NCBI RefSeq assembly: GCF_001547935.1
Contig: NZ_AP014635.1
Span: 1,736,001-1,800,000 of the forward strand
DNA length: 64,000 nucleotides
From: Vibrio tritonius
GTDB taxonomy: Bacteria; Pseudomonadota; Gammaproteobacteria; Enterobacterales; Vibrionaceae
Reading direction: 5' to 3'
In this document: one piece after another, positions 1 to 64,000 of the stretch
Numbering within the stretch: the first letter of the stretch is position 1
Layout: every line of letters begins with the position of its first letter
Program-made: the position numbers and the translations under genes
The notes under the pieces: model-generated
What the model saw: the letters and a program-made list of their open reading frames with translations, nothing else
The model's database searches: none
What the model was told of the DNA's origin: nothing

Positions 1-1
1 G

Positions 2-1024
2 GCTCAATTAAGTGATACTTACCCAATTTCTGACGTCGTCGCGCAACGGATAGCCAAATCGCGCCATCACATCGAACGCATTCTTACTGGTCAAGATGAT
101 CGCCTACTGGTGATTGTCGGTCCATGCTCTATTCATGACCCTGATGCTGCAATTGATTACGGACGCCGTTTAAGTGAACTACAAACTCACTATAGCGAAG
201 AACTCTTCGTGGTAATGAGAACTTACTTTGAAAAACCGCGTACCGTTATTGGTTGGAAAGGATTGATTACCGATCCAAACCTAGATGGTTCTTATGCATT
301 AGAACAAGGCTTAAATATGGCTCGTCATTTACTGCTTAAGGTAAATGAAATGGGACTCGCCACGGCGACTGAATTTCTCGATATGATCACCGGTCAATAC
401 ATCGCCGATTTAATCAGCTGGGGAGCCATTGGTGCTCGCACTACCGAATCGCAAATACACCGTGAAATGGCGTCCGCGCTGTCTTGCCCTGTTGGCTTTA
501 AAAATGGCACCAATGGCAACGTAAAAATCGCCGTTGATGCCATTCGAGCAGCGCAAGCCTCTCACTATTTTTATTCGCCTGATAAACATGGCCAAATGAC
601 CGTTTATCAAACCAGCGGGAACCCTTATGGTCATGTTATCCTGCGTGGGGGTGATACAGGGCCAAACTACTTTGCTGAAGATGTGGCACAAGCATGCCAG
701 CGTTTAGCTGAATTTGATTTGCCGCAGAAGCTGATTGTCGACTTTAGCCATGCAAACTGCGAGAAAAAACATCGTAAACAATTGGATGTTGCTGCAAATA
801 TCTGTGAACAAATTCGCTCAGGTAGTGATAAAATCGCTGGTGTGATGGCGGAAAGTTTTATCGTTGAAGGTAATCAATCAATGGACGATTTGCAAAATCT
901 GACCTATGGTCAATCCATCACCGACCCTTGCTTGGGTTGGGAAGATACCGCAACGATGCTAGACATGCTGGCGCAAGCCATTAAAGACCGTCGCACTCGT
1001 AACTCACTAACAGGACAAAATTGA
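2..1024 (+). CDS. aroH: 3-deoxy-7-phosphoheptulonate synthase, Trp-type (5' end outside window)
   Basis: The enzyme condenses phosphoenolpyruvate and erythrose 4-phosphate, the first step of aromatic amino-acid synthesis in the cytosol. The reading frame is open from base 2, so the start lies outside the window; only about 15 N-terminal residues seem missing against the usual 350. Class I motifs are present: GPCSIHD, YFEKPRT, GARTTESQIHREM, GFKNGT and DFSHANC. Among the three isozymes of E. coli, the segment TATEFLDMITGQYIADLISW and the end YGQSITDPCLGWEDT resemble the tryptophan-regulated AroH more than AroF or AroG. Its stop lies three bases before yajQ, so the two are probably co-transcribed. 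The family is certain; the isozyme name is inferred from remembered sequences. Confidence 0.9.
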   Translation, partial: AQLSDTYPISDVVAQRIAKSRHHIERILTGQDDRLLVIVGPCSIHDPDAAIDYGRRLSELQTHYSEELFVVMRTYFEKPRTVIGWKGLITDPNLDGSYALEQGLNMARHLLLKVNEMGLATATEFLDMITGQYIADLISWGAIGARTTESQIHREMASALSCPVGFKNGTNGNVKIAVDAIRAAQASHYFYSPDKHGQMTVYQTSGNPYGHVILRGGDTGPNYFAEDVAQACQRLAEFDLPQKLIVDFSHANCEKKHRKQLDVAANICEQIRSGSDKIAGVMAESFIVEGNQSMDDLQNLTYGQSITDPCLGWEDTATMLDMLAQAIKDRRTRNSLTGQN

Positions 1025-1027
1025 TTT

Positions 1028-1510
1028 ATGCCTTCTTTTGATATTGTTTCAGAAATCGATAACGTTGAACTACGTAATGCTGTCGATAATGCGAACCGTG
1101 AATTGTCGACTCGTTTTGACTTTCGTAACGTGCAAGCCAGCTTCGAGCTGTCTGACAGCACGGTAAAACTAGCGGCAGAAGGTGATTTTCAGTTAACCCA
1201 AATGATGGACATTCTGCGCGGTAACCTAGCGAAACGCGGCGTAGACCCACGTTCTATGGAGTCTAAAACTGCGACTCAGTCAGGCAAAAACTGGCATAAA
1301 GACGTGGTATTCCAACAAGGTATTGAAACCGATGTGGCGAAGAAAATCGTCAAATTGATCAAAGACGCCAAGCTTAAAGTTCAAGCCTCTATCCAAGGTG
1401 ATAAAGTGCGTGTGACAGGGAAAAAGCGTGACGACTTGCAGTCGGTTATTGCGTTGATCAAAGGGTCTGATTTGGATCTACCATTCCAATACAACAACTT
1501 CCGCGACTAA
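1028..1510 (+). CDS. yajQ: YajQ family nucleotide-binding protein
   Basis: This is a 160-residue cytosolic protein of the YajQ (UPF0234) family, full length, starting [11 protein letters not shown] and ending [11 protein letters not shown], both characteristic of the family. YajQ proteins bind nucleotides and nucleic acid, and a Xanthomonas relative is reported to bind cyclic di-GMP. The duplicated ferredoxin-like fold is suggested by the family, not seen directly. The ATG lies three bases after the aroH stop, and a strong terminator follows, so the pair forms the end of a transcription unit. The role in this organism is unknown. Confidence 0.95.
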
Positions 1511-1534
1511 TTTATAATTTAGCGAGAGTTTTAT

Positions 1535-1566
1535 AAAAGAAACCCAGCAAAAGCTGGGTTTCTTTT
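1535..1566 (+). terminator. Rho-independent terminator after yajQ
   Basis: The stem AACCCAGC / GCTGGGTT closes an AAAA loop, flanked by an A-run before and TCTTTT after it. It ends the aroH-yajQ unit and, because both flanks fit, may also serve the leftward gene that ends at 1592. Confidence 0.9.
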
Positions 1567-1591
1567 ATCTATTTATCTTTTAGTACTCACA

Positions 1592-2329
1592 CTAATTAAC
1601 ACCAATTTCTTGAGACAACTCTTTAATCTGTTGTAAATCCAATTGATGAACATGAATCATTTGATCCAATTGACTTAACCGTGCTTTGGCTTGGTCTTGC
1701 TTGTCACATGAATCGGATGTCGCATCCCAAGAGGTGCCAGCAAGATAGACATCACACTCTTTCTTTAAAGCCGCGATCTTAGGAACCAAGGTGTCTCGCT
1801 CTTTTTGTAGCGACTCAAGCTCTTGCTTGGTTTTCAACTCTTTTTGGAATAATTCGCGTGAGCGCTCAAAAACCCCGGCCTGAATATCCGTCTTACGCAC
1901 AAGTTTTGTATTGGTCGCATCAGCTTTGGCCAATTCCTGCTTCTGATCAGTAACTTTGGTATCTAAAGTGGTATTCACTTTCTCAAGTTCAGACACTTGT
2001 TTTTCTAACTGCGCGATTTTTTCTGCCTGCTCTGCTTTTGCCTGTGTCACCGCTTCATCAATTTTGGCTTGCAGGGTTTGATTGGCCTTGTCCAAGTCAC
2101 TTTGCGCTTGCTGAGTTAGATCTGAATTGGTGCTCGTTAGTTGATGATACTTAGCTTCTAAGTTGTTATAGGCACTTTCCCACTTAGATGAAGTCACAGT
2201 TGAACCGACCAGCCCACCGAGTGCGAGTCCAAGTACCCCCGCAATACCGATGTACAAATAGCTGCGTTTATCACGCTGTTCAATCACTACGACATCGTCG
2301 TTTTCGTCGATATTGTTTTTTGGGTTCAC
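1592..2329 (-). CDS. Single-span membrane protein with long coiled coil
   Basis: A 245-residue protein of unknown function. Residues 1-21 are hydrophilic. Residues about 24-46 form one membrane segment rich in Gly, Leu and Val. Residues about 50-190 are a Gln/Glu/Lys/Leu heptad region (repeated QAKIDEA, EKIAQLEKQ types), which predicts a long coiled coil. The tail holds two Cys (KKECDVY, SDSCDKQ). The arrangement fits an inner-membrane protein with a coiled coil in the periplasm. It lies 20 bases downstream of a small two-span membrane protein on the same strand, so the two probably form an operon. I do not recognise a named family. Confidence 0.85.
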   Translation of the reverse strand: MNPKNNIDENDDVVVIEQRDKRSYLYIGIAGVLGLALGGLVGSTVTSSKWESAYNNLEAKYHQLTSTNSDLTQQAQSDLDKANQTLQAKIDEAVTQAKAEQAEKIAQLEKQVSELEKVNTTLDTKVTDQKQELAKADATNTKLVRKTDIQAGVFERSRELFQKELKTKQELESLQKERDTLVPKIAALKKECDVYLAGTSWDATSDSCDKQDQAKARLSQLDQMIHVHQLDLQQIKELSQEIGVN

Positions 2330-2349
2330 GTTATTCTCCTAGTTATTGC

Positions 2350-2508
2350 TCAGTGCAATAACTCCATAATGACCACTGATACTGTATATATAATCAGGCC
2401 TGCAACCACAGTAATTACAACCCCTTTTTGCAAGCGAGCATTCGTACCATAACGAACCAATAAAAACGCCACTACGAGTAGTACAGCTATTGCGATGAGT
2501 CTGGTCAT
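2350..2508 (-). CDS. Small two-span membrane protein (52 aa)
   Basis: This short gene starts MTRLIAIAVLLVVAFLLVRY and ends VVIMELLH. It has two hydrophobic stretches (residues 4-18 and 31-48) around a short polar loop (RYGTNARLQKG). A GGGAG ribosome site lies eight bases before the ATG, which supports it over the longer overlapping open frame on the same strand (2339-2575), which has no hydrophobic or family character. It precedes the coiled-coil membrane protein by 20 bases. Function unknown. Confidence 0.7.
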   Translation of the reverse strand: MTRLIAIAVLLVVAFLLVRYGTNARLQKGVVITVVAGLIIYTVSVVIMELLH

Positions 2509-2835
2509 AATCGATGCTCCCAAGATATCCCCAAGTTACCTCAAGATGCGATTTCATCAATGGCCAAATGCTCATTTATTCCGTCATTGGGCTTGACCGA
2601 TACACGTTGATGAAACGCTCAATTCCGCATCTTGAGCTCTTTTGAGTTAATAACTATTTTATACCACTTAATGCTTAGAATAGGTCAGAAAAAAGTGGAT
2701 TAAATGGCAAATTCCCTTGCTATTTTGTGTTTCCCACTAACATTTGACAAAAGTTCAATTTGTAGATGACATCACATTGACTTTTGGTTAGTATGCCCAA
2801 CGCAAATTATCTTATTTTTAGATAATTGTTCCGTT

Positions 2836-3050
2836 GAAGACTGCAGGAGAGAGGATGTTAACCTATTTTTAACAATTAGGTTAGGCATACCCGCCGAAGA
2901 AGTAAATCTTTCAGGTGCATTATCCTTTTACAAGGATAAGCGAGGACTGTAGTTGGAGGAACCTCTGGAGAGAACCGTTAAATCGGTCGCCGAAGGAGCA
3001 AGTCCCAAATCGTGTGGGGTGAAACTCTCAGGCAAAAGGACAGAGGAGAG
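2836..3050 (+). promoter_or_regulatory. Tandem glycine riboswitch
   Basis: Two glycine aptamers in a row lie in the leader of agcS. The first shows GGAGAGAGG, CCCGCCGAAGAAG and TCAGGTG, and closes at GAGGACTGTAG. The second starts GGAGGAACCTCTGGAGAG, has CGCCGAAGGAGCAAG, GGGGTGAAACTCTCAGG, and closes with GGACAGAGG. This is the double-aptamer form known from the V. cholerae VC1422 leader, where glycine turns expression on. A terminator hairpin follows directly. Confidence 0.93.
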
Positions 3051-3059
3051 AAAGGCTAT

Positions 3060-3102
3060 GATCAGCTTGCTATTTTATAGCGAGTTGTTCGATCGTTTTT
3101 TT
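3060..3102 (+). terminator. Expression-platform terminator of glycine riboswitch
   Basis: An imperfect hairpin (GATCAGCTTGCTAT against ATAGCGAGTTGTTCGATC) is followed by seven T, directly after the second aptamer and about 50 bases before the agcS ribosome site. It is placed as a transcription-control element that glycine binding would be expected to prevent; the switching is inferred. Confidence 0.7.
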
Positions 3103-3154
3103 CACGACCTACCTTTCCCTCTTCTCCTTAGATGTTGTTTATTAAGGGGAAAAA

Positions 3155-4540
3155 ATGACAAACCTACAACACATACTGCAAACCATTGACCACTTTGTTT
3201 GGGGTCCACCGTTACTAATCTTACTTGTTGGTACTGGTATCTACTTTACATTCCGTTTAGGGATGATCCAATTTCGCCATCTGCCAACCGCGTTAAAAAT
3301 GGTATTCAGTAAAGAGAAATCGTCTCACGGTTCCCAAGAAGGTGATGTATCCCCTTTTGCGGCATTATGTACTGCTCTTTCTGCGACTATCGGTACAGGT
3401 AACATCGTGGGAGTTGCAACCGCTATCAAACTGGGTGGTCCTGGCGCGCTATTCTGGATGTGGTTAGCTGCGCTATTTGGTATGGCAACTAAATATGCAG
3501 AATGCCTACTGGCAGTAAAGTACCGCAAAGTAGACGATAAAGGGCAAATCGTTGGTGGCCCAATGTACTTCCTTAAAGATGGCGTGGGTTCTGCCCTACT
3601 CGCAAAACTCTTTGCAGTGTTTGCGATTGGCGTTGCCTTCTTTGGTATCGGTACGTTTGCACAAGTTAACGCGATTGTTGACGCTACCAATATCTCTTTC
3701 GGTATTTCGAAAGAAGTAACTGCAGTGATACTGACTATACTGGTTGCCGTTGTAACCATTGGCGGTATTAAATCGATCTCTAATGTGGCGAGTAAAGTGG
3801 TTCCAGCAATGGCGCTTTTCTACTTCGTCGCCTGTCTGAGCATCATTGTCAGCAATGCAGATCAGCTTGTAAATGCAGTACAACTGGTCCTCACTTCTGC
3901 CTTTACGACCACTTCAGCAACGGGCGGCTTCCTAGGCGCTTCAATTATGCTGGCGATTCAATCTGGTATCGCTCGTGGGGTATTCTCGAACGAGTCTGGT
4001 TTGGGCAGTGCCCCAATGGCGGCTGCAGCGGCTAAAACCAACTCATGTGTTCGTCAGGGGCTTATCTCTATGACGGGTACATTCTTCGATACCATCATCA
4101 TATGTACCCTAACAGGTCTTGCATTGATCTTAACTGGTGCATGGCAAAGCGATTATGCCGGTGCATCGATGACAACTTATGCATTTGCGGCTGGTCTTAA
4201 TGCACAGCAAGTTGGCCCTATGCTAGTGTCTGTTGGTTTAATGTTCTTTGCCTTCACAACCATTCTTGGTTGGAACTACTATGGCGAACGTTGCGTGGTC
4301 TTTTTGATGGGCACCAAAGCGGTGCTGCCGTACAAGGTTATCTTTATCTGCTTGATTGCATCAGGTGCGTTTTTACAGCTGGATTTAATTTGGATTATCG
4401 CAGATATCGTGAATGGTTTAATGGCAATCCCTAACTTGATTGGCCTTATCCTATTGCGTCATGTTGTTGCTGAAGAGACTCGTATCTACTTTAGTCAGCA
4501 GCTAAAAAGTCGCTCAGCAGCGATAGAAACAAACGCGTAA
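3155..4540 (+). CDS. agcS: Sodium:alanine/glycine symporter (AGCS family)
   Basis: A 461-residue inner-membrane carrier with about ten or eleven hydrophobic segments. It imports glycine or alanine together with sodium ions. Family signatures are visible: SATIGTGNIVGVATAI near residues 80-95, KYRKVDDKGQIVGGPMYFL, SGIARGVFSNESGLGSAPMAAAAA, and GWNYYGERC. Length matches the family. An AAGGGGA ribosome site precedes the ATG. The tandem glycine riboswitch upstream indicates that glycine induces it, so glycine uptake for catabolism is the likely role. In V. cholerae the homologue borders auxiliary T6SS cluster 1, as it does here. Confidence 0.95.
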   Translation: MTNLQHILQTIDHFVWGPPLLILLVGTGIYFTFRLGMIQFRHLPTALKMVFSKEKSSHGSQEGDVSPFAALCTALSATIGTGNIVGVATAIKLGGPGALFWMWLAALFGMATKYAECLLAVKYRKVDDKGQIVGGPMYFLKDGVGSALLAKLFAVFAIGVAFFGIGTFAQVNAIVDATNISFGISKEVTAVILTILVAVVTIGGIKSISNVASKVVPAMALFYFVACLSIIVSNADQLVNAVQLVLTSAFTTTSATGGFLGASIMLAIQSGIARGVFSNESGLGSAPMAAAAAKTNSCVRQGLISMTGTFFDTIIICTLTGLALILTGAWQSDYAGASMTTYAFAAGLNAQQVGPMLVSVGLMFFAFTTILGWNYYGERCVVFLMGTKAVLPYKVIFICLIASGAFLQLDLIWIIADIVNGLMAIPNLIGLILLRHVVAEETRIYFSQQLKSRSAAIETNA

Positions 4541-4575
4541 TCACACCTTAATGGGGTTAAGTGCACAATTTCAAG

Positions 4576-4600
4576 TGGCGGCCTTTGGTCGCCATTTTTT
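4576..4600 (+). terminator. Rho-independent terminator after agcS
   Basis: Stem TGGCGGCC / GGTCGCCA with a TTT loop and six T after it, 35 bases beyond the agcS stop. Confidence 0.85.
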
Positions 4601-4953
4601 ATTAACACGAGATGCTGTTTTAACTCGATTTTAGTTGCCTAGCCCTACTCACCGACCTCCCCAATGGCAAAGGCATTTCTCTGTTTCCGCTTGGACCACC
4701 AATCTGTCTGCCTTTGTGGAAACCCTCAGAAATAAAGCGAAACATGATTGGGCATGCAGAATATTTCTGTCAGTTCATCCTTCATCGTGCCGCCAACGGG
4801 ACATCCATTTTGATACCTATTTACCCCAACATAACGAGATAACTCATGTCACAACAAAGAAAGTTACCTCTTAGATCGACAAATTCTGATAGAATTCGCG
4901 CGTTCCAGGAATCACGTTGATTGCACTGGCATATCGAAACCTTAGGATTCACT
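4601..4953. other. Intergenic region without a convincing gene
   Basis: This 350-base stretch has open frames (for example 4635-4874, TTG start) but none with a ribosome site, hydrophobic pattern or family resemblance. It presumably carries the promoter of the DUF1456 gene. I see no other structure in it. Confidence 0.5.
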
Positions 4954-5427
4954 TTGACTAATAACGATGTTTTGCGTCTTGTTCGTTCAGCGCTTTTTAT
5001 AAAAGAAAATCACATTGTAAAAATCTTTGCCTTAGCCAACAGCAACGTTTCTGCTAACCAAGTGGCTCAGTGGTTAAATAAAGATAATGACAGCAACGCA
5101 AAAATGAGCGACAGCAAGTTAGCTTCATTTCTAAATGGCTTAATCATTGATAAACGTGGGGCCCGTGATGGTGAACAACCAAAACCAGAAGCTCACCTGA
5201 ACAACAATATGATTTTTCAAAAGCTGCGTATTGCGCTGAATTTGAAAACCGAAGACATGCTAAACATTTTAGAAACCGTTGGCATCGAGCTTACCAAATA
5301 TGAACTGGGTGCCTACTTTCGTAAACCAGACAATAAACACTACAAACAGTGTGACGATGAAACCTTACGTGAGTTTCTGTTTGGCGTAAAACTACAAAGT
5401 AATCCAGACGCAACATTAGAAGATTGA
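4954..5427 (+). CDS. DUF1456 family protein (YehS-like)
   Basis: A 157-residue cytosolic protein built of two repeats, as in E. coli YehS. Each repeat starts with a DVLRLVRSAL- or IFQKLRIALNL-type helix and ends with a FLNGLI or FLFGVK type motif. The TTG start at 4954 (MTNNDVLRLVRS) is chosen over 4921 because an AGGA ribosome site lies six bases before it and the family begins at this point. The family has no established biochemical function. A strong terminator follows. Confidence 0.9.
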   Translation: MTNNDVLRLVRSALFIKENHIVKIFALANSNVSANQVAQWLNKDNDSNAKMSDSKLASFLNGLIIDKRGARDGEQPKPEAHLNNNMIFQKLRIALNLKTEDMLNILETVGIELTKYELGAYFRKPDNKHYKQCDDETLREFLFGVKLQSNPDATLED

Positions 5428-5456
5428 GATCCCACTAACGTTGCAAGTGTAGAGAC

Positions 5457-5485
5457 AAAAAAGGCACCGAACTCGGTGCCTTTTC
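5457..5485 (+). terminator. Terminator between DUF1456 and LysE-type genes
   Basis: Stem GGCACCGA / TCGGTGCC with A-rich left flank and TTTT on the right. The A-run on the left may let it also end the converging leftward gene. Confidence 0.85.
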
Positions 5486-5501
5486 ATTGAAGCTCAAAAT
5501 C

Positions 5502-6137
5502 TTAGCGGCGCTCTAACATCAATTTAATGCCCAGCGCAACCAGAACAAAACCGGTTGTTCCTTCCATCCAGCTCGTAAAATGGCGACTTCTGAGCAGGTT
5601 TTTCGCTTTAGTTAATGCACCAGAAAGCGCGCACTGCCACACCATGGCAATCATAAAGTGCACTGCCGCCATAAACAGCGACTGCAACAACGCCGAATGC
5701 TCAGGGCTAATAAACTGCGGTAAAAATGCCAAGTAAAATACAGCTGTTTTGGGATTGAGCACATTAGACAAAAAACCTTCACGCAATGAACGACGCACAT
5801 TCAGGTGTGTGTTAGTTAACGACTCAACCTGCATTCCATTTGTTTGCCCTTTTATAAGCCCTTTCAAGCTGTTGTAACCTAACCAAATTAAATACGCCGC
5901 ACCAATCATTTTTACCACCTGGAACAGCTCTGCCGACGATGCCAAAATCGCCGAAATACCAATGGCTGAAAAGGTCGCATGTACAAATAACCCACTACAA
6001 ATACCTAGGCTCGTAACACAACCGTCGCTTATCCCCGCTCTTGAGGTATTACGAATAACCAACGCAGTATCAAGCCCTGGGGTTAAGGTAAGAATGGTGA
6101 TCGCGATAACAAACGCTTCAAAGTTTTGAATATACAT
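5502..6137 (-). CDS. LysE/RhtB family amino-acid exporter
   Basis: A 211-residue membrane protein with about six hydrophobic segments and the family signature near the N-terminus (TLTPGLDTALVIRNTSRAG, then GICSGLFVHATFSAIG). The conserved NPKTAVFYLAFLPQF motif lies in the middle. Members export amino acids or their analogues such as lysine, homoserine or threonine; the substrate cannot be read from the sequence. The start at 6137 (MYIQNFEAF) is preferred over 6158 because AGGGAA lies four bases before it and the family begins there. It sits at the left border of the T6SS locus. Confidence 0.9.
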   Translation of the reverse strand: MYIQNFEAFVIAITILTLTPGLDTALVIRNTSRAGISDGCVTSLGICSGLFVHATFSAIGISAILASSAELFQVVKMIGAAYLIWLGYNSLKGLIKGQTNGMQVESLTNTHLNVRRSLREGFLSNVLNPKTAVFYLAFLPQFISPEHSALLQSLFMAAVHFMIAMVWQCALSGALTKAKNLLRSRHFTSWMEGTTGFVLVALGIKLMLERR

Positions 6138-6324
6138 ATCATTCCCTGATAACAGCAAACATGTGGTTTCTCAGTTGGTTATACCGCAAACTCAACCAAA
6201 TGTCTTGGAGAGATTATCGCTGAGTGGGAAAGAGTTAGTGACCGACATTGAAGAAGCGCAACTAATTCGCCGCCTACGTCATTAAAGCGTCAATTAACTG
6301 TGTTGCTGTCTTCACTGCTCTACT

Positions 6325-6705
6325 CTATTTTTCCTTCCTAAACACTGCCTTTTTAGGCAGATAAGGCGTGCTATCAAATTTCGAGGTTTTATTAAAAACA
6401 AGAGTCTGCCCTTGTAGACATAATTTCACACCGGCATATTCGCCTAAAAATGCGTCATATAATGTTGAAGTGTAACACCCATCATTGGATTTAATTAACG
6501 TATAACCTTTAGTACCACTTTCATTTATTCTCTTCCCATTCATATATATAAACGAATACTTAATATGTTTTTTATTTTGTATAGTTTTAATATCCAAATT
6601 ATAAACATTCTTTCCATTGTTAGATTGATACCCCCAAACTCCAGTTATATCTTTAGCCCATACACCAGAAGAAACCGTCATCAATAAAATAAGTACAGAT
6701 CTCAC
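6325..6705 (-). CDS. Small secreted protein with poly-G tract at its start
   Basis: A 126-residue unrecognised protein. It has a plausible signal peptide (residues 1-17, cleavage near VWA-KD) and a mature part with two Cys (NDGCYTSTLYDAF, KLCLQGQ), suggesting a small beta-rich periplasmic protein with one disulphide. The readable start is a GTG whose first G is the last base of a run of ten G (C at 6705-6714 on the given strand). The usual ribosome-site position is therefore occupied by the G-run. Its place at the end of an array of signal-peptide proteins downstream of vgrG suggests an orphan T6SS immunity gene. That role is inferred from position only. Confidence 0.6.
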   Translation of the reverse strand: MRSVLILLMTVSSGVWAKDITGVWGYQSNNGKNVYNLDIKTIQNKKHIKYSFIYMNGKRINESGTKGYTLIKSNDGCYTSTLYDAFLGEYAGVKLCLQGQTLVFNKTSKFDSTPYLPKKAVFRKEK

Positions 6706-6714
6706 CCCCCCCCC
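6705..6714 (-). repeat. Homopolymer G10 tract at start codon
   Basis: Ten consecutive G on the coding strand lie directly before the small secreted gene. An ATG at 6734 reads into the tract (MVSFFSEGGG) and hits TGA with ten G; with eleven G it would join the secreted-protein frame. Such tracts slip easily, so expression or frame may vary. Confidence 0.6.
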
Positions 6715-6911
6715 TCACTAAAAAATGATACCATTTTCAATAGGTAATTTTTTGTATAATTAAAAAATCTGTTTAAATAAAGATGATGCAAATAAATTAC
6801 AAAACAACCACACTGCTAGTATAAACATTATGATTTCAATAATTATTCACAACCTTATATTAATAACGTAAGTTCTCGAGAATAATAAATATTTTATATC
6901 ATACATCTAGA

Positions 6912-7546
6912 TTATTTTCTTAGTTGAATTGATTCTTTACGAATCCAACTAGTCACTGTCTTTTTGCCTGAAAAAGTGATATTCAACCAATCACCAAGCT
7001 CTTCGTTAATAACTAATAAATCGTCTTTTACAAGATACATTCTACTCTTAACAAAACTTTCATCTTCTTTTTATACAAATATACTTTATCATTTTTTATC
7101 TTGGCTAAAATTTTTAAATTTAAATAACCAGTGAGATTAACATATGCTAAATTCTTGAAATTTCCATCAAGAGCATAACAATAGCTATTTCCATTAGGAA
7201 CTCTTGAATAAACATAATAATAATCTCTTTGATAATGAACAGTGTTGCAATCTTTAGTGTCACTAATGAAATAATTTATTGTTTCATCTGGTGTTATACT
7301 TAAAACCTGATCATTAATGACAATCTTTGCAGCTTCATCAACTTGATAGGTAATACCATTATTATCATTAATAACAAACTTATTGCTTTGCATTGTACTA
7401 TTATCAATACACTCCAAATAAGTACCATTGACAAAATTAAGCCTATGGACGCTATCATAATTTTTACACTCTTCCTCAATATCGTTACTGGCGCAGAAAA
7501 CACATTGAGAAATAGTGATTAAAATAAACAAAATTATAAACTTCAT
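6912..7546 (-). pseudogene. Frameshifted paralogue of the T6SS immunity gene (tsi copy 2)
   Basis: The open frame 7028-7546 encodes 172 residues with a signal peptide (about residues 1-19). It clearly matches the immunity protein at 16572-17207: ECIDNSTMQSNKFVI, AAKIVINDQ, YQRDYYYVYSRVPNGN and GYCYALDG types are shared. The match breaks after YLYKKK. In another frame it resumes (SRMYLVKDDLLVINEELGDWLN, then FSGKKTVTSW) and runs to TAA at 6912-6914. One extra A in the A5 run at 7068-7072 would restore a protein of about 211 residues with the same C-terminal SH3-like domain. It is a decayed or slipped second immunity copy. Confidence 0.75.
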
Positions 7547-7748
7547 GACGTTACTCTATTCTTATTCTTACTCTTATGAGCCAATCAACTATTGCCCAAG
7601 AGAGAGTCACTTATCTACACAACTCCCTCTTTGACAAAACTGGCTAGGAGGGCTAACTATCATGGATTAGAGATAATTTAAGCAGTTATTTAGATAAAAA
7701 CACCACACTGTAGTTATGCAAAAACATTATCTTTTTAAATAAACACTT

Positions 7749-8402
7749 TCATTTAATCGATTTTATCAGTTTAATGTTTAATTCTAAACCACTTACTTTA
7801 TTATAAAGCTCATTGATAATGAAGTCGGTATATTTCTTACTATTGTAATACTCCAAATATCTTATACTATCAGGAACATCTAATTTAACAAGATAATAAT
7901 CAACCTCGTCGCTATCAAAAGTTATTGTTGACTCTACATAAATGATATCCGTCAAGATTACTTTTTTGAGTTTTTTAATATAATTATACTTCATCAAAAA
8001 TTTATACCGAGTCACATCATCTTTGTATGTTTCGATTATAAATGAGTTATCATTATTATAAGAATCTAAGTTAAGCGGGTAGCTAAGTTCTAACATAGGA
8101 AATATTTGGTTATTTTTGCTATTTAATAGCAAAAATCTGTAATCAATTTTATTCAAAACCCGAGGGTAGTATTCACTTCTATTAGATTTAATGTCAAATG
8201 CTTGAGGCGTAACGTCTACACTCTTGTAAAGCTCATCAAATCTGTCATTGAAGTAAAATTTACCATTTTCGTCTTCTTTGATTAATAATTGAATTTTGTT
8301 AGAAATAGACAGCGATTTTACTATGCCATTTTCATACGAAACTGCTGCTCCAGGAAGAAGACAAATAATGAGTAAAAATCTATTTATCTTTGAGAATATC
8401 AT
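7749..8402 (-). CDS. Putative secreted protein, orphan immunity candidate
   Basis: The open frame reaches back to 8459 (236 residues). The ATG at 8402 gives the cleaner signal peptide (MIFSKINRFLLIICLLPGA, cleavage near AVS-YE), so 217 residues are proposed. No good ribosome site marks either start. The mature part is rich in Asn, Asp, Lys and Tyr and shows no motif I recognise. Its AT-rich composition matches the rest of the array and differs from the flanking core genes. The immunity role is inferred from position and predicted periplasmic location. Confidence 0.55.
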   Translation of the reverse strand: MIFSKINRFLLIICLLPGAAVSYENGIVKSLSISNKIQLLIKEDENGKFYFNDRFDELYKSVDVTPQAFDIKSNRSEYYPRVLNKIDYRFLLLNSKNNQIFPMLELSYPLNLDSYNNDNSFIIETYKDDVTRYKFLMKYNYIKKLKKVILTDIIYVESTITFDSDEVDYYLVKLDVPDSIRYLEYYNSKKYTDFIINELYNKVSGLELNIKLIKSIK

Positions 8403-8489
8403 GTATTTATTAAAATTTTTCACACTCAACCACATCGTATTTGGTTCAAAAATAACCATTTACATACTAAATAATATCTAATCAAGATA

Positions 8490-8963
8490 TTATCTATAAA
8501 TATTATCCAAATATTTTTCAGTATCAAAAAATGAAATTACATAATTCTTTAAATCATATGTTTTTCGTTCTATTTTAGAGTCAGGTCCATCCATTGCGAG
8601 TTTTTCATAAACCTTTTTATCTAAAATTAGATCGTTATATTTTTCATTCCAAGAAAAGTACAACAATGTGTCTTCTCCCCACAGTCCACAATGAAATATT
8701 ACTTCCCCAGTTTTAGGGTTCTCAATGGACACATCAGAGCAATACTCATTTTTGTATGAGAATTTTTTTGTTATCGTGAGTGAAAAGTTAACTTTACATG
8801 TAGTTAATCCAACGACAGTCTTATCACAAACTATGCTGTCTAAAATATGGTCACCATCATAGAATCCCTTCATTGTTATGTCACTGAGTGAAGATGAAGA
8901 GTATGCATTAAATGTAAAAACAGGCACAAATAATGACATTATTACCAAAATCTTATTCATCAT
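8490..8963 (-). CDS. Putative secreted protein, orphan immunity candidate
   Basis: A 157-residue protein with a signal peptide (MMNKILVIMSLFVPVFTFNAYS) and four Cys in the mature part (SIVCDKT, TTCKVNF, EYCSDVS, FHCGLWG), which could form two disulphides. It contains an aromatic stretch (DTLLYFSWNEKYNDLIL). I do not recognise the family. It lies between a decayed IS piece and the 217-residue secreted protein, on the same strand. A T6SS immunity role is inferred from context only. Confidence 0.6.
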   Translation of the reverse strand: MMNKILVIMSLFVPVFTFNAYSSSSLSDITMKGFYDGDHILDSIVCDKTVVGLTTCKVNFSLTITKKFSYKNEYCSDVSIENPKTGEVIFHCGLWGEDTLLYFSWNEKYNDLILDKKVYEKLAMDGPDSKIERKTYDLKNYVISFFDTEKYLDNIYR

Positions 8964-8989
8964 CTATAACCTTCCAATTTTCTCTCGAC

Positions 8990-9250
8990 AGATGGATTAT
9001 CGTTTAACATAACAAGTATCACGGAAACTGCATGAATGTTCCCGTCTTCAAGGCTTCCGAGAACCTTACTTAAGTAATTTTCGTCCATCGCGTAGCTCAT
9101 GGCAGCCTTCCATTCAATTAATACGACCCGACCGATTGGAACTCTTTCAAATTGAGTAAACAACCTCTCTTACTACCCTAACAGCTGACAAAATCCCCGT
9201 TGAAAAATCGCCATATTGAGAATATATCTTGTCTCATTTCACCAAAATCA
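8990..9250 (-). mobile_element. Decayed ISAs1-family fragment (copy 1)
   Basis: On the minus strand, 9180-9250 reads as the N-terminal transposase piece DFGEMRQD followed by frameshifted remains. At about 9040-9090 comes the transposase end AMDENYLSKVLGSLE, which matches the YhhI-type end AMDRNYLASVL. The terminal-repeat-like sequence CACGGAAACTGCATGAATGTTC begins at 9020. The middle is deleted and frames are broken. The open frame 8960-9163 is a chance product of this debris. Confidence 0.65.
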
Positions 9251-9284
9251 ACAATAACTTTTCACAAAATTAAGCAAGAAAGCC

Positions 9285-10148
9285 TTACTGTGTATTCAAT
9301 AATCGCTTATAGACATATTTGGGAACTTTGTTTTCCTTTCCAGTAGATTTCATAAGATCAAGATAATTAGCGTAATATTTGTTAGCTTTGTTTTTTTGTC
9401 CATCAGACCAATAAGAATCTGCGATATTTAGAAATGCAACGATCCTTTTATTGTCATAGTTAATAACACTATCAAGTACATAAATTGATTCTTTATACAT
9501 TCCTCTTTTATATAAAAAATAACCAAGATTATTATAAATATATTCATTTTCTTTAGTTAATGGATATACTTCTATTAGTTTTTTGTAACGACTGACCAAT
9601 ATTAGTTTATCTTTAGTGTCATCTTTAGCTCTCTTTATAAAATCACCAAGTGAATCAATAATTTCATATTCGTGAACACATTCCACTTTACTGAAATCAA
9701 GAATATTGTTTTCGTAAGTTACTCTGTCATCTAACTTCTTATTAATATTTTTCGTGCAATAATCAACTCGATTATCATAATCGAATGGAAATCTGTGAAT
9801 TTCTGTAATTTTTGATAAATATAAAGCTCCATTATAAGTAAGGTAAACGTCTAACTCTTGTGTATTACTATTTAAAAAACCATATTTTAGTTTTAAAAAA
9901 TAAGAGTCTGATGATATAGATGTTAATTTATAACCACCATCAAAAGAAAAATCATTTATATTAGCCAGCAAATTATACCCATCAACTGTATTTAGATAAA
10001 AATATAGTTCTTTATCAATCTTCTCTATTTTATCCAAACTTCCATCATTATTTACATCTACAGTATAATAATTAATTTGATTTGCTGACACTGATATACT
10101 CATTAAAATGCTAAAAGCAATGAATGTAAAAATATGAAAATTTTTCAT
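9285..10148 (-). CDS. Secreted TPR protein, orphan immunity candidate (paralogue A)
   Basis: A 287-residue protein with a signal peptide (residues 1-22, ending SVSA-NQ). Residues 27-39 hold an EF-hand-like DVNNDGSLDK loop, as in FG-GAP-type repeats. The C-terminal part (about 200-280) has two tetratricopeptide-like helices (YIYNNLGYFLYKRGMYKES, AFLNIADSYWSDGQKNKA). The end is related to the next gene (10294-11262): both finish YNDLGYYLY...AYLNLGDTYWS...KxPKYxxxR types. It probably acts in the periplasm as an immunity protein, inferred from the locus. Confidence 0.65.
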   Translation of the reverse strand: MKNFHIFTFIAFSILMSISVSANQINYYTVDVNNDGSLDKIEKIDKELYFYLNTVDGYNLLANINDFSFDGGYKLTSISSDSYFLKLKYGFLNSNTQELDVYLTYNGALYLSKITEIHRFPFDYDNRVDYCTKNINKKLDDRVTYENNILDFSKVECVHEYEIIDSLGDFIKRAKDDTKDKLILVSRYKKLIEVYPLTKENEYIYNNLGYFLYKRGMYKESIYVLDSVINYDNKRIVAFLNIADSYWSDGQKNKANKYYANYLDLMKSTGKENKVPKYVYKRLLNTQ

Positions 10149-10293
10149 ATTAAAAATATCTCTAAGTATTTCACAATAATGTTTCCTTTCAGGCTATGCG
10201 AACTGCCAAACCGATTATATTATAGGCAAAGCTTGATTATAACGCGGTGTTTATGGTGCACACCCCCTTAAAAATACCTAACAATATAATTTA

Positions 10294-11262
10294 TTATAAG
10301 GTGCGTTCTTTTATGTATTTTGGTATTTTATTGCTCTTGTAGTTTTGATTCATGAAATATATGTAATTTCTATACATTCTCTGAGCATCACTAGTTTTGC
10401 CTAAGGACCAATATGTATCACCTAAATTTAGATATGCCACAGTTCTTTTGGGGAAGATCTGAAGTACATACTCCAATATAAATTCAGCAGATTTATAATT
10501 TTCACCATTATATAAATAATAACCTAAGTCATTATATTTAATTACATTGATATTAGATACAGGGTATTTATCTAAAGTATTCAATAATTTACCAATAGTT
10601 ATATTGTTTCCCAATTTAGCTAAATCATTCAATTCATCAGGTGTGTTTATCTTATTCTTTTCAAGAATTTTACTTTGTCTTGTATTTTTTTCATCACATA
10701 TGCCAGTTTCAATTAATCTACTGATTATTTCAGATGATGTAATATATGGGTATATAATCCCACTTTCAGTGGTAACATTGCCTTTATAATCTAAAGCGCC
10801 GGAATACATCGCGGATAATGTTGACACTTTATTAGGTTCAAATCTAAGTATTTCATATTTATGCTCCATGTAAGTTCCATAAGCTTTTGAAAAATCGCCA
10901 TATTTAATCATTATTAATAAAATGAAATTGTTATTTTTATCCACACAGTAATCATATTTTATAAACTGCCCATTAGAAGGTATGTTTTTATATACATATG
11001 AAAAATTCCCATCATTTATAATTATTGCTATGTTTTGGGTATCATAAATTGACTGTCCTTCAGAGTTAACATATTCATCCCCACTATCTTTTTTTAGCAC
11101 TTTTATATTAATATCCCCCTTTGGGGTTACATATAAGACATCATCAAATGATACATGTTTAGTATTCATCAAAGCTAAAGCCAACTCGTTAGATGAAACA
11201 ATCGATGCGCTAGCATAGGAGCTAAAAATACTCACACTAGTAAAAATTAGAAGTTTTTTCAT
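10294..11262 (-). CDS. Secreted TPR protein, orphan immunity candidate (paralogue B)
   Basis: The ATG at 11262 gives 322 residues with a good signal peptide (MKKLLIFTSVSIFSSYASA). The open frame extends to a GTG at 11298, which is less likely. The N-terminal two thirds are unrecognised. The last 80 residues hold two tetratricopeptide-like repeats (KYNDLGYYLYNGENYKSAE, AYLNLGDTYWSLGKTSDAQ) and clearly resemble the C-terminus of the neighbouring 287-residue protein. The pair probably arose by duplication with divergence of the front part, a pattern seen in immunity arrays. Confidence 0.65.
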   Translation of the reverse strand: MKKLLIFTSVSIFSSYASASIVSSNELALALMNTKHVSFDDVLYVTPKGDINIKVLKKDSGDEYVNSEGQSIYDTQNIAIIINDGNFSYVYKNIPSNGQFIKYDYCVDKNNNFILLIMIKYGDFSKAYGTYMEHKYEILRFEPNKVSTLSAMYSGALDYKGNVTTESGIIYPYITSSEIISRLIETGICDEKNTRQSKILEKNKINTPDELNDLAKLGNNITIGKLLNTLDKYPVSNINVIKYNDLGYYLYNGENYKSAEFILEYVLQIFPKRTVAYLNLGDTYWSLGKTSDAQRMYRNYIYFMNQNYKSNKIPKYIKERTL

Positions 11263-11475
11263 AAGATACTTAGCTACATTGAAAATATCTAGAGGCACAC
11301 ATAATTAAATAGCTGATTACACCTTAATATCACTGACAAATGATTAAGCAGAACGTCATAAAATAGCTTACGCTATCCGGAGAAAAACTAATAGGAAACA
11401 ACATTAAATGCTGGCGATAAAATTGAATAACAAACATTTAAAAAGAGCACAACACTAAAGCCACAAAAAACAAAT

Positions 11476-11510
11476 TAAAATCATGCTCTTTTTAAAGAAC
11501 ATGATTTTTA
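11476..11510. terminator. Hairpin after the 168-aa secreted gene
   Basis: A long AT-rich inverted repeat (AAAATCATG.TCTTT around TTA) sits directly downstream of the gene ending at 11534 and has A- and T-rich flanks on both sides. It probably ends leftward transcripts. Confidence 0.6.
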
Positions 11511-11533
11511 ACCATCTTTAAAAAATCATTTAA

Positions 11534-12040
11534 TTAATGTGTTTTTAAATAATTTAATATTTTTTCTTTTGTCTTGTATTCACATTTAAGGATTATATTT
11601 CTTTCGATATCTTTACCATCAATACAATTCATTAATTTTATAATTGGTATTTGATTGAAATAAATATCATCATCATCTAAATCATAGATAAATGTATTAT
11701 GGCTTATACCTTCAATACCTGTACTTTTATCAACACTATTACTAGTAAGAAGGAAAAAACTAATGTTACCATGTTCTTCATTGAAAAAAGCATCCGTCAT
11801 TTTTCTATCTTCACTAATGTAAATTACATCACGTGCTTTTTTAATGGTGTTTTTACTTTTGTTTATTAGGGATACAACAATTTTGTTTTTGCTTTTAAAA
11901 TTTTCAAATCTAACTGAAACAAACTCATTCCCTCTGTTAGGAACTTTATATAAGTGATTATTTATTTCACTAGAAAATCCCACATTAGAAAAAAATATGA
12001 ATACTATAAATATCAAACTGAAATACTTCTTCAACAACAT
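11534..12040 (-). CDS. Putative secreted protein, orphan immunity candidate
   Basis: A 168-residue protein with a signal peptide (MLLKKYFSLIFIVFIFFSNVGFS, cleavage near S-SE). The ribosome site TGGAGAACAC directly before the ATG supports the start. The mature part has two Cys (LMNCIDG, ILKCEYK) close to the C-terminus, which may pair. No family recognised. Very AT-rich, like its neighbours. It lies next to the largest IS remnant of the locus, and its role as an immunity protein is inferred from context. Confidence 0.65.
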   Translation of the reverse strand: MLLKKYFSLIFIVFIFFSNVGFSSEINNHLYKVPNRGNEFVSVRFENFKSKNKIVVSLINKSKNTIKKARDVIYISEDRKMTDAFFNEEHGNISFFLLTSNSVDKSTGIEGISHNTFIYDLDDDDIYFNQIPIIKLMNCIDGKDIERNIILKCEYKTKEKILNYLKTH

Positions 12041-12106
12041 GTGTTCTCCATATTATTTTCAAATGTATAAAACGGAAAAAGTAGGTATCTGTATACACGA
12101 AGCCTC

Positions 12107-13106
12107 ACAAAAACTCCCGCCATTCAAGGCTGCCGGGAACCCTACTTAAGTAATTGTCATCCATCGCGCAGCACATTCTCTTACACTAAATTCCAGCTTT
12201 CAATAAGTAAAAACAAGCACGACGGGTTCTCGATAATTCCTCCGCTCAATCATCCACTCTGATGCTGCATTTATCTTCTCTAAAAACCACGTGTAATTAC
12301 CTGTACATTGACACCACTAACCAATAGCTTTTGCTCGCATTATGCTATCTATCTGTATTCGCCCATAATCCGTACGGGCGTTCTAGTGAGAGAAGTTCCA
12401 CGGAATTAGTGAATCGATGTCAGGCTTAGCTGTCGTCAGATTCAGATAATTGGCCATATAGTCATAGAAAATGTATGTTGCTCTTACGATCTTCTGCATT
12501 CAATATTTTCGAACTGATTTAGTTGCGTACTGAGACCTATTCTCTTGCGCACGCTCACTTTCTTGCCTTCCATTAAACTCGATGTCAATTCACTTTTTAC
12601 CTGCCATTCGTACGAAAAGTCTTCGAATACGCGAAAGTCTCAGTCTTCATTCACCAATAGACATCGCGTCTCTAATCAACCATGGCTTTATCCTGACTTG
12701 AGTCGCTATCGCCAAGCTGACGGAATACCCGCTGAAAAATCGCCATAATGATTAAGAAAATCTCGTCTCATTTCACCAAAAATAAACAATGCCTTCCCAT
12801 GTATCTTGTCCCGATAAAACACCCCAAACCGTCAGCAAAATAATGTCTGATAATTTATGGGTTACTTTCCCTGTTTGTCGGTAATCGGTTAAGGCTGAAA
12901 AATGCATAAATGGGTTCGCTAAAGTGGTCATGAAAAGGCTCCGTTTTTTAATACGAAACCATGAGAAAACAATGAGAATGATCTACAAATCGATCCTTTG
13001 TAAATGTAAAAACATCCGAGAAAGGTCAATAAAAATCGTAGTGATATAAAGAATTCTGTCCTTAGTTCAGCGCTTTAAAATCAAGGATGTTCATGCGGTT
13101 TCCCTG
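12107..13106 (-). mobile_element. Decayed ISAs1-family element with foreign insertion (copy 2)
   Basis: On the minus strand a transposase starts at ATG 12931 (MTTLANPFMHFSALTDYRQT, then THKLSDIILLTVWGVLSGQ). This matches the YhhI/H-repeat type pattern DYRQ...HKLSDILLLT. After a frameshift it continues FGEMRRDFLNHYGDFSAGIP, then breaks at about 12700. A degenerate C-terminus (AMDDNYLSRVPGSLE) lies at about 12115-12170. The right terminal repeat GGATGTTCATGCGGTTTCCCTG ends at 13106; the left one is eroded. An IS66-like fragment and about 300 bases of unrecognised DNA sit in the middle. Confidence 0.75.
12383..12469 (-). pseudogene. IS66-type transposase C-terminal fragment
   Basis: Reads FYDYMANYLNLTTAKPDIDS then LIPWNFSH and TAG. 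The ending resembles the IS66 TnpC tail, in which a Thr-x-x-Asp-Ile/Leu segment precedes ALLPWN. Only about 29 codons remain, so the assignment is tentative. Confidence 0.4.
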
Positions 13107-13186
13107 ACTATCTGACACCGACTCATGGCCATCAAAACCGTGAACAACTAAGAGATCGTCTTCTAAGCCATCGACTTTTATTTTGT
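13107..13186 (-). pseudogene. 80-bp remnant of vgrG 5' region
   Basis: This piece matches vgrG positions 21791-21870 at 79 of 80 bases (one difference, AAC for ACC). It encodes KIKVDGLEDDLLVVHGFDGH and the following residues of VgrG, but has neither the start codon nor the rest of the gene. Its left end abuts exactly the terminal repeat of the decayed ISAs1 element, so an IS insertion or an IS-mediated deletion cut a second vgrG here. It is direct evidence of an older vgrG module. Confidence 0.9.
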
Positions 13187-13246
13187 CATTCTGTATTGAC
13201 AGTATAAATCTTAGCTAGTCATCGAAGACGTTAGTAGATCACCTAA

Positions 13247-13270
13247 TATAAACGGGCTAAACGCCCGCTT
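13247..13270 (-). terminator. Terminator after DUF6708-like gene
   Basis: Minus-strand stem CGGGC / GCCCG with loop GTTTA followed by TTTATATT, about 30 bases beyond the stop of the gene ending at 13302. Confidence 0.6.
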
Positions 13271-13301
13271 ATTACCCATTTGAAATCAATATAATTGGGC
13301 G

Positions 13302-14622
13302 TTACTTTTTATCTTCCTTGATTTCATCGACATAATCAAAATCATACTTTTCTGCAGTGATATCATCATATTCACGAATAACAGCTTGAACTATGTCATC
13401 TTCCCATCGATGGCCGTTAGCATACAGAGCTCGCACTCGGTCATTGACTTCCTTTAGCACCGGACTCATTGGGACCCAATCAGCTTGTGCTACTGAAGAA
13501 CATAACCTTTCCAATTCTGCTTTTTTGGGATTTTTTTGCGGCAACACATCATTGAGCAATTCTAAGTACCAGCGAACCCAATAAGTAAATGTAAGAATGT
13601 TCACTAAGCGCCACAATAAATAGACAGGTAACACTTTTTCTTTTCTATACTCAGCGATACGTTCTTTATAAAAAGCGAGACTATAACTACTCGCTTTATC
13701 TTTTAAATAGTTACCCTGTGATGTTTTTAACCTCTCGCAGCCATTTTCTATATAATCACGAATAAATTCATAGGTTGATAACGCTTCTTCACGAGAAAAA
13801 ACAGGCATTGACAAACTGAAGAAACCTTCTCGCTTCTCTGGCACCTGAATAAAGAAGCACAATCTATGCATGTTGTTCGTTCCAAAAACATGAAAAGACA
13901 TTCCAGTCTGATATTCAACTCTAACTTTTTCCCATGGAATTCGAGCCAAACGAATTTCGCTTTCCTTCTTATGTCTTAGTTTATAAAAGTAGACAACCCA
14001 AGGTTTAATGGGGAATATGAAAAATACAATACCGATTATGGTCATCACTATCCCAAGTTGAATGTCTCCAGAATTAATATCTTGTAAAACAAACATCATA
14101 CCAATGAGAAAAAAAACAACGCCAAAAGAAAGCAAAAAAATAAAAAATTTGAGCTAGATAAACTAGGTCTTCTTATGTCATCACTTTCAACCCAAGAAAA
14201 GATCACATCCCTCATCCGGCAATCAAAGGTTAATGGGAAGTTATTAATACTATTAAACAAACTGTCTTTAACACTAAAAAACACAGGGCCACCAACAAGC
14301 ACCCCCATACTGATAAAAAGCCCCCAAATAAACACTATTGAAGAATGAAACCCAATAGAAATGGTCATATACATTGCCATCGACATTATGAAAAAAAATA
14401 TGAAAAATATAAGAGTAATAGTACCTTCGTACCTAATACACTGCCAGAATTAAAATTTAATTCTAATAACCCATTTTTATTAAAACGTAACATCGCACTT
14501 TCTTCTATTATCGGTCTACCATTACTAACCGGTAAAGGAGATAGGCATTCTCTTGAGACGATTCCAGATAGGGACTGACCACAATAAATATTTTTATCCG
14601 AAGAAGATGTCTGAAAAGTCAT
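13302..14622 (-). pseudogene. Broken DUF6708-like membrane gene (two homopolymer frameshifts)
   Basis: Three overlapping frames on one strand (14622-14386, 14386-14096, 14135-13302) read as one protein of about 440 residues. It has an N-terminal soluble part, two pairs of membrane segments and a soluble C-terminal half (RIPWEKVRVEYQTG, WRLVNILTFTYWVRWYLEL). Frame changes fall exactly in A8 at 14391-14398 and A7 at 14134-14140 (T-runs on the coding strand). One extra base in the first makes SYFFFIMSMAMYM continuous; a small indel in the second joins NFLFF to LLSFGVVFFLIGMM. The general plan recalls DUF6708 proteins found near T6SS genes; the family call is tentative. Either a decayed gene or homopolymer sequencing errors. 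Confidence 0.55.
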
Positions 14623-15112
14623 GTAGTGAATACTTTATATATGAAGCAAATTGAAGAGACATTGGACCAATGAAATCTGTATAATAATCAAAATAGTACT
14701 CTAACTTACTTTCTGTTGTTTCTAAAATTTCTGGTGAGTTATTATTTTTATTAAAGTTTTTAATATCAAGAATGTAATAAACGATTTTTAACCATGAACA
14801 AAAATAAGTAATTACTAGTTAGGCTATCAGATCACAAAATTGTAGTAAGGAAATTTATAACTTTACAATCAATTAACTTATTATGATTTATTTTATAAGG
14901 TTAAACCGAACGGATATTAAAAATAAAACTTTTCCATAGGCCTTTAAAAACTAGTGGATTAATGCGGTTTTCCTGACACGCCAGGTAATATTTTTGTTTT
15001 CAACGCAGGCAAGAAATGAACCTTATAAATAGCCGCGCTCAATATTAAAAGCCGTCTAACATTGAGCGCGAAGGTAGCTTATTTTGATGATAAAAAATAA
15101 GATATCTCTATA
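14623..15112. other. AT-rich intergenic region with an IS end
   Basis: No gene is visible. It contains the ISAs1-type terminal piece at 14942-14977 and a 10-bp inverted repeat CGCGCTCAAT / ATTGAGCGCG at 15034-15070, which sits just beyond the stop of the DUF2931 gene and may end its transcript. Confidence 0.5.
14942..14977. mobile_element. ISAs1-type terminal repeat remnant (copy 3)
   Basis: CCTTTAAAAACTAGTGGATT followed by AATGCGGTTTTCCTG aligns with the ends at 13068-13106 and 16485-16523 (CCTTTAAAATCAAGGATGTT, then CATGCGGTTTCCCTG). Only the end is left; no transposase sequence adjoins it. Confidence 0.55.
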
Positions 15113-15871
15113 TCAATCTATCTTCCTATCACTATATACTTTATCCATTTCTTTTTTATTGATAGGAAAAAGTTTCACTCCAAAATAATCCGCTCTTTCT
15201 TCTATCTTTTTTATACGCCCAGAATCTTCCCAATCCTTCTTACTATAATTATTGTAGTTTTTTTCTACCTCTTCGGTAGTAACTTGGGCATTAACAAATC
15301 GATATTGACCTCCGCAAGATAACCAAATCTTTGTCGTTCCATCAGGGAAGAAACCAAAATCAAAAGTTGTTGGGAAGCAACCTTTGTTATTATAATTAAG
15401 CTTTTCATTGTTAGGGTAATACATCATTTTATTAATATTAGAAATAATAACATCATTAACATATAGTATAGTTATAAAAAATCGAGCGTTAACTTCTGAT
15501 GTCCAATATATAATAATCTTTTCAGGCAAAACTTCGCCGTAATCTCCTTGTGAATATTGTGCAGCGAAAGAATGATATAGTGGTATACCAAAACCGTTAT
15601 AATCAGGGAAAATCTTTTTAATTTTATCCACATTTGTTCTATGAATACCATCATTTAATCCCATTAATACTTTAGTCCAATCCTGTTGAGTATTTATTGC
15701 ATGGATAGCTTGAATAGTAGCAGGATATAGTGAAGATGAATATAATTCCACCCCCCAAGGGGCAGCCCCCTCGGGAACAGAAAACTGGTCATTTTTATTA
15801 AAAAAATAAAAAGTTAAAGATACAGCAATCAATATTACAATTAAAAATATCAAATTAATTCTTTTATTCAT
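15113..15871 (-). CDS. DUF2931 family protein, T6SS immunity candidate
   Basis: A 252-residue protein with an N-terminal membrane anchor or signal (residues about 7-24) and a mature domain typical of DUF2931: PWGVELYSS, LPEKIIIYWTSEVNARFF, then FGFFPDGTTKIWLSCGG. Proteins of this type sit beside antibacterial effectors. Its ATG overlaps by four bases (ATGA) the stop of a truncated upstream frame that reads as an effector C-terminus. Immunity protein of a lost effector is therefore the likely role. It is intact, so it may still protect. Confidence 0.75.
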   Translation of the reverse strand: MNKRINLIFLIVILIAVSLTFYFFNKNDQFSVPEGAAPWGVELYSSSLYPATIQAIHAINTQQDWTKVLMGLNDGIHRTNVDKIKKIFPDYNGFGIPLYHSFAAQYSQGDYGEVLPEKIIIYWTSEVNARFFITILYVNDVIISNINKMMYYPNNEKLNYNNKGCFPTTFDFGFFPDGTTKIWLSCGGQYRFVNAQVTTEEVEKNYNNYSKKDWEDSGRIKKIEERADYFGVKLFPINKKEMDKVYSDRKID

Positions 15872-16050
15872 GATCCTTTCCTACACTCAAAAACAGTTCT
15901 AACGTATCTTTTTTTAGTTTTATCATATGTTGCTTCGTTAACCATCCCATCAGACGCAGAGTGATGAAATCATATTATGACCATATAAAGCAGACAAAAA
16001 ATTTCTGAATATAAAACCGGATGAACCTCTTCCGTTATTTTTAGATGCAA
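15868..16050 (-). pseudogene. 3' remnant of a lost effector gene
   Basis: The minus strand reads AQFFASKNNGRGSSGFIFRN, FLSALYGHNMISS, then after a one-base shift HSASDGMVNEATYDKTKKRY and VRTVFECRKGS, stop. The stop TGA overlaps the ATG of the DUF2931 gene. Translational coupling with an immunity-type gene indicates that this is the end of its former partner effector. The front is lost near the ISAs1 remnant. The family of the effector is not recognised. Confidence 0.55.
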
Positions 16051-16111
16051 AAAATTGAGCCTTCTATCGTCACCTAATTAGCCTTATCCCAACGGCCTGG
16101 AATGTAAGAGT

Positions 16112-16523
16112 CACGGAAACCGCATGAACATCCCCGTCATTCAACGCTTCCGAGAACCTTACTTAAGTAATTTTCATCCATCGCGCAGCGCATTCTCTTG
16201 CGCTGGATGCCACCTTTCGTTAGCTCATGACAGTCTTTCATCCAATTAATAAAGGCCGATGGGAATTTTTTCGGATTGAGTAAACCCACCAATCTTGCCA
16301 CTGTATACCCGCTTAAAAATGTATAAATGGATTCGCTAAACTGGTCATGAAAAGGCTCCGTTTTTTAATACGAAACCATTAGAAAACAATGAAAATGATC
16401 TACAAATCGATCCTTTGTAAATGTAAAAACATGGGAGAAAGGTCAATGAAAATCGAGGTGATATAAAGAATTCTGTCCTTAGTTCAGCCCTTTAAAATCA
16501 AGGATGTTCATGCGGTTTCCCTG
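16112..16523 (-). mobile_element. Internally deleted ISAs1-family element (copy 4)
   Basis: Both terminal repeats are visible: CACGGAAACCGCATGAACATCC at the left and GGATGTTCATGCGGTTTCCCTG at the right, in inverted orientation. Inside, on the minus strand, a transposase begins MTSLANPFIHF (ATG 16348), then jumps to YTVARLVGLLNPKKFPSAFI, NWMKDCHELTKG and directly to the end GIQRKRMRCAMDENYLSKVL, GSVE (stop at 16137). These are the start, the middle and the C-terminus of a YhhI-type protein. About 80 percent of the gene is missing, leaving a 412-bp non-autonomous relic. Its right part (16320-16523) is a near copy of 12905-13106. Confidence 0.8.
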
Positions 16524-16571
16524 CGTAAATAACATGAACGACCCTGACACGTAAGCTTATTAAAAATGTAA

Positions 16572-17207
16572 TCAATTACCAAGCTTAATAGCAGTTTTAT
16601 GAATCCAACTGGTGATTGTTTTCTTGCCTGAAAATGTAATATTCAACCAATCACCAACCTCTTCATTAATAATCACCGAATCACCATTGATTAAATACAT
16701 TCCACTTTTTATAAAAATTCCATTTTCCCGATTATATAAATATTCTTTATTATTTTTTATCTTAGCTGAAATTTGTAAATTTAAATAGCCAGTTATATTT
16801 ATATGTTCTAATTTTCTAAATTTACCATCTAGAGCATAACAATAACCATTTCCATTTGGTATTCTTGAATATACATAATAGTAATCCCTTTGGTAGGTGG
16901 TATTTTTACAATCCTTTGTGCTACTTATAAGATAATTTATTACGCCTTCTGTTTTAGCCGCTAGGATCTGATCGTTAATAACAATTTTTGCTGCATCATC
17001 AATTTGATAATCAATACCATTATTATCCTTGATGACAAACTTATTGCTTTGCATCGTACTATTATCGACACACTCTAAGAAAAAACCATTTTCGAAATTA
17101 GCACTATAACTGCCATCATAATCACTACATTTACTTTGAATATCAACTCCATTTGCGTAAATTTTTTGTGACATAATTGCAACAACAAAGAAAATTAAAA
17201 ATCGCAT
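16572..17207 (-). CDS. Periplasmic T6SS immunity protein with SH3-like domain
   Basis: A 211-residue protein with a signal peptide (MRFLIFFVVAIMSQKIYANG) that overlaps the end of the effector gene by 13 bases. This is the usual arrangement of an effector-immunity pair. Residues about 25-150 form an unrecognised domain with five Cys. The last 50 residues (GMYLINGDSVIINEEVGDWL, then NITFSGKKTITSWIHKTAI) look like a bacterial SH3-like fold. The periplasmic location suits an inhibitor of a cell-wall hydrolase. A frameshifted paralogue lies 9 kb away at 6912-7546. Confidence 0.8.
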   Translation of the reverse strand: MRFLIFFVVAIMSQKIYANGVDIQSKCSDYDGSYSANFENGFFLECVDNSTMQSNKFVIKDNNGIDYQIDDAAKIVINDQILAAKTEGVINYLISSTKDCKNTTYQRDYYYVYSRIPNGNGYCYALDGKFRKLEHINITGYLNLQISAKIKNNKEYLYNRENGIFIKSGMYLINGDSVIINEEVGDWLNITFSGKKTITSWIHKTAIKLGN

Positions 17208-19585
17208 ATATTACCTTCTACTATTAATCCTAAGTTTTTATTTTCATGCATAGAAGTATATCCACTTTCTATGATCTTAGTTACTTTTTTGTTAAGAATA
17301 GATAGTCGTCTGCTTAAACAATCAGCTCTCCATCGAGTGGAAGCACTTTTCCCTCTTTCAGATACAACAATTTCCAAAAATTCTTTTTGAGTTTTTGGCT
17401 CTCGCTCTGATATTCTCTCCATAATAACTTGCTTTGATTTATTTATACTACCTTGCTGAACAGATAAATCAAATAACGCTACAAAAGTAACTAACTCAAC
17501 GCGTTCAAACAGTTTAGGAAGCTGATCTCTCATCCACTCAATCGCACTTATTGCTGAGTCTGAATATTTTTCAATCCCTTCTAATTGTAGTCTATTAAAC
17601 AGTTCCACTTCGGATAAATTGTTAAATATCTTCACCCACCGTTCACGTTTATTATTTTGCATATCTATTGCCCAGTTTATTTGTTCTGTAATAGATGAGT
17701 TTAGCACCTTATTTAATGAAGCAAGATCTTCTTCTTTATCAAAACACCCATTAAATTGTTCTAGGTCTTTCAATTTCATTTTTCTAAGTAATGGGCCTAA
17801 AGTATTTTGACCAAAATTGTATTGAATTATCCCCCATGACATTCCTGCACCATCAAAATTGCCAGCTAATGTTCTATAGCTAGGCTCCTTTCCTTCAAAT
17901 CCTGCACTAACTTTAAGCGCGATTTCTTTAGCCTTTATTAATGGAATACAATTTTTTGAATAAAATACTGGCCACCAGTTCCAAACCGCTGAACTATCAC
18001 TAAATATTGACGTATTCTGCATCCAAGCGAGCTGATCTGCACGGTCTTTTTCGTGCTGTAGACGATCATTCACTCCAAAAATTCTGTCCAGCTCCTTAAA
18101 TAAGAAACTGGTGTCCGATTTGTGGTACCACTCGCTAGTGTGCTGCACTACGGTTAACTGGCTGGCAGCTTCAGGAGTTAATACGGACAACACTTGTTCA
18201 TCTTCTACCGTAATGCCCTCTCGTTCCTCACATGGCACTTCGGATCTTTTTGCACATAATGCGAGATTTCGAAAGAAGTCGCTCAATCCATTTTCAAGTA
18301 AGTAACCATGCGATTCATTGTCAGAAGCAAACTGAAGAGACTCTGCTTTTTCGTCTCCGTAGTATGCCTTTAAGAACGCTTGTGGTGGTTTTTCTAAAGA
18401 CATAAGTTCGTGATGCAACTGATAACGAGTGGTGACAGCGTAACCCTTCTCAGAATCATTCTCTAACACATCGAAACGGCCAAGATAACCAATTGGTTCA
18501 CCCGCCCTAATCGAAATAGAAGTTTCCGTTACTGGATTCGCATCATTATTAAAATCCAACGCATCTGTTTTACCCGTGATCTTAATATTGTCATTCGTTA
18601 TTGCGATCCAGCCTAATGTTATTGGAGAGTTGGCTGCATCATTTTTAAATGCCTTGTCGTTTTTAAACTCACATTTAGCCATCAAATATTTTTGGCCATT
18701 AATGGTATAAAACTTTAGTGCTCTTTTTCGTTCTAACGTTAGAGTACAACCCGTCATAGCGCGACCAATTATCTCACCCGCTTCCCCATTAGTACTTGGG
18801 TCAGAACGAACATTAATATAGTCATCAGCAATGACTTCAGCCGTCAATTTTTGATAAAACCACGTTGGCTCTGGAGCATTTTCTACTGGGCCACCTTTCA
18901 CAATAAATTGTGGATTTTGCTCTGATGGTGTGGGGTCGTCTGCCAGCCACAAGTTTGTCCCTACCATCGATAAACTTTTAACTAAGCCACAATTGTCTTT
19001 TACTGTGTATTTTCTAAAGGTTAACGTTTGACTACCATTGTCGAACTCTCTTGGCTCTGTTTCTTCATCCAAGATAAGTACAGTACCTTTCTTCAACTTA
19101 ATAAACGTATTGTCAGCATTCTCAATTTTTGGCTGCACCCGTCCAAACCAACTCTGCGCTAAGACATGCTGAACAGGCTCTTCTTCAACTTCTGACTTTT
19201 TATCACCTAGCGCAGCCAAGTGCATGTAAAGACTATAAAAAATAAACGTTTTATTTTGGTCACTCTCATCTTTGTAATCAAATTTATGCTCAATCAAGCA
19301 AAAATCATTACTGAACGGCAGAGTTCGACCATCATAAGTCGTCTCGGGATAATCATAATTCAAACGACAGGCTACAATTTTTCCATCTGCTATAGCCCGT
19401 ATAGGGTATTGATTTCTGACCCATGGTGCATTCTTTTTCGTAAAATGCACACCACCATGAAAAGTTGAATGGCTTGGATTAAATCCATACTGACCTATTG
19501 TCTCTTGTTTGAGTATTTTTTCGAATTCTTTCGCATTAGCAAATTCTTTGCCGTTTGATGTTTGAATAGGGAATACAAATTTCAT
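17195..19585 (-). CDS. T6SS peptidoglycan-hydrolase effector, M23-like plus lysozyme-like
   Basis: A 796-residue protein directly behind vgrG (nine bases between). Residues about 30-410 contain M23-type metallopeptidase marks spread around inserted segments: HGGVH (H43, H47), the SLYMHL motif (H122) and RYQLHHE (H391, H392). An SH3-like segment (about 247-330: VIADDYINVRSDPS, LGWIAI) lies inside. Residues about 545-796 resemble a lysozyme-type domain of phage endolysins (AGFEGKEPSY, NFDGAGMSWGIIQYNFGQNT). The plan recalls Aeromonas TseP, described as amidase plus lysozyme. It should attack target-cell peptidoglycan after delivery. No signal peptide, as expected for T6SS cargo. No DUF4123 or PAAR gene adjoins, so loading may use the VgrG tail. 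Confidence 0.8.
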   Translation of the reverse strand: MKFVFPIQTSNGKEFANAKEFEKILKQETIGQYGFNPSHSTFHGGVHFTKKNAPWVRNQYPIRAIADGKIVACRLNYDYPETTYDGRTLPFSNDFCLIEHKFDYKDESDQNKTFIFYSLYMHLAALGDKKSEVEEEPVQHVLAQSWFGRVQPKIENADNTFIKLKKGTVLILDEETEPREFDNGSQTLTFRKYTVKDNCGLVKSLSMVGTNLWLADDPTPSEQNPQFIVKGGPVENAPEPTWFYQKLTAEVIADDYINVRSDPSTNGEAGEIIGRAMTGCTLTLERKRALKFYTINGQKYLMAKCEFKNDKAFKNDAANSPITLGWIAITNDNIKITGKTDALDFNNDANPVTETSISIRAGEPIGYLGRFDVLENDSEKGYAVTTRYQLHHELMSLEKPPQAFLKAYYGDEKAESLQFASDNESHGYLLENGLSDFFRNLALCAKRSEVPCEEREGITVEDEQVLSVLTPEAASQLTVVQHTSEWYHKSDTSFLFKELDRIFGVNDRLQHEKDRADQLAWMQNTSIFSDSSAVWNWWPVFYSKNCIPLIKAKEIALKVSAGFEGKEPSYRTLAGNFDGAGMSWGIIQYNFGQNTLGPLLRKMKLKDLEQFNGCFDKEEDLASLNKVLNSSITEQINWAIDMQNNKRERWVKIFNNLSEVELFNRLQLEGIEKYSDSAISAIEWMRDQLPKLFERVELVTFVALFDLSVQQGSINKSKQVIMERISEREPKTQKEFLEIVVSERGKSASTRWRADCLSRRLSILNKKVTKIIESGYTSMHENKNLGLIVEGNICDF

Positions 19586-19594
19586 GATAAAACC

Positions 19595-21886
19595 TTAGGC
19601 AGAGAAGATGTAATTAAAACCTTGAGCCGCTGTAGACTCTTTCTCACTTGTTTCTGACTCTGTAGCTGATTGAGTAGTATTGTTAGCAACGTTTGTTGCA
19701 GTGGAAGTAGCCGAAGCACTACTACTGTTTGTATTGGCCATTTGAGCAGCAGAAGTAGATGCAGTCGACACAGTGCTTGCCGTCGTGGTTGATGTTGCGC
19801 TTGACGCTGTGCTTGTGCTGGTAGAACCAGCAATTGGCGCCTCCGGCATCGTAACATCTTCAGCAGTCCCCTCAGTAACAACACCGTCAGTTGTTGTTTT
19901 GGTTGCTGTAACTTCGCCATTAACTATCTCAGAAACGGCAATATCACTGGTTAATTTATTCGGAAGAAGCGCCGCCAACCCACTATACGCCGTGCCACTT
20001 CCTGCGCTGCCGCCTGAGTTGAGGTTCACGCCTGCACCTGAAAGGTGAACGCCTGCTGGGTCGACTTTGACAAAGCTACCGCCGGCCGTCACGGTAATTT
20101 CCGAGCCAGCTTCGATGACCACTTTTTGGCCTGCTTTAATGTGTATCTCTGTGGTGGATTGGTTTACCCACACTTTGCCTGCTTTGATGTGCAGTTCACC
20201 ATCCACCTTTAATGTACGATTACCCTTCACGCCAGTGCGGCTTTCTCCCGAAACTGTCGTGTGGCGGTTACGATTAATTTTGGTGAAATGTTTTTTATCT
20301 ATGGTGAGATGTTTATCATGGTGAATCAAACGGTTGTGATCGTTCTCCACAATTCCATCATAATCTTTCTGCGCATGCAGGTAGATTTTTTCCTGCTCTG
20401 ATTGATCCTCAAAACTCAGCTCATTGTAACCTTCACCTTGATGGCTTTCGGTGCGGATCACAGTTTTTGTCTTGTTATCCGGTAAAACATACGGCGCGAT
20501 GTTGTTTGCGTTGTAAGTTCCGCCAGTCACAATCGGCTGGTCTGGGTCGCCATTAAGGAAAGTTACGATAACTTCGTGACCAATTCGAGGCACAGCTACC
20601 ATACCGTATTGGCTACCAGCCCAACCTTGCGCAACGCGTACCCAACAGGAACTTAAATCGTCACTGTTTGAGTAGCGGTCCCAAGGGAAATGCAATTTTA
20701 CGCGGCCATGTTCATCACAAAAAATTTCTTCGCCGTCCGGTCCAACAACAACCGCAATCATAGGGCCATCAACTTGGGGTTTGGGTTGTGGCGTTGCCTG
20801 CCAAAGCTGCGTGCTTGGGATCAATTCAAATTGATTCGCGTAAGTGGTTCCGCCACTGCCCGCCTCTTCTTCCAGCGCTTGGGGTTGTTGACCTTGGCAG
20901 TTGAATCTCACAATCAGATAGTCTTGGTTAAACTCATCGTTAAGATGGTCTTCCAAACTAAACTGCATCGCCCCTGCCATCGCCATGTGGTCGCCCTTGC
21001 CATGCCATGTTTTCGCTTCACGGCGCAGGTAGGATAAACGAATATCGTTATACGCTTTACCATTGATATCATCTTTGAAACGTCCGGGGGCATCAAAATG
21101 CTCATATTGAGTCAGTTGATAGTCGGCATCTACCGCTTCTGCAGTCTGGGCAAAGCTGTAAGTTGGCTTTTTAAAACTGTAATCTTGCGCCGCAGCGGTC
21201 GTCACTTCAAATTGGCTATCCGCAAATAACTCGCTAATGTACTGCGTATCGGAAGCGCCACCAGATAATGCGTTGTAAGGCACACTCTCACTCACATAGG
21301 TAAAACTTTCTGTTTTATCTGTAAACAGCAAGGTGTGTTTGTTTTTTTCATGCACAAAACCGTATACCAGCCCTTCTTCAGCGGCGATACGGTGCAGAAA
21401 ATCCAAATCTGTTTCTCGATATTGCACGCAAAATTCACGCTTAGCGCACTCTCTTGCTACAGCAAAAGCAAAGTTGGTGATTTTCATCTCCTGCAATAAA
21501 ACAGAGATGATTTCGGGAACGGTCAATTGTTGGAAAATACGACTATTTTGGCGCAGAGCAAGTCGCTCTAACGAAGGCACCAGAGTTAACGAGTAAAAAC
21601 TGAAATGATGACCAATATCGCCCTGAGTAAAACTACGGACAATACCATTGACTCTGCGTACCAGTTCACCATCGCGATAGAGAGTTAACTCTGCGCCGCG
21701 ATCAACAATTTGTTCAGCGGTGATATTCGATTGTCGGCTAGCTAACTCAATAATGTAACGAAAACCGTAGCAAGGCTCCCCTTGAAATACACTATCTGAC
21801 ACCGACTCATGGCCATCAAAACCGTGAACCACTAAGAGATCGTCTTCTAAGCCATCGACTTTTATTTTGTAACTTAACGTCGCCAT
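19595..21886 (-). CDS. vgrG: VgrG spike protein with Ser/Thr/Ala-rich C-terminal tail
   Basis: A 763-residue T6SS spike. Residues 1-380 are the gp27-like part (start MATLSYKIKVDGLEDDLLVV; CVQYRETDLDFLHRIAAEEGL). Residues about 385-480 are the gp5 OB-fold (GPDGEEIFCDEHGRVKLHFP, CWVRVAQGWAGSQYGMVAVP, PRIGHEVIVTFLNGDPDQPI). Then come the valine/lysine-rich beta-needle repeats to about residue 635. The last 125 residues are low complexity (many S, T, A; SSSASATSTATNV) and end QGFNYIFSA. There is no enzymatic extension. The tail probably docks the effector encoded nine bases downstream. It trims the trimeric tip of the Hcp tube. Confidence 0.95.
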   Translation of the reverse strand: MATLSYKIKVDGLEDDLLVVHGFDGHESVSDSVFQGEPCYGFRYIIELASRQSNITAEQIVDRGAELTLYRDGELVRRVNGIVRSFTQGDIGHHFSFYSLTLVPSLERLALRQNSRIFQQLTVPEIISVLLQEMKITNFAFAVARECAKREFCVQYRETDLDFLHRIAAEEGLVYGFVHEKNKHTLLFTDKTESFTYVSESVPYNALSGGASDTQYISELFADSQFEVTTAAAQDYSFKKPTYSFAQTAEAVDADYQLTQYEHFDAPGRFKDDINGKAYNDIRLSYLRREAKTWHGKGDHMAMAGAMQFSLEDHLNDEFNQDYLIVRFNCQGQQPQALEEEAGSGGTTYANQFELIPSTQLWQATPQPKPQVDGPMIAVVVGPDGEEIFCDEHGRVKLHFPWDRYSNSDDLSSCWVRVAQGWAGSQYGMVAVPRIGHEVIVTFLNGDPDQPIVTGGTYNANNIAPYVLPDNKTKTVIRTESHQGEGYNELSFEDQSEQEKIYLHAQKDYDGIVENDHNRLIHHDKHLTIDKKHFTKINRNRHTTVSGESRTGVKGNRTLKVDGELHIKAGKVWVNQSTTEIHIKAGQKVVIEAGSEITVTAGGSFVKVDPAGVHLSGAGVNLNSGGSAGSGTAYSGLAALLPNKLTSDIAVSEIVNGEVTATKTTTDGVVTEGTAEDVTMPEAPIAGSTSTSTASSATSTTTASTVSTASTSAAQMANTNSSSASATSTATNVANNTTQSATESETSEKESTAAQGFNYIFSA

Positions 21887-21930
21887 CCTGACCGTTCCTA
21901 TAATATTTTTATATTTTATATATACGTCAA

Positions 21931-22014
21931 AACCTTAAGCACAAAACATCGGCTCATTTCGGCGCTGATGCCCTGTGCTTAAGGTTTAATGTATCGCCCA
22001 CCGTAGTGGGCGAT
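21931..22014 (-). promoter_or_regulatory. Two inverted repeats between hcp and vgrG
   Basis: AAACCTTAAGCACA is repeated inverted (TGTGCTTAAGGTTT) across 21930-21987, and TATCGCCCAC / GTGGGCGATA forms a tight hairpin with loop CGTA at 21992-22014. Neither has a T-run on the coding strand. They may stabilise the hcp message or partly stop transcription, giving more Hcp than VgrG; this is inferred. Confidence 0.5.
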
Positions 22015-22029
22015 AGTGTCGAAACGTGA

Positions 22030-22548
22030 TTACGCTTCAACTGGTTTACGCCAGTCATCAGCACCTGATGTACCTGCGTTAACGTGATCCCAAGTGATCT
22101 TACGGTATGTCATAGATACAGTAAGGTTTTGAGTAAAATCAGATTTCGCTGGATCTTGACAGTGTGGCATTTCACATTCGATGTCAACGATAGACGCGTT
22201 TTCCAATTTTGTAGTAAAGAAGTTTTCTTGTTTACCTTCGATTGAAGTACGGTACCATTTCAATTCAACGCTCGACATTTTCTCACCAGCAGCAAGTGCG
22301 TTGTACAGAAGAGGAACAGCTTTGTTCAAAGTTACTGTAAATTTGAAAGGTTTGTGTACACGTTGGCCTGAAGGCTGACCAGATTGAGGGTCAGTTGGTA
22401 CTGTGATGATGTGGTCGAATTGTTGAACCAGCATTTCGTCTTCATGACCTTCAACGTATGAGTCACCAATTGAATCTGAAGTACATGCACCAGCAGTGAT
22501 AAGACCTTGAGTTTGACCTTCAATTGAGATGTAACATGGAGTTGGCAT
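22030..22548 (-). CDS. hcp: Hcp, T6SS tube protein
   Basis: A 172-residue protein that stacks as hexamers to form the inner tube. It starts MPTPCYISIEGQTQGLITAG and carries the typical GHEDEMLVQQFDH and the end YRKITWDHVNAGTSGADDW, as in V. cholerae Hcp. Length matches. It is the first gene of the leftward auxiliary T6SS unit (hcp, vgrG, effector, immunity). A sigma-54-type promoter lies about 60 bases upstream. No tail-sheath or membrane-complex genes are in the window, so the structural T6SS cluster must lie elsewhere. Confidence 0.97.
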   Translation of the reverse strand: MPTPCYISIEGQTQGLITAGACTSDSIGDSYVEGHEDEMLVQQFDHIITVPTDPQSGQPSGQRVHKPFKFTVTLNKAVPLLYNALAAGEKMSSVELKWYRTSIEGKQENFFTTKLENASIVDIECEMPHCQDPAKSDFTQNLTVSMTYRKITWDHVNAGTSGADDWRKPVEA

Positions 22549-22605
22549 TATAAATTCCTTCTAACGTTGTTTGTAATAGCGCTTTGCGCTTGTTGTTATG
22601 TATAG

Positions 22606-22622
22606 AGCAAGGTCAATGCCAA
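22606..22622 (-). promoter_or_regulatory. Sigma-54-type promoter of hcp
   Basis: The minus strand reads TTGGCATTGACCTTGCT, which fits the -24/-12 consensus TGGCAC-N5-TTGC (TGGCAT, five bases, TTGCT). It ends about 58 bases before the hcp ATG. In V. cholerae hcp operons depend on RpoN and the activator VasH, so the match is in the expected place. Confidence 0.75.
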
Positions 22623-22812
22623 CAATCACCATTAATAAATTCAATAGGTTATATATAGCTACTTGCAAATAAAGCAACAAACTGCCCGTGCCTGAGCAAA
22701 AACTTGCTCAGCGGGCAAAGTTAAGTTCAATCAAACGCTTTGCTCAATGGTGTCTTGTACATCGATTTGCTACTATCGAGTTCTCTTATCCTTTCTTTTA
22801 TAGGTCAAGTCT

Positions 22813-24294
22813 ATGAGTGCATTTGAAAAACTGGTTAAGCATTCCAAAAAAGTTTCCCATTTCCAGCATCTTTATTCCATCTCAAGTTGGGACCAAGCCT
22901 CGGTCATGCCATCTGGTGGCGCAGAAGCCCGTGGCGAAGCGATGGCTGAACTCTCTGTTCATATTCATCAGCTGATGACTCAGCCACAATTGGGCGACTG
23001 GTTTGATGCAGCTCAAGACGAATCTCTTGACTCAACGCAACAAGCGATTTTACGCGAAATGAAACAGCAGTGGCAGCAAGCGACTGTTCTACCTGACGAA
23101 TTTGTCGAGGCGAAATCCCTAGCCGGGTCTAAATGTGAGCACGCCTGGCGCAAGCAGCGCACTGACAATGATTGGGCAGGCTTTGCAAAAAACTGGCAAG
23201 AGGTGGTCGCCTTATCCCAAGAAGAGGCACAACGCCGTGCGGATGTGAGCGGTTTAACGCCTTATGATGCCATGCTAAACCTCTACGAACCGGGCACCAC
23301 CAGCGCATCATTGGATGTTGTGTTCGATGATGTGAAATCCTGGCTACCACAAATGATTGACCAAGCAATAGCAAAACAAGCGACAGACAAGGTTATTCAA
23401 CCAACGGGAATTTATCCAGCACAAACCCAAAAAGCCCTTGGTCAAGAAGTGATGAAGTTGCTGCAGTTTGACTTTGACCATGGCCGCCTTGATGAAAGCG
23501 TTCACCCCTTCTGTGGTGGCGTGCCGACCGACGTGCGCATTACAACCCGTTACGATGAAAAAGAGTTTGTGCAGTCCATTATGGGCATTGTGCATGAAAC
23601 CGGTCATGCCCGCTACGAACAAGGTCTTCCTCGCGCGCTAGCTGGCACTCGCGCTGGAGAAGCTCGTTCGATGGGGATTCATGAATCTCAATCGCTGTTT
23701 TTTGAAATGCAGTTAGGTCGCAACCCACACTTCATTCAGCATCTTGCTGGGCTTACCTCGGGCCGCTTTGCCGATGCAACGCCGGGGCTATTTTCAGTCG
23801 AAAACCTGCAAAAACTCTACACTCGAGTGAAAAAAGATTTTATCCGCGTCGATGCCGATGAACTCACCTACCCTGCGCACGTCATTTTGCGTTACGAAAT
23901 TGAGCGTGACTTAATGAATGGCGCTATTTCTTATAAAGATGTCCCAGAGTTGTGGAATAACAAAATGCAGGCCTATTTGGGTCTTTCAACCCAAGGTAAT
24001 GATCGCCAAGGTTGTATGCAAGATATCCATTGGACCGATGGCAGCTTCGGTTACTTCCCAAGCTACACACTTGGTGCGATGTATGCAGCCCAGTTTATGG
24101 CATCAATGCGTAAAACCATCGATGTCGATAGCGTGTTAGATAGCGGTGATTTATCCCCTATCTTCGCTTGGTTATCTGAGAATATTTGGAGCAAAGGTAG
24201 CTTACTCACCACCAATGAAATTTTGACAAGCGCAACCGGCGAGACATTAAATCCGCAATTCTTTAAACAGCATTTAGCAACGCGCTATCTTTAA
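22813..24294 (+). CDS. Carboxypeptidase Taq (M32 metallopeptidase)
   Basis: A 493-residue cytosolic zinc carboxypeptidase. The zinc motif HETGH is at residues 261-265 and the second ligand region HESQ at 290-293, both as in M32 enzymes, and the length matches. It removes C-terminal residues from peptides. The ATG at 22813 starts MSAFEKLVKHSKKVSHFQHL, normal for the family. Its homologue borders hcp in V. cholerae too (VC1414). It is divergent from hcp and shares the 265-base gap with the hcp promoter. Confidence 0.95.
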   Translation: MSAFEKLVKHSKKVSHFQHLYSISSWDQASVMPSGGAEARGEAMAELSVHIHQLMTQPQLGDWFDAAQDESLDSTQQAILREMKQQWQQATVLPDEFVEAKSLAGSKCEHAWRKQRTDNDWAGFAKNWQEVVALSQEEAQRRADVSGLTPYDAMLNLYEPGTTSASLDVVFDDVKSWLPQMIDQAIAKQATDKVIQPTGIYPAQTQKALGQEVMKLLQFDFDHGRLDESVHPFCGGVPTDVRITTRYDEKEFVQSIMGIVHETGHARYEQGLPRALAGTRAGEARSMGIHESQSLFFEMQLGRNPHFIQHLAGLTSGRFADATPGLFSVENLQKLYTRVKKDFIRVDADELTYPAHVILRYEIERDLMNGAISYKDVPELWNNKMQAYLGLSTQGNDRQGCMQDIHWTDGSFGYFPSYTLGAMYAAQFMASMRKTIDVDSVLDSGDLSPIFAWLSENIWSKGSLLTTNEILTSATGETLNPQFFKQHLATRYL

Positions 24295-24346
24295 GCCGTT
24301 GAACGCGATTGCCGGTATATCACCCATAACAGATTGAAATTAAGAC

Positions 24347-24379
24347 AAAAAAATAGCCGAACAATATCGGCTATTTTTA
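24347..24379. terminator. Bidirectional terminator
   Basis: Stem AAAAATAGCCGA / TCGGCTATTTTT with loop ACAATA, between two converging genes. A-run on one side and T-run on the other fit both directions. Confidence 0.9.
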
Positions 24380-24403
24380 TCTAACGCTTTAAATCACGTC
24401 AGC

Positions 24404-24880
24404 TTATAGAAGGTTGATAGAAACGGTAAGCGAGTAAGTTTTCGCGTTGTCACCATCGATCACATAGTTCATGAAGTTAGCGCCAACAGAAACAGGGCCA
24501 AACACAGCGTAATCCGCGCCTACGCCATACATAGTGTCGTAACCATCATCACTCGTGCCATTGTTGTATGACGCATCCCAACGATGCAAACCCGCTTTAC
24601 CATAAACCTGAAGAGGCCCAAGGTTAATGCTTGGTTTTAGCGCAACATAGGTATCATCGATCTTCGTATTGCCCATGTCGTCAATATCTTGAAACTTGTT
24701 GTAACCAGCTTCAACACCAATAATAGGCAAAAGACCAGTACCCACATGTACGTTGTATGCAGTACCAGAGTTACCTTCTAGGTCAACACTACCTACCGAT
24801 GCGCCGCCGTAAATCCATGAATCGGCAAATGCAGTTGATGAAGCACCGATCAGTGCCAATGCTAATAACGTCTTTTTCAT
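24404..24880 (-). CDS. Small outer-membrane beta-barrel protein
   Basis: The ATG at 24880 gives a 158-residue protein with a clear signal peptide (MKKTLLALALIGASSTAFA-DS). The open frame runs back to 24937, but that adds a poor start. The mature part alternates hydrophobic and polar residues in strands (WIYGGASVGSVDLE, YNVHVGTGLLPIIGVEAGYN, YGVGADYAVFGPVSVGANF) and ends in a Leu-rich last strand (YSLTVSINLL). This suggests an eight-strand porin-like barrel of the OmpA/AcfA type. Function unknown. Confidence 0.85.
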   Translation of the reverse strand: MKKTLLALALIGASSTAFADSWIYGGASVGSVDLEGNSGTAYNVHVGTGLLPIIGVEAGYNKFQDIDDMGNTKIDDTYVALKPSINLGPLQVYGKAGLHRWDASYNNGTSDDGYDTMYGVGADYAVFGPVSVGANFMNYVIDGDNAKTYSLTVSINLL

Positions 24881-24994
24881 GATTAACCTTCTCTCAGTTG
24901 TACAGCAAGGGAAGTAAACGGCCATCCCTTGCCGCAAGTAGCGCCAAATTATAGTGATATGTCAGTTAGATGCAAATACTATACCTACAATTCA

Positions 24995-27900
24995 CTAACA
25001 TTCATCAATCGCATTCTTAACTCGTTTATCCGATACTGGATAAGGAGTGCCTAATTGTTGAGCAAAATAACTGACTCGTAGCTCTTCCAACATCCAGCGA
25101 ATCTCTTTCACTTTGTCAGGAACTGCCATTCCCTTCGGAATTTTATTGAGCAACTCTTTATAGTCATTCGCTACAGACTCAATTTTTAGCATGTGTAAAC
25201 GGTCTTTATTGGGATCAATTGGCAGTTTTTCCATTCGTCTCTCTATCGCTTTCATATAGCGTAGAATATCTGGTAAACGTTTCCAACCGCACTCGGTGGC
25301 GAAGCCTTTAAAAATGAGACCTTCGATCTGTGCTTTTACATCCGAAAGCGCAAACGCCATCGTGAAATCGATTTTGCCTTTCAAACGCTTATTAATGTTA
25401 AATGCGGTGGTCAAGATGGTTTCCACCTGCTTAGCGATGTCTACCACGGTGTCACCGAGTTCTGCACGGACGTACTCTTTCAACGCATCAAAAGATTCCG
25501 GTTGCCACGCCAAACCACCATGCTGTTCCACCAGCTTGTCCACCCCACAAGCGATACAGTCGTCAATCAAGTCCAACACTTTACCGTAAGGGTTAAAGTA
25601 CAAACCTAATTTCGACTTGTTTGGCAAGTTCGAGTGCAAATATTTAATTGGCGATGGTACGTTCAGTAAAATCAATCGACGTTGACCTTGGCGCATCGCT
25701 TGAATTTGCTCTTGCTCGGTTTCAAACAGCTTAATTTCCACACTGTCTTTATTGTCAACCAAAGCAGGATAAGCACGCACTTCAAAGCCACTGCGTTTTT
25801 GTTGATACACTTGTGGTAACTCACCAAACGACCATGTGTGCAGGTCTTTATGCTCAATATCGTCATCAGCGACTTTTGACAGCGTCTCTTGCACTTGCTC
25901 TTTCAAGCTCTCTTTTAACGCATAGAGGTCTTTGTTCTCTTTGATCTTGCGTTGTTTATGGTCCGTCGCGCGGAAGGTCACTTTTAGGTGCTCCGGCACT
26001 TGGTCCCATTTCCAATCGTCACGTAAGATTTCCACACCGCTCATACGACGCAGCTCTTTTTCTAACGAATCGAGCAACGGCAACTCCATTGGTGTCGCGC
26101 GCGATAAAAAGGCTTCCGCGTAGTTCGGCGCTGGCACAAAGTTTTTACGCAAAGTTTTCGGTAGTGACTTAATCAAACTCATCACCAACTCTTGGCGTAA
26201 CCCCGGAATCTGCCAATCAAACCCAGCAGGTTCGATTTGGTTAAGGATAGGCAGCGGAATATGTACAGTGACACCGTCACTATCTTCACCCGGTTCAAAT
26301 TGATAGGTGAGCTTGAGCTTAATACCGTTCTGATACCAGAAATTAGGGTAGTCCAAATCCGTAATGTGGCTGGCATCCCCTTTTAACAACATCTCTTTTT
26401 CAAACGACAGCAAATCAGGCTGTTTTTGACTCGCCTTCTTCCACCACGTATCAAAGTGACGCCCAGAAACCACATCCGTCCCAACACGTTGATCATAGAA
26501 CTGATACAGCTCTTCATCATCGACCAAAATGTCACGGCGACGAGATTTATGTTCTAACTCTTCCACCTCATGCAGCAACGCGCGGTTTTGTTTGAAGAAG
26601 TCGTGTTTGTTGTCCCAATCCCCTTCAACCAGCGCACTGCGGATAAAGATTTCACGGCTCACCACTGGGTCAATATTGCCGTAGTTAACCAAACGTTTTG
26701 CGACAATCGGAATACCAAACAGCATCACTTTCTCATACGCCATCACGGCAGCACGTTTTTTCGACCAATGCGGCTCACTATGACTGCGCTTGATAAGGTG
26801 CCCAGCCAAAGGTTCAATCCATTCAGGTTGGATTTTCGCCACCACGCGAGCCCACAATTTTGAAGTTTCCACCAACTCGGCAGACATCACCCATTTAGGC
26901 TGCTTTTTAAACAAACTAGAGGCAGGAAAGATGTTAAAACGAGCATTACGCGCGCCTTGGTAATCGTTCTTTTCCTGATCTTTTAAGCCGATATGCGAGA
27001 GCAAACCGGTCAAAATCGCAGTATGCACACCTTGGTAGCTACCCGGTTCCGAATTCAGTTTGAAATTCATCTCGCGCATCGCTTGGTGCAATTGCGTGTA
27101 AACGTCTTGCCATTCGCGAATACGCAAATAGTTCATGTATTCTTCTTTTACATGACGACGGAACTGGTTGTTACTCAACTCTTTTTGTTTTTTCTGCAGG
27201 TAATCCCACAAGTTAACAAAGGTTAAGAAATCGGAGTCTTCATGGAAGAAGCGGCGATGCTTATCATCGGACGACTGCTTTTTGTCGCTTGGGCGTTCTC
27301 GAGGGTCTTGAATCGACAGTGCCGACGCAATGATCATTACCTCTTTTAAACACCCCAGTTTTGGTGCTTCAAGTACCATGCGAGCCAAGCGGGGGTCAAC
27401 AGGCAGGTTAGCCAGTTGACGACCCATCGCGGTGAGCACTTTGACTTTGCTCCCTGCTTTGGTTTTTTCATCAATGGCACCAAGTTCTTCCAGTAGGCGC
27501 ACACCATCTTGGATGTTGCGCTTATCTGGCGCCTCAACAAACGGGAACGCTTCAATATCGCCCAGCCCCAGCGAGGTCATTTGTAAAATAACCGACGCTA
27601 AGTTAGTGCGCAGAATTTCTGGATCGGTAAATTCTGGACGTGAGTTGAAGTCTTCTTCTGAATAAAGACGAATACAGATACCCGCTTCCACACGACCACA
27701 ACGACCTTTACGCTGGTTAGCACTGGCTTGAGAAACGGCTTCGATCGGCAAACGCTGTACTTTAGTACGGTAACTGTAGCGGCTAATACGCGCGGTACCA
27801 GGGTCAATAACGTACTTGATACCCGGTACGGTTAACGACGTTTCCGCCACGTTCGTTGACAGAACAATGCGACGCCCAGCATGCGGTTGGAATATTTTAT

Positions 27901-28930
27901 TCTGTTCCCCTGCCGATAAACGCGCATAGAGTGGCACCACTTCGGTATCACGCAATTTCAATTTGGTGAGAACATCCGCAGTGTCGCGAATTTCTCGCTC
28001 ACCACTCATAAACACCAAAATATCGCCTAATCCTTCATCACAAAGCTCATGTACCGCTTGAACAATGCCTTCCAGTTGATCATGGTCGCTTTCAGAATCT
28101 TCCGTACCACCCAATGGACGATAGCGGGTTTCCACAGGATACGTACGACCAGACACTTCAATAATCGGAGCATCATTAAAGTGCTTAGAGAAACGTTCAG
28201 GGTCAATCGTTGCCGACGTGATGATCACTTTGAGATCAGGACGACGCGGCAATAACTGTTTTAAATACCCCAAAATAAAATCGATATTGAGGCTACGTTC
28301 GTGGGCTTCATCGATAATGATCGTGTCGTACTGATTGAGGTAACGGTCATTTTGAATTTCCGCCAGCAAAATACCGTCGGTCATCAATTTCACTTGAGTT
28401 TGATCAGACACCTGATCACTAAAGCGCACTTTATAACCAACAAAATCCCCAAGGGTCGTTTCCATCTCTTCAGCAATACGATTGGCAACCGAACGGGCAG
28501 CCAAACGACGAGGCTGAGTATGGCCAATCAAACCGTATTTACCCCGGCCTAATTCTGCACAAATTTTCGGTAACTGGGTTGTTTTACCTGAACCCGTTTC
28601 CCCTGCCACAATCACCACTTGGTGCGATTCAATGGCTTTGGCGATGTCGTCTTTTTTCTGGCTGACCGGCAACAATTCAGGATAAGCAAGCTTCACTTGA
28701 CGTTCCTGACGCTGCTCTACAACCAGCATAGATTGCGCAATATCCAGAGCGATTTCGTCAAACACAGCATGGCGAGCTTTGTCGTTTTTAATTTTACTGG
28801 CTCCGCTGATGCGTTTGTTTAGGCGAAAACGGTCTTTAATCAAACATTGGTTTAATGCTTTTTTCAGTGCACCAGCACTGTTTTCCTGCGCTTTCGCAGG
28901 AGAGCCTGAGTTGACCTGAGATTGAGTCAA
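24995..28930 (-). CDS. hrpA: ATP-dependent RNA helicase HrpA
   Basis: A 1311-residue DEAH-box helicase of full family length. Walker A GETGSGKTT is near residue 110, the DEAH box (IIIDEAHERSLN) near 207, motif III SAT (IITSATIDPERF) follows, and motif VI QRKGRCGR closes the core. Helicase-associated and OB-type domains and the DUF3418 C-terminal part follow. In E. coli HrpA helps rescue stalled ribosomes and processes fimbrial mRNA. The TTG start at 28930 has AGGAAA five bases upstream. It is a single gene. Confidence 0.96.
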   Translation of the reverse strand: MTQSQVNSGSPAKAQENSAGALKKALNQCLIKDRFRLNKRISGASKIKNDKARHAVFDEIALDIAQSMLVVEQRQERQVKLAYPELLPVSQKKDDIAKAIESHQVVIVAGETGSGKTTQLPKICAELGRGKYGLIGHTQPRRLAARSVANRIAEEMETTLGDFVGYKVRFSDQVSDQTQVKLMTDGILLAEIQNDRYLNQYDTIIIDEAHERSLNIDFILGYLKQLLPRRPDLKVIITSATIDPERFSKHFNDAPIIEVSGRTYPVETRYRPLGGTEDSESDHDQLEGIVQAVHELCDEGLGDILVFMSGEREIRDTADVLTKLKLRDTEVVPLYARLSAGEQNKIFQPHAGRRIVLSTNVAETSLTVPGIKYVIDPGTARISRYSYRTKVQRLPIEAVSQASANQRKGRCGRVEAGICIRLYSEEDFNSRPEFTDPEILRTNLASVILQMTSLGLGDIEAFPFVEAPDKRNIQDGVRLLEELGAIDEKTKAGSKVKVLTAMGRQLANLPVDPRLARMVLEAPKLGCLKEVMIIASALSIQDPRERPSDKKQSSDDKHRRFFHEDSDFLTFVNLWDYLQKKQKELSNNQFRRHVKEEYMNYLRIREWQDVYTQLHQAMREMNFKLNSEPGSYQGVHTAILTGLLSHIGLKDQEKNDYQGARNARFNIFPASSLFKKQPKWVMSAELVETSKLWARVVAKIQPEWIEPLAGHLIKRSHSEPHWSKKRAAVMAYEKVMLFGIPIVAKRLVNYGNIDPVVSREIFIRSALVEGDWDNKHDFFKQNRALLHEVEELEHKSRRRDILVDDEELYQFYDQRVGTDVVSGRHFDTWWKKASQKQPDLLSFEKEMLLKGDASHITDLDYPNFWYQNGIKLKLTYQFEPGEDSDGVTVHIPLPILNQIEPAGFDWQIPGLRQELVMSLIKSLPKTLRKNFVPAPNYAEAFLSRATPMELPLLDSLEKELRRMSGVEILRDDWKWDQVPEHLKVTFRATDHKQRKIKENKDLYALKESLKEQVQETLSKVADDDIEHKDLHTWSFGELPQVYQQKRSGFEVRAYPALVDNKDSVEIKLFETEQEQIQAMRQGQRRLILLNVPSPIKYLHSNLPNKSKLGLYFNPYGKVLDLIDDCIACGVDKLVEQHGGLAWQPESFDALKEYVRAELGDTVVDIAKQVETILTTAFNINKRLKGKIDFTMAFALSDVKAQIEGLIFKGFATECGWKRLPDILRYMKAIERRMEKLPIDPNKDRLHMLKIESVANDYKELLNKIPKGMAVPDKVKEIRWMLEELRVSYFAQQLGTPYPVSDKRVKNAIDEC

Positions 28931-29240
28931 AGCGTTTCCTATTGTTTCTTATCTTAAAATACTGCGCGGATTGTAACACAGACTGAAACGAGCAGAACCA
29001 CCCTAGTAAGGTTCACACCATGAAAGCGCCATTAAAATTTGTCTCTTGTACCTGTGAATTACATTTTCTTACCTACTTTCTGAGGGTTAACTGATTTCAT
29101 TAGTCACAAATGCCCATTGTTCGTATTCATTCGATTTTTTTGAACAAGTTAAGCAACTTTACCTACTTAAGCTCCTGCTAACAGACCGCTAATATGAACC
29201 TATCGAACAAGACCCCATTCAACGGATAAGGAAACTCTCT
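28931..29240. other. Divergent promoter region hrpA / azoR
   Basis: About 310 bases between two divergently read genes. It should carry both promoters. I see no other coding potential or strong inverted repeat. Confidence 0.5.
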
Positions 29241-29834
29241 ATGTCTCGCGTACTTGCACTTAAATCAAGCATCCTTGGTGACTACTCACAATCAAGCAAA
29301 CTTCTTGATGAATACATCGCAAAATTCGACCAAGAACAATTAACAGTGCGTGATTTGGCTGCAAATCCACTTCCTGTTCTAGACGGTTCTGTTATTGGTG
29401 CTTTCGGCGCAGCAGCAACAGGTGAATTGGCTGCTGATCAACAAGCGATTGTTGATCTATCAAACACGCTAATTGAAGAGCTTAAAGCAGCAGACACTGT
29501 GGTTATCGCAGCGCCTATGTACAACTTCACAATTCCAACTCAATTGAAAAACTGGTTCGACCTAATCGCTCGTGCAGGTGTAACCTTTAAATACACTGAA
29601 AACGGTGTTCAAGGCCTGATTGAAGGTAAAAAAGCGGTTGTTATCACAACTCGCGGCGGCATCCACAAAGATGCACCTCAAGATATCGTCACTTCTTACC
29701 TAAAAACCATCCTAGGTTTTATTGGTGTCACTGACGTTGAATTTGCTTACGCAGAAGCGCTAAACATGGGCGACGAAAACAAAGAGAAAGGCCTTGATAC
29801 CGCGAAACAACAACTTAACTCTATCGCGTTATAA
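29241..29834 (+). CDS. azoR: FMN-dependent NADH-azoreductase
   Basis: A 197-residue cytosolic flavodoxin-like quinone/azo reductase. It transfers electrons from NADH through FMN to quinones and azo dyes. The start [19 protein letters not shown], the FMN-binding [20 protein letters not shown] and the TTRGGIHKD motif are those of AzoR. A GGATAAGGAA ribosome site precedes the ATG. It stands alone, followed by a terminator. Confidence 0.95.
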
Positions 29835-29870
29835 TCAGCCGAATTAGTAAGCTCAACACGCTTATGGTTA

Positions 29871-29898
29871 AGAGTCATCTTCGGATGGCTCTTTTTTT
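29871..29898 (+). terminator. Terminator after azoR
   Basis: Stem AGAGTCATC / GATGGCTCT with a stable TTCG tetraloop and eight T. Confidence 0.92.
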
Positions 29899-30054
29899 AT
29901 CAGATTCTTCCTATACATTGCCGATATTTTCGCCACCGTTACCTATTTTGTAGAATTTATCACGCAAAGTTTGCTCAAATGAACGATTAGAGCTTATGTT
30001 TATTGAGTTAAAGTCGATACAATGTGTCTTCTCTTATTAAGTAAGCCCAATAAT

Positions 30055-30411
30055 GTGAAAGCCTCTGAACTTAAAATGATTTTAAATACCATTCCATCTG
30101 ACCAAGACCCAGAATTGGTAACGGGAGAATGGTGGCTGCCTGAACAATTGGTCAATGCGACTCACCATGAAGAATATGTGTTCCTTGACTTTGATAACGC
30201 CCCAGAAGAAGACCAAGGCGACGAAGAAGGCCGGGGGTTTGTTGAACACGAAATGGACCTTATTCGCCAACAAATTGCGCAAATATTACATGAAGATAGC
30301 GGACAACACGCTAAAACTGAGGCACTATTAGCATTAATGATAGTTGCTCATGAACGTTCAAGTTCTGAGTTTATTGAAATGTTAGGTGCTGTGCTAGATG
30401 AAGATGACTAA
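30055..30411 (+). CDS. Conserved acidic protein of unknown function
   Basis: A 118-residue acidic protein if the GTG at 30055 is used (MKASELKMILNTIPSDQDPE), or 129 residues from the ATG at 30022. The GTG start is preferred because the upstream residues (MCLLLLSKPNN) look unrelated and neither has a strong ribosome site. It contains GEWWLPEQL, an Asp/Glu-rich centre (FDNAPEEDQGDEEGRGF) and a helical end (EALLALMIVAHERSSSEFIE). No family recognised. It lies 31 bases before the PhoD-like gene and may be co-transcribed. Confidence 0.75.
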   Translation: MKASELKMILNTIPSDQDPELVTGEWWLPEQLVNATHHEEYVFLDFDNAPEEDQGDEEGRGFVEHEMDLIRQQIAQILHEDSGQHAKTEALLALMIVAHERSSSEFIEMLGAVLDEDD

Positions 30412-30442
30412 CCGATTCTAGGCCCTCACCGCTAGGGAGGAA

Positions 30443-32377
30443 GTGTTGTCCCCAGAGACCAATCAATCTTTACCATTCTTGTTGGCTGGCCCCATTGTTA
30501 GAAAATGTACGCAACAACAGGTCGCCATCTGGTTGGTAACGCGCGAACCACTGCAAGGACAATTTCATTGGTGGAATCCCCAAAACGGCGACAATAAAAC
30601 GCTCGACCTTTCGTCCGTTACCCAATATCAAGTCGGCACTCACGCTTGGGTGGCCCTCATAGAGTTGCGTGGTAAATTCTCGACTGGCATCTATCAGTAT
30701 CAAATCGACACTCCCTATGGCAACTTAATCGACCTCTACCCCCAGCTAATCTACCAAGACGAAACGGCGTTATCAGTTCACCTCTCTGGTGAGGCTAACT
30801 ACGTCATGCATGGCTCTTGTCGAAATCCTGGCGATCCTTGTAAAGATGCGTTAGCTACGGCAAGTCGTAAGGTGGCACAGCAATCCATAGAGCAGCGCCC
30901 CCATCTACTGATGATGAGTGGCGACCAAATCTACGCCGATCACGTAGCTGGGCCATTACTTGCTGCCATTCACCACATCATTGAATGCCTAGGCCTATAT
31001 GATGAAGAGTTTAGTGAAGCCCCTGTCACTAACAGTCAAACACTCTACGCCAGCCCACATTGCTACTATGGCCGTGACCAGTTATTACCTCAGTTTGATA
31101 CATCCCAAACACCACTTGCTCGTTCATTTATAGGGCGAACCTTGCTGCGTCAAAAACAGCAAGTCGACATTTTCACTTCGACCGATGCAGATAACCACCT
31201 CATTAGTTTTGCTGAATTTGTCGCTATGTATCTGTTGGTGTGGTCGCCAACCTTATGGCATGAATGTCAATTACTGGAACGTACTAACGCCTGCCCAGCA
31301 CAAGTCGCTCATATGCGCTCACAGTGGGACACAGAGTGGCAATACATTCAGGATTTTGTTACTGGCTTAGATGATGTACAAGCAATGCTAGCGCATTTAC
31401 CCACCTACATGATGTTTGATGACCATGACGTCACCGACGACTGGAACTTAACCGTCGGTTGGGAATATGCAGCCACAACGCACCCTTTTTCAAGGCGTAT
31501 TATTGGTAACGCCCTGTTAAGTTACTGGCTTTTTCAAGGCTGGGGAAACGAACCCAACCACTTTGATGACACTTTCCATCAAGCCATGAGCTTATTTTGT
31601 GCCAATCCGAGCACAGAGCATCACAATGCGCTCATTGATGGCCTGTATCAGTTTGAAAAATGGCACTACACCACCGAAACGACGCCAAAAATGATAGTGC
31701 TCGATACGCGCACCCAACGCTGGCGTTCCGAATCAAACATGAATAAACCTTCCGGTCTTATGGACTGGGAAGCATTGATGGAGTTTCAACAGGAAATCTT
31801 GAATCAAGATAAGGTACTGATCGTTTCACCTGCTCCGATATTTGGCGTGAAATTCATAGAAACTCTGCAACGAGTCATGACTTGGCTGGGTAAACCTTTA
31901 ATGGTGGATGCAGAGAACTGGATGGCCCATCCCGGTAGTGCCAATACCTTACTGAGTATTTTTACCCATAGTCGAACGCCAACCAATTTCGTCATTTTAT
32001 CGGGGGATGTGCACTACTCTTTTGCCTACGACATTCAACTGCGCTCTCGTAAATCGAGTCCGAATATCTTTCAAATCACCTGCAGCGGGTTCAAGAATCA
32101 ATTTCCAGAGCCATTATTGACCTACTGTGATTATGCCGACGGATTACTCTACGGGCCGCGCTCACCACTTAACTGGTTTACCAAGCGCAAACGCCTTAAA
32201 ATTCGCAAACGTCACCCACAAGATAAATCTGTACGTCATCTCGTCAATCAAGCTGCGATAGGAGAAGTCACCTTGCATCCTGATGGCACGCCCGATGTCG
32301 TGTCCATTTTGGCCAGCGATGGCACACAAGTATTTTTCCCGGCGACAAAAGCAGCAAATCGGTCAGGATCCCGTTAA
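30443..32377 (+). CDS. PhoD-like metallophosphatase
   Basis: A 644-residue protein of the alkaline phosphatase D superfamily. Metal-binding motifs are visible: HGSCRNPGDPCKD, MSGDQIYADH (about residues 157-166), the MMFDDHDVTDDWN motif (about 325-337) and LSGDVHYSFAY (about 513-523). No signal peptide is seen, so it is probably cytosolic, unlike classical secreted PhoD. The TTG start is supported by the strong GGGAGGAAG ribosome site. Substrate unknown; phosphodiester or phosphomonoester hydrolysis is expected from the family. Confidence 0.88.
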   Translation: MLSPETNQSLPFLLAGPIVRKCTQQQVAIWLVTREPLQGQFHWWNPQNGDNKTLDLSSVTQYQVGTHAWVALIELRGKFSTGIYQYQIDTPYGNLIDLYPQLIYQDETALSVHLSGEANYVMHGSCRNPGDPCKDALATASRKVAQQSIEQRPHLLMMSGDQIYADHVAGPLLAAIHHIIECLGLYDEEFSEAPVTNSQTLYASPHCYYGRDQLLPQFDTSQTPLARSFIGRTLLRQKQQVDIFTSTDADNHLISFAEFVAMYLLVWSPTLWHECQLLERTNACPAQVAHMRSQWDTEWQYIQDFVTGLDDVQAMLAHLPTYMMFDDHDVTDDWNLTVGWEYAATTHPFSRRIIGNALLSYWLFQGWGNEPNHFDDTFHQAMSLFCANPSTEHHNALIDGLYQFEKWHYTTETTPKMIVLDTRTQRWRSESNMNKPSGLMDWEALMEFQQEILNQDKVLIVSPAPIFGVKFIETLQRVMTWLGKPLMVDAENWMAHPGSANTLLSIFTHSRTPTNFVILSGDVHYSFAYDIQLRSRKSSPNIFQITCSGFKNQFPEPLLTYCDYADGLLYGPRSPLNWFTKRKRLKIRKRHPQDKSVRHLVNQAAIGEVTLHPDGTPDVVSILASDGTQVFFPATKAANRSGSR

Positions 32378-32485
32378 AATATTGCCAAACTTATTGCAAT
32401 ATTCGTCTGGAGCCTCTATCTAAATAACAATGGGTCACGTTTTAGCACCCTATGTCCACTTAACCAAGCAAAAGGGTATCGTTTT

Positions 32486-32932
32486 ATGTTTAACGCCTTA
32501 CATTCTCTCTTTAAACAGCTTCTCGAGGGAACCGACCTTAGCCAACAAACACAGAGCCCGAATTTTGCGATTGCTTGCCTACTCGCTGAAGTGGCAGGGG
32601 CCGATCACGACATCAGTGAGCAAGAGCATCATGCCAAGCATGCGCTATTGCAAAAACTGCTTAATATTGATGAACAACAAGCTAACGACCTACTGATTCA
32701 AGCCGATGAACAAATCAAACATTCAGCGTCTTTATACGAATTTACTACTCAGTTACGAGAGTTGTCACAAAGCGCGCGCTTTGACTTAATTAAAGCAATG
32801 TGGGAAGTAGCGTTAGCCGATGGTGAGATTGATCCATTAGAAGATGCGGTTATCCGTAAAGCGGCAGAGTTATTGTATGTTGACCACAGTGAGTTTATTC
32901 GCGCAAAATTGATGGTAACAGAGAAGCGCTAA
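32486..32932 (+). CDS. TerB family tellurite-resistance-like protein
   Basis: A 148-residue helical protein with the TerB/DjlA-N type signature: two matching halves, each with an acidic turn (AEVAGADHDISEQEHHAKHA and VALADGEIDPLEDAVIRKAA), which bind metal in some members. The role is unknown outside tellurite/stress clusters; many stand-alone copies exist in proteobacteria. The ATG is clear though no strong ribosome site is visible. It follows the PhoD-like gene by 108 bases. Confidence 0.88.
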   Translation: MFNALHSLFKQLLEGTDLSQQTQSPNFAIACLLAEVAGADHDISEQEHHAKHALLQKLLNIDEQQANDLLIQADEQIKHSASLYEFTTQLRELSQSARFDLIKAMWEVALADGEIDPLEDAVIRKAAELLYVDHSEFIRAKLMVTEKR

Positions 32933-33000
32933 TTATTGCCCCAACAAGCGCAAAGCTCAACTCTTGATAGAGCGGTTATACCGTCTTAATCGATAGAGAT

Positions 33001-33037
33001 AAAAAAAGCGAAAGTGCATGATCAGTGCACTTTCGCT
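33001..33037 (-). terminator. Terminator of the exonuclease gene
   Basis: Stem AGCGAAAGTGCA / TGCACTTTCGCT, followed on the minus strand by seven T. It lies about 135 bases beyond the stop of the leftward gene. Confidence 0.85.
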
Positions 33038-33173
33038 AAAGCCAGTAAATGGGATTTTATTATAATGTCACTCTGACGAGATGTAGTTACGATAACGAGC
33101 CACTGTGTCGTTTTAATTAACGTAACAAGTCATTTTAGTGACACTATTTGTGTCGGTAGTAACAAAACACCGA

Positions 33174-33704
33174 TTACAAAATCTTCAACGCTAATTTAGC
33201 CAGATTATACGCATCAACATAAGCACTATGTTGACGCCCTTCCCACTCAATACCTAAGTTTTCTTGCGCAGCACGATGACCAATGCGTTTATCTTTCAAA
33301 CGGTGCTGAATTCGATACAAGGTCGCTAAATTTAAAAATTCTTTAAAGGGCATATCAATGCCTTTATCACGACACTCTTTGGCAAAAATAAGGTCATCTC
33401 TTCCCCAGCTAGCATAGATTTTTTTCGAGCCACCAAAGTTTTTGATCATCGATTGAATCACTTCGGCAATCGGTCGACCTTGCTTCTCGATTTTTCTCGG
33501 GGTAATTCCGGTGAGTTCCACGCAAAACATCGAAATCTCATCGTGATCTGGCTTAACGTAATATTGCGCACGCTTTACGATTTCACCTTTGCCCAAATCG
33601 ATTTCAGCCAAACCGACTTCAATGATTTCTCCCGTGCTACCCACTCCGTTTTCATTCCAACAGCACATTTCTAAATCGAAGCATACAACACGGTTATGAT
33701 TCAT
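33174..33704 (-). CDS. DEDDh 3'-5' exonuclease (ERI1/RNase T-like)
   Basis: A protein of 176 residues from the ATG at 33704 (180 from 33716). The Exo I motif is FDLEMCCW (D and E ligands), Exo II lies in ASWGRDDLIF, and Exo III HSAYVDAYNLA has the His five residues before the Asp, as in DEDDh nucleases. It should trim RNA or DNA 3' ends. The second ATG is preferred because the AAAGGG ribosome site directly abuts the first. Stand-alone gene. Confidence 0.85.
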   Translation of the reverse strand: MNHNRVVCFDLEMCCWNENGVGSTGEIIEVGLAEIDLGKGEIVKRAQYYVKPDHDEISMFCVELTGITPRKIEKQGRPIAEVIQSMIKNFGGSKKIYASWGRDDLIFAKECRDKGIDMPFKEFLNLATLYRIQHRLKDKRIGHRAAQENLGIEWEGRQHSAYVDAYNLAKLALKIL

Positions 33705-34012
33705 TGGTGAATTCATCCCTTTACAACGTTACAAAAAAACACGTTATGTTACCTGACACGAGCCAAATCGCCAATGTTGAGTTGGCTCAATAATACTAAC
33801 CACTGGCTTTCATGCCGAGTAAATACACAATAGTGAGTAACAAATGATTAAAAGATACCCTATCAACTGAATTTCGTCAGGTTCTCGTGAATTTCTCCAC
33901 TTCGTTTCACTTGATTATGGTAAGATCGACGCAATTCTATGTGTAATTTAATTCTATCGAGACCAGTCGTATTATTACGACGGGCAGAAAGAGATCTTTT
34001 AGAGAATTCCAA

Positions 34013-34645
34013 ATGACCTTCGATTTAAATACCATCCCCGCTACCTTTGACATGCTGCACGCAGGGCTTGCTGCTTCTACCGTGGCTCTATTCATCTTCG
34101 CTTTGACCCGTAAAGGCAAAGTGGTTGAGAAAGTCATAGAAAAGCCAGTGGAAAAAATTGTTGAAGTTGAAAAGCCAGTCGAAACCATTGTCGAAGTAGA
34201 AAAAGTCGTTGAAGTTGAGAAAGTCGTAGAAAAAGTGGTTGAGGTTGAATCTAAACTCGCAACAGCTCCGACAGATTCAGCGCTGCAATTGCTGGCTCTG
34301 TTCCAACACGATGCAAGACTGATCGACTTTCTACAAGAAGACGTTAATCAGTTTAGCGATGAAGAAGTCGGCGCAGCTGCACGTGTGATTCATGCTGGTG
34401 GCAAGAAAGTGCTGAATGATTACTTTACCCTCAGCCCAATTCGTCAAGAAGATGAAGAATCACGCATCACAATTGACGAAGGCTTTGATCCACAAGCGAT
34501 TCGTCTCACCGGTAACGTCACCGGCCAAGCACCATTTAACGGTGTACTGATTCACAAAGGTTGGAAAGCCGACTCTGTAAACTTGCCAAAACTGGCTGAG
34601 CAATACGATGCCTCAATCGTGGCTCCAGCAGAGGTAGAGCTGTAA
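34013..34645 (+). CDS. DUF2760 family protein with Val-Glu-Lys repeats
   Basis: A 210-residue protein. Residues about 15-31 form one hydrophobic segment, so a membrane anchor is likely. Residues 33-78 are a repeated V-E-K-V/I-V-E type stretch (EKPVEKIVEVEKPVETIVEV), probably an extended or coiled spacer. The DUF2760 domain follows (LLALFQHDARLIDFLQED, SPIRQEDEESRITIDEGFDP, IHKGWKADSVNLP). Its stop overlaps the start of the first Hsp70 gene by one base, so they are translated from one message and probably work together. Confidence 0.88.
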   Translation: MTFDLNTIPATFDMLHAGLAASTVALFIFALTRKGKVVEKVIEKPVEKIVEVEKPVETIVEVEKVVEVEKVVEKVVEVESKLATAPTDSALQLLALFQHDARLIDFLQEDVNQFSDEEVGAAARVIHAGGKKVLNDYFTLSPIRQEDEESRITIDEGFDPQAIRLTGNVTGQAPFNGVLIHKGWKADSVNLPKLAEQYDASIVAPAEVEL

Positions 34646-36534
34646 TGGATCAACAAGCAAAATTCAGTGTGGGTATCGACCTTGGTACCACTCACTGCGT
34701 ACTCTCTTATCTCGATTTAGAGCAAGAAGACGCAACCGTTGAAGTGATGAGCATTGCCCAGATGAGTGCACCAGGCACCGTTGAGAGCTACCCGCAGCTG
34801 GGCTCATTTCTTTATCAGCCACACGAACATGAAATGTCGCCAAGTTCGCGTCGTCTGCCTTGGACCGACCAACCAACAGCGCTTGTAGGTGCTATTGCGC
34901 GTAACCTAGGTGCTAAAACCCCGATTCGCTTGGTATCAAGTGCGAAATCTTGGTTATGTCACGGTGGTGTTAATCGTCGCCAAGCCTTCTTGCCGGCAGG
35001 CAGCCCTGAAGACGTAGCAAAAGTATCGCCAATTCGTGCCACAGAGCTGTATCTTGATCACCTGCAACAAGCTTGGAATTACAGTAATCCGCAAGCGCCG
35101 TTAGCAGAGCAAGATGTCACCATTACTGTGCCAGCATCGTTTGATCCCGCAGCGCGCGATCTCACCGCAGAAGCCGCTTACAACATCGGTCTAACCAATA
35201 TTACCTTGCTTGAAGAACCTCAAGCTGCGCTTTACCACTGGATCGATCACACCCAAGATGCGTGGCGTGAACAAGTCAACGTAGGTGAAGTGGTACTGGT
35301 TATCGATATTGGTGGTGGTACTACCGATTTATCTTTGGTTGAAGTGACCGAAGAAGACGGTAACTTAGTACTTAATCGCATCGCCGTAGGTGAACATATC
35401 CTACTTGGCGGTGACAACATGGACCTTGCCCTTGCCTATCGCCTAAAAATGAAGTTAGCGCAAGACGGTAAAGAGCTGCAACCGTGGCAAATCCAAGCCA
35501 TGTCCCATGCGTGCCGCGATGCAAAAGAAACCCTATTAAGCGCCAATGATGTTGAATCTGTGCCAATCGTAGTACCAAGTCGTGGCTCAAAACTGCTTGG
35601 CGCAACGCTAAAAACTGAGCTGACTCGCCAAGAAGTGGAACAAACTCTCGTTGATGGCTTCTTCCCTCAAGTGACCGTTACCGATCACCCAATGCAGAAA
35701 CCGCGCGGTGCTCTAACGCAAATGGGTCTGCCTTATGCACAAGATGCTGGTATTACCCGCCATATCGCTGCGTTTTTAACCAAACAAGCCAATGCCCAAG
35801 GCCAAGAAACTCAAGACAGCATGCCCTTCAACATGCCAGGCATGCCAGTCGCACCGGCTGAGTTTATTAAGCCAAACAAAATATTGCTTAACGGCGGTGT
35901 GCTCAAGTCTGAGTTACTTGCTGAGCGCCTACTGAACACCATCAACCAATGGTTAACGGATGCACAAACCGAATCTGCGACATTACTAGAAGGATCAGAC
36001 CTTGATCTGTCCGTTGCGTGCGGTGCGGCCTACTACGGCGCAGTGCGCAAAGGCGAAGGCGTTCGTATTCGAGGTGGTATTGCAAGCGCTTATTACGTGG
36101 GTATTGAAAGTGCCATGCCCGCCATTCCGGGAATGCCAATGCCAATGGAAGCGTTGTGTGTCGCTCCGTTTGGTATGGAAGAAGGCACAGAATGCAATGT
36201 ACCAAGCCAGCAATTTGGTTTGGTGATTGGTCAACCGGTGCATTTCCAATTCTACGGTTCAACCGTTCGTCGTGATGATCTTGCTGGCACTCATTTAGAT
36301 TATTGGACACCACAAGAGCTAGAAGAATTACCAGAGATTCAAGTGACTCTGCCAGTAAGCGAAGGTCGTCGCGAAGGTGAAGTTGTTCCTGTAACGCTTC
36401 AATCACGAGTGACTGAATTGGGCACATTGCAACTGCACGCGATTGCGGCAGACAATGGCCAACGTTGGCATGTTGAATTTGATGTGCGCGACGGCCACTC
36501 TGATTCTGATGAATCTTCTTCAATCAGCGAATAA
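34645..36534 (+). CDS. Hsp70-family protein without typical lid
   Basis: A 629-residue actin-fold ATPase. The phosphate-1 loop GIDLGTTHCVLSY, phosphate-2 VLVIDIGGGTTDLS and adenosine motif LNGGVLKSELLAERL are present. An insertion rich in Met and Pro (MPFNMPGMPVAPAE) is seen near residue 395. The C-terminal part has a short substrate-domain-like beta region and an Asp/Ser-rich end (DSDESSSISE), and no long helical lid. It overlaps the DUF2760 gene and precedes a second Hsp70-like gene. A dedicated chaperone pair is suggested. Partners are unknown. Confidence 0.88.
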   Translation: MDQQAKFSVGIDLGTTHCVLSYLDLEQEDATVEVMSIAQMSAPGTVESYPQLGSFLYQPHEHEMSPSSRRLPWTDQPTALVGAIARNLGAKTPIRLVSSAKSWLCHGGVNRRQAFLPAGSPEDVAKVSPIRATELYLDHLQQAWNYSNPQAPLAEQDVTITVPASFDPAARDLTAEAAYNIGLTNITLLEEPQAALYHWIDHTQDAWREQVNVGEVVLVIDIGGGTTDLSLVEVTEEDGNLVLNRIAVGEHILLGGDNMDLALAYRLKMKLAQDGKELQPWQIQAMSHACRDAKETLLSANDVESVPIVVPSRGSKLLGATLKTELTRQEVEQTLVDGFFPQVTVTDHPMQKPRGALTQMGLPYAQDAGITRHIAAFLTKQANAQGQETQDSMPFNMPGMPVAPAEFIKPNKILLNGGVLKSELLAERLLNTINQWLTDAQTESATLLEGSDLDLSVACGAAYYGAVRKGEGVRIRGGIASAYYVGIESAMPAIPGMPMPMEALCVAPFGMEEGTECNVPSQQFGLVIGQPVHFQFYGSTVRRDDLAGTHLDYWTPQELEELPEIQVTLPVSEGRREGEVVPVTLQSRVTELGTLQLHAIAADNGQRWHVEFDVRDGHSDSDESSSISE

Positions 36535-36547
36535 TCATCGCCCTATT

Positions 36548-36576
36548 AACGGCGCCTTTCTAGGCGCCGTTTGTTT
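36548..36576 (+). terminator. Hairpin between the two Hsp70 genes
   Basis: Stem AACGGCGCC / GGCGCCGTT with loop TTTCTA followed by TGTTT. The T-run is weak, so part of the transcripts may read through into the next Hsp70 gene. Confidence 0.7.
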
Positions 36577-36647
36577 AAATATCATTCCCTAATGATATTG
36601 CAAGCGACCCAACACAATAGCGCTTGCCTAACCCTGATGAGGTCTTC

Positions 36648-39461
36648 ATGTCCAAACCACGTTATCTTGTCGGCATTGACTTAGGAACCACGAATACCGT
36701 TGTCGCATTCTGCGAGCTTTCTGAACCACTCAATCAACAACCGATTGAACTGTTTGCCATTGATCAATTAAAAGGACCGGGAGAAGTGGTTCGCAAACCG
36801 CTTTTACCCTCATTCCGTTATCACCCGGCGCCAACACAATTTTCTGCATCTAACATGACACTGCCTTGGGAAAACCAAGTTGTTGAAGGTGATATTCCCC
36901 ATGCCATCATTGGTGAGTGGGCGCGTGACTTAGGCGCGCGCAGTGAAGGACGCCAAGTGTCTAGTGCCAAAAGTTGGTTGTCTCACACTGGCGTGGAGCG
37001 CACGCAAGAGATCCTGCCATGGGCTGGTGCACAAGATGTTGAGAAAGTCTCTCCTATTATTGCCAGTGCCAGTTACCTCAATCACATCCGCCAATCGTGG
37101 AATCATCGCCACCCAAGCCATCCCCTTGAGGAACAAGATGTGGTGGTCACGGTGCCCGCCTCTTTTGATGAATCGGCACGCAAGTACACCTTAGAAGCCG
37201 CTACCCTAGCAGGTTTACACAACATCGCGTTATTGGAAGAGCCCCAAGCCGTGTGTTACGACTGGTATGCTCGTCACCAAGCCAGCGCTGCGAAAGAACT
37301 CGCCGAAATTCCACTTATTTTGGTGTGCGATATCGGCGGGGGGACCACAGATTTAAGTTTAATCAGTGCCGCCACCACCTCAGAACAGTTGGCGCTGAAT
37401 CGTATTGGTGTTGGCGACCATCTTATGCTCGGTGGCGATAACCTTGATCTGGCGTTAGCCCATTTAGCAGAAAGCCGTTTTAAAGGCAGTAATGCGTTAA
37501 ATGCTACCGCGTTAACCAAGCTAATTCAGCAAACCCGCCAAGCAAAAGAACAACTGCTTTCAAGCCAAGCTCCCGATGAAGTAAAAGTGACATTGCTAGG
37601 GAGTGGTTCAAAGCTGCTCGGTGGCACGCGTAGCGTCGCCATTACTAAACAAGAAGTGCACCAAATTGCGTTGGAGGGATTTTTCCCACTCAGCCTCTTA
37701 ACAGACACGCCAGATCAACGTCGCAGCGCAATGGTGGAATTTGGTTTGCCATACGTAGCAGATCCTGCAGTTAGTAAACATATTGCCCAATTCCTCGCTC
37801 AGCACCAAGCGATTGCGCGCCAAGCAGCAGGCCAAGACGGTGATGCGCCATGTGTGCCAGTGGGATTACTGCTCAATGGGGGCGCGTTTAATAGCGACCT
37901 CATTACTGGGCGTATCACGCAACTGCTCGAAAATTGGCGTGGATCACCGATTACTCTGCTCGATAACCCGCACCCTGATTGGTCGGTTGCGTTGGGTGCG
38001 GTGGCTTATGGCAAAGCTCGCCGCGGCGCACAACTAAAAATTGGCGGTGGTTCACCTCGCTCCTATTTCTTGCATCTGCCAGAAAAAAATAAACGTTCAA
38101 AAGCTCTCTGCCTGTTAGCAAAAGGAACTGAAGAGGGACAAGAGATTCGTCTTAGCAGCCGTCGCTTTTCGCTAACCTTGGGAGAACCGGTACGCTTTAT
38201 GTTGCTTACCTCTCCCTACGACGAGCTTGCGCCCGGTACAACCATCCGTAACGGATTGCTAAGCGACATTGACCCAGAAAAGTTTGCCGCACTTCCGCCT
38301 TATGTCACAACCTTAGCAGGTGACGACAACGTTGAACTTGCCGCTAACCAGAAGCAACGCGTTGAGGTGATATTGGCAAGCCAACTCACCGAAGTAGGCA
38401 CTCTGCAACTTGAATGCGTAAATGGTAACGATGATAGCCAGCGTTGGACGCTAGAATTTGATGTGCGTGGCCAAACACAAAGTACGGAGAATCATAACGA
38501 TACCAATACCGTATCGAAATCACTCTCAGACTCTCTGCAGCTTATTAGCAAAGCGTACAGTGGCAATAAAAATAGCACTGAAGCCGATACCATCAAAACG
38601 CTGACCAAATCCCTAGAGAAAAAGCTAGGCAAACGCGATCAATGGGATTTCGACACATTAAGACAGCTGTATGATGCTTTCGCCCTTGGCAAAAAACGTC
38701 GTCGACGCTCCATGCAACATGAACAAACATGGTTACGTTTGACTGGCTACGCGATGCGTCCTGGCTTTGGCGCGCCAACCGATTCATGGCGTATGGAACA
38801 ACTATGGCCGATATACCAGCAAGGCATCCAGTTTTCCAGCCATGCAACATGGAGCGATTGGTGGACCTTTTGGCGGCGCGTGGGCGGCGGTTTAAACCAA
38901 GAACAACAAGAAACCATTCTGGCTGATATTGCGAAATATTTGCATCCTGGTTCTGCGCGAGCAGCTAAAAACCAACAGGAATCCCATGACCGAGGTTATG
39001 AAGCCATGGTGCGCCTAGCTGCCTCGCTTGAACATCTTCACCCCGACGATAAAGTATTACTGGCGACATGGTTTTTGAAAAAGGCCACCAGCCAAACCGA
39101 TTTTGTGTCTGCCCATTGGTGGGCACTGGGCCGTCTTGCCTCGCGCGTTCCGTTTTATGGCAGCGCCCATAATGTGGTAAGTAGAGAACAAGTTCAGCAA
39201 TGGCTGCCTAAGCTTCTTAGCGAGGATTGGAATGCAGAGCCAATGGCCGGCTTTGCTACCATGATGATGTGTCGTAAAACCGGAGACCGCACCCGCGATA
39301 TTAGTGAGGATTTGCGCGCAACGGTTATCGAAAAATTACGCAGCAGCAAAGTACCTGACTCATGGGTCGGATTAGTCGCAGAAGTGACACAACTCTCAGA
39401 AAGTGAGTCAAAACGAGCCTTTGGTGATGCTTTGCCCAATGGGCTTATTTTAATCAACTAG
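36648..39461 (+). CDS. Hsp70-family protein with C-terminal DUF3731
   Basis: A 937-residue protein related to its neighbour. The ATPase motifs are GIDLGTTNTVVAFC, LVCDIGGGTTDLSL and LLNGGAFNSDLI. The beta region ends near residue 610 (TLEFDVRG). The last 320 residues are an extra helical domain (KKRRRRSMQHEQTWLRLTGY, then RPGFGAPTDSWRMEQLWPIY, WWTFWRRVGGGL), which I match to DUF3731, known at the end of such Hsp70 proteins. The ATG at 36648 has GAGG nearby; the earlier TTG at 36624 is less likely. Confidence 0.88.
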   Translation: MSKPRYLVGIDLGTTNTVVAFCELSEPLNQQPIELFAIDQLKGPGEVVRKPLLPSFRYHPAPTQFSASNMTLPWENQVVEGDIPHAIIGEWARDLGARSEGRQVSSAKSWLSHTGVERTQEILPWAGAQDVEKVSPIIASASYLNHIRQSWNHRHPSHPLEEQDVVVTVPASFDESARKYTLEAATLAGLHNIALLEEPQAVCYDWYARHQASAAKELAEIPLILVCDIGGGTTDLSLISAATTSEQLALNRIGVGDHLMLGGDNLDLALAHLAESRFKGSNALNATALTKLIQQTRQAKEQLLSSQAPDEVKVTLLGSGSKLLGGTRSVAITKQEVHQIALEGFFPLSLLTDTPDQRRSAMVEFGLPYVADPAVSKHIAQFLAQHQAIARQAAGQDGDAPCVPVGLLLNGGAFNSDLITGRITQLLENWRGSPITLLDNPHPDWSVALGAVAYGKARRGAQLKIGGGSPRSYFLHLPEKNKRSKALCLLAKGTEEGQEIRLSSRRFSLTLGEPVRFMLLTSPYDELAPGTTIRNGLLSDIDPEKFAALPPYVTTLAGDDNVELAANQKQRVEVILASQLTEVGTLQLECVNGNDDSQRWTLEFDVRGQTQSTENHNDTNTVSKSLSDSLQLISKAYSGNKNSTEADTIKTLTKSLEKKLGKRDQWDFDTLRQLYDAFALGKKRRRRSMQHEQTWLRLTGYAMRPGFGAPTDSWRMEQLWPIYQQGIQFSSHATWSDWWTFWRRVGGGLNQEQQETILADIAKYLHPGSARAAKNQQESHDRGYEAMVRLAASLEHLHPDDKVLLATWFLKKATSQTDFVSAHWWALGRLASRVPFYGSAHNVVSREQVQQWLPKLLSEDWNAEPMAGFATMMMCRKTGDRTRDISEDLRATVIEKLRSSKVPDSWVGLVAEVTQLSESESKRAFGDALPNGLILIN

Positions 39462-39502
39462 AAGACCAAGCTCTGCCACTATTCGATTTATCATGCTCGA
39501 TA

Positions 39503-39539
39503 AAAACCGCCAAACTGATTCAGTTTGGCGGTTTCTTTA
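39503..39539. terminator. Terminator after Hsp70 gene
   Basis: Stem AAACCGCCAAACTG / CAGTTTGGCGGTTT, A-run before and TCTTT after. It separates two converging genes and may serve both. Confidence 0.9.
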
Positions 39540-39564
39540 TACCAACTTCAAACGCAAACCGTAG

Positions 39565-40716
39565 TTAACTGACCGTAACTAACTGGTTGCGACCTTCCGC
39601 TTTGGCTTGGTAGAGCGCTTCATCTGCTAACCCAAAACATCGGGTTAAGTCGTGCGCTCCTTCCAATTGGGAAACACCAATACTCACCGTGATCTGGAGA
39701 CTGATGTTGTCTAACATAAACTTATGTTTTGCAACGGATTTACGAAAGTGAGATAACTTAGCAAACACTTTATCGCGACTCTGACGGCAAAAGAGAATCG
39801 CAAACTCTTCGCCACCAAAACGGGCCACTAAGTCATTATCGAAAGCGCTTTGTAGGAGAAAAGAAAGTTCTTCAAGTATTTTGTCACCCTGAAGGTGGCC
39901 GTATACATCATTCACTGGCTTGAAATGGTCAATATCAATAATCGCAATAAAATAAGGCCCTTGTTCTCTTTCAAACAACAATGCTGATTTATCTTCAAAG
40001 AAACGGCGGTTATAAAGCCCGGTCAATTTATCGCGTATCGCTCGCTGATAGTGCCACTCTATCTCATCGAAAAACAGTAAAGATAAAATGGCCCCTAATT
40101 GGACAAAAGTCACCACGTTTTGAGCTACGACTATGCCGCTAATAAAGAAAATCATACGCTGGGATAAATCGTAACAAATTGCCGGAACAAAACTCGCAGC
40201 AGCCGAGAAAAACAACCCAGCTATCAATAACCTATCGCCTATTTTACCGCGAGTACGATGCTGAATAGCGATATACGTAGCAAAGAGAAAACCGAACGAC
40301 AAGCTCACCGCGGCGATATTTGCTCGTAATGCAAATGAATCAGGAACATATAACACAAGCCAGTACATTAAGGCAGTGTAGGCCACAATATGAACTGCAG
40401 CGAAAATTTGCACGCTGCTGGTTAAGCGACGTTGATACCACTGCATTACCCCAAACAACATCAGATACGTCACCGACTGATAAGTAAAGTTATTTGCCAG
40501 CACAATAAAGCGAATATCAAACCAACCTCGCGCCAAACTGATCGCGTAACCGGCACCAAAAAACAGGCTATAAAGCATAAACCAATTAGCTGCGCGTTTT
40601 TTGTTCAGGGTGAGCTGATTCCTCGCCATAAAAAGAAACAAAAAGGCGATAAAGCAACATATCAAGTTATTGATAATTGTAGCTAACCGTAGGATATCGA
40701 TATCAGCGGCGTTCAT
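39565..40716 (-). CDS. Diguanylate cyclase with membrane sensor part
   Basis: A 383-residue protein (ATG 40716; the TTG at 40734 is less likely). About seven hydrophobic segments fill residues 1-205, a membrane-embedded sensor of unknown ligand. The GGDEF domain follows (DKLTGLYNRRFFED, IIDIDHFKPVNDVYGH, RFGGEEFAILF near residue 303). The active site GGEEF is intact, so it should make cyclic di-GMP. The inhibitory RxxD site is absent (SAFDNDLVARF instead). A Fur-box-like sequence lies about 150 bases upstream. Confidence 0.92.
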   Translation of the reverse strand: MNAADIDILRLATIINNLICCFIAFLFLFMARNQLTLNKKRAANWFMLYSLFFGAGYAISLARGWFDIRFIVLANNFTYQSVTYLMLFGVMQWYQRRLTSSVQIFAAVHIVAYTALMYWLVLYVPDSFALRANIAAVSLSFGFLFATYIAIQHRTRGKIGDRLLIAGLFFSAAASFVPAICYDLSQRMIFFISGIVVAQNVVTFVQLGAILSLLFFDEIEWHYQRAIRDKLTGLYNRRFFEDKSALLFEREQGPYFIAIIDIDHFKPVNDVYGHLQGDKILEELSFLLQSAFDNDLVARFGGEEFAILFCRQSRDKVFAKLSHFRKSVAKHKFMLDNISLQITVSIGVSQLEGAHDLTRCFGLADEALYQAKAEGRNQLVTVS

Positions 40717-40734
40717 GAAGATCTCATCAAACAA

Positions 40735-41229
40735 ATGGTTTAGGTGTAGAAGTTCAAACGAAACGGTTGAAAAGCAGGCTAATCATACACGAAAATATGA
40801 CACCCAATCCATTTAATTTGTTTTTTATTGCAAAAATTATCAATAAAGGCACACTAATAAAGAGCAGGATTGATTATCATTATCTTTAATATACTTTAGG
40901 TGACTTGAAGATACTACGTTAGAAACACAATCGCCGTACAGTTTTGTGGGAACGTTACCGATAACAAAAGTGATCTCGTCGGTGCTTTAACACCTTTGAG
41001 CCTAATCCGACACAAAAATAAACGTTTGTTTACTCGCAATTTCATGAGTAAACAGTATAGAATGTGCGACCTTGCTCACACCGAGCAAATGAAACTAAGT
41101 TAGAATGGGAACCTTAGGCACATATGCCACTCTCATTACTCACAAATTATAAAATGTAATTAAAATGGCCTTTGTCTTTCTGATAAGGGTGTACCGTTTA
41201 TTAACGATAAAACAAATCCGTTGTAGCCA
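40735..41229. other. Long intergenic region with a Fur-box-like site
   Basis: Nearly 500 bases with no gene. It contains the Fur-like site at 40866-40884 and must carry the promoters of two divergent genes. I see no other strong structure. Confidence 0.5.
40866..40884. promoter_or_regulatory. Fur-box-like operator
   Basis: AGGATTGATTATCATTATC matches 15 of 19 positions of the classical GATAATGATTATCATTATC. It lies about 150 bases before the diguanylate cyclase start (leftward) and about 345 before the 182-residue gene (rightward). Functional assignment inferred. Confidence 0.45.
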
Positions 41230-41778
41230 ATGAGTCCAGATAAATTTACCAACGTCTATCGCTTACCAGGCTCCATTCAAGTGCGTATTGCTAAATGGCA
41301 AGCAACCTTTCGTGGAACCTCTGATTTAGTGCTTCACAAAGCCCTAACCGAGCGTAACAAACAATATAGTAATCGTGACTTCTTGCCTAAAGGATGGTGT
41401 TTAGTCCCTTTTGCGAATGACGATATTTCTATCACGCACCATGGTCGGTATATTCAAACCACTATATTAACCATGCAAGACAGAAAAGTCGCATACAAAC
41501 GAATCTACTTATCTCGTTTACCATTAGAACAAGCCGAACCGGCTCTATTAGCATTTAAACAAGAGTGGATGGGGAAATATAATCGCGTCGTAAAACGCTA
41601 TAACCAAATTAAGAAAAAAGAATTTCTTAATCTCGCTCGTGAAGAATTAGAAACGCTCTACCCCTCTATTCCAAAGGGAGAGTTTGACAAAGAGTTATGG
41701 AACCGCTTGGTGTTAAGTGAACTAGGGCCTGCAAAAAAATACAGTAACCCTTATTTTGTCAAAAAAGCGGATATCTAA
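41230..41778 (+). CDS. Protein of unknown function (182 aa)
   Basis: A basic protein with no signal peptide or membrane segment. It starts MSPDKFTNVYRLPGSIQVRI and has conserved-looking aromatic stretches (DFLPKGWCLVPFANDDISI, then HGRYIQTTILTMQDRKVAYK) and a Lys-rich helix (NRVVKRYNQIKKKEFLNLAR). It could bind nucleic acid, but no family is recognised. No clear ribosome site is seen before the ATG, and it stands alone between two diguanylate cyclase loci. Confidence 0.75.
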   Translation: MSPDKFTNVYRLPGSIQVRIAKWQATFRGTSDLVLHKALTERNKQYSNRDFLPKGWCLVPFANDDISITHHGRYIQTTILTMQDRKVAYKRIYLSRLPLEQAEPALLAFKQEWMGKYNRVVKRYNQIKKKEFLNLAREELETLYPSIPKGEFDKELWNRLVLSELGPAKKYSNPYFVKKADI

Positions 41779-41835
41779 CGAACCAACCATACTGATAAGT
41801 AGCAGAGTTTCATTTTCTAAGTATCATTTTGGAGA

Positions 41836-43179
41836 TCATCCAAGTTTGATCTCCTCTTCGAGTTCATCCATCAATGCACAACAACAATTTCCTTCGATCT
41901 TCATCTTAGCTTGATACATTGCTTTGTCGGCAACACGAATTAACGATACTGCGTCATGTCCTTGAATGGGGTAAAGTGCAATACCTATGCTAGCTCCAAC
42001 TGATACTTCACAACCATCATCCACTGTTATCGGCTTGCTAAGCACATCGATTAATTGCATTGCTTTCTCTTTAACGCCGCTAAAATTGGTGAGTAAATCG
42101 AGACAGACAATAAACTCATCACCACCAAACCGACCACAAAAATCAGACTCTCGTAGATTTTCTCGTAATCGTTCTGCAATCGTTAGAATCACTCTATCGC
42201 CAGCATCATGGCCAAAACTGTCATTAATCTGCTTAAACTTATCAAGGTCGATAAAGAGCACTGCTAATTTAAGATGAGTTCGCCTTGCTTGGGTTATCGC
42301 TTGGTTAAGATGTTCTTTCAGTGCACGACGATTTAGCAACCCACTTAATGCATCTTTTTCTGATAAGAAACGTAACCGCTCTTTCTGTTTTTTCAATTTG
42401 GAAGTTTGGCGTTCAACTTCACTTTGCAATTCTTCTTTACTGTATGTGGTATCTTGCAATGAGATTTTCATCTGGTTAAAGAATTTCGCCAAAATAACAA
42501 ATTCACTGTCCAAGTTATGATGGGATAAACGACTATCTAAATCACCACGAGCAAGATCTGAGATCCCCTGCTTCATAAGACTGAAACCCCGCTTTTGCCG
42601 CTGCAAAATAATGTACGCTATCACACCGACGATCAGGGCAAATACCACTTGTTGAACCAAGGCACTGATGATGGAAAATTGTTGGTTTGAGGCACTTTCA
42701 TCCAAGACGAGACGTTGAATATAAGACAATTCTTCCGTCATATTCTGCACCAACATGTTGTAACGGGAGTGGAGCAACTCTCTAGCGCCAACAAAGCGGC
42801 GTCCAGAGTTGCTTAACAATACTTCATCTTGCTCTGTCAATGCTCTCTCTTGAATTAGCAGAGCGGCAAGATTGCCGTTCATTTTGATCAGGTTATCGAC
42901 TCTAAATTCAACGTCAGTGGTATTTTGCAGTAAACTCGCCAATTTCTTTTGCGCAAGATAGACCTGCTCTAAACTCTTCTCATCATCATATTGTAAAAAC
43001 ACCCACAGCTGACTTCGTAAACCATCAACACTATGTTGAATCTCGGTAATGCTATGTATCTCGTTTTGCGTTTTCTGCTGTTGCTGCCAAAGTTCAAAAA
43101 GAGACAAAACAATAAAGCCAACCAAAAGAGCTGTAGCAGCCAATAACAATGTTAATTTACGTGTAGTAGAGTTAATCAT
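41836..43179 (-). CDS. Diguanylate cyclase with periplasmic sensor and HAMP
   Basis: A 447-residue membrane protein: membrane segment (about 10-30), periplasmic helical sensor (31-175), second segment (176-195), HAMP-type linker (to about 250), coiled coil, then GGDEF (DALSGLLNRRALKEHLNQA, FIDLDKFKQINDSFGHDAGD, RFGGDEF near 351). The catalytic site is intact and the inhibitory site RESD lies five residues before GGDEF, so product inhibition is expected. Its start overlaps the stop of the upstream binding-protein gene by four bases. The pair should form a ligand-controlled cyclic di-GMP switch. Confidence 0.93.
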   Translation of the reverse strand: MINSTTRKLTLLLAATALLVGFIVLSLFELWQQQQKTQNEIHSITEIQHSVDGLRSQLWVFLQYDDEKSLEQVYLAQKKLASLLQNTTDVEFRVDNLIKMNGNLAALLIQERALTEQDEVLLSNSGRRFVGARELLHSRYNMLVQNMTEELSYIQRLVLDESASNQQFSIISALVQQVVFALIVGVIAYIILQRQKRGFSLMKQGISDLARGDLDSRLSHHNLDSEFVILAKFFNQMKISLQDTTYSKEELQSEVERQTSKLKKQKERLRFLSEKDALSGLLNRRALKEHLNQAITQARRTHLKLAVLFIDLDKFKQINDSFGHDAGDRVILTIAERLRENLRESDFCGRFGGDEFIVCLDLLTNFSGVKEKAMQLIDVLSKPITVDDGCEVSVGASIGIALYPIQGHDAVSLIRVADKAMYQAKMKIEGNCCCALMDELEEEIKLG

Positions 43180-44198
43180 TTGGCAGGCTCCTCAGTCTGA
43201 AGAACTTTGGATAAGGCCTGCGAGTCAAAAAAAGAACGATAGTCTGGCATATTTCCCTTTACCAATTTGTTATCTATTGCCCAGCGAGCTTGCAGTTCTA
43301 AGTTGGCTAAAAGTGCATTTCCCAAAGAGAGACGGAAAGAATAGTCGTGCCAAGACCATTCTAATTGATGCTGCCTAATGCCTAGATCAGCCGCAATAAT
43401 CTGCTGTGCTTTATCGGGATACTGATTAATCCAAATAATGGCCGCATGTAATGCTGCTAAAATTTTTTGATGTTGCTCCTTGTGTTGTTCGGCATAACTT
43501 CTCATGGTCATCAAATTAAACGAAAGATCATAAATACCGACGAGACCTAAGTTGATTACATCCGCATTTGCTCCCATCTCAGTGCGGTAACCCCATGGCT
43601 CCCAGACTGAAATCGCATCCACTTTATGACTAAATAACGCTTGATCCATTTTATCCGGCGCATAGTAGACTCGTTCGACATCTGCTGGGTTTAATCCAGA
43701 TGCAATCAGAACAGAATCTAAGTAGAACTCGCTAGAACTTGCCTTCACCACCCCTACTTTTTTCCCTTTAAGCCCTGTTACACTTTTGATCCTACCGCTT
43801 GATAATGTCAACAATTTCATATCATTATCGGAAGACACAAAGCTCGACAATAAAACAAAATCGTTACGCTTAAAACTGCTAAACATAGCGACAGATTCTG
43901 AAGCGGTCGCGTAGTCTACTTCTCCTTTAAACATATCATTACTGCACACCACCCCGCCGTTGCACGGTATTAAGGTGACATTAAGACCTTGTAACTTAAA
44001 TAGACCCAAGTTACTTGCAACGATCAATGGTGAGGAAAGTGGTGTTTGAGACACGCCTATCCGAACAACACTATTTTGTGCTGTCACTTTGTCACTTGCT
44101 GAAGACTCAATCGTGTCTTCCTTTATATTGACTGCTATCAGTGCAACAAGTACAACCGCAGCAAGCCAGCCTAGCTTCGACACGCTCCGCCTATTCAT
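43176..44198 (-). CDS. Periplasmic substrate-binding protein (NMT1/SsuA-like)
   Basis: A 340-residue protein with an N-terminal signal anchor (residues about 8-24). The solute-binding fold of the taurine/nitrate/thiamine-precursor type is visible: RIGVSQTPLSSPLIVASNLG, LFKLQGLNVTLI, LKGKKVGVVKASSSEFYLDS, VDAISVWEPWGYRTEMG. No permease or ATPase gene is near. Its stop overlaps the diguanylate cyclase start (ATGA), so it probably acts as the ligand sensor of that enzyme and not in transport. Ligand unknown. Confidence 0.88.
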   Translation of the reverse strand: MNRRSVSKLGWLAAVVLVALIAVNIKEDTIESSASDKVTAQNSVVRIGVSQTPLSSPLIVASNLGLFKLQGLNVTLIPCNGGVVCSNDMFKGEVDYATASESVAMFSSFKRNDFVLLSSFVSSDNDMKLLTLSSGRIKSVTGLKGKKVGVVKASSSEFYLDSVLIASGLNPADVERVYYAPDKMDQALFSHKVDAISVWEPWGYRTEMGANADVINLGLVGIYDLSFNLMTMRSYAEQHKEQHQKILAALHAAIIWINQYPDKAQQIIAADLGIRQHQLEWSWHDYSFRLSLGNALLANLELQARWAIDNKLVKGNMPDYRSFFDSQALSKVLQTEEPAK

Positions 44199-44357
44199 TC
44201 ACACCTTGCCCCCATAGCAAACATGAAGTGACTTTTATATGCAAAGTGTAGTATTGAATTGGTAAACCGCTACTCCTTAAGAGGCAGATAGGCAAATCTT
44301 ACGGAACTGAATACGAAAAATAAGACAGATATGCAGAGATAATCACATAATATGTAA

Positions 44358-44383
44358 AGCCAGTAGCAAATTTGCTACTGGCT
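44358..44383 (-). terminator. Palindromic hairpin after the SOS gene
   Basis: AGCCAGTAGCAAA / TTTGCTACTGGCT is a perfect inverted repeat 30 bases past the stop of the gene at 44413, with TTTACATATT following on the minus strand. Confidence 0.65.
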
Positions 44384-44412
44384 CAATTTGACCATTAACG
44401 ACGTAACACAAG

Positions 44413-44658
44413 TTAGTGTTCCGTACCGGAAGGATTATCCCCAAAAGCGGCTTTTTCATAGATATCCGCCATGGATTTAGGTTTGGATTTGCGCGCTTGA
44501 GTTCGGCGCGTAGATGATTTGTGCGAGTGATTAGGTTCAAATTCCTGCTCAACAAATTTGAGCGTTTCTTCATGCTCTTTTGCTGCAGCAAGGAATTCCG
44601 GATTGGACATCGCCTTTTGGCGCAGGCGGTTAACGCGTTCCATGGTTTCCCACAACAT
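44413..44658 (-). CDS. Small LexA-controlled protein (81 aa)
   Basis: An 81-residue protein starting MLWETMERVNRLRQKAMSNP, mostly helical, with a basic centre (HKSSTRRTQARKSKPKS). The GAGGAGGT ribosome site seven bases before the ATG is very strong. Two LexA boxes lie in its promoter, so it should be induced by DNA damage. The basic centre suggests binding to nucleic acid or to an acidic partner; no family is recognised. Longer overlapping frames on the same strand lack a ribosome site. Confidence 0.8.
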   Translation of the reverse strand: MLWETMERVNRLRQKAMSNPEFLAAAKEHEETLKFVEQEFEPNHSHKSSTRRTQARKSKPKSMADIYEKAAFGDNPSGTEH

Positions 44659-44677
44659 AAAGTTACCTCCTCAACCA

Positions 44678-44693
44678 CTGTATATATGTACAG
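44678..44693 (-). promoter_or_regulatory. LexA (SOS) box 1
   Basis: CTGTATATATGTACAG matches CTGT-N8-ACAG, the LexA consensus, and has the preferred TA-rich centre. It overlaps the end of the predicted -10 element (TATTCT at 44692-44697) of the small gene, the best position for repression. Confidence 0.85.
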
Positions 44694-44719
44694 AATACTA
44701 CTGGACATCATATTGTCAA
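44692..44719 (-). promoter_or_regulatory. Sigma-70 promoter of the SOS gene
   Basis: Minus strand TTGACA (44714-44719), a 16-base spacer and TATTCT. It lies between the two LexA boxes. Confidence 0.65.
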
Positions 44720-44727
44720 CTAAAAAG

Positions 44728-44743
44728 CTGTATAAAAAAACAG
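44728..44743 (-). promoter_or_regulatory. LexA (SOS) box 2
   Basis: CTGTATAAAAAAACAG (given strand) fits CTG-N10-CAG with the core CTGT...ACAG. It sits just upstream of the -35 element. Confidence 0.7.
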
Positions 44744-44759
44744 TATGAATAAAAGGCAT

Positions 44760-45037
44760 CTGTATCCAAAGTGGGTCAATAATGACAAAGCCTTACTCGG
44801 GATACACTCTAAGTGTAGTAGTTATAAAGGAATTTTCCAGAATCTCTATTTTCTACGTAGAATAACTACGTATTCAAATCAGTGCGTTACCTAAGAGCGA
44901 ATACATTCTCGCTAAAACAGCATCATGAGGTGACTTGGGTATACCGAGGAAATGGTAGGGTTGAGGTAGATCTGCGTTTCGCATTTACCTCATTGGCTCA
45001 CAGCGCAGAACCATGATTTAGTCGTAACAGTTCGTCT
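44760..45037. other. Intergenic region before NRPS terminator
   Basis: About 280 bases with no gene or strong structure. A weak repeat around CTACGTAG (44853-44871) is visible. Confidence 0.4.
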
Positions 45038-45072
45038 AAGAAAAAGCAGGAATCACTCTCATGATTCCTGCT
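45038..45072 (-). terminator. Terminator of the NRPS cluster
   Basis: Stem AGCAGGAATCA / TGATTCCTGCT with loop TGAGAG and TTTTTCTT after it on the minus strand, 30 bases past the last NRPS stop. It marks the end of the leftward NRPS unit. Confidence 0.92.
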
Positions 45073-45102
45073 GACGTCAGTCATTATTGGCTGTAATAGA
45101 GA

Positions 45103-48100
45103 TTAGAAATCACCGGTTACCAGACCAACAATGCTTTGATCCAAACCACAACAACTGTGCGGCTCGTTATGACGCGTCACATGATCTAGAGTGCCTTGCC
45201 ACCAAGACCACTCTTCTTCACTTACCGTACTCAGTAACCAATGTTGACAGACATGGTTTGGTATCGTCAAAGCACTTGGCATGCGCTGCTGCGCCGCCTC
45301 AATTCGCAGTAACGCCTCAATATCTTGGGCTGTTGGCCACGCTTTCATTTGGCAAGCTTTGGTCGGTTTGGCAGCAATCAAAGCGGCATCCAGTAGCTCA
45401 ATACGTTGCTGGTGATCCAACGTCAGAATATCCCGCTCCGTTATCCCCAATACCCAACCAAGTTTTGCTAACCGATTGCACCAGTGAAGAATCACCTCAA
45501 CCATGGTGACATCTTGTCCCCTCGTATTGTCGTCACTCTCCGTTGCTGCGACACGATCCAGATAGACTTGAGGTGTCGTATCAACATGCTGAGCGATCGT
45601 CGCGCCTAATTGGGCAGCAACCCAAGCCTGACTGCCGGCTCCCATGACATGCACGGTAGCTTCTGGTTGGATATAGGACTGAATCGCTTGCCAATAATAG
45701 TGCGCCGCCGCCTCGACCGTTGTGTGTGGCACATTTAGGCCATTCAAACCACGTGGGCGTAGTGCCAACACGAGGCAATCTTGTCCCCAATTCGACAAGT
45801 GCGGACGACGATTGAGCAACAGATCTGTGCTATCAAGTAGGTACAGCACCACATTTGTGACATTGTCACCTTGATGAAGTATTTCAACTGCTGACTCAAA
45901 ATGCGCGTGGGTAAACGTGTGACCTTGCTCATATTGTGCTTGGCGTGCCAAGATGCCTTGCGACATCGCTTCTGCCATATAACCAATGTATGGCTCAACG
46001 AACACATGGTAATGATTGGTCTCTTTGATCATGGCAACCGTGATCTCCTGCGTAGGCATGAAGCGGTCCCAACCTAGATAAGCTGCCATTTCAGCGGATT
46101 CTCCCACTGGGCGCTCTTCTGCAATCAATAGATCCATCGCCATCGGCAGAGCTTGATAGTGATAATCGGCCGCTAGAATACCTTCGCGATGCAATAACCA
46201 TTGACGGTAATACTGCTCACTCCAACCGCTTGGCAGCATTCCCATAGCACTTGCTTCTCGGTAGTAGTCATACCAAGAGATAGAAGGATCTTCCGGCGTC
46301 AACTCTTGGTTGAGACTCAAAATATCTGCCGCCAAACCATCAAAGACTTCTTTACTCATCGCCGTCAGTTGCTGCTCATCACTCATTTGTTCGCGCAATT
46401 GATGACGTGCTACCTGAGGTTTTACCGCCGATGTATCAACAATACCAACGTATTCCACTTGCTGATCTTGGCCTAGTAATTGTTGGGAAATTTCCCAAGC
46501 CAACGTGCCACCAAGGGAAATGCCAGTTAAGCGATATGGGCCTTGAGGCTGGACTTCACGCATCAAACGTGCAAAACGCGCTGCAGCCGCTTCAATGGTT
46601 TTAAACGGCGCCTCGTTACGATCCGGTGCCGACAGACCATAAACAGGTATTGCAGGATCAATATAACTTGCCAGTAGTGGCGCATACATCATCTCGCCAC
46701 TGGCTTCAGGCACAATAAACAGCGGCCGTTCATCCTCTTTTGCTGCACGTAGTGCCACCGCCATATCCGCTTGCTCGCCATGACGCGCAATCATATCGGC
46801 AATGTCAGCCAAACGTGATGAGGTAAAGAGCGCCGATAAACTTAATTCATAACCATGCTGACGCGCCTCATTTAAAAATTGCACCGCCAACATCGAATGA
46901 CCACCCAGTTCAAAGAAACTGTCTTGGCGGCCAATCTGCTGCACTCCAAGCAAACGCTGCCAAATCGATGCGATGGTTTGCTCTATCTCTCCCTCAGGAG
47001 GAAGATACGCCTGCTGCGCAAGATCTTGCTGCTGCGGAGCGGGCAAGGCACGGTAATCCACTTTGCCATTCGCCGTTAAAGGCAGAGCATCCAATTTCAC
47101 ATAGGCAACCGGCACCATATATTCTGGTAATCGCGCCGCCAAATAGACTTTCAGTGCTTGAGGCTGCGCTTGCCCAACATAGTACGCCACCAGCGTGGTG
47201 TTTTGCTCACAGTTCACCGTCACAGTTGCTTCACTCACGCCGCTGTGAGTATTGAGGCTAGCGCTAATTTCTCCTAGCTCAATCCGGAAACCGCGAATTT
47301 TCACTTGGCTATCATTGCGCCCCAAATACTCTAACGTGCCATCTTGACGCCAGCGCCCCAAATCACCACTGCGATAAAGCCGCGGAATCACAGCGCCCGG
47401 CTGTTTGCTTATCTCTTGGGTTGTAAACGGATCAGCGATAAAACGCTGCTCGGTCATCTCAGCAAGTTTAAAGTAGCCGCGCGCCACGCCCGTTCCGCCA
47501 ATATACAGCTCTCCAACCACGCCATAAGGCACCAATTGACCGTAGCTGTCTAAAAGATGGATCTGATTACCTTTTATCGGTTGGCCGATATCAATGACGC
47601 TAGCATCACTGATAATGACGCCAGATGTAGCCACCACAGTGGTTTCCGTTGGACCATAGTTATTGACTAATTGGTAAGAGGCATCTGCTGCCGGCACTCG
47701 ATTGAGGCGATCGCCACCAACCAATAAGTAGCGCAGTGTTGGATGGGTTAACTTACGCTGTATAGCCAGTTCAGCAATCGGAGTCGACAAAAAGCCCACT
47801 TCAATCGGGGTATCTTGCCACCATTGCAATAACTGTTCGGGATCTTTTGAGATGGATAAGTTTGGCAGATGCAATTGTGCTCCCACGCACAGTGGTGGCC
47901 AAATTTCCCATACGCTCGCATCAAATCCGACTCCCGCAACTGCAGAAACTGGAGTGTGGCGAGTAACGCCAAACGCCGGATTGTGCCAATCGACCAAATG
48001 CAATAATTGAGCATGTTCAACCATCACGCCTTTCGGTTTCCCGGTCGAGCCTGAGGTATAAATCATATAGGCAAGCTGATTCCCTTTAATGGTGTTGACC

Positions 48101-51100
48101 ACAGGTTCACTGCTTGCCAAACGCCAGTCGGTCTCTTGCATCAGGTTCCAGACCTTATCGGCTTGAGCATGTAAACGGCTGTCAGGTGACATCGCCGCCA
48201 ATACGGGTGCAAAATCAACAATGCCATCAGTGAGAATCAAGGTCGGTTCGCTGTTTTCGACCATATACGCCAAGCGCTCTAAAGGATAGTGAGGATCCAT
48301 AGGAACATAAGCTCCACCCGCTTTTAACACCGCCAACATCGCAATAATGCTATAACGAGTGCGATCAAAGCAGAGCGCCACACGTTGCTCAGCGCCCACG
48401 CCAGCGTGAATAAGCTGATGTGCCAATTGATTGGACGCCTGGTCCAATTCACCATAGCTCATTGCTCCAAGTGTATCGAGCAACGCCCTATCGTCAGGAT
48501 AACGATGAGCATGAGTAGTAAAACGTTGCACCACATTGTCATGTGACTGACACGCCACCACCGAATGACTTCCACCTCGCGCAAGTTTTTGCAACTGCTG
48601 CCATTCAGTGTCAGGCACCACATTCAGCTTGTGAATCGGCTCATTAGCCACTTGCGGATCAACCAGATTCGTCAACGCCGTCACCATCATAGCGCCAACC
48701 CGCTCACTGCCAACCCGCTTTGCAACTTGAACATCAAGTGAGAAACCGCCTAAGCCGTGATCATTAATTGATAACACCATCGGATAGTTGGTTCGCTCTT
48801 CTGCGTACAACAGATCCAGAGATTGTGCTTGAATCTCAGTTTGGCGACTGCCACCATCATAGCGATAATTGATCAGTGCAGTAAAAAGAGGGCTTTGCTT
48901 CGCCACGCTGCTGCACTGTTGGGCAAGAGAGAGCGACGCGTGTTCGTAATCCAACATTTCAGCCAAATGCCCTTGGGTTTCGTCAATGGCACTGGCCACC
49001 GATTGTGTGCTTAAACTCAATCGCAATGGCAAGGTATTAAGAAACATCCCCAATACACGATTAGCGCCATCGCCGGCCGCCATACGACCAAACAGTACCG
49101 TACCAAACACCACATCATCACGACCTGTCGCCGCACGAATCACCAATGCCCATGCAAGATGGAATACCGTGGCAGCGCTTACACCGTGATGTTTGGCTAG
49201 CGCGCGAATCTTATCTGCTAAAACCGCCTCTAATGGTAAGTGGTATTCCGTGGTATCACTGCCATCGCCTTGGACATCCAATAATTGAAATGGCGCACAT
49301 GGCTCATCGATATCCGCAAGGCGACGAGTGAAATAAGCACGTTGCGCTTCAAGATCAACCTGTTGGCGACTTTCGTAAACAAAATCACGAAACGGCAGTG
49401 GTGCCGGTAACAAATCCTCTTTGCCGAGCAAATGGGCTTGAACCTCTTCCATCATCAGCTCTAAGGTGGTGTGGTCAAAGCAAAGGTGGTGCATCATCAA
49501 ACAGAGCAACCAACGTTCATGGGCCGCATCTTCGGTCGCGGCCAGTGCCATCATCGGCGCACGATGCACATTAATGCGTGTTGTTTCAGGAGCAAAATGC
49601 GCTTTTAACGCCTCAACTTTGTCTTCCTCAGCCAATTCAAGCTGCTGGACATGCAATGGCGCTTCACGCCAAACCACTTGGACCGGTTCAGGCAAACCTT
49701 GCCACAAAACGCTGGTACGTAAGATATCGTGTCGATTGATCACCGCTTGCAAAGCGGCGACAAAACGCTGCATTTCTTGCTCTGTGGTAAACGCTTTGAT
49801 GGCTCTTGTGATATAAGGGTCGCCCTCTTGCGCAAGCATATGGTGGAACAAAATCCCTTCTTGCAGTGGCGCTAATGGGTAAATCTCTTGGATGTTACTT
49901 ACCCCACCTGTGGTCTGTGCAACAATCAAATCAATATGCGACTGCTCTAACTCTATGAGCGACAACTCTTGTGGAGTCAATTGGCTCAAGCCAAGGGATA
50001 TGCGGTTGTGGGGAACTCGAGAACGAGATGGAGCCGCCGTTGAAGAGGCACAAAGTGCCTGACTAAGCTTTGCTAACGTAGGATGAGCAAACAAGGTTTT
50101 GATGGTTAATTCAATACCACTCTGACGTAACTGTTCGATAAGCTGCACTGCAAGCAGTGAGTGTCCACCCAGTTCAAAAAAGTTGTCTTGGCGACCAACT
50201 TGTTCCACACCAAGCAGTGTTTGCCAAATGTCAGCAAGCAACCGCTCTTGTTCATTTTGAGGCACTTCATAGGTGCGATGAATATAAGCATCAGCACTTG
50301 GATGAGGTAAAGCGCGATAATCGACTTTGCCGTTTGCCGTTAAAGGCAATTGCTCTAAACAGACAAACGCACTGGGCACCATATAGATGGGTAAGGTAGC
50401 TGCAAGTTGCTCGTGCAGTTCTTCAATCCTAACGGAAGGATTGAGGTCGCTTTGCGCATTCCGCTTTGCCTCTGTGTAATAGGCAACGATGCGTTGATCA
50501 TTTTGCTCTTTGAGAACTTGGACTGCGGCCATCTCCACTCCAGCGCACTGTTGCAGAGCATGAGCAATTTCGCCCAACTCAATACGGTAACCACGAATTT
50601 TCACTTGGCTGTCATTACGACCTTGATAAATCAAGGTGCCATCGTATGCAAACGAAGCAACATCGCCTGTCCGGTACATACGCGCATTCGGTAACGTCGA
50701 AAATGGGTCGCAGACAAATCGCTCGGCGGTCTGTTCTGGCAAGTTAAGGTAGCCACGAGCCACCCCAGCACCACCTATGTAGATTTCCCCCGTTACGCCC
50801 CACGGTACACGCTGTTGCTGTTCATCAAGCAGGTAAATCTGGGTGTTCGCAATCGGTTTGCCGATGTGTAAGGTTTGAGCACCATTCATCTGCCCAGAGG
50901 TGGCCACCACAGTGGTTTCGGTTGGACCATAGTTGTTGACCAAGGTGTAATGGGCATTTTCTGGCACATTGCGATTGAGTTTATCACCGCCCACCAAAAG
51001 ATAACGCAAGCTCTTTGGCGCAATTTGTGCAGCAAACGCTAATTCAGCGATCGGCGTAGGTAAAAAACTCACTTCAACGTCTTGCGCTTGCCACCAAGCC

Positions 51101-53208
51101 AATAAGCGCTGCGGATCCCGAGTTGTGGCAAGATCAGGCAAACATAACCGTGCTCCTGTTGCTAACGGTGGCCACACTTCCCATACCGCCGCATCAAATC
51201 CCATCCCCGCAACGCTCGAAGCAACACTGTGCTCATTGAGCGAGAACGCTTGGTTATGCCAATGGATTAAGTTGGTCAAAGTATGATGCTCAACCATAAC
51301 CCCCTTGGGTTTACCGGTTGAGCCGGAGGTGTAAATCACATAGGCTAAATCTTGAGCTGTAGCTGCACGGTGATCGAGGTTGTGCTCACTCTCTTGGTTC
51401 CATAAAAGCCTATCTTGCGTAAGATGCACTAACGTCACTGAGTGTTCAAAATTGGCTAAAGCGTCCGCAGAAAAATCGAGAATACCATCGGTCAGCAGCA
51501 CTTGAGGTTGGCTGTCTTGCAGCATATATTCAATGCGCTCTTGCGGATAAGCCGGATCAATTGGTACATAAGCGCCACCCGCTTTAAACACCGCTAACAA
51601 TGCCGTAATCCATTGCTCACCTCGGTCGCAACATACCGCGACTTTGCTCTCAGCACTGATACCTAAACGACGTAAATAATGAGCAAGTTTATTGGCTTGA
51701 ACGTTAAGTTTTGCATAAGTGACATTGTCACTCTCGGTACTGACCGCAATCGCATTCGGAGACACTTCAGCCCGATGTTCAAAAAGCGCGTACGCCGATT
51801 GAAACGCGCCAAAGTCAGCTTGCGTCGTATTGCTAATTACCCAATGTTGCTCGTCATCAGCGGTAAGCAAGGGAAATTGACCAACTGGCAAAGATAATTC
51901 TTGTTTAACCACTTGCTGATAGAAATTCATTAAGCGCGCAAAGTGGCCATCCAGTTCAGCATCGCTATACAGAGCACGGTTTGCATCAAGACACAGCTCT
52001 AGTCCCTTATCTTCTCCACGATCACAAATGTTGATCGCCAAATCATCAATGGGTCCAAGCGCTAAGTTATGTGATTGAACCGCATGACCGGCAAACGTCA
52101 TGGTGTAATCAAACGGCAAAATATTAACGTGAGTAAGGCATAACACATCGTCGCCATTCACCAAACCAAGGTCAGCGGACAACGCTTCACCACGATAGGC
52201 CTGATGGCGTACCGCACTCATCACTTTGCCTTTTACTTGATCCACCAACTGAGCCAAGGTACTCAGTGGTGCAAAGTTGAGCCTTAATGGGAGTACATTC
52301 GACATCATACTCGGGCATTGGCGTGCTACTTTATTGCGTCGCCCTGTCATTGGGCATCCTATAACCAATTCTTGTTGACCAGTCATGCGCGCAAGATAAA
52401 GCGCATTTAGCGTGATCAGCAGTTGCGGTAACGGCGTGTGAAGTGTGTGTGCTAGAGACAGTAATTGTTGTTGAACGGAGGTGGGCACGTAAGCCTGACG
52501 ACGCACTATCTCAACACAAGAGGATTGACGAGATGCAAGGCTGATTGGCGCTGGCCTTTGCTTCATTTGCTCACACCAATAATCTTGGTCTTTGCTGTAT
52601 TGCTTGCTTTGTTGATACTGCTGCTCAAGTTCCAACACACTCGCGAGCGAGGTAAAGTCAGTATGTGGAACCGCCTCCCCTTGGGCTAATGCGGTATAAA
52701 TATCAGCGACACGAGTTGAAAAAAGTCGCGCACCAAATCCATCGATGACGAGATGGTGGGCCGAAGAGAAGTACCAATAACGATCTTCACTTAACTTTAT
52801 CACGGCAAATGAACAGAGCGGACCAAACAACGGGTCAAAACGGCGCTCGCTTTCATGCGCGATCCATTCAAGGGCTGCGGCCGCTGGATCGGGCGCTTGA
52901 CTCACATCGACTTGCGGAACCAAACAACTTCTTGGCGCGTACACTTGGTGCACCTCACCGTGCGATCCCATTTCAAAATTAAACTGAAATGCATCGGTTT
53001 CCTGATGGGTTTGAACAATGGCCCGAACCAACAAATCAGAATTAATATGGCCATCAATGTCCATATATTCGATAACTTTGAAGACTTTGGCATTGGCTTC
53101 ATTATTTAATTGCTGAGCAAACCACATGCCTCTTTGAGCGGCGGATAAAGGTAATACAAGGTTCTGCTGTTCACCGGCATAAATTGATGAACGATTCAGA
53201 TCAATCAT
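45103..53208 (-). CDS. NRPS 3: C-A(Leu)-T-C-A(Leu)-T-TE-TE*
   Basis: About 2700 residues; the ATG at 53208 (MIDLNRSSIYAGEQ) is preferred over a GTG at 53232. Order (residues from 53232): condensation with HHLVIDGFG (about 160), adenylation with YTSGSTGKPKG (about 637), carrier FFELGGHSLL (about 1020), second condensation with HHLCFDH (about 1247), second adenylation (about 1730), second carrier GGHSML (about 2109), thioesterase with GISLGG (about 2237), and a second thioesterase-like part with GAGSQA instead of GxSxG (about 2529), also lacking the CIPGxGDN motif of its sisters. Both hand-read adenylation codes are DAWFLGNVVK, the code known for leucine. No epimerase. The first condensation domain is EntF-like. 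A two-residue extender with one live thioesterase. Confidence 0.92.
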   Translation of the reverse strand: MIDLNRSSIYAGEQQNLVLPLSAAQRGMWFAQQLNNEANAKVFKVIEYMDIDGHINSDLLVRAIVQTHQETDAFQFNFEMGSHGEVHQVYAPRSCLVPQVDVSQAPDPAAAALEWIAHESERRFDPLFGPLCSFAVIKLSEDRYWYFSSAHHLVIDGFGARLFSTRVADIYTALAQGEAVPHTDFTSLASVLELEQQYQQSKQYSKDQDYWCEQMKQRPAPISLASRQSSCVEIVRRQAYVPTSVQQQLLSLAHTLHTPLPQLLITLNALYLARMTGQQELVIGCPMTGRRNKVARQCPSMMSNVLPLRLNFAPLSTLAQLVDQVKGKVMSAVRHQAYRGEALSADLGLVNGDDVLCLTHVNILPFDYTMTFAGHAVQSHNLALGPIDDLAINICDRGEDKGLELCLDANRALYSDAELDGHFARLMNFYQQVVKQELSLPVGQFPLLTADDEQHWVISNTTQADFGAFQSAYALFEHRAEVSPNAIAVSTESDNVTYAKLNVQANKLAHYLRRLGISAESKVAVCCDRGEQWITALLAVFKAGGAYVPIDPAYPQERIEYMLQDSQPQVLLTDGILDFSADALANFEHSVTLVHLTQDRLLWNQESEHNLDHRAATAQDLAYVIYTSGSTGKPKGVMVEHHTLTNLIHWHNQAFSLNEHSVASSVAGMGFDAAVWEVWPPLATGARLCLPDLATTRDPQRLLAWWQAQDVEVSFLPTPIAELAFAAQIAPKSLRYLLVGGDKLNRNVPENAHYTLVNNYGPTETTVVATSGQMNGAQTLHIGKPIANTQIYLLDEQQQRVPWGVTGEIYIGGAGVARGYLNLPEQTAERFVCDPFSTLPNARMYRTGDVASFAYDGTLIYQGRNDSQVKIRGYRIELGEIAHALQQCAGVEMAAVQVLKEQNDQRIVAYYTEAKRNAQSDLNPSVRIEELHEQLAATLPIYMVPSAFVCLEQLPLTANGKVDYRALPHPSADAYIHRTYEVPQNEQERLLADIWQTLLGVEQVGRQDNFFELGGHSLLAVQLIEQLRQSGIELTIKTLFAHPTLAKLSQALCASSTAAPSRSRVPHNRISLGLSQLTPQELSLIELEQSHIDLIVAQTTGGVSNIQEIYPLAPLQEGILFHHMLAQEGDPYITRAIKAFTTEQEMQRFVAALQAVINRHDILRTSVLWQGLPEPVQVVWREAPLHVQQLELAEEDKVEALKAHFAPETTRINVHRAPMMALAATEDAAHERWLLCLMMHHLCFDHTTLELMMEEVQAHLLGKEDLLPAPLPFRDFVYESRQQVDLEAQRAYFTRRLADIDEPCAPFQLLDVQGDGSDTTEYHLPLEAVLADKIRALAKHHGVSAATVFHLAWALVIRAATGRDDVVFGTVLFGRMAAGDGANRVLGMFLNTLPLRLSLSTQSVASAIDETQGHLAEMLDYEHASLSLAQQCSSVAKQSPLFTALINYRYDGGSRQTEIQAQSLDLLYAEERTNYPMVLSINDHGLGGFSLDVQVAKRVGSERVGAMMVTALTNLVDPQVANEPIHKLNVVPDTEWQQLQKLARGGSHSVVACQSHDNVVQRFTTHAHRYPDDRALLDTLGAMSYGELDQASNQLAHQLIHAGVGAEQRVALCFDRTRYSIIAMLAVLKAGGAYVPMDPHYPLERLAYMVENSEPTLILTDGIVDFAPVLAAMSPDSRLHAQADKVWNLMQETDWRLASSEPVVNTIKGNQLAYMIYTSGSTGKPKGVMVEHAQLLHLVDWHNPAFGVTRHTPVSAVAGVGFDASVWEIWPPLCVGAQLHLPNLSISKDPEQLLQWWQDTPIEVGFLSTPIAELAIQRKLTHPTLRYLLVGGDRLNRVPAADASYQLVNNYGPTETTVVATSGVIISDASVIDIGQPIKGNQIHLLDSYGQLVPYGVVGELYIGGTGVARGYFKLAEMTEQRFIADPFTTQEISKQPGAVIPRLYRSGDLGRWRQDGTLEYLGRNDSQVKIRGFRIELGEISASLNTHSGVSEATVTVNCEQNTTLVAYYVGQAQPQALKVYLAARLPEYMVPVAYVKLDALPLTANGKVDYRALPAPQQQDLAQQAYLPPEGEIEQTIASIWQRLLGVQQIGRQDSFFELGGHSMLAVQFLNEARQHGYELSLSALFTSSRLADIADMIARHGEQADMAVALRAAKEDERPLFIVPEASGEMMYAPLLASYIDPAIPVYGLSAPDRNEAPFKTIEAAAARFARLMREVQPQGPYRLTGISLGGTLAWEISQQLLGQDQQVEYVGIVDTSAVKPQVARHQLREQMSDEQQLTAMSKEVFDGLAADILSLNQELTPEDPSISWYDYYREASAMGMLPSGWSEQYYRQWLLHREGILAADYHYQALPMAMDLLIAEERPVGESAEMAAYLGWDRFMPTQEITVAMIKETNHYHVFVEPYIGYMAEAMSQGILARQAQYEQGHTFTHAHFESAVEILHQGDNVTNVVLYLLDSTDLLLNRRPHLSNWGQDCLVLALRPRGLNGLNVPHTTVEAAAHYYWQAIQSYIQPEATVHVMGAGSQAWVAAQLGATIAQHVDTTPQVYLDRVAATESDDNTRGQDVTMVEVILHWCNRLAKLGWVLGITERDILTLDHQQRIELLDAALIAAKPTKACQMKAWPTAQDIEALLRIEAAQQRMPSALTIPNHVCQHWLLSTVSEEEWSWWQGTLDHVTRHNEPHSCCGLDQSIVGLVTGDF

Positions 53209-53232
53209 AGATATAAACTCTCTATTACACAC

Positions 53233-53754
53233 ACGTAAATATAGCCCTCTACAAATTTAAAAGGCCGCAAATGAACACAATTTTTAACAAAATAAATACA
53301 AAAATAAAAATAACCCTATAATGGGAATTACAGGGTTAAGTTTTTAAAAATCAACAATAAAGTACATTCGAAAAAATGAATCTAATAATCAAAATACGTT
53401 AATAAGGAACCATATCAGTGAAGTTAACACTCACCACATAAGCAGACTTAACCTTTAAGAAAAGGTATAATACGGTACAATTTAATTGATAGACTACTCC
53501 AATTAGGCACTGATTAATACTTGAACTGATGATTATTATTTAGAATATTTGTTTTTGGGATGAATATCCCACTACAATTTAATATTTCATGAAACATGAA
53601 TATTAGTAAATTATAAAATATCACATCCATTAAAAACCAAGAGCCTAATATAACAATTAGATTCGCACTGTATATACACCAATAGCTAACCTTGAATTAT
53701 CTGCCATTAAAAACATTGATATTCATTTTTTACAAAGTCGATATTTAAAATATA
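53233..53754. other. AT-rich spacer between NRPS genes
   Basis: A 520-base AT-rich gap. It contains the terminator-like hairpin at 53300-53337 and should contain a separate promoter for NRPS 3. The stretch AAATAATAATCATCAG (minus, 53524-53539) is only weakly Fur-like. No gene seen. Confidence 0.5.
53300..53337 (-). terminator. Terminator after NRPS 2
   Basis: Minus strand stem AACCCT / AGGGTT with a 14-base middle, followed by ATTTTTATTTTT. It suggests that NRPS 2 and NRPS 3 are separate transcripts. Confidence 0.6.
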
Positions 53755-56700
53755 TCAATACTTAATATGAATCAGTTCCATTAATTGATGAACATGGTTT
53801 TTCTTTAACAACTGCATATGATTCACAGCTGAATGCGCCACCTCTAATTTGGGTAAATGTTTTAACCAGAGTGTTTGCTCAGAACCAAGCTTGGTTGAAT
53901 TCAATTGTGCCTCACTCGTTTGGCTCGAGAGTAGCAGCTTAATCGGAGCAGCTGGCCACTGTTCAGGTTGATAACCAGTTCGCAAGTTAGCAGCGAACAC
54001 ACGCACTATCCCAGCAAATTGTGCTGGCGTAGTGTTGGCAGGCAACACACCTTTACTTACCAACTGTTGATACACTTTTTCGATCCGCATCGCAGGTTCT
54101 AAGGTTTCTAAGATCTCCCAAGTCATCGGCAGTGAAACCCCGTGCATCTCCATTAACCCCGCCAAATAGGCGATCACTTCTAGGTCGGTATATTCCCGTT
54201 GCACGGCCTGTGGTGGCTGAGTATCCGCCATCACCAATTCAACTACCTCAACGCCCTTGGCTTCCAACAGTTGCGTTAATTCGAGCGCAACCCATCCCCC
54301 AAAAGAGTGACCAATAATATGAACTTTGCGCCCTAGCGTTTTCTCTCCAATTCCTTGGTCTTTCACTAACAATGGCAAAATGGCGTTAAGGTAACAGTGA
54401 GCTGCTGCTTGCACTTGCGTGTGTGCTGGCAAATCGCCCCATAATCCCCGCGGCTGTAATCCATACACCGACATGGCGTTATCCATTTGCTCCACCAGAT
54501 CAATAAAAGCAAATACATTGTCGCCACCACCAGGAATACAAATGGCAATATCGCCATCACGCGTCCCCGTTTGCAATGGAATCAATGGGTCATAATGGGG
54601 TAATCCTGTCACAACAGGCCCATCCAACAAATCACGGTTTAACTGCTCGGCAACTTGATTTGGCGTGATATAAGCCGCGTTCGCGCTACCGATCGTCAAT
54701 GCCAATTCTGTTACGGCATAATAGTGTTCCCAACCGAGAGTACTGTCAGTGGCTCGCGAAACAAACAGATTTAACGAGAGAGGTAAACGATGAATCTGAT
54801 ATTCATGCTCAATCCAAGCCTGCCCGGTATGAGCATTCAGTAATGGCACCACAGAAACTGGTGAATGTTCGCTAAGACGCAATTGCTGTGCTTGAGTTGT
54901 CGCGGCCCAACAATCAATCAGACCTAAGTAACGAACCTCTTGATCCACCCCCATCAGCTGTGTTGCCACTTCATAAGCAATCATTCCTGCTGCACCGCGG
55001 CCAATCAATTGATATGGCCCTTGGGGCTGGCACTGACGAATTGCGAGAACGTAGTACTCAGCCAGTTTTTGCAACGTATTCAGTTGGGGCAAAACTTGCT
55101 CACCACAACGCAAGCGATAAACCGGAACGCGCGGGTCAAGGGCGATACTCAATTGCTCAAGCCAAGCCTGATTTTCATCATCATCACCGAAATAAAATAG
55201 CGGCGTTTGCGTGCCATTTTCACGCATGGGCAAAACCAATTGAGTGAGGTAATCGGGGTGACGATAGCGCTCATGTAAGGCAAGTAATGGCTCTGCTGCC
55301 TGTTCAGCGCGCAATCGATGCTGAAGAATGTCTTTTTGTAACGGAGTCAACTCATTGTGCTGGGATGGCTCCAGAACGTCTGGTTGATCGGTATCAAGGC
55401 CCTCAATGACCGTCGGATCTAGCACAGAATTATTCACCTGCGTGGCCAATTGCGCCAACGTTGGGTGAGTAAACAGTGCCTTAATCGACAACTCATCACC
55501 ATGCTGGCGCAGTTGGTCAATCAATTGCACCGCCAGCAGTGAGTGCCCACCTAATTCAAAGAAGTTGTCTTGACGACCAACCCGGTTTACGCCCAGTAAG
55601 TGTTGCCAAATCTGCGCCATGCGCAGCTCAACCTCACCCTGTGGCGCTTCATATTCACGCTGAATAAACGCCCCTTCAGTCGGTTTAGGCAGAGCGCGAT
55701 AATCGACTTTTCCGTTCGCGGTCAGCGGCATCTGCGCCAATTCAACATAAGCCGAAGGCATCATGTAACTCGGTAGTTTTTGTGCCAGCTCTTGATGGAG
55801 AGCATTAGGTGTTGGCGTCGACTCGATAGCTTGATTAACGGTAAAATAAGCAATAATACGCTGATCTTGAGCTTCTTTTTCTACCGTGACCACGGCAAGC
55901 TCAACGCCTTGACAGGCTTGTACACTATGAGCAATCTCGCCAAGTTCAATTCGAAAACCGCGGATTTTCACTTGGCTATCATTGCGACCACGATATTCCA
56001 GCGTGCCATCAGGGCACCAACGCGCTAAGTCACCGGTACGATACATGCGCGCGTAAGGCAAATCAGCAAACGGATCAGGCAGGAATCGACTGGCGGTCTG
56101 CTCTGGCAAATTAACATAGCCACGCGCAACACCAGCACCACCAATATAGATTTCGCCGGTCACACCACAAGGTACACGTTTGTGTTGCTCATCTAACACA
56201 TAGATGCGACTGTTAGCGATAGGTGCCCCAATATGCAAAATATCCGCATTGGTCATGGCACCTGATGTCGTCACCACTGTGGTTTCGGTCGGACCATAGT
56301 TGTTCACCAGTTCGTAATGGGCCTCGGGCGGCGCATTGCGTGTCAACTTATCGCCCCCCACCAGTAAAGTTTTCAACGTGGCTGGTGCGACATTCTGCGC
56401 AAACGCCAGTTCAGCAATCGGAGTGGGCAAAAAGCTCAATTGAACCGGTTGATTCACCCACCAATTCAATAGTTGTTGCGGGTCGCGCGTTACCTCAAGT
56501 TTGGGCGCACAAAGCTCACCGCCAACACAAAGCGCAGGCCACACTTCCCAAACCGTCGCATCAAACCCCATACCAGCCACGCTCGACACTACGCTTGCAG
56601 AGGTCACCGCGAATGCTTGGTTATGCCAATGAACCAAGTTGGTTAAGGTGCAGTGTTCCACCATCACCCCTTTCGGTTTACCCGTCGAACCCGAGGTGTA

Positions 56701-58554
56701 AATGATGTAGGCGAGATGATTAGCTTCATACTGTTCATGGCTTGGGTTTTCTTCACTGCCAAACATCCATAACACTTCATCATCGGACATGTGCAGCACT
56801 TCAACCGGGCTTTGCTGCTCTTCAAAGGACACCACGCCATCAGAGAGTAAAAACTGCGGCGCACAATCTTGCATAATGTAGTCGATGCGTTCCATTGGAT
56901 AGGCAGGGTCAATCGGCACATACGCGCCGCCCGCCTTCCACACTGCAACCATGGCAATCAGCCAATCCCAACTGCGATCACAACACACAGCCACTTTCAC
57001 TTCAGGGCCTACGCCCCGTTCACGCAAATAGTGCGCCAATTGGTTAGCTCGTCGATTGAGCGCATCGTAAGTGAGCTGCCCTTCTTCAACGGAAAGTGCG
57101 ATGGCGTGGGGCGTTTGCTCAACTTGTTGTTCAAAAAGACGAAACACCGGCTGATGCGGACCAAAATCTTGCACAGTGTCATTCCAGCGCTGCCATTGAG
57201 CTAAGTCTTCGCGCATCATAATCGGGTAGTCGGCTAAACTTGATTGCTGCGATACTTTGGTCACTGCGGTGTAAAAATGCATTAAGCGCTGAAAGTGTCC
57301 ATCCAGAGTCGCATCATCATAAAGCGTGCGATTAGCATCGATGCACAGCTCTAATCCGTGCTCTGCGCCGCGGTCACAGACGTTGATTGACAAGTCATCG
57401 AGAGGCCCCAATGAGACGTTGTTGGCTTGCACAGGCAAACCAGCAAAGGTCATGTCGTATTCAAACGGCAAAATATTAATATGAGTGAGCACTAAGGCGT
57501 CGTCGACCTTAGTTAATCCTAACTCCTGACTAAGCTCTTCCCCACGATAATTTTGGTGACGCACCATACTTAAAACACGCCCCTGAACTTGCTCCACTAA
57601 ATCAGCTAAAGTTCCATTAGGATCAATCGCTAAGCGCAGCGGTAGCACATTCGACATCATTCCTGCATAACGGCGGGCGACTTTGCTACTGCGCCCTGTC
57701 ATTGGACACCCTACCAGTAGATCTTGCTCACCCGTTATGCGATACAAAAACAGCGCAGTCAAGGCGATAAGCAGTTGTGGCAGAGGCGTACCAAGGTCAG
57801 CGGCTAAGCGGCGCAATGCTTGATGTGTTTCTTCAGGCAAGTATGATTGACGGCGAACAATGCCCGTGCACACTGCACGGCGTTCACACAAACTCAGTGG
57901 TGTCGGCATTCCCGCCATCTGATCGAGCCAATATTGACGATCTTTCTGGTAGGCATTACTAGCACGATAACGTTCTTCGCTCTCTAACACTTTGCTGAGC
58001 GAGGTAAAATCACATTCAGGAATAGGCTCATCAGCCATCATGGCACTGTATACCTGTGCTACGCGAGATGAGAGTAATTGAGCGCCAAAACCATCAATAA
58101 TCAAATGATGGGCACAGGCGAAATACCAAAAACAGGTTGGACTTAATTTCAACACCGCGAGAGAAAACAGGCGGTCGTAATCCCAATCCCATGCACTCTG
58201 GCTTTCATTCTCCACCCAATCGCGGGCCATTTGCTGCGGATCGGCGGCCTCACTGCAATCAATGACTGGAATAACGTAGGGCTGATGAACGACCGTCTGC
58301 TGTAACGGCCCCATTTTGCCTGTGTAAAAAATACGTTGGAAAGATTCGGTTTCTTTGAGCGTGTGTTGAAAAGCATTGAGAAGAACCGATACCTCGACTT
58401 CTCCATCAATTTGCAAATATTCGGTGATTTTAAACACTTTGGGATTGGCGTCTAAATTCAATTGCTGAGCAAACCACATTCCCTGTTGAGCAGAAGACAA
58501 TGGCATAGCTAACGTCTCATCACGTAATAGTGACAAACGGTGTTGTTTTTCCAT
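53755..58554 (-). CDS. NRPS 2: C-A(Leu)-T-TE*-TE
   Basis: 1599 residues. Condensation domain (MPLSSAQQGMWFAQQ, HHLIIDGFG near 152), adenylation (YTSGSTGKPKG near 621), carrier (FFELGGHSLLAVQ near 1004). Then come two thioesterase-like domains. In the first, the nucleophile motif reads GRGAAG in place of GxSxG (near 1188) and the catalytic His is Asn (SANAAYITPNQV), so it is probably dead and partly shortened. The second has GHSFGG (near 1416), CIPGGGDNVFAF and a final His (SAVNHMQLL), so it looks active. The hand-read code is DAWFLGNVVK, that is leucine. The condensation domain resembles EntF/first domain of NRPS 3. It follows the exporter gene by 145 bases. Confidence 0.92.
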   Translation of the reverse strand: MEKQHRLSLLRDETLAMPLSSAQQGMWFAQQLNLDANPKVFKITEYLQIDGEVEVSVLLNAFQHTLKETESFQRIFYTGKMGPLQQTVVHQPYVIPVIDCSEAADPQQMARDWVENESQSAWDWDYDRLFSLAVLKLSPTCFWYFACAHHLIIDGFGAQLLSSRVAQVYSAMMADEPIPECDFTSLSKVLESEERYRASNAYQKDRQYWLDQMAGMPTPLSLCERRAVCTGIVRRQSYLPEETHQALRRLAADLGTPLPQLLIALTALFLYRITGEQDLLVGCPMTGRSSKVARRYAGMMSNVLPLRLAIDPNGTLADLVEQVQGRVLSMVRHQNYRGEELSQELGLTKVDDALVLTHINILPFEYDMTFAGLPVQANNVSLGPLDDLSINVCDRGAEHGLELCIDANRTLYDDATLDGHFQRLMHFYTAVTKVSQQSSLADYPIMMREDLAQWQRWNDTVQDFGPHQPVFRLFEQQVEQTPHAIALSVEEGQLTYDALNRRANQLAHYLRERGVGPEVKVAVCCDRSWDWLIAMVAVWKAGGAYVPIDPAYPMERIDYIMQDCAPQFLLSDGVVSFEEQQSPVEVLHMSDDEVLWMFGSEENPSHEQYEANHLAYIIYTSGSTGKPKGVMVEHCTLTNLVHWHNQAFAVTSASVVSSVAGMGFDATVWEVWPALCVGGELCAPKLEVTRDPQQLLNWWVNQPVQLSFLPTPIAELAFAQNVAPATLKTLLVGGDKLTRNAPPEAHYELVNNYGPTETTVVTTSGAMTNADILHIGAPIANSRIYVLDEQHKRVPCGVTGEIYIGGAGVARGYVNLPEQTASRFLPDPFADLPYARMYRTGDLARWCPDGTLEYRGRNDSQVKIRGFRIELGEIAHSVQACQGVELAVVTVEKEAQDQRIIAYFTVNQAIESTPTPNALHQELAQKLPSYMMPSAYVELAQMPLTANGKVDYRALPKPTEGAFIQREYEAPQGEVELRMAQIWQHLLGVNRVGRQDNFFELGGHSLLAVQLIDQLRQHGDELSIKALFTHPTLAQLATQVNNSVLDPTVIEGLDTDQPDVLEPSQHNELTPLQKDILQHRLRAEQAAEPLLALHERYRHPDYLTQLVLPMRENGTQTPLFYFGDDDENQAWLEQLSIALDPRVPVYRLRCGEQVLPQLNTLQKLAEYYVLAIRQCQPQGPYQLIGRGAAGMIAYEVATQLMGVDQEVRYLGLIDCWAATTQAQQLRLSEHSPVSVVPLLNAHTGQAWIEHEYQIHRLPLSLNLFVSRATDSTLGWEHYYAVTELALTIGSANAAYITPNQVAEQLNRDLLDGPVVTGLPHYDPLIPLQTGTRDGDIAICIPGGGDNVFAFIDLVEQMDNAMSVYGLQPRGLWGDLPAHTQVQAAAHCYLNAILPLLVKDQGIGEKTLGRKVHIIGHSFGGWVALELTQLLEAKGVEVVELVMADTQPPQAVQREYTDLEVIAYLAGLMEMHGVSLPMTWEILETLEPAMRIEKVYQQLVSKGVLPANTTPAQFAGIVRVFAANLRTGYQPEQWPAAPIKLLLSSQTSEAQLNSTKLGSEQTLWLKHLPKLEVAHSAVNHMQLLKKNHVHQLMELIHIKY

Positions 58555-58649
58555 ATTTAATAACCCGCATTTTACAAATTATAATGGGCCTTTTTGTATG
58601 AAACAAAAAGACAAACAATCAAAGCCTAAACGTTACTTTCAAGTGATGT

Positions 58650-58673
58650 GGATAACCAAATATTTGGTTATCC
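58650..58673. repeat. 24-bp perfect palindrome before NRPS 2
   Basis: GGATAACCAAATATTTGGTTATCC is self-complementary over its full length and lies between the exporter stop and the NRPS 2 start. On the given strand it is followed by a T-rich stretch, but no rightward gene needs a terminator. It may be an operator or a mRNA stem. Confidence 0.5.
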
Positions 58674-58699
58674 ATTATTGTTATTTTATTTACATTTAT

Positions 58700-60379
58700 T
58701 TACGAAAATATTGGGTCAAAATTAACTTTACTTTCTGACAAACGAATATCCTCAACCAAATGGCCACTTTCGAAGCGCAATAGCTGATCAGCTAATTCAA
58801 AATATTTATCATCGTGTGTAATTACTAATACAAGTTTATTTTGACGTTTTAATTGCGGAATAATTTCAGTATAAAAAAGCTCTCTATATCTTGGGTCTTG
58901 GTCTGCTGCCCATTCGTCATATAAACAAATCGGACAATCTTCAATATACGACATAACTAACGCCAAGCGTTTCTTCTGGCCTTGAGACAAAGCCGTCGAT
59001 GAGAAACACCCGTGATACGTAGAAACCTTATTATCCATCTCTAACTGTTGTAGAAACGGCACAATATCTTCGTCTTTTGCCAATTCACCATTTGGTGCAA
59101 GCACATGATTAAAAAGATGAAAATCTGAAAATATTGCTGAACATAATCCTTGATAACTCTGCAGTTCATCCACCTGACGTATTGGCTTATCATCCAAACT
59201 AATCGTACCGCTGGTGGCTTGATACAAGCCGAGCAGTAATTTAGCGAATGTGGATTTTCCACTGCCATTACCGCCAGTTAAATACACTGCTTCACCCCGT
59301 TTAAGTTGAGTTGTAATAGGCCCGACAGAAAAATGATAATCATCAAGACCGCTATTTTCATACTCAAAACAAAGTTGGCTTATTTTAATTTCATTCCACT
59401 GTTTTATATCAACTGTATTTGCATCATTCTGGATACGTATCGCAAAATTAGATGAATTATTTAAATCCAGATTTTCGATATTGCGATAAGAAGCAGAGAA
59501 ATCACTCATTTGATTTAAAGATCCGACCACACTCTCCAGAGGATTAATCATATATAATATGGTTAATACAAAGCTAACTATCGTATTGAGTGATATTTCT
59601 GACCAATAATTAGCCGCCCCAAAGACAATCACACCAATCACAAAGAACACTAACGTTGATGCCATGCTATTTAACATCGTAAACAGCACTGAGACTTTAA
59701 TACTGCGCTCTTTAATATCGGCGAAATTACGTAGCAAAATACTTTGGTAAACAAATTTGCGCCGTTTGGCATTAATGCTGAGTTCCTTCGCGCCATTAAC
59801 AAGCGTCGTTAAACCATCAAACAGTTCATCTTCATGACCACGTAAGATACGGTAGTGGCGCAAACCGATTCCCAAGAACAGGCGAGCCAGTAACACAATG
59901 GCCGTGATCAGCACAAACACCACACTAAACAGTTGCCAAGAAAGAAAGACCAAATAGCCAAGACAAAGCAACACAGTAACAAAACTGTAGATGAAGCCCG
60001 GCATGATCAGCAGCCCATCAGAAAGCTTAGCTGCATCGGTTTTCATCGCGGCAAGGATACGATGTCCACCAAGGCGTTCTATGGTCGCATATTGAGTACA
60101 GAGTAAGCGTCTAGCTAACTCATCACGAAACTCATACACCACTTGAGCGCTCAATTTCGCCAGCAAGTAACGCGAACCCAACCCAAACAGCAGCACGCCC
60201 AGTACCGCAGAAACAAACAGAGCAAAATCATTCCAGTTGATGTGATGAGATTCACTGAGCGCCGCAAGCTGAGTAGTAATAATCTTCAACATCCCTAGGC
60301 CCGCTAACGCGCCCAAAATGCTGAAAAACGTTGCCGTTAAAATCGGCCATTTAAAACGTAATAAAATGGATTTAAACAT
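58700..60379 (-). CDS. Cyclic-peptide/siderophore ABC exporter (PvdE/SyrD type)
   Basis: A 559-residue fused exporter: six membrane segments in residues 1-300, then the nucleotide-binding domain. Walker A is GGNGSGKST (near 373), the signature LSQGQ, and Walker B CLYDEWAADQDP, the last typical for the PvdE/SyrD cyclic-peptide export family. It should move the NRPS product or its precursor out of the cytosol. The AGGTTAAAG ribosome site supports the start. It lies between NRPS 1 and NRPS 2, read in the same direction, with only 89 bases to the NRPS 1 stop. Confidence 0.93.
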   Translation of the reverse strand: MFKSILLRFKWPILTATFFSILGALAGLGMLKIITTQLAALSESHHINWNDFALFVSAVLGVLLFGLGSRYLLAKLSAQVVYEFRDELARRLLCTQYATIERLGGHRILAAMKTDAAKLSDGLLIMPGFIYSFVTVLLCLGYLVFLSWQLFSVVFVLITAIVLLARLFLGIGLRHYRILRGHEDELFDGLTTLVNGAKELSINAKRRKFVYQSILLRNFADIKERSIKVSVLFTMLNSMASTLVFFVIGVIVFGAANYWSEISLNTIVSFVLTILYMINPLESVVGSLNQMSDFSASYRNIENLDLNNSSNFAIRIQNDANTVDIKQWNEIKISQLCFEYENSGLDDYHFSVGPITTQLKRGEAVYLTGGNGSGKSTFAKLLLGLYQATSGTISLDDKPIRQVDELQSYQGLCSAIFSDFHLFNHVLAPNGELAKDEDIVPFLQQLEMDNKVSTYHGCFSSTALSQGQKKRLALVMSYIEDCPICLYDEWAADQDPRYRELFYTEIIPQLKRQNKLVLVITHDDKYFELADQLLRFESGHLVEDIRLSESKVNFDPIFS

Positions 60380-60435
60380 CTTTAACCTCGGTGTTTATCC
60401 ATAAGGTGCCATAAGGCAACCTCAATGATGGCAAC

Positions 60436-60457
60436 GCTGCCCAGCACGCTGGGCAGC
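60436..60457 (-). repeat. GC-rich hairpin between NRPS 1 and exporter
   Basis: GCTGCCCAGC / GCTGGGCAGC with a two-base centre. It has no T-run, so it may protect or separate message ends rather than stop transcription. Confidence 0.55.
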
Positions 60458-60468
60458 CATAAGCTCGC

Positions 60469-63400
60469 CTATAACGCAATCAGCTGAGCAAGTTGTTGAA
60501 CGTAAGGCGCTTTTAACAAACGCACATGATTAGCAAGCGACTGTTCTATCTGAATAGTTGGGTGCCAAGTGAACCAACCCTGATGTTGTCCTTCGGTCGC
60601 TTCTTGAGAAAGCAGTAGCCCTATAGGTGCTTGGGGCTGACGTTCAGGCCAATAACTGGTACGAATATTGGTTGCAAAAACGCGGAATATCCCCTCTAAA
60701 TGCTCAATTCTTGAGGTCGTAGGCATAACACGCTGAGCGATCAAACTCTGATGTACTCGGCGTAAACGCTCACGAAACGACAGTGACTCCAAAATTTCTG
60801 CCGACAAATGCAGTTCAACGCCCTGCATCTCAAACAGAGAAACCAATTTCATCATCGCCGCCACATCGGTGTACTCTTGCTGCTTCGGATTGGGTACGCG
60901 AGAATCTGCAATGGTCAGCGACGCAACAGCAATGCCCATCGCCTCTAACTGATTGACCAGTTCTAATGCCACCCAGCCACCAAACGAGTGACCCACGATA
61001 TGCAGCGGTTGATCGCTAAGATGTTTTTGTAACGCGTGACAGTAGAATCTAGCGGCGGCTTCCACTGAGGCATGCGGAGCTTCTTTGCCCCACAAACCGC
61101 GCGGTTGCAGACCATAGATACTCACGTCATCGCCTAATTGTTGTGCTAAGTCCATAAAACTAAACACATTATCGCCAGCGCCTGGAATACAGAACACCTG
61201 AGCGCAATCGCCTTTACCGAGTTGCAATTTCACCACCGGATCATAGGTGTGATTCGACTGCGCATCTTTGTGATTGGCACGAGCCTGTATGGCTTGGCTA
61301 ATCGCAGCACCAGTGGTTGCGACATAAGGCTCAGAAATGAGCAATTGGTGTTCTCCAGCTAATGGCATGACGCGAATTGCATCGCTAGGCAGTACCTGAT
61401 CCCACGCCAGATAAGGATCGTGCAATCCTTGCTCTTCAACGGGGCGTTGCTGGGCAACAAATAGGTCGAGAACCACAGGTAAACTTGGTGCCTGATAATC
61501 TGCATGGAGCAAATCTCTTCGATGAATCAGCCAGTTATAATAATATTCTGCATTCCAATCCGCCGGTAAGATACCCATTTTTTGTGCCAGACAGAAATGG
61601 TCCTGCCATCGTTCACTTTCCGTCAGTAGCACACGAATGTCCTCGTCGCAGACTCCTGAATAAGTGCCGTTAACCACTTGATATTCGACAATCTCACGAC
61701 TCATAAAGGCGATTTCTTGCTCAATATCGGCAAAGCGCATGCCTTGGTGATGATCTCGTTCAAACTGCGGCGCTATCGCCCAGCGGTCGATGATGCCCAA
61801 AAATTCAATCTGCTCATCTTGACCAATCAATTGAGCGGCAATTTCGTACGCCATGGTGCCGCCAAATGACCAACCCACTAGGCGATAGGGACCATGGGGC
61901 TGAGCTTGACGAATCGCGCGAACATAATGCTCTGCCACTTTTTGCACGGTTTTTAGCGACGGCTTGCGGCGATCTGGCGCGACCAGACCATAGACAGGGA
62001 TCTGCTCATCAATATGAGCCGTTAGCAGCGGGCCATAGAGGGTTTCACCACTCGCTTCCGGCACGATAAACAGCGGAGTCTCATTGCCAGTATCACGAAA
62101 TGCGATGGTTAAACGATCGCTACCCGCTGGGTTTTGGCTCGCTTGCTCTTGATGAGCCAGTCTCTGTGCTAATTCACTCATCACTGGCGTGCTAAACAAG
62201 GTCGCTAAATCGAGATTTAGCCCGCGCTGTTGCAACTGATTGACCAGTTTTACCGCCAATAAAGAGTGCCCGCCCAGTTCAAAGAAATTGTCGAAACGCC
62301 CCACCTGCGCAATGCCCAATAGCTCTTGCCACACAAGTGCTAGCATCAATTCCATCTCGGTTTGCGCTGCCACAAATTGCTGACGCACAAACGCCTCTTC
62401 CGCTGGCTCTGGCAACGCTTTGCGATCCATTTTGCCGTTTGGCGTCAGTGGAATCGTCTCAATTTGCATCAGTGCCGCTGGCACCATGTACTCTGGCAAA
62501 CGCTCGCCCATCTGCGCTTTAATCGCTTCAATTGAAAGCACTTGCTCAGCAGTAAAGTAACCCACCAGCTGCTTGTTGGCACTGGTTCCACGAGCAATCA
62601 CGACCGCTTCGAGCACATCCGCGCATCCTTTCAAGGCAGACGAAATTTCGCCCAGTTCAACACGGAAGCCGCGGATTTTCACTTGGTCATCGTTACGCCC
62701 TTGATACTCAATGGTGCCATCCGCCAGCCAGCGTCCAACGTCACCGGTTTTGTACATGGTGGCATTAGGATCTGTAACAAACGGGTCACGCACAAAACGC
62801 TCAGCGGTTAAGTCGTCACGGTTCAGGTAGCCACGCGCCACTTGCACGCCGCCGATAAAGATTTCACCTGCTACGCCCAGAGGCGCTGGTTGACCCTGGC
62901 TATCAAGAACATACATTCGCGTATTAGCAACCGATGAACCGATAGAGACTCTATCGCCGACTAAATCCCGCGGACAATGCCATTGGGTTACATCGACTGC
63001 CGCTTCGGTTGGGCCGTAAAGGTTATGCAGCTCAACATGAGGCAGTGTTTGGTAGGTGCGGCGAATGGTTTCAGCGGGAAGCGCTTCACCACTACAGAAC
63101 ATCAAACGCAGGCTTGGACAACGTGATTGTTCCGTGCCTTCCAAGAACATCTGCAGCATCGGTGGTACAAAGTGCAAAATCGACACATGACGACGTTCAA
63201 TCAACTCACGCAGATAGCTTGGGTCTTTGTGACCTTCCGGTTTGGCCATCACTAACGTAGCTCCAACCCACAGCGGTGCGAAGAATTCCCACACCGACAC
63301 ATCAAAGCTAAATGGGGTTTTCTGTAAAATCACGTCATCACGGTTAAAGCCGTAGTCATCCACCATCCAGCTTAAACGGTTCACCACGCCGCGATGCTCG

Positions 63401-64000
63401 TTCATCACGCCTTTGGGTTTACCGGTCGAGCCTGAGGTGTAAATGATGTACGCCAAGTGACGCGATGTAAGTCCCAGCGCGTTAGGGTCGAGGTTCTGCT
63501 GTGACTCATTTGCCCACGGTAATTCACCCGCAAAATTAACCACTTGTACCGATGCTGGAATCGAACCTAGGCGGCTACGCAGTTCATTGGTGGTAATCAG
63601 CACCACCGGTTGGCTATCTTGCACCATGTATTCCAAGCGATCTTCTGGATAACCGGGATCCATCGGTACATACGCGCCACCGGCTTTTAAAATTGCGACT
63701 AACGCCACCACCAATTCGCTGCTGCGCTCAAGTGAAACCGCCACGCGGCTATCGGGACGAACGCCCAGCTTCACCAGCCAGTGAGCCAGTTGGTTAGCGT
63801 GCGCGTTTAGCTCAGCAAAGGTTAACTCGGTTGGCAGTGTAAAACCTTGCTCGCTCTGTACCGCCACTTGGTGCGGCAGACGAGCAACGGTCTCTTCAAT
63901 GCGCCGCTGAATGCAAGTTTCGGTTGGGTAGGCTTTGTCGGTTTGGTTAAACCCTTCTAGCACCCACTCACGTTCTGTCTGCGCCAGCACTTGAATTGAT
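60469..64000 (-). CDS. NRPS 1: ...A(Ser)-T-TE-TE (partial, continues beyond window)
   Basis: The frame is open to the right edge; the visible part (about 1175 residues) begins at the junction before adenylation (QTEREWVLEGFNQTDK). Adenylation core YTSGSTGKPKG is at about 63430, carrier FFELGGHSLLAVK at about 62275, thioesterase 1 with GWSFGG at about 61870 and thioesterase 2 with GHSFGG at about 60985. Each has its His region (GEHQLLISEPYV; LANHVRLLKAPYV). The hand-read code is DVWHFSLVDK, the serine code of EntF. The preceding part probably holds a condensation domain and perhaps further modules. Both thioesterases look live. The A domain and the code resemble enterobactin-type synthetases. 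Confidence 0.93.
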   Translation of the reverse strand, partial: SIQVLAQTEREWVLEGFNQTDKAYPTETCIQRRIEETVARLPHQVAVQSEQGFTLPTELTFAELNAHANQLAHWLVKLGVRPDSRVAVSLERSSELVVALVAILKAGGAYVPMDPGYPEDRLEYMVQDSQPVVLITTNELRSRLGSIPASVQVVNFAGELPWANESQQNLDPNALGLTSRHLAYIIYTSGSTGKPKGVMNEHRGVVNRLSWMVDDYGFNRDDVILQKTPFSFDVSVWEFFAPLWVGATLVMAKPEGHKDPSYLRELIERRHVSILHFVPPMLQMFLEGTEQSRCPSLRLMFCSGEALPAETIRRTYQTLPHVELHNLYGPTEAAVDVTQWHCPRDLVGDRVSIGSSVANTRMYVLDSQGQPAPLGVAGEIFIGGVQVARGYLNRDDLTAERFVRDPFVTDPNATMYKTGDVGRWLADGTIEYQGRNDDQVKIRGFRVELGEISSALKGCADVLEAVVIARGTSANKQLVGYFTAEQVLSIEAIKAQMGERLPEYMVPAALMQIETIPLTPNGKMDRKALPEPAEEAFVRQQFVAAQTEMELMLALVWQELLGIAQVGRFDNFFELGGHSLLAVKLVNQLQQRGLNLDLATLFSTPVMSELAQRLAHQEQASQNPAGSDRLTIAFRDTGNETPLFIVPEASGETLYGPLLTAHIDEQIPVYGLVAPDRRKPSLKTVQKVAEHYVRAIRQAQPHGPYRLVGWSFGGTMAYEIAAQLIGQDEQIEFLGIIDRWAIAPQFERDHHQGMRFADIEQEIAFMSREIVEYQVVNGTYSGVCDEDIRVLLTESERWQDHFCLAQKMGILPADWNAEYYYNWLIHRRDLLHADYQAPSLPVVLDLFVAQQRPVEEQGLHDPYLAWDQVLPSDAIRVMPLAGEHQLLISEPYVATTGAAISQAIQARANHKDAQSNHTYDPVVKLQLGKGDCAQVFCIPGAGDNVFSFMDLAQQLGDDVSIYGLQPRGLWGKEAPHASVEAAARFYCHALQKHLSDQPLHIVGHSFGGWVALELVNQLEAMGIAVASLTIADSRVPNPKQQEYTDVAAMMKLVSLFEMQGVELHLSAEILESLSFRERLRRVHQSLIAQRVMPTTSRIEHLEGIFRVFATNIRTSYWPERQPQAPIGLLLSQEATEGQHQGWFTWHPTIQIEQSLANHVRLLKAPYVQQLAQLIAL

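What the first reader, a model, noticed from the sequence alone, without database searches (positions are those of the whole stretch)
45103..64000. Every synthetase ends in two thioesterases with complementary decay
NRPS 1 has two intact motifs (GWSFGG, GHSFGG). NRPS 2 keeps only the second (GRGAAG, GHSFGG). NRPS 3 keeps only the first (GISLGG, GAGSQA). Tandem thioesterases are known at the end of some lines, but three in one cluster, each with a carrier before them, is odd. It suggests three lines that offload separately, or duplicated termini after fusion, perhaps with dead domains acting as docking or gating parts.
Basis: partly seen in the sequence, partly recalled or inferred. Interest (0 to 1): 0.85.

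Follow-up and report, generated by a model that had tools for sequence, protein, structure and literature searches.

The report
Three lipopeptide lines, reciprocal dead thioesterases
A Vibrio gene cluster appears to hold three separately started lipopeptide assembly lines, each ending in a pair of release domains; one pair is whole, one has lost its first member and one its second, which offers a natural test of what each release domain does.

Summary
C (NRPS1) has two complete Ser-Asp-His triads. D (NRPS2) has lost TE1: Ser to Gly, His gone, lid mostly deleted. E (NRPS3) has lost TE2. Outside the window lie two more synthetases, A and B, without TEs. The first condensation domains of A, D and E are starter (lipoinitiation) type, so the cluster most likely holds three separately primed lines: A-B-C (nine modules), D (acyl-Leu) and E (acyl-Leu-Leu), beside one exporter. 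E-like synthetases stand alone in other vibrios with both TEs intact. "Complementary" decay is not shown to be functional: E's TE2 most simply died twice, once in a genome where no D was found, and two single losses fall on opposite sides half the time. D looks like a chimera of an E-like start and a C-type end. Dead domains diverge faster than their live partners, but dN/dS after inactivation is 0.11 (D TE1) and 0.18 (E TE2), and AlphaFold models them as folded. Best reading: D releases through TE2 alone, E through TE1 alone, and the dead domains are kept as folded non-catalytic parts. A new variant of a known kind; products untested.

The parts
60469..64000 (-). Synthetase C (NRPS1), C-terminal part; full protein 3,790 aa, three C-A-T modules then TE1-TE2; runs on outside the window (L002:469-11841)
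61282..62097 (-). C TE1, triad S-D-H intact (GWSFGG 61858-61875; Asp in IIDRWA 61777-61794; His in GEHQLL 61339-61356)
60472..61239 (-). C TE2, triad S-D-H intact (GHSFGG 60976-60993; Asp in IADSRV 60895-60912; His in NHVRLL 60514-60531)
58700..60379 (-). ABC exporter (ABC_membrane + ABC_tran); a relative lies next to the C-type tandem-TE synthetase in 8 of 8 Vibrio loci read
53755..58554 (-). Synthetase D (NRPS2), 1,599 aa: Cs-A(Leu)-T-TE1(dead)-TE2
57235..58506 (-). D starter-type condensation domain (HHLIIDG)
55231..55371 (-). D-specific insert between T and TE1, predicted long helix, present in the other D proteins aligned
54580..55233 (-). D TE1, dead: GRGAAG at 54985-55002 (Ser to Gly), catalytic His lost, most of the lid deleted; Asp kept
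53758..54567 (-). D TE2, triad S-D-H intact (GHSFGG 54295-54312; Asp in MADTQP 54214-54231; His in NHMQLL 53806-53823)
53311..53338 (-). Terminator-like hairpin with T tail in the 522-bp gap between D and E; consensus match only, and such sites are no commoner here than in shuffles (15 against a mean of 16.9)
45103..53232 (-). Synthetase E (NRPS3), 2,709 aa (2,701 if the ATG at 53208 is used): Cs-A(Leu)-T-C/E-A(Leu)-T-TE1-TE2(dead)
51883..53154 (-). E starter-type condensation domain (HHLVIDG)
48592..49890 (-). E second condensation domain, dual C/E-like (PLAPLQEGILFHH, HHLCFDH)
   Evidence: dual type by motif, recalled
45898..46740 (-). E TE1, triad S-D-H intact (GISLGG 46507-46524; Asp in IVDTSA 46426-46443; His in TNHYHV 46003-46020)
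45106..45870 (-). E TE2, dead: GAGSQA at 45625-45642; nucleophile and Asp positions not S/D
45045..45072 (-). Terminator-like hairpin with T tail just after E; consensus match only

Best explanation
One cluster houses three separately primed lipopeptide lines beside a single ABC exporter. Line 1 (A-B-C) makes an acylated nonapeptide released through an intact TE1-TE2 pair. Line 2 (D, one module) loads Leu, acylates it at its starter condensation domain and, with TE1 dead, releases acyl-Leu through TE2 by hydrolysis. Line 3 (E, two modules) makes acyl-Leu-Leu and releases it through TE1 alone. Shown by sequence: domain order, starter-type first C domains, specificity codes, triads, phylogeny, purifying selection. 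Inferred: that the lines run independently, the chemistry of each TE, the products, shared export, and that the dead TEs are kept as folded structural or gating parts.
For: Starter domains: the first C of A, D and E best matches RzmA-Cs among solved structures (254.7, 233.4, 229.7 bits, against 161.1, 156.7, 170.4 for EntF), whereas the first C of B, as control, scores 390 against Txo2 and 62.7 against RzmA-Cs. They form one clade of support 100, apart from the other C domains of the cluster. The 7C1H-7C1U entries are RzmA-Cs (passages). Separate lines: six Vibrio genomes carry an E-like 2,685-aa frame, over 300 kb from the other tandem-TE synthetase in five of them and on another contig in the sixth; of the five such neighbourhoods read (G186, G129, G241, L026, L027) none has the exporter next to the synthetase (L026 has a weak ABC match, 30.7 bits, about 9 kb away), and all five have both triads intact. 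Code DAWFLGNVVK in D and in both E modules (assignment to Leu recalled). Selection: G000 versus G179, whose D and E carry the same dead motifs, dN/dS 0.106 (95% 0.036-0.179) for D TE1 and 0.180 (0.108-0.268) for E TE2, against 0.051 (0.020-0.093) and 0.048 (0.026-0.076) for the live partners. AlphaFold: mean pLDDT 82.4 (D) and 80.6 (E), pTM 0.87 both, with alternating strands and helices of a hydrolase in the dead halves.
Against: No product, expression or activity data exist here. In lysobactin TE1 makes the product and TE2 is described as editing or as release, so TE2 alone may not release D's product. The dead domains diverge faster in protein identity (D TE1 52% versus TE2 76% to P0008; E TE2 27% versus TE1 73% to V. 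nitrifigilis), and V. nitrifigilis E ends about 40 residues early, so E TE2 may simply be decaying slowly. The dN/dS intervals of D's dead and live TE overlap, and the live C TE1 has 0.116 (0.063-0.190), no lower than the dead D TE1; low dN/dS can reflect folding constraint only. dS is near saturation for D's TEs (1.9 and 2.6). No acyl donor was identified. D and E could still exchange chains through contacts not visible in sequence.
Confidence: 0.62

Rival explanations
1. Plain relaxed decay: tandem TEs came with the termini, the small products need only one, and the unused one is being lost without any remaining role beyond not misfolding.
For: Dead domains diverge faster than live ones; E TE2 is shortened at the C-terminus in V. 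nitrifigilis; the nucleophile position differs among E proteins (G, N, H); the live TE2 of gazogenes-type E already changes faster than its TE1 (90 versus 81% and 82 versus 68% identity, TE1 versus TE2).
Against: dN/dS of 0.11 and 0.18 between two genomes that share the dead state is far below 1; no stop or frameshift in the domains of G000, G179 or G162 apart from the early end of E in G162; D TE1 keeps its Asp in all four D proteins. Folding constraint alone could produce part of this.
Confidence: 0.3
2. Complementation in trans: D's live TE2 serves E's carriers and E's live TE1 serves D, so the two decays are linked and D and E act as one unit.
For: D and E are neighbours with opposite losses in the three genomes found to have both; D's and E's first modules are sisters.
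Against: E-like in G080 has a dead TE2 and no D match was found in that genome at 1e-40; the TE1 tree puts live gazogenes-type E between the two dead groups, implying two losses. Two single losses are opposite half the time by chance. The intact C pair could serve either as well.
Confidence: 0.1
3. D and E extend or branch the A-B-C peptide, giving one twelve-residue product, with mid-line TEs used for transfer rather than release.
For: All genes lie on one strand around one exporter.
Against: Starter-type C domains take acyl-CoA donors in the characterised case RzmA; G256 (V. xiamenensis) and gazogenes-type G186 have the C-type synthetase plus exporter without D or E next to them; E-like genes stand alone elsewhere.
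Confidence: 0.05

Closest known systems
Pseudomonas cyclic lipopeptide synthetases with tandem TE (arthrofactin, syringopeptin, xantholysin)
   Same: Starter C domain at the beginning, dual C/E domains, TE1-TE2 at the end (passages); C TE-TE is 31-37% identical to Pseudomonas tandem TEs including SypC- and ArfC-named proteins
   Different: There, one tandem terminus per line; here three tandem termini lie in one cluster and two of them have lost one member
Lysobactin and teixobactin synthetases with tandem TE
   Same: TE1-TE2 end; task division proposed for lysobactin (passages)
   Different: Roles reported for both TEs there; here natural TE1-only and TE2-only forms exist
SwrW, C-A-T-TE serrawettin W1 synthetase
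   Same: One C-A-T module ending in TE, lipid-containing product (passages)
   Different: One TE, Ser product; D has a Leu code and two TEs, the first dead. Sequences not compared
Clusters with two lines (laxaphycins/scytocyclamides; surugamides)
   Same: Two peptide lines in one gene cluster (laxaphycins: abstract; surugamides: a reference title seen)
   Different: Laxaphycin lines share a PKS start; here each line has its own starter C domain, and TEs are tandem
E-like dimodular synthetases of the V. gazogenes group (P0079, P0013)
   Same: Same C-A-T-C-A-T-TE-TE order, TE1 clade 100/100 with E
   Different: Both triads intact; gene stands alone

Membership tests
Tandem-TE lipopeptide synthetase | Two TE domains in line after the last carrier | tested here: met
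   C, D and E
Tandem-TE lipopeptide synthetase | Both TE catalytic triads complete | tested here: not met
   Met in C, not in D (TE1) or E (TE2). D and E are filed as variants, not as typical members
Lipid-primed (starter C) synthetase | First C domain of starter type with HHxxxDG | tested here: met
   A, D, E, control 53, tree 55; acyl transfer itself untested
Separate assembly line | Own start, own carrier, own release domain with complete triad | tested here: met
   By sequence only
Separate assembly line | Own product | not testable with these tools
   no chemistry available
Single-module aminolipid synthetase (SwrW-like), for D | One lipid-primed C-A-T module with TE | tested here: met
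   direct comparison with SwrW sequence not made
Single-module aminolipid synthetase (SwrW-like), for D | Ser-activating A domain | tested here: not met
   D code DAWFLGNVVK (Leu, recalled); D works like SwrW perhaps, but is not filed as one
Pseudothioesterase (dead domain kept for another role) | Catalytic residues lost, fold kept, purifying selection after loss | tested here: met
   fold by prediction only
Pseudothioesterase (dead domain kept for another role) | A demonstrated non-catalytic role | not testable with these tools
   needs domain removal experiments

The most novel reading that the evidence does not exclude
The dead thioesterases are true pseudo-enzymes: D TE1, with its lid removed and a new helix placed before it, and E TE2 act as gates or carrier-docking platforms that steer the chain to the one live partner, so nature has split the TE1 and TE2 jobs between neighbouring lines that may make co-exported, cooperating lipids.
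Probability: 0.22. Interest if true: 0.75.

Novelty: new variant of a known kind. Interest (0 to 1): 0.52.

Why it matters
A review states that the role of each TE in a tandem is not clearly established (PMC8949500 section 12). This cluster supplies related natural TE1+TE2, TE1-only and TE2-only termini side by side, with relatives of E in which both TEs are still complete, so the division of labour can be tested without designed mutants. It also suggests three lipopeptides of very different size from one cluster beside one exporter.

Tried and rejected
Fossil C domain: D's insert (LTPLQKDIL...) resembles the start of a dual C domain, but 24, 56, 32 and 101 of 200 shuffles reach the score against E, C, A and B; rejected.

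Siderophore (EntF/DhbF) reading: first suggested by the EntF-like look of D's and E's first C domain; rejected because RzmA-Cs scores clearly higher than EntF and D and E have a Leu, not a Ser, code. EntF-like single-TE synthetases lie elsewhere in the genome.

The first regex reading of A-domain codes missed some domains and gave wrong letters at one position; replaced by an alignment.

Rarity outside Vibrio: one even draw of 369 genomes of the class gave a tandem match at 1e-40 only in the window's own genome. This does not mean that tandem TEs are rare: Pseudomonas proteins with tandem TEs are many. The 80-relative search with D's tandem end found weak single-TE matches in 9 genomes other than G000 was not a tandem survey. 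The structure comparison of the D model was filled by its live TE2 half, so the dead half was not tested there; its fold rests on AlphaFold confidence and strand order alone.

Position of D TE1 and E TE2 in the TE trees: long branches, not used. D TE2 as exact sister of C TE2 is weakly supported (69.6/78); only the wider group with V. xiamenensis is firm (99.8/99).

Literature: the listings (open-licence library only) showed, by title and abstract start, no paper on this cluster or on tandem TEs with one dead member; one search returned nothing. I saw passages of PMC3039948, PMC11735501, PMC8949500 (and its section 12 whole), PMC7804268, PMC7767323, PMC8788793 and PMC3656897, and the outline with abstract of PMC7524897.

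Full report
What is there. The window is the left part of a five-synthetase cluster on one strand of a 3.4-Mb contig of a two-contig, 5.2-Mb genome. The genus Vibrio is inferred: the closest named proteins and the 'same genus' genomes with matches are Vibrio. In order of transcription: A (4,330 aa, four C-A-T modules), B (2,179 aa, two modules), C (3,790 aa, three modules plus TE1-TE2), an ABC exporter, D (1,599 aa, one module plus TE1-TE2) and E (2,709 aa, two modules plus TE1-TE2). B and C overlap by 8 bases and A and B lie 35 bases apart, while 522 bases with a terminator-like hairpin separate D and E; the hairpin scan finds no more such sites than shuffles do (15 against 16.9). A phosphopantetheinyl transferase gene lies upstream of A.

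The six motifs. Aligned with tandem TEs of Vibrio, enteric bacteria and Pseudomonas, C has both triads. D TE1 has Gly for Ser in all four D proteins found (GRGAAG in three, GHGICG in one), keeps the Asp, lacks the His and lacks most of the lid. E TE2 has Gly, Asn or His at the nucleophile position in its five proteins, and its Asp and His positions also vary. E TE1 and D TE2 are complete. Of 207 C-termini (205 proteins listed, where one search listed 120 of 193, plus D and E of the window), 187 were tandem and 20 single; 168 of the 187 have both triads. Of the 19 that do not, 11 are D (4), E (5) or V. aerogenes-type E (2); the others are P0034 (Cys for Ser in TE1), P0051 and P0058 (Ser lost in TE1), P0060, P0062 and P0063 (His of TE2 changed or unaligned), P0095 and P0100 (TE2 motif unaligned). 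The genome copies agree: G179 and G162 have the same pattern as G000 in C, D and E.

Three starts. The first C domains of A, D and E match RzmA-Cs, the solved lipoinitiation domain (passages), better than EntF or elongation domains, while B's first C domain does the opposite. In a tree of the C domains they form one group with support 100. The A-domain codes read by alignment are DLFNNALTYK, DFWNIGMVHK, DVWHFSLVDK and DAWFLGNVVK in A; DFWNIGMVHK and DAMWMGGTFK in B; DAWFLGNVVK, DVWHFSLVDK and DVWHFSLVDK in C; DAWFLGNVVK in D and twice in E (the final K is assumed). By recalled code tables this gives about Ala-Thr-Ser-Leu-Thr-Val-Leu-Ser-Ser for line 1, Leu for D and Leu-Leu for E. So D and E have no side-chain nucleophile for a lactone of their own, unless the acyl chain is hydroxylated.

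Relatives. Of 227 Vibrio genomes, 12 have a tandem match at 1e-40. Three (G000, G179, G162) have C, D and E matches within 20 kb; G162's contig length equals that of the V. nitrifigilis proteins P0078 and P0102. G256 (contig of the same length as V. xiamenensis) has one match, C type with the exporter, at the end of a contig. Eight have two matches; in six of these one match is an E-like 2,685-aa frame, over 300 kb from the other in five and on another contig in the sixth. The other two are G080 (56 kb apart) and G184 (1.2 Mb apart, the second with a single TE). A relative of the exporter lies next to the C-type synthetase in 8 of 8 Vibrio loci read (G000, G179, G162, G256, G080, G186, G184, V. 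ruber L024), but next to none of the five gazogenes-group E-like genes read, nor the E-like gene of G080. Outside Vibrio the Lonsdalea tandem-TE synthetases have no exporter match directly next to them. In an even draw of 369 genomes of the class only G000 matched.

History. The TE1 tree joins E with gazogenes-type E (both TEs complete) at 100/100, with the V. aerogenes type (TE2 dead) outside at 99.2/100, so TE2 was most simply lost twice. D TE2 groups with C TE2 and V. xiamenensis at 99.8/99, its exact place being weak (69.6/78); D TE1 and E TE2 are long branches of no use. D's first module is sister to E's (C-domain tree support 100; Cs 54%, A domains 66% identical). D therefore looks like a chimera of an E-like start and a C-type end. 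Because G080 has a dead E TE2 and no D match, the decay of E does not need D's TE2.

Selection. In the pair G000-G179, whose D and E are dead with the same motifs, dN/dS is 0.106 (0.036-0.179) for dead D TE1 and 0.180 (0.108-0.268) for dead E TE2. Live D TE2 is at 0.051 (0.020-0.093), live E TE1 at 0.048 (0.026-0.076), D's C+A at 0.051 and E's two modules at 0.086. The ratio is thus 2 to 4 times higher in the dead domains (dN alone 1.5 times in D, 3.7 times in E), but the two intervals in D overlap, and the live C TE1 is at 0.116 (0.063-0.190), so only E TE2 stands out clearly. For D's TEs dS is 1.9-2.6, so those values are rough; against the dS of D's own C and A domains (0.81) the dead TE1 would give about 0.24. 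Over longer distances the contrast is plain in protein identity: D TE1 52% versus TE2 76%, E TE2 27% versus TE1 73%, while in C both are 81%.

Fold. AlphaFold models of the D and E tandem ends have mean pLDDT 82.4 and 80.6 and pTM 0.87. In D the dead TE1 keeps its strands and helices, the place of the deleted lid is a low-confidence loop (residues 188-205), and the D-specific insert is a 27-residue helix before the domain. E's dead TE2 is modelled with the usual strand order. The structure searches report thioesterases; for the D model the rows cover mainly its live half, so they do not test the dead one.

Meaning. For xantholysin and lysobactin TE1 is taken as product-forming and TE2 as editing (PMC3656897 passages); in teixobactin both are said to cyclise (PMC11735501 passages); a review calls the roles unsettled (PMC8949500 section 12). 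E (TE1 only) fits a short line that needs no editing. D (TE2 only) is the odd one: release of acyl-Leu by a TE2-type hydrolase. Whether the dead domains gate the chain, hold the fold or only decay slowly cannot be told from sequence. The word complementary should be dropped as a functional claim: two single losses fall on opposite sides half the time.

Noticed in passing
L058-L060 (G162:C1:1660001-1720000), joined positions 9169-22121: The A synthetase of the V. nitrifigilis-like genome is split into three frames, by real breaks or assembly errors.
   Followed up: no
window 55231-55371: D has a conserved insert predicted as a long helix between its carrier and dead TE1, absent from C and E.
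   Followed up: partly
L005:222-19934 and L006:192-9783 (second contig): Two further NRPS loci with single TEs, perhaps siderophore type, and a lone thioesterase frame at G000:C2:247836-248504.
   Followed up: no
L025:3572-11617: Pectobacterium betavasculorum has a dimodular C-A-T-C-A-T-TE-TE synthetase with both triads; a 2,133-aa frame 2 kb away shows only a TE2-like match.
   Followed up: no
window 41836-44198: Beside E lie an NMT1-like binding protein and a GGDEF protein; frames of similar size and order follow E in G179 and G162 (not annotated).
   Followed up: no
P0051, P0058 (protein ids): Two database proteins of other lineages also lack the TE1 serine while keeping the TE2 triad, so TE1 loss may have occurred elsewhere.
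   Followed up: no
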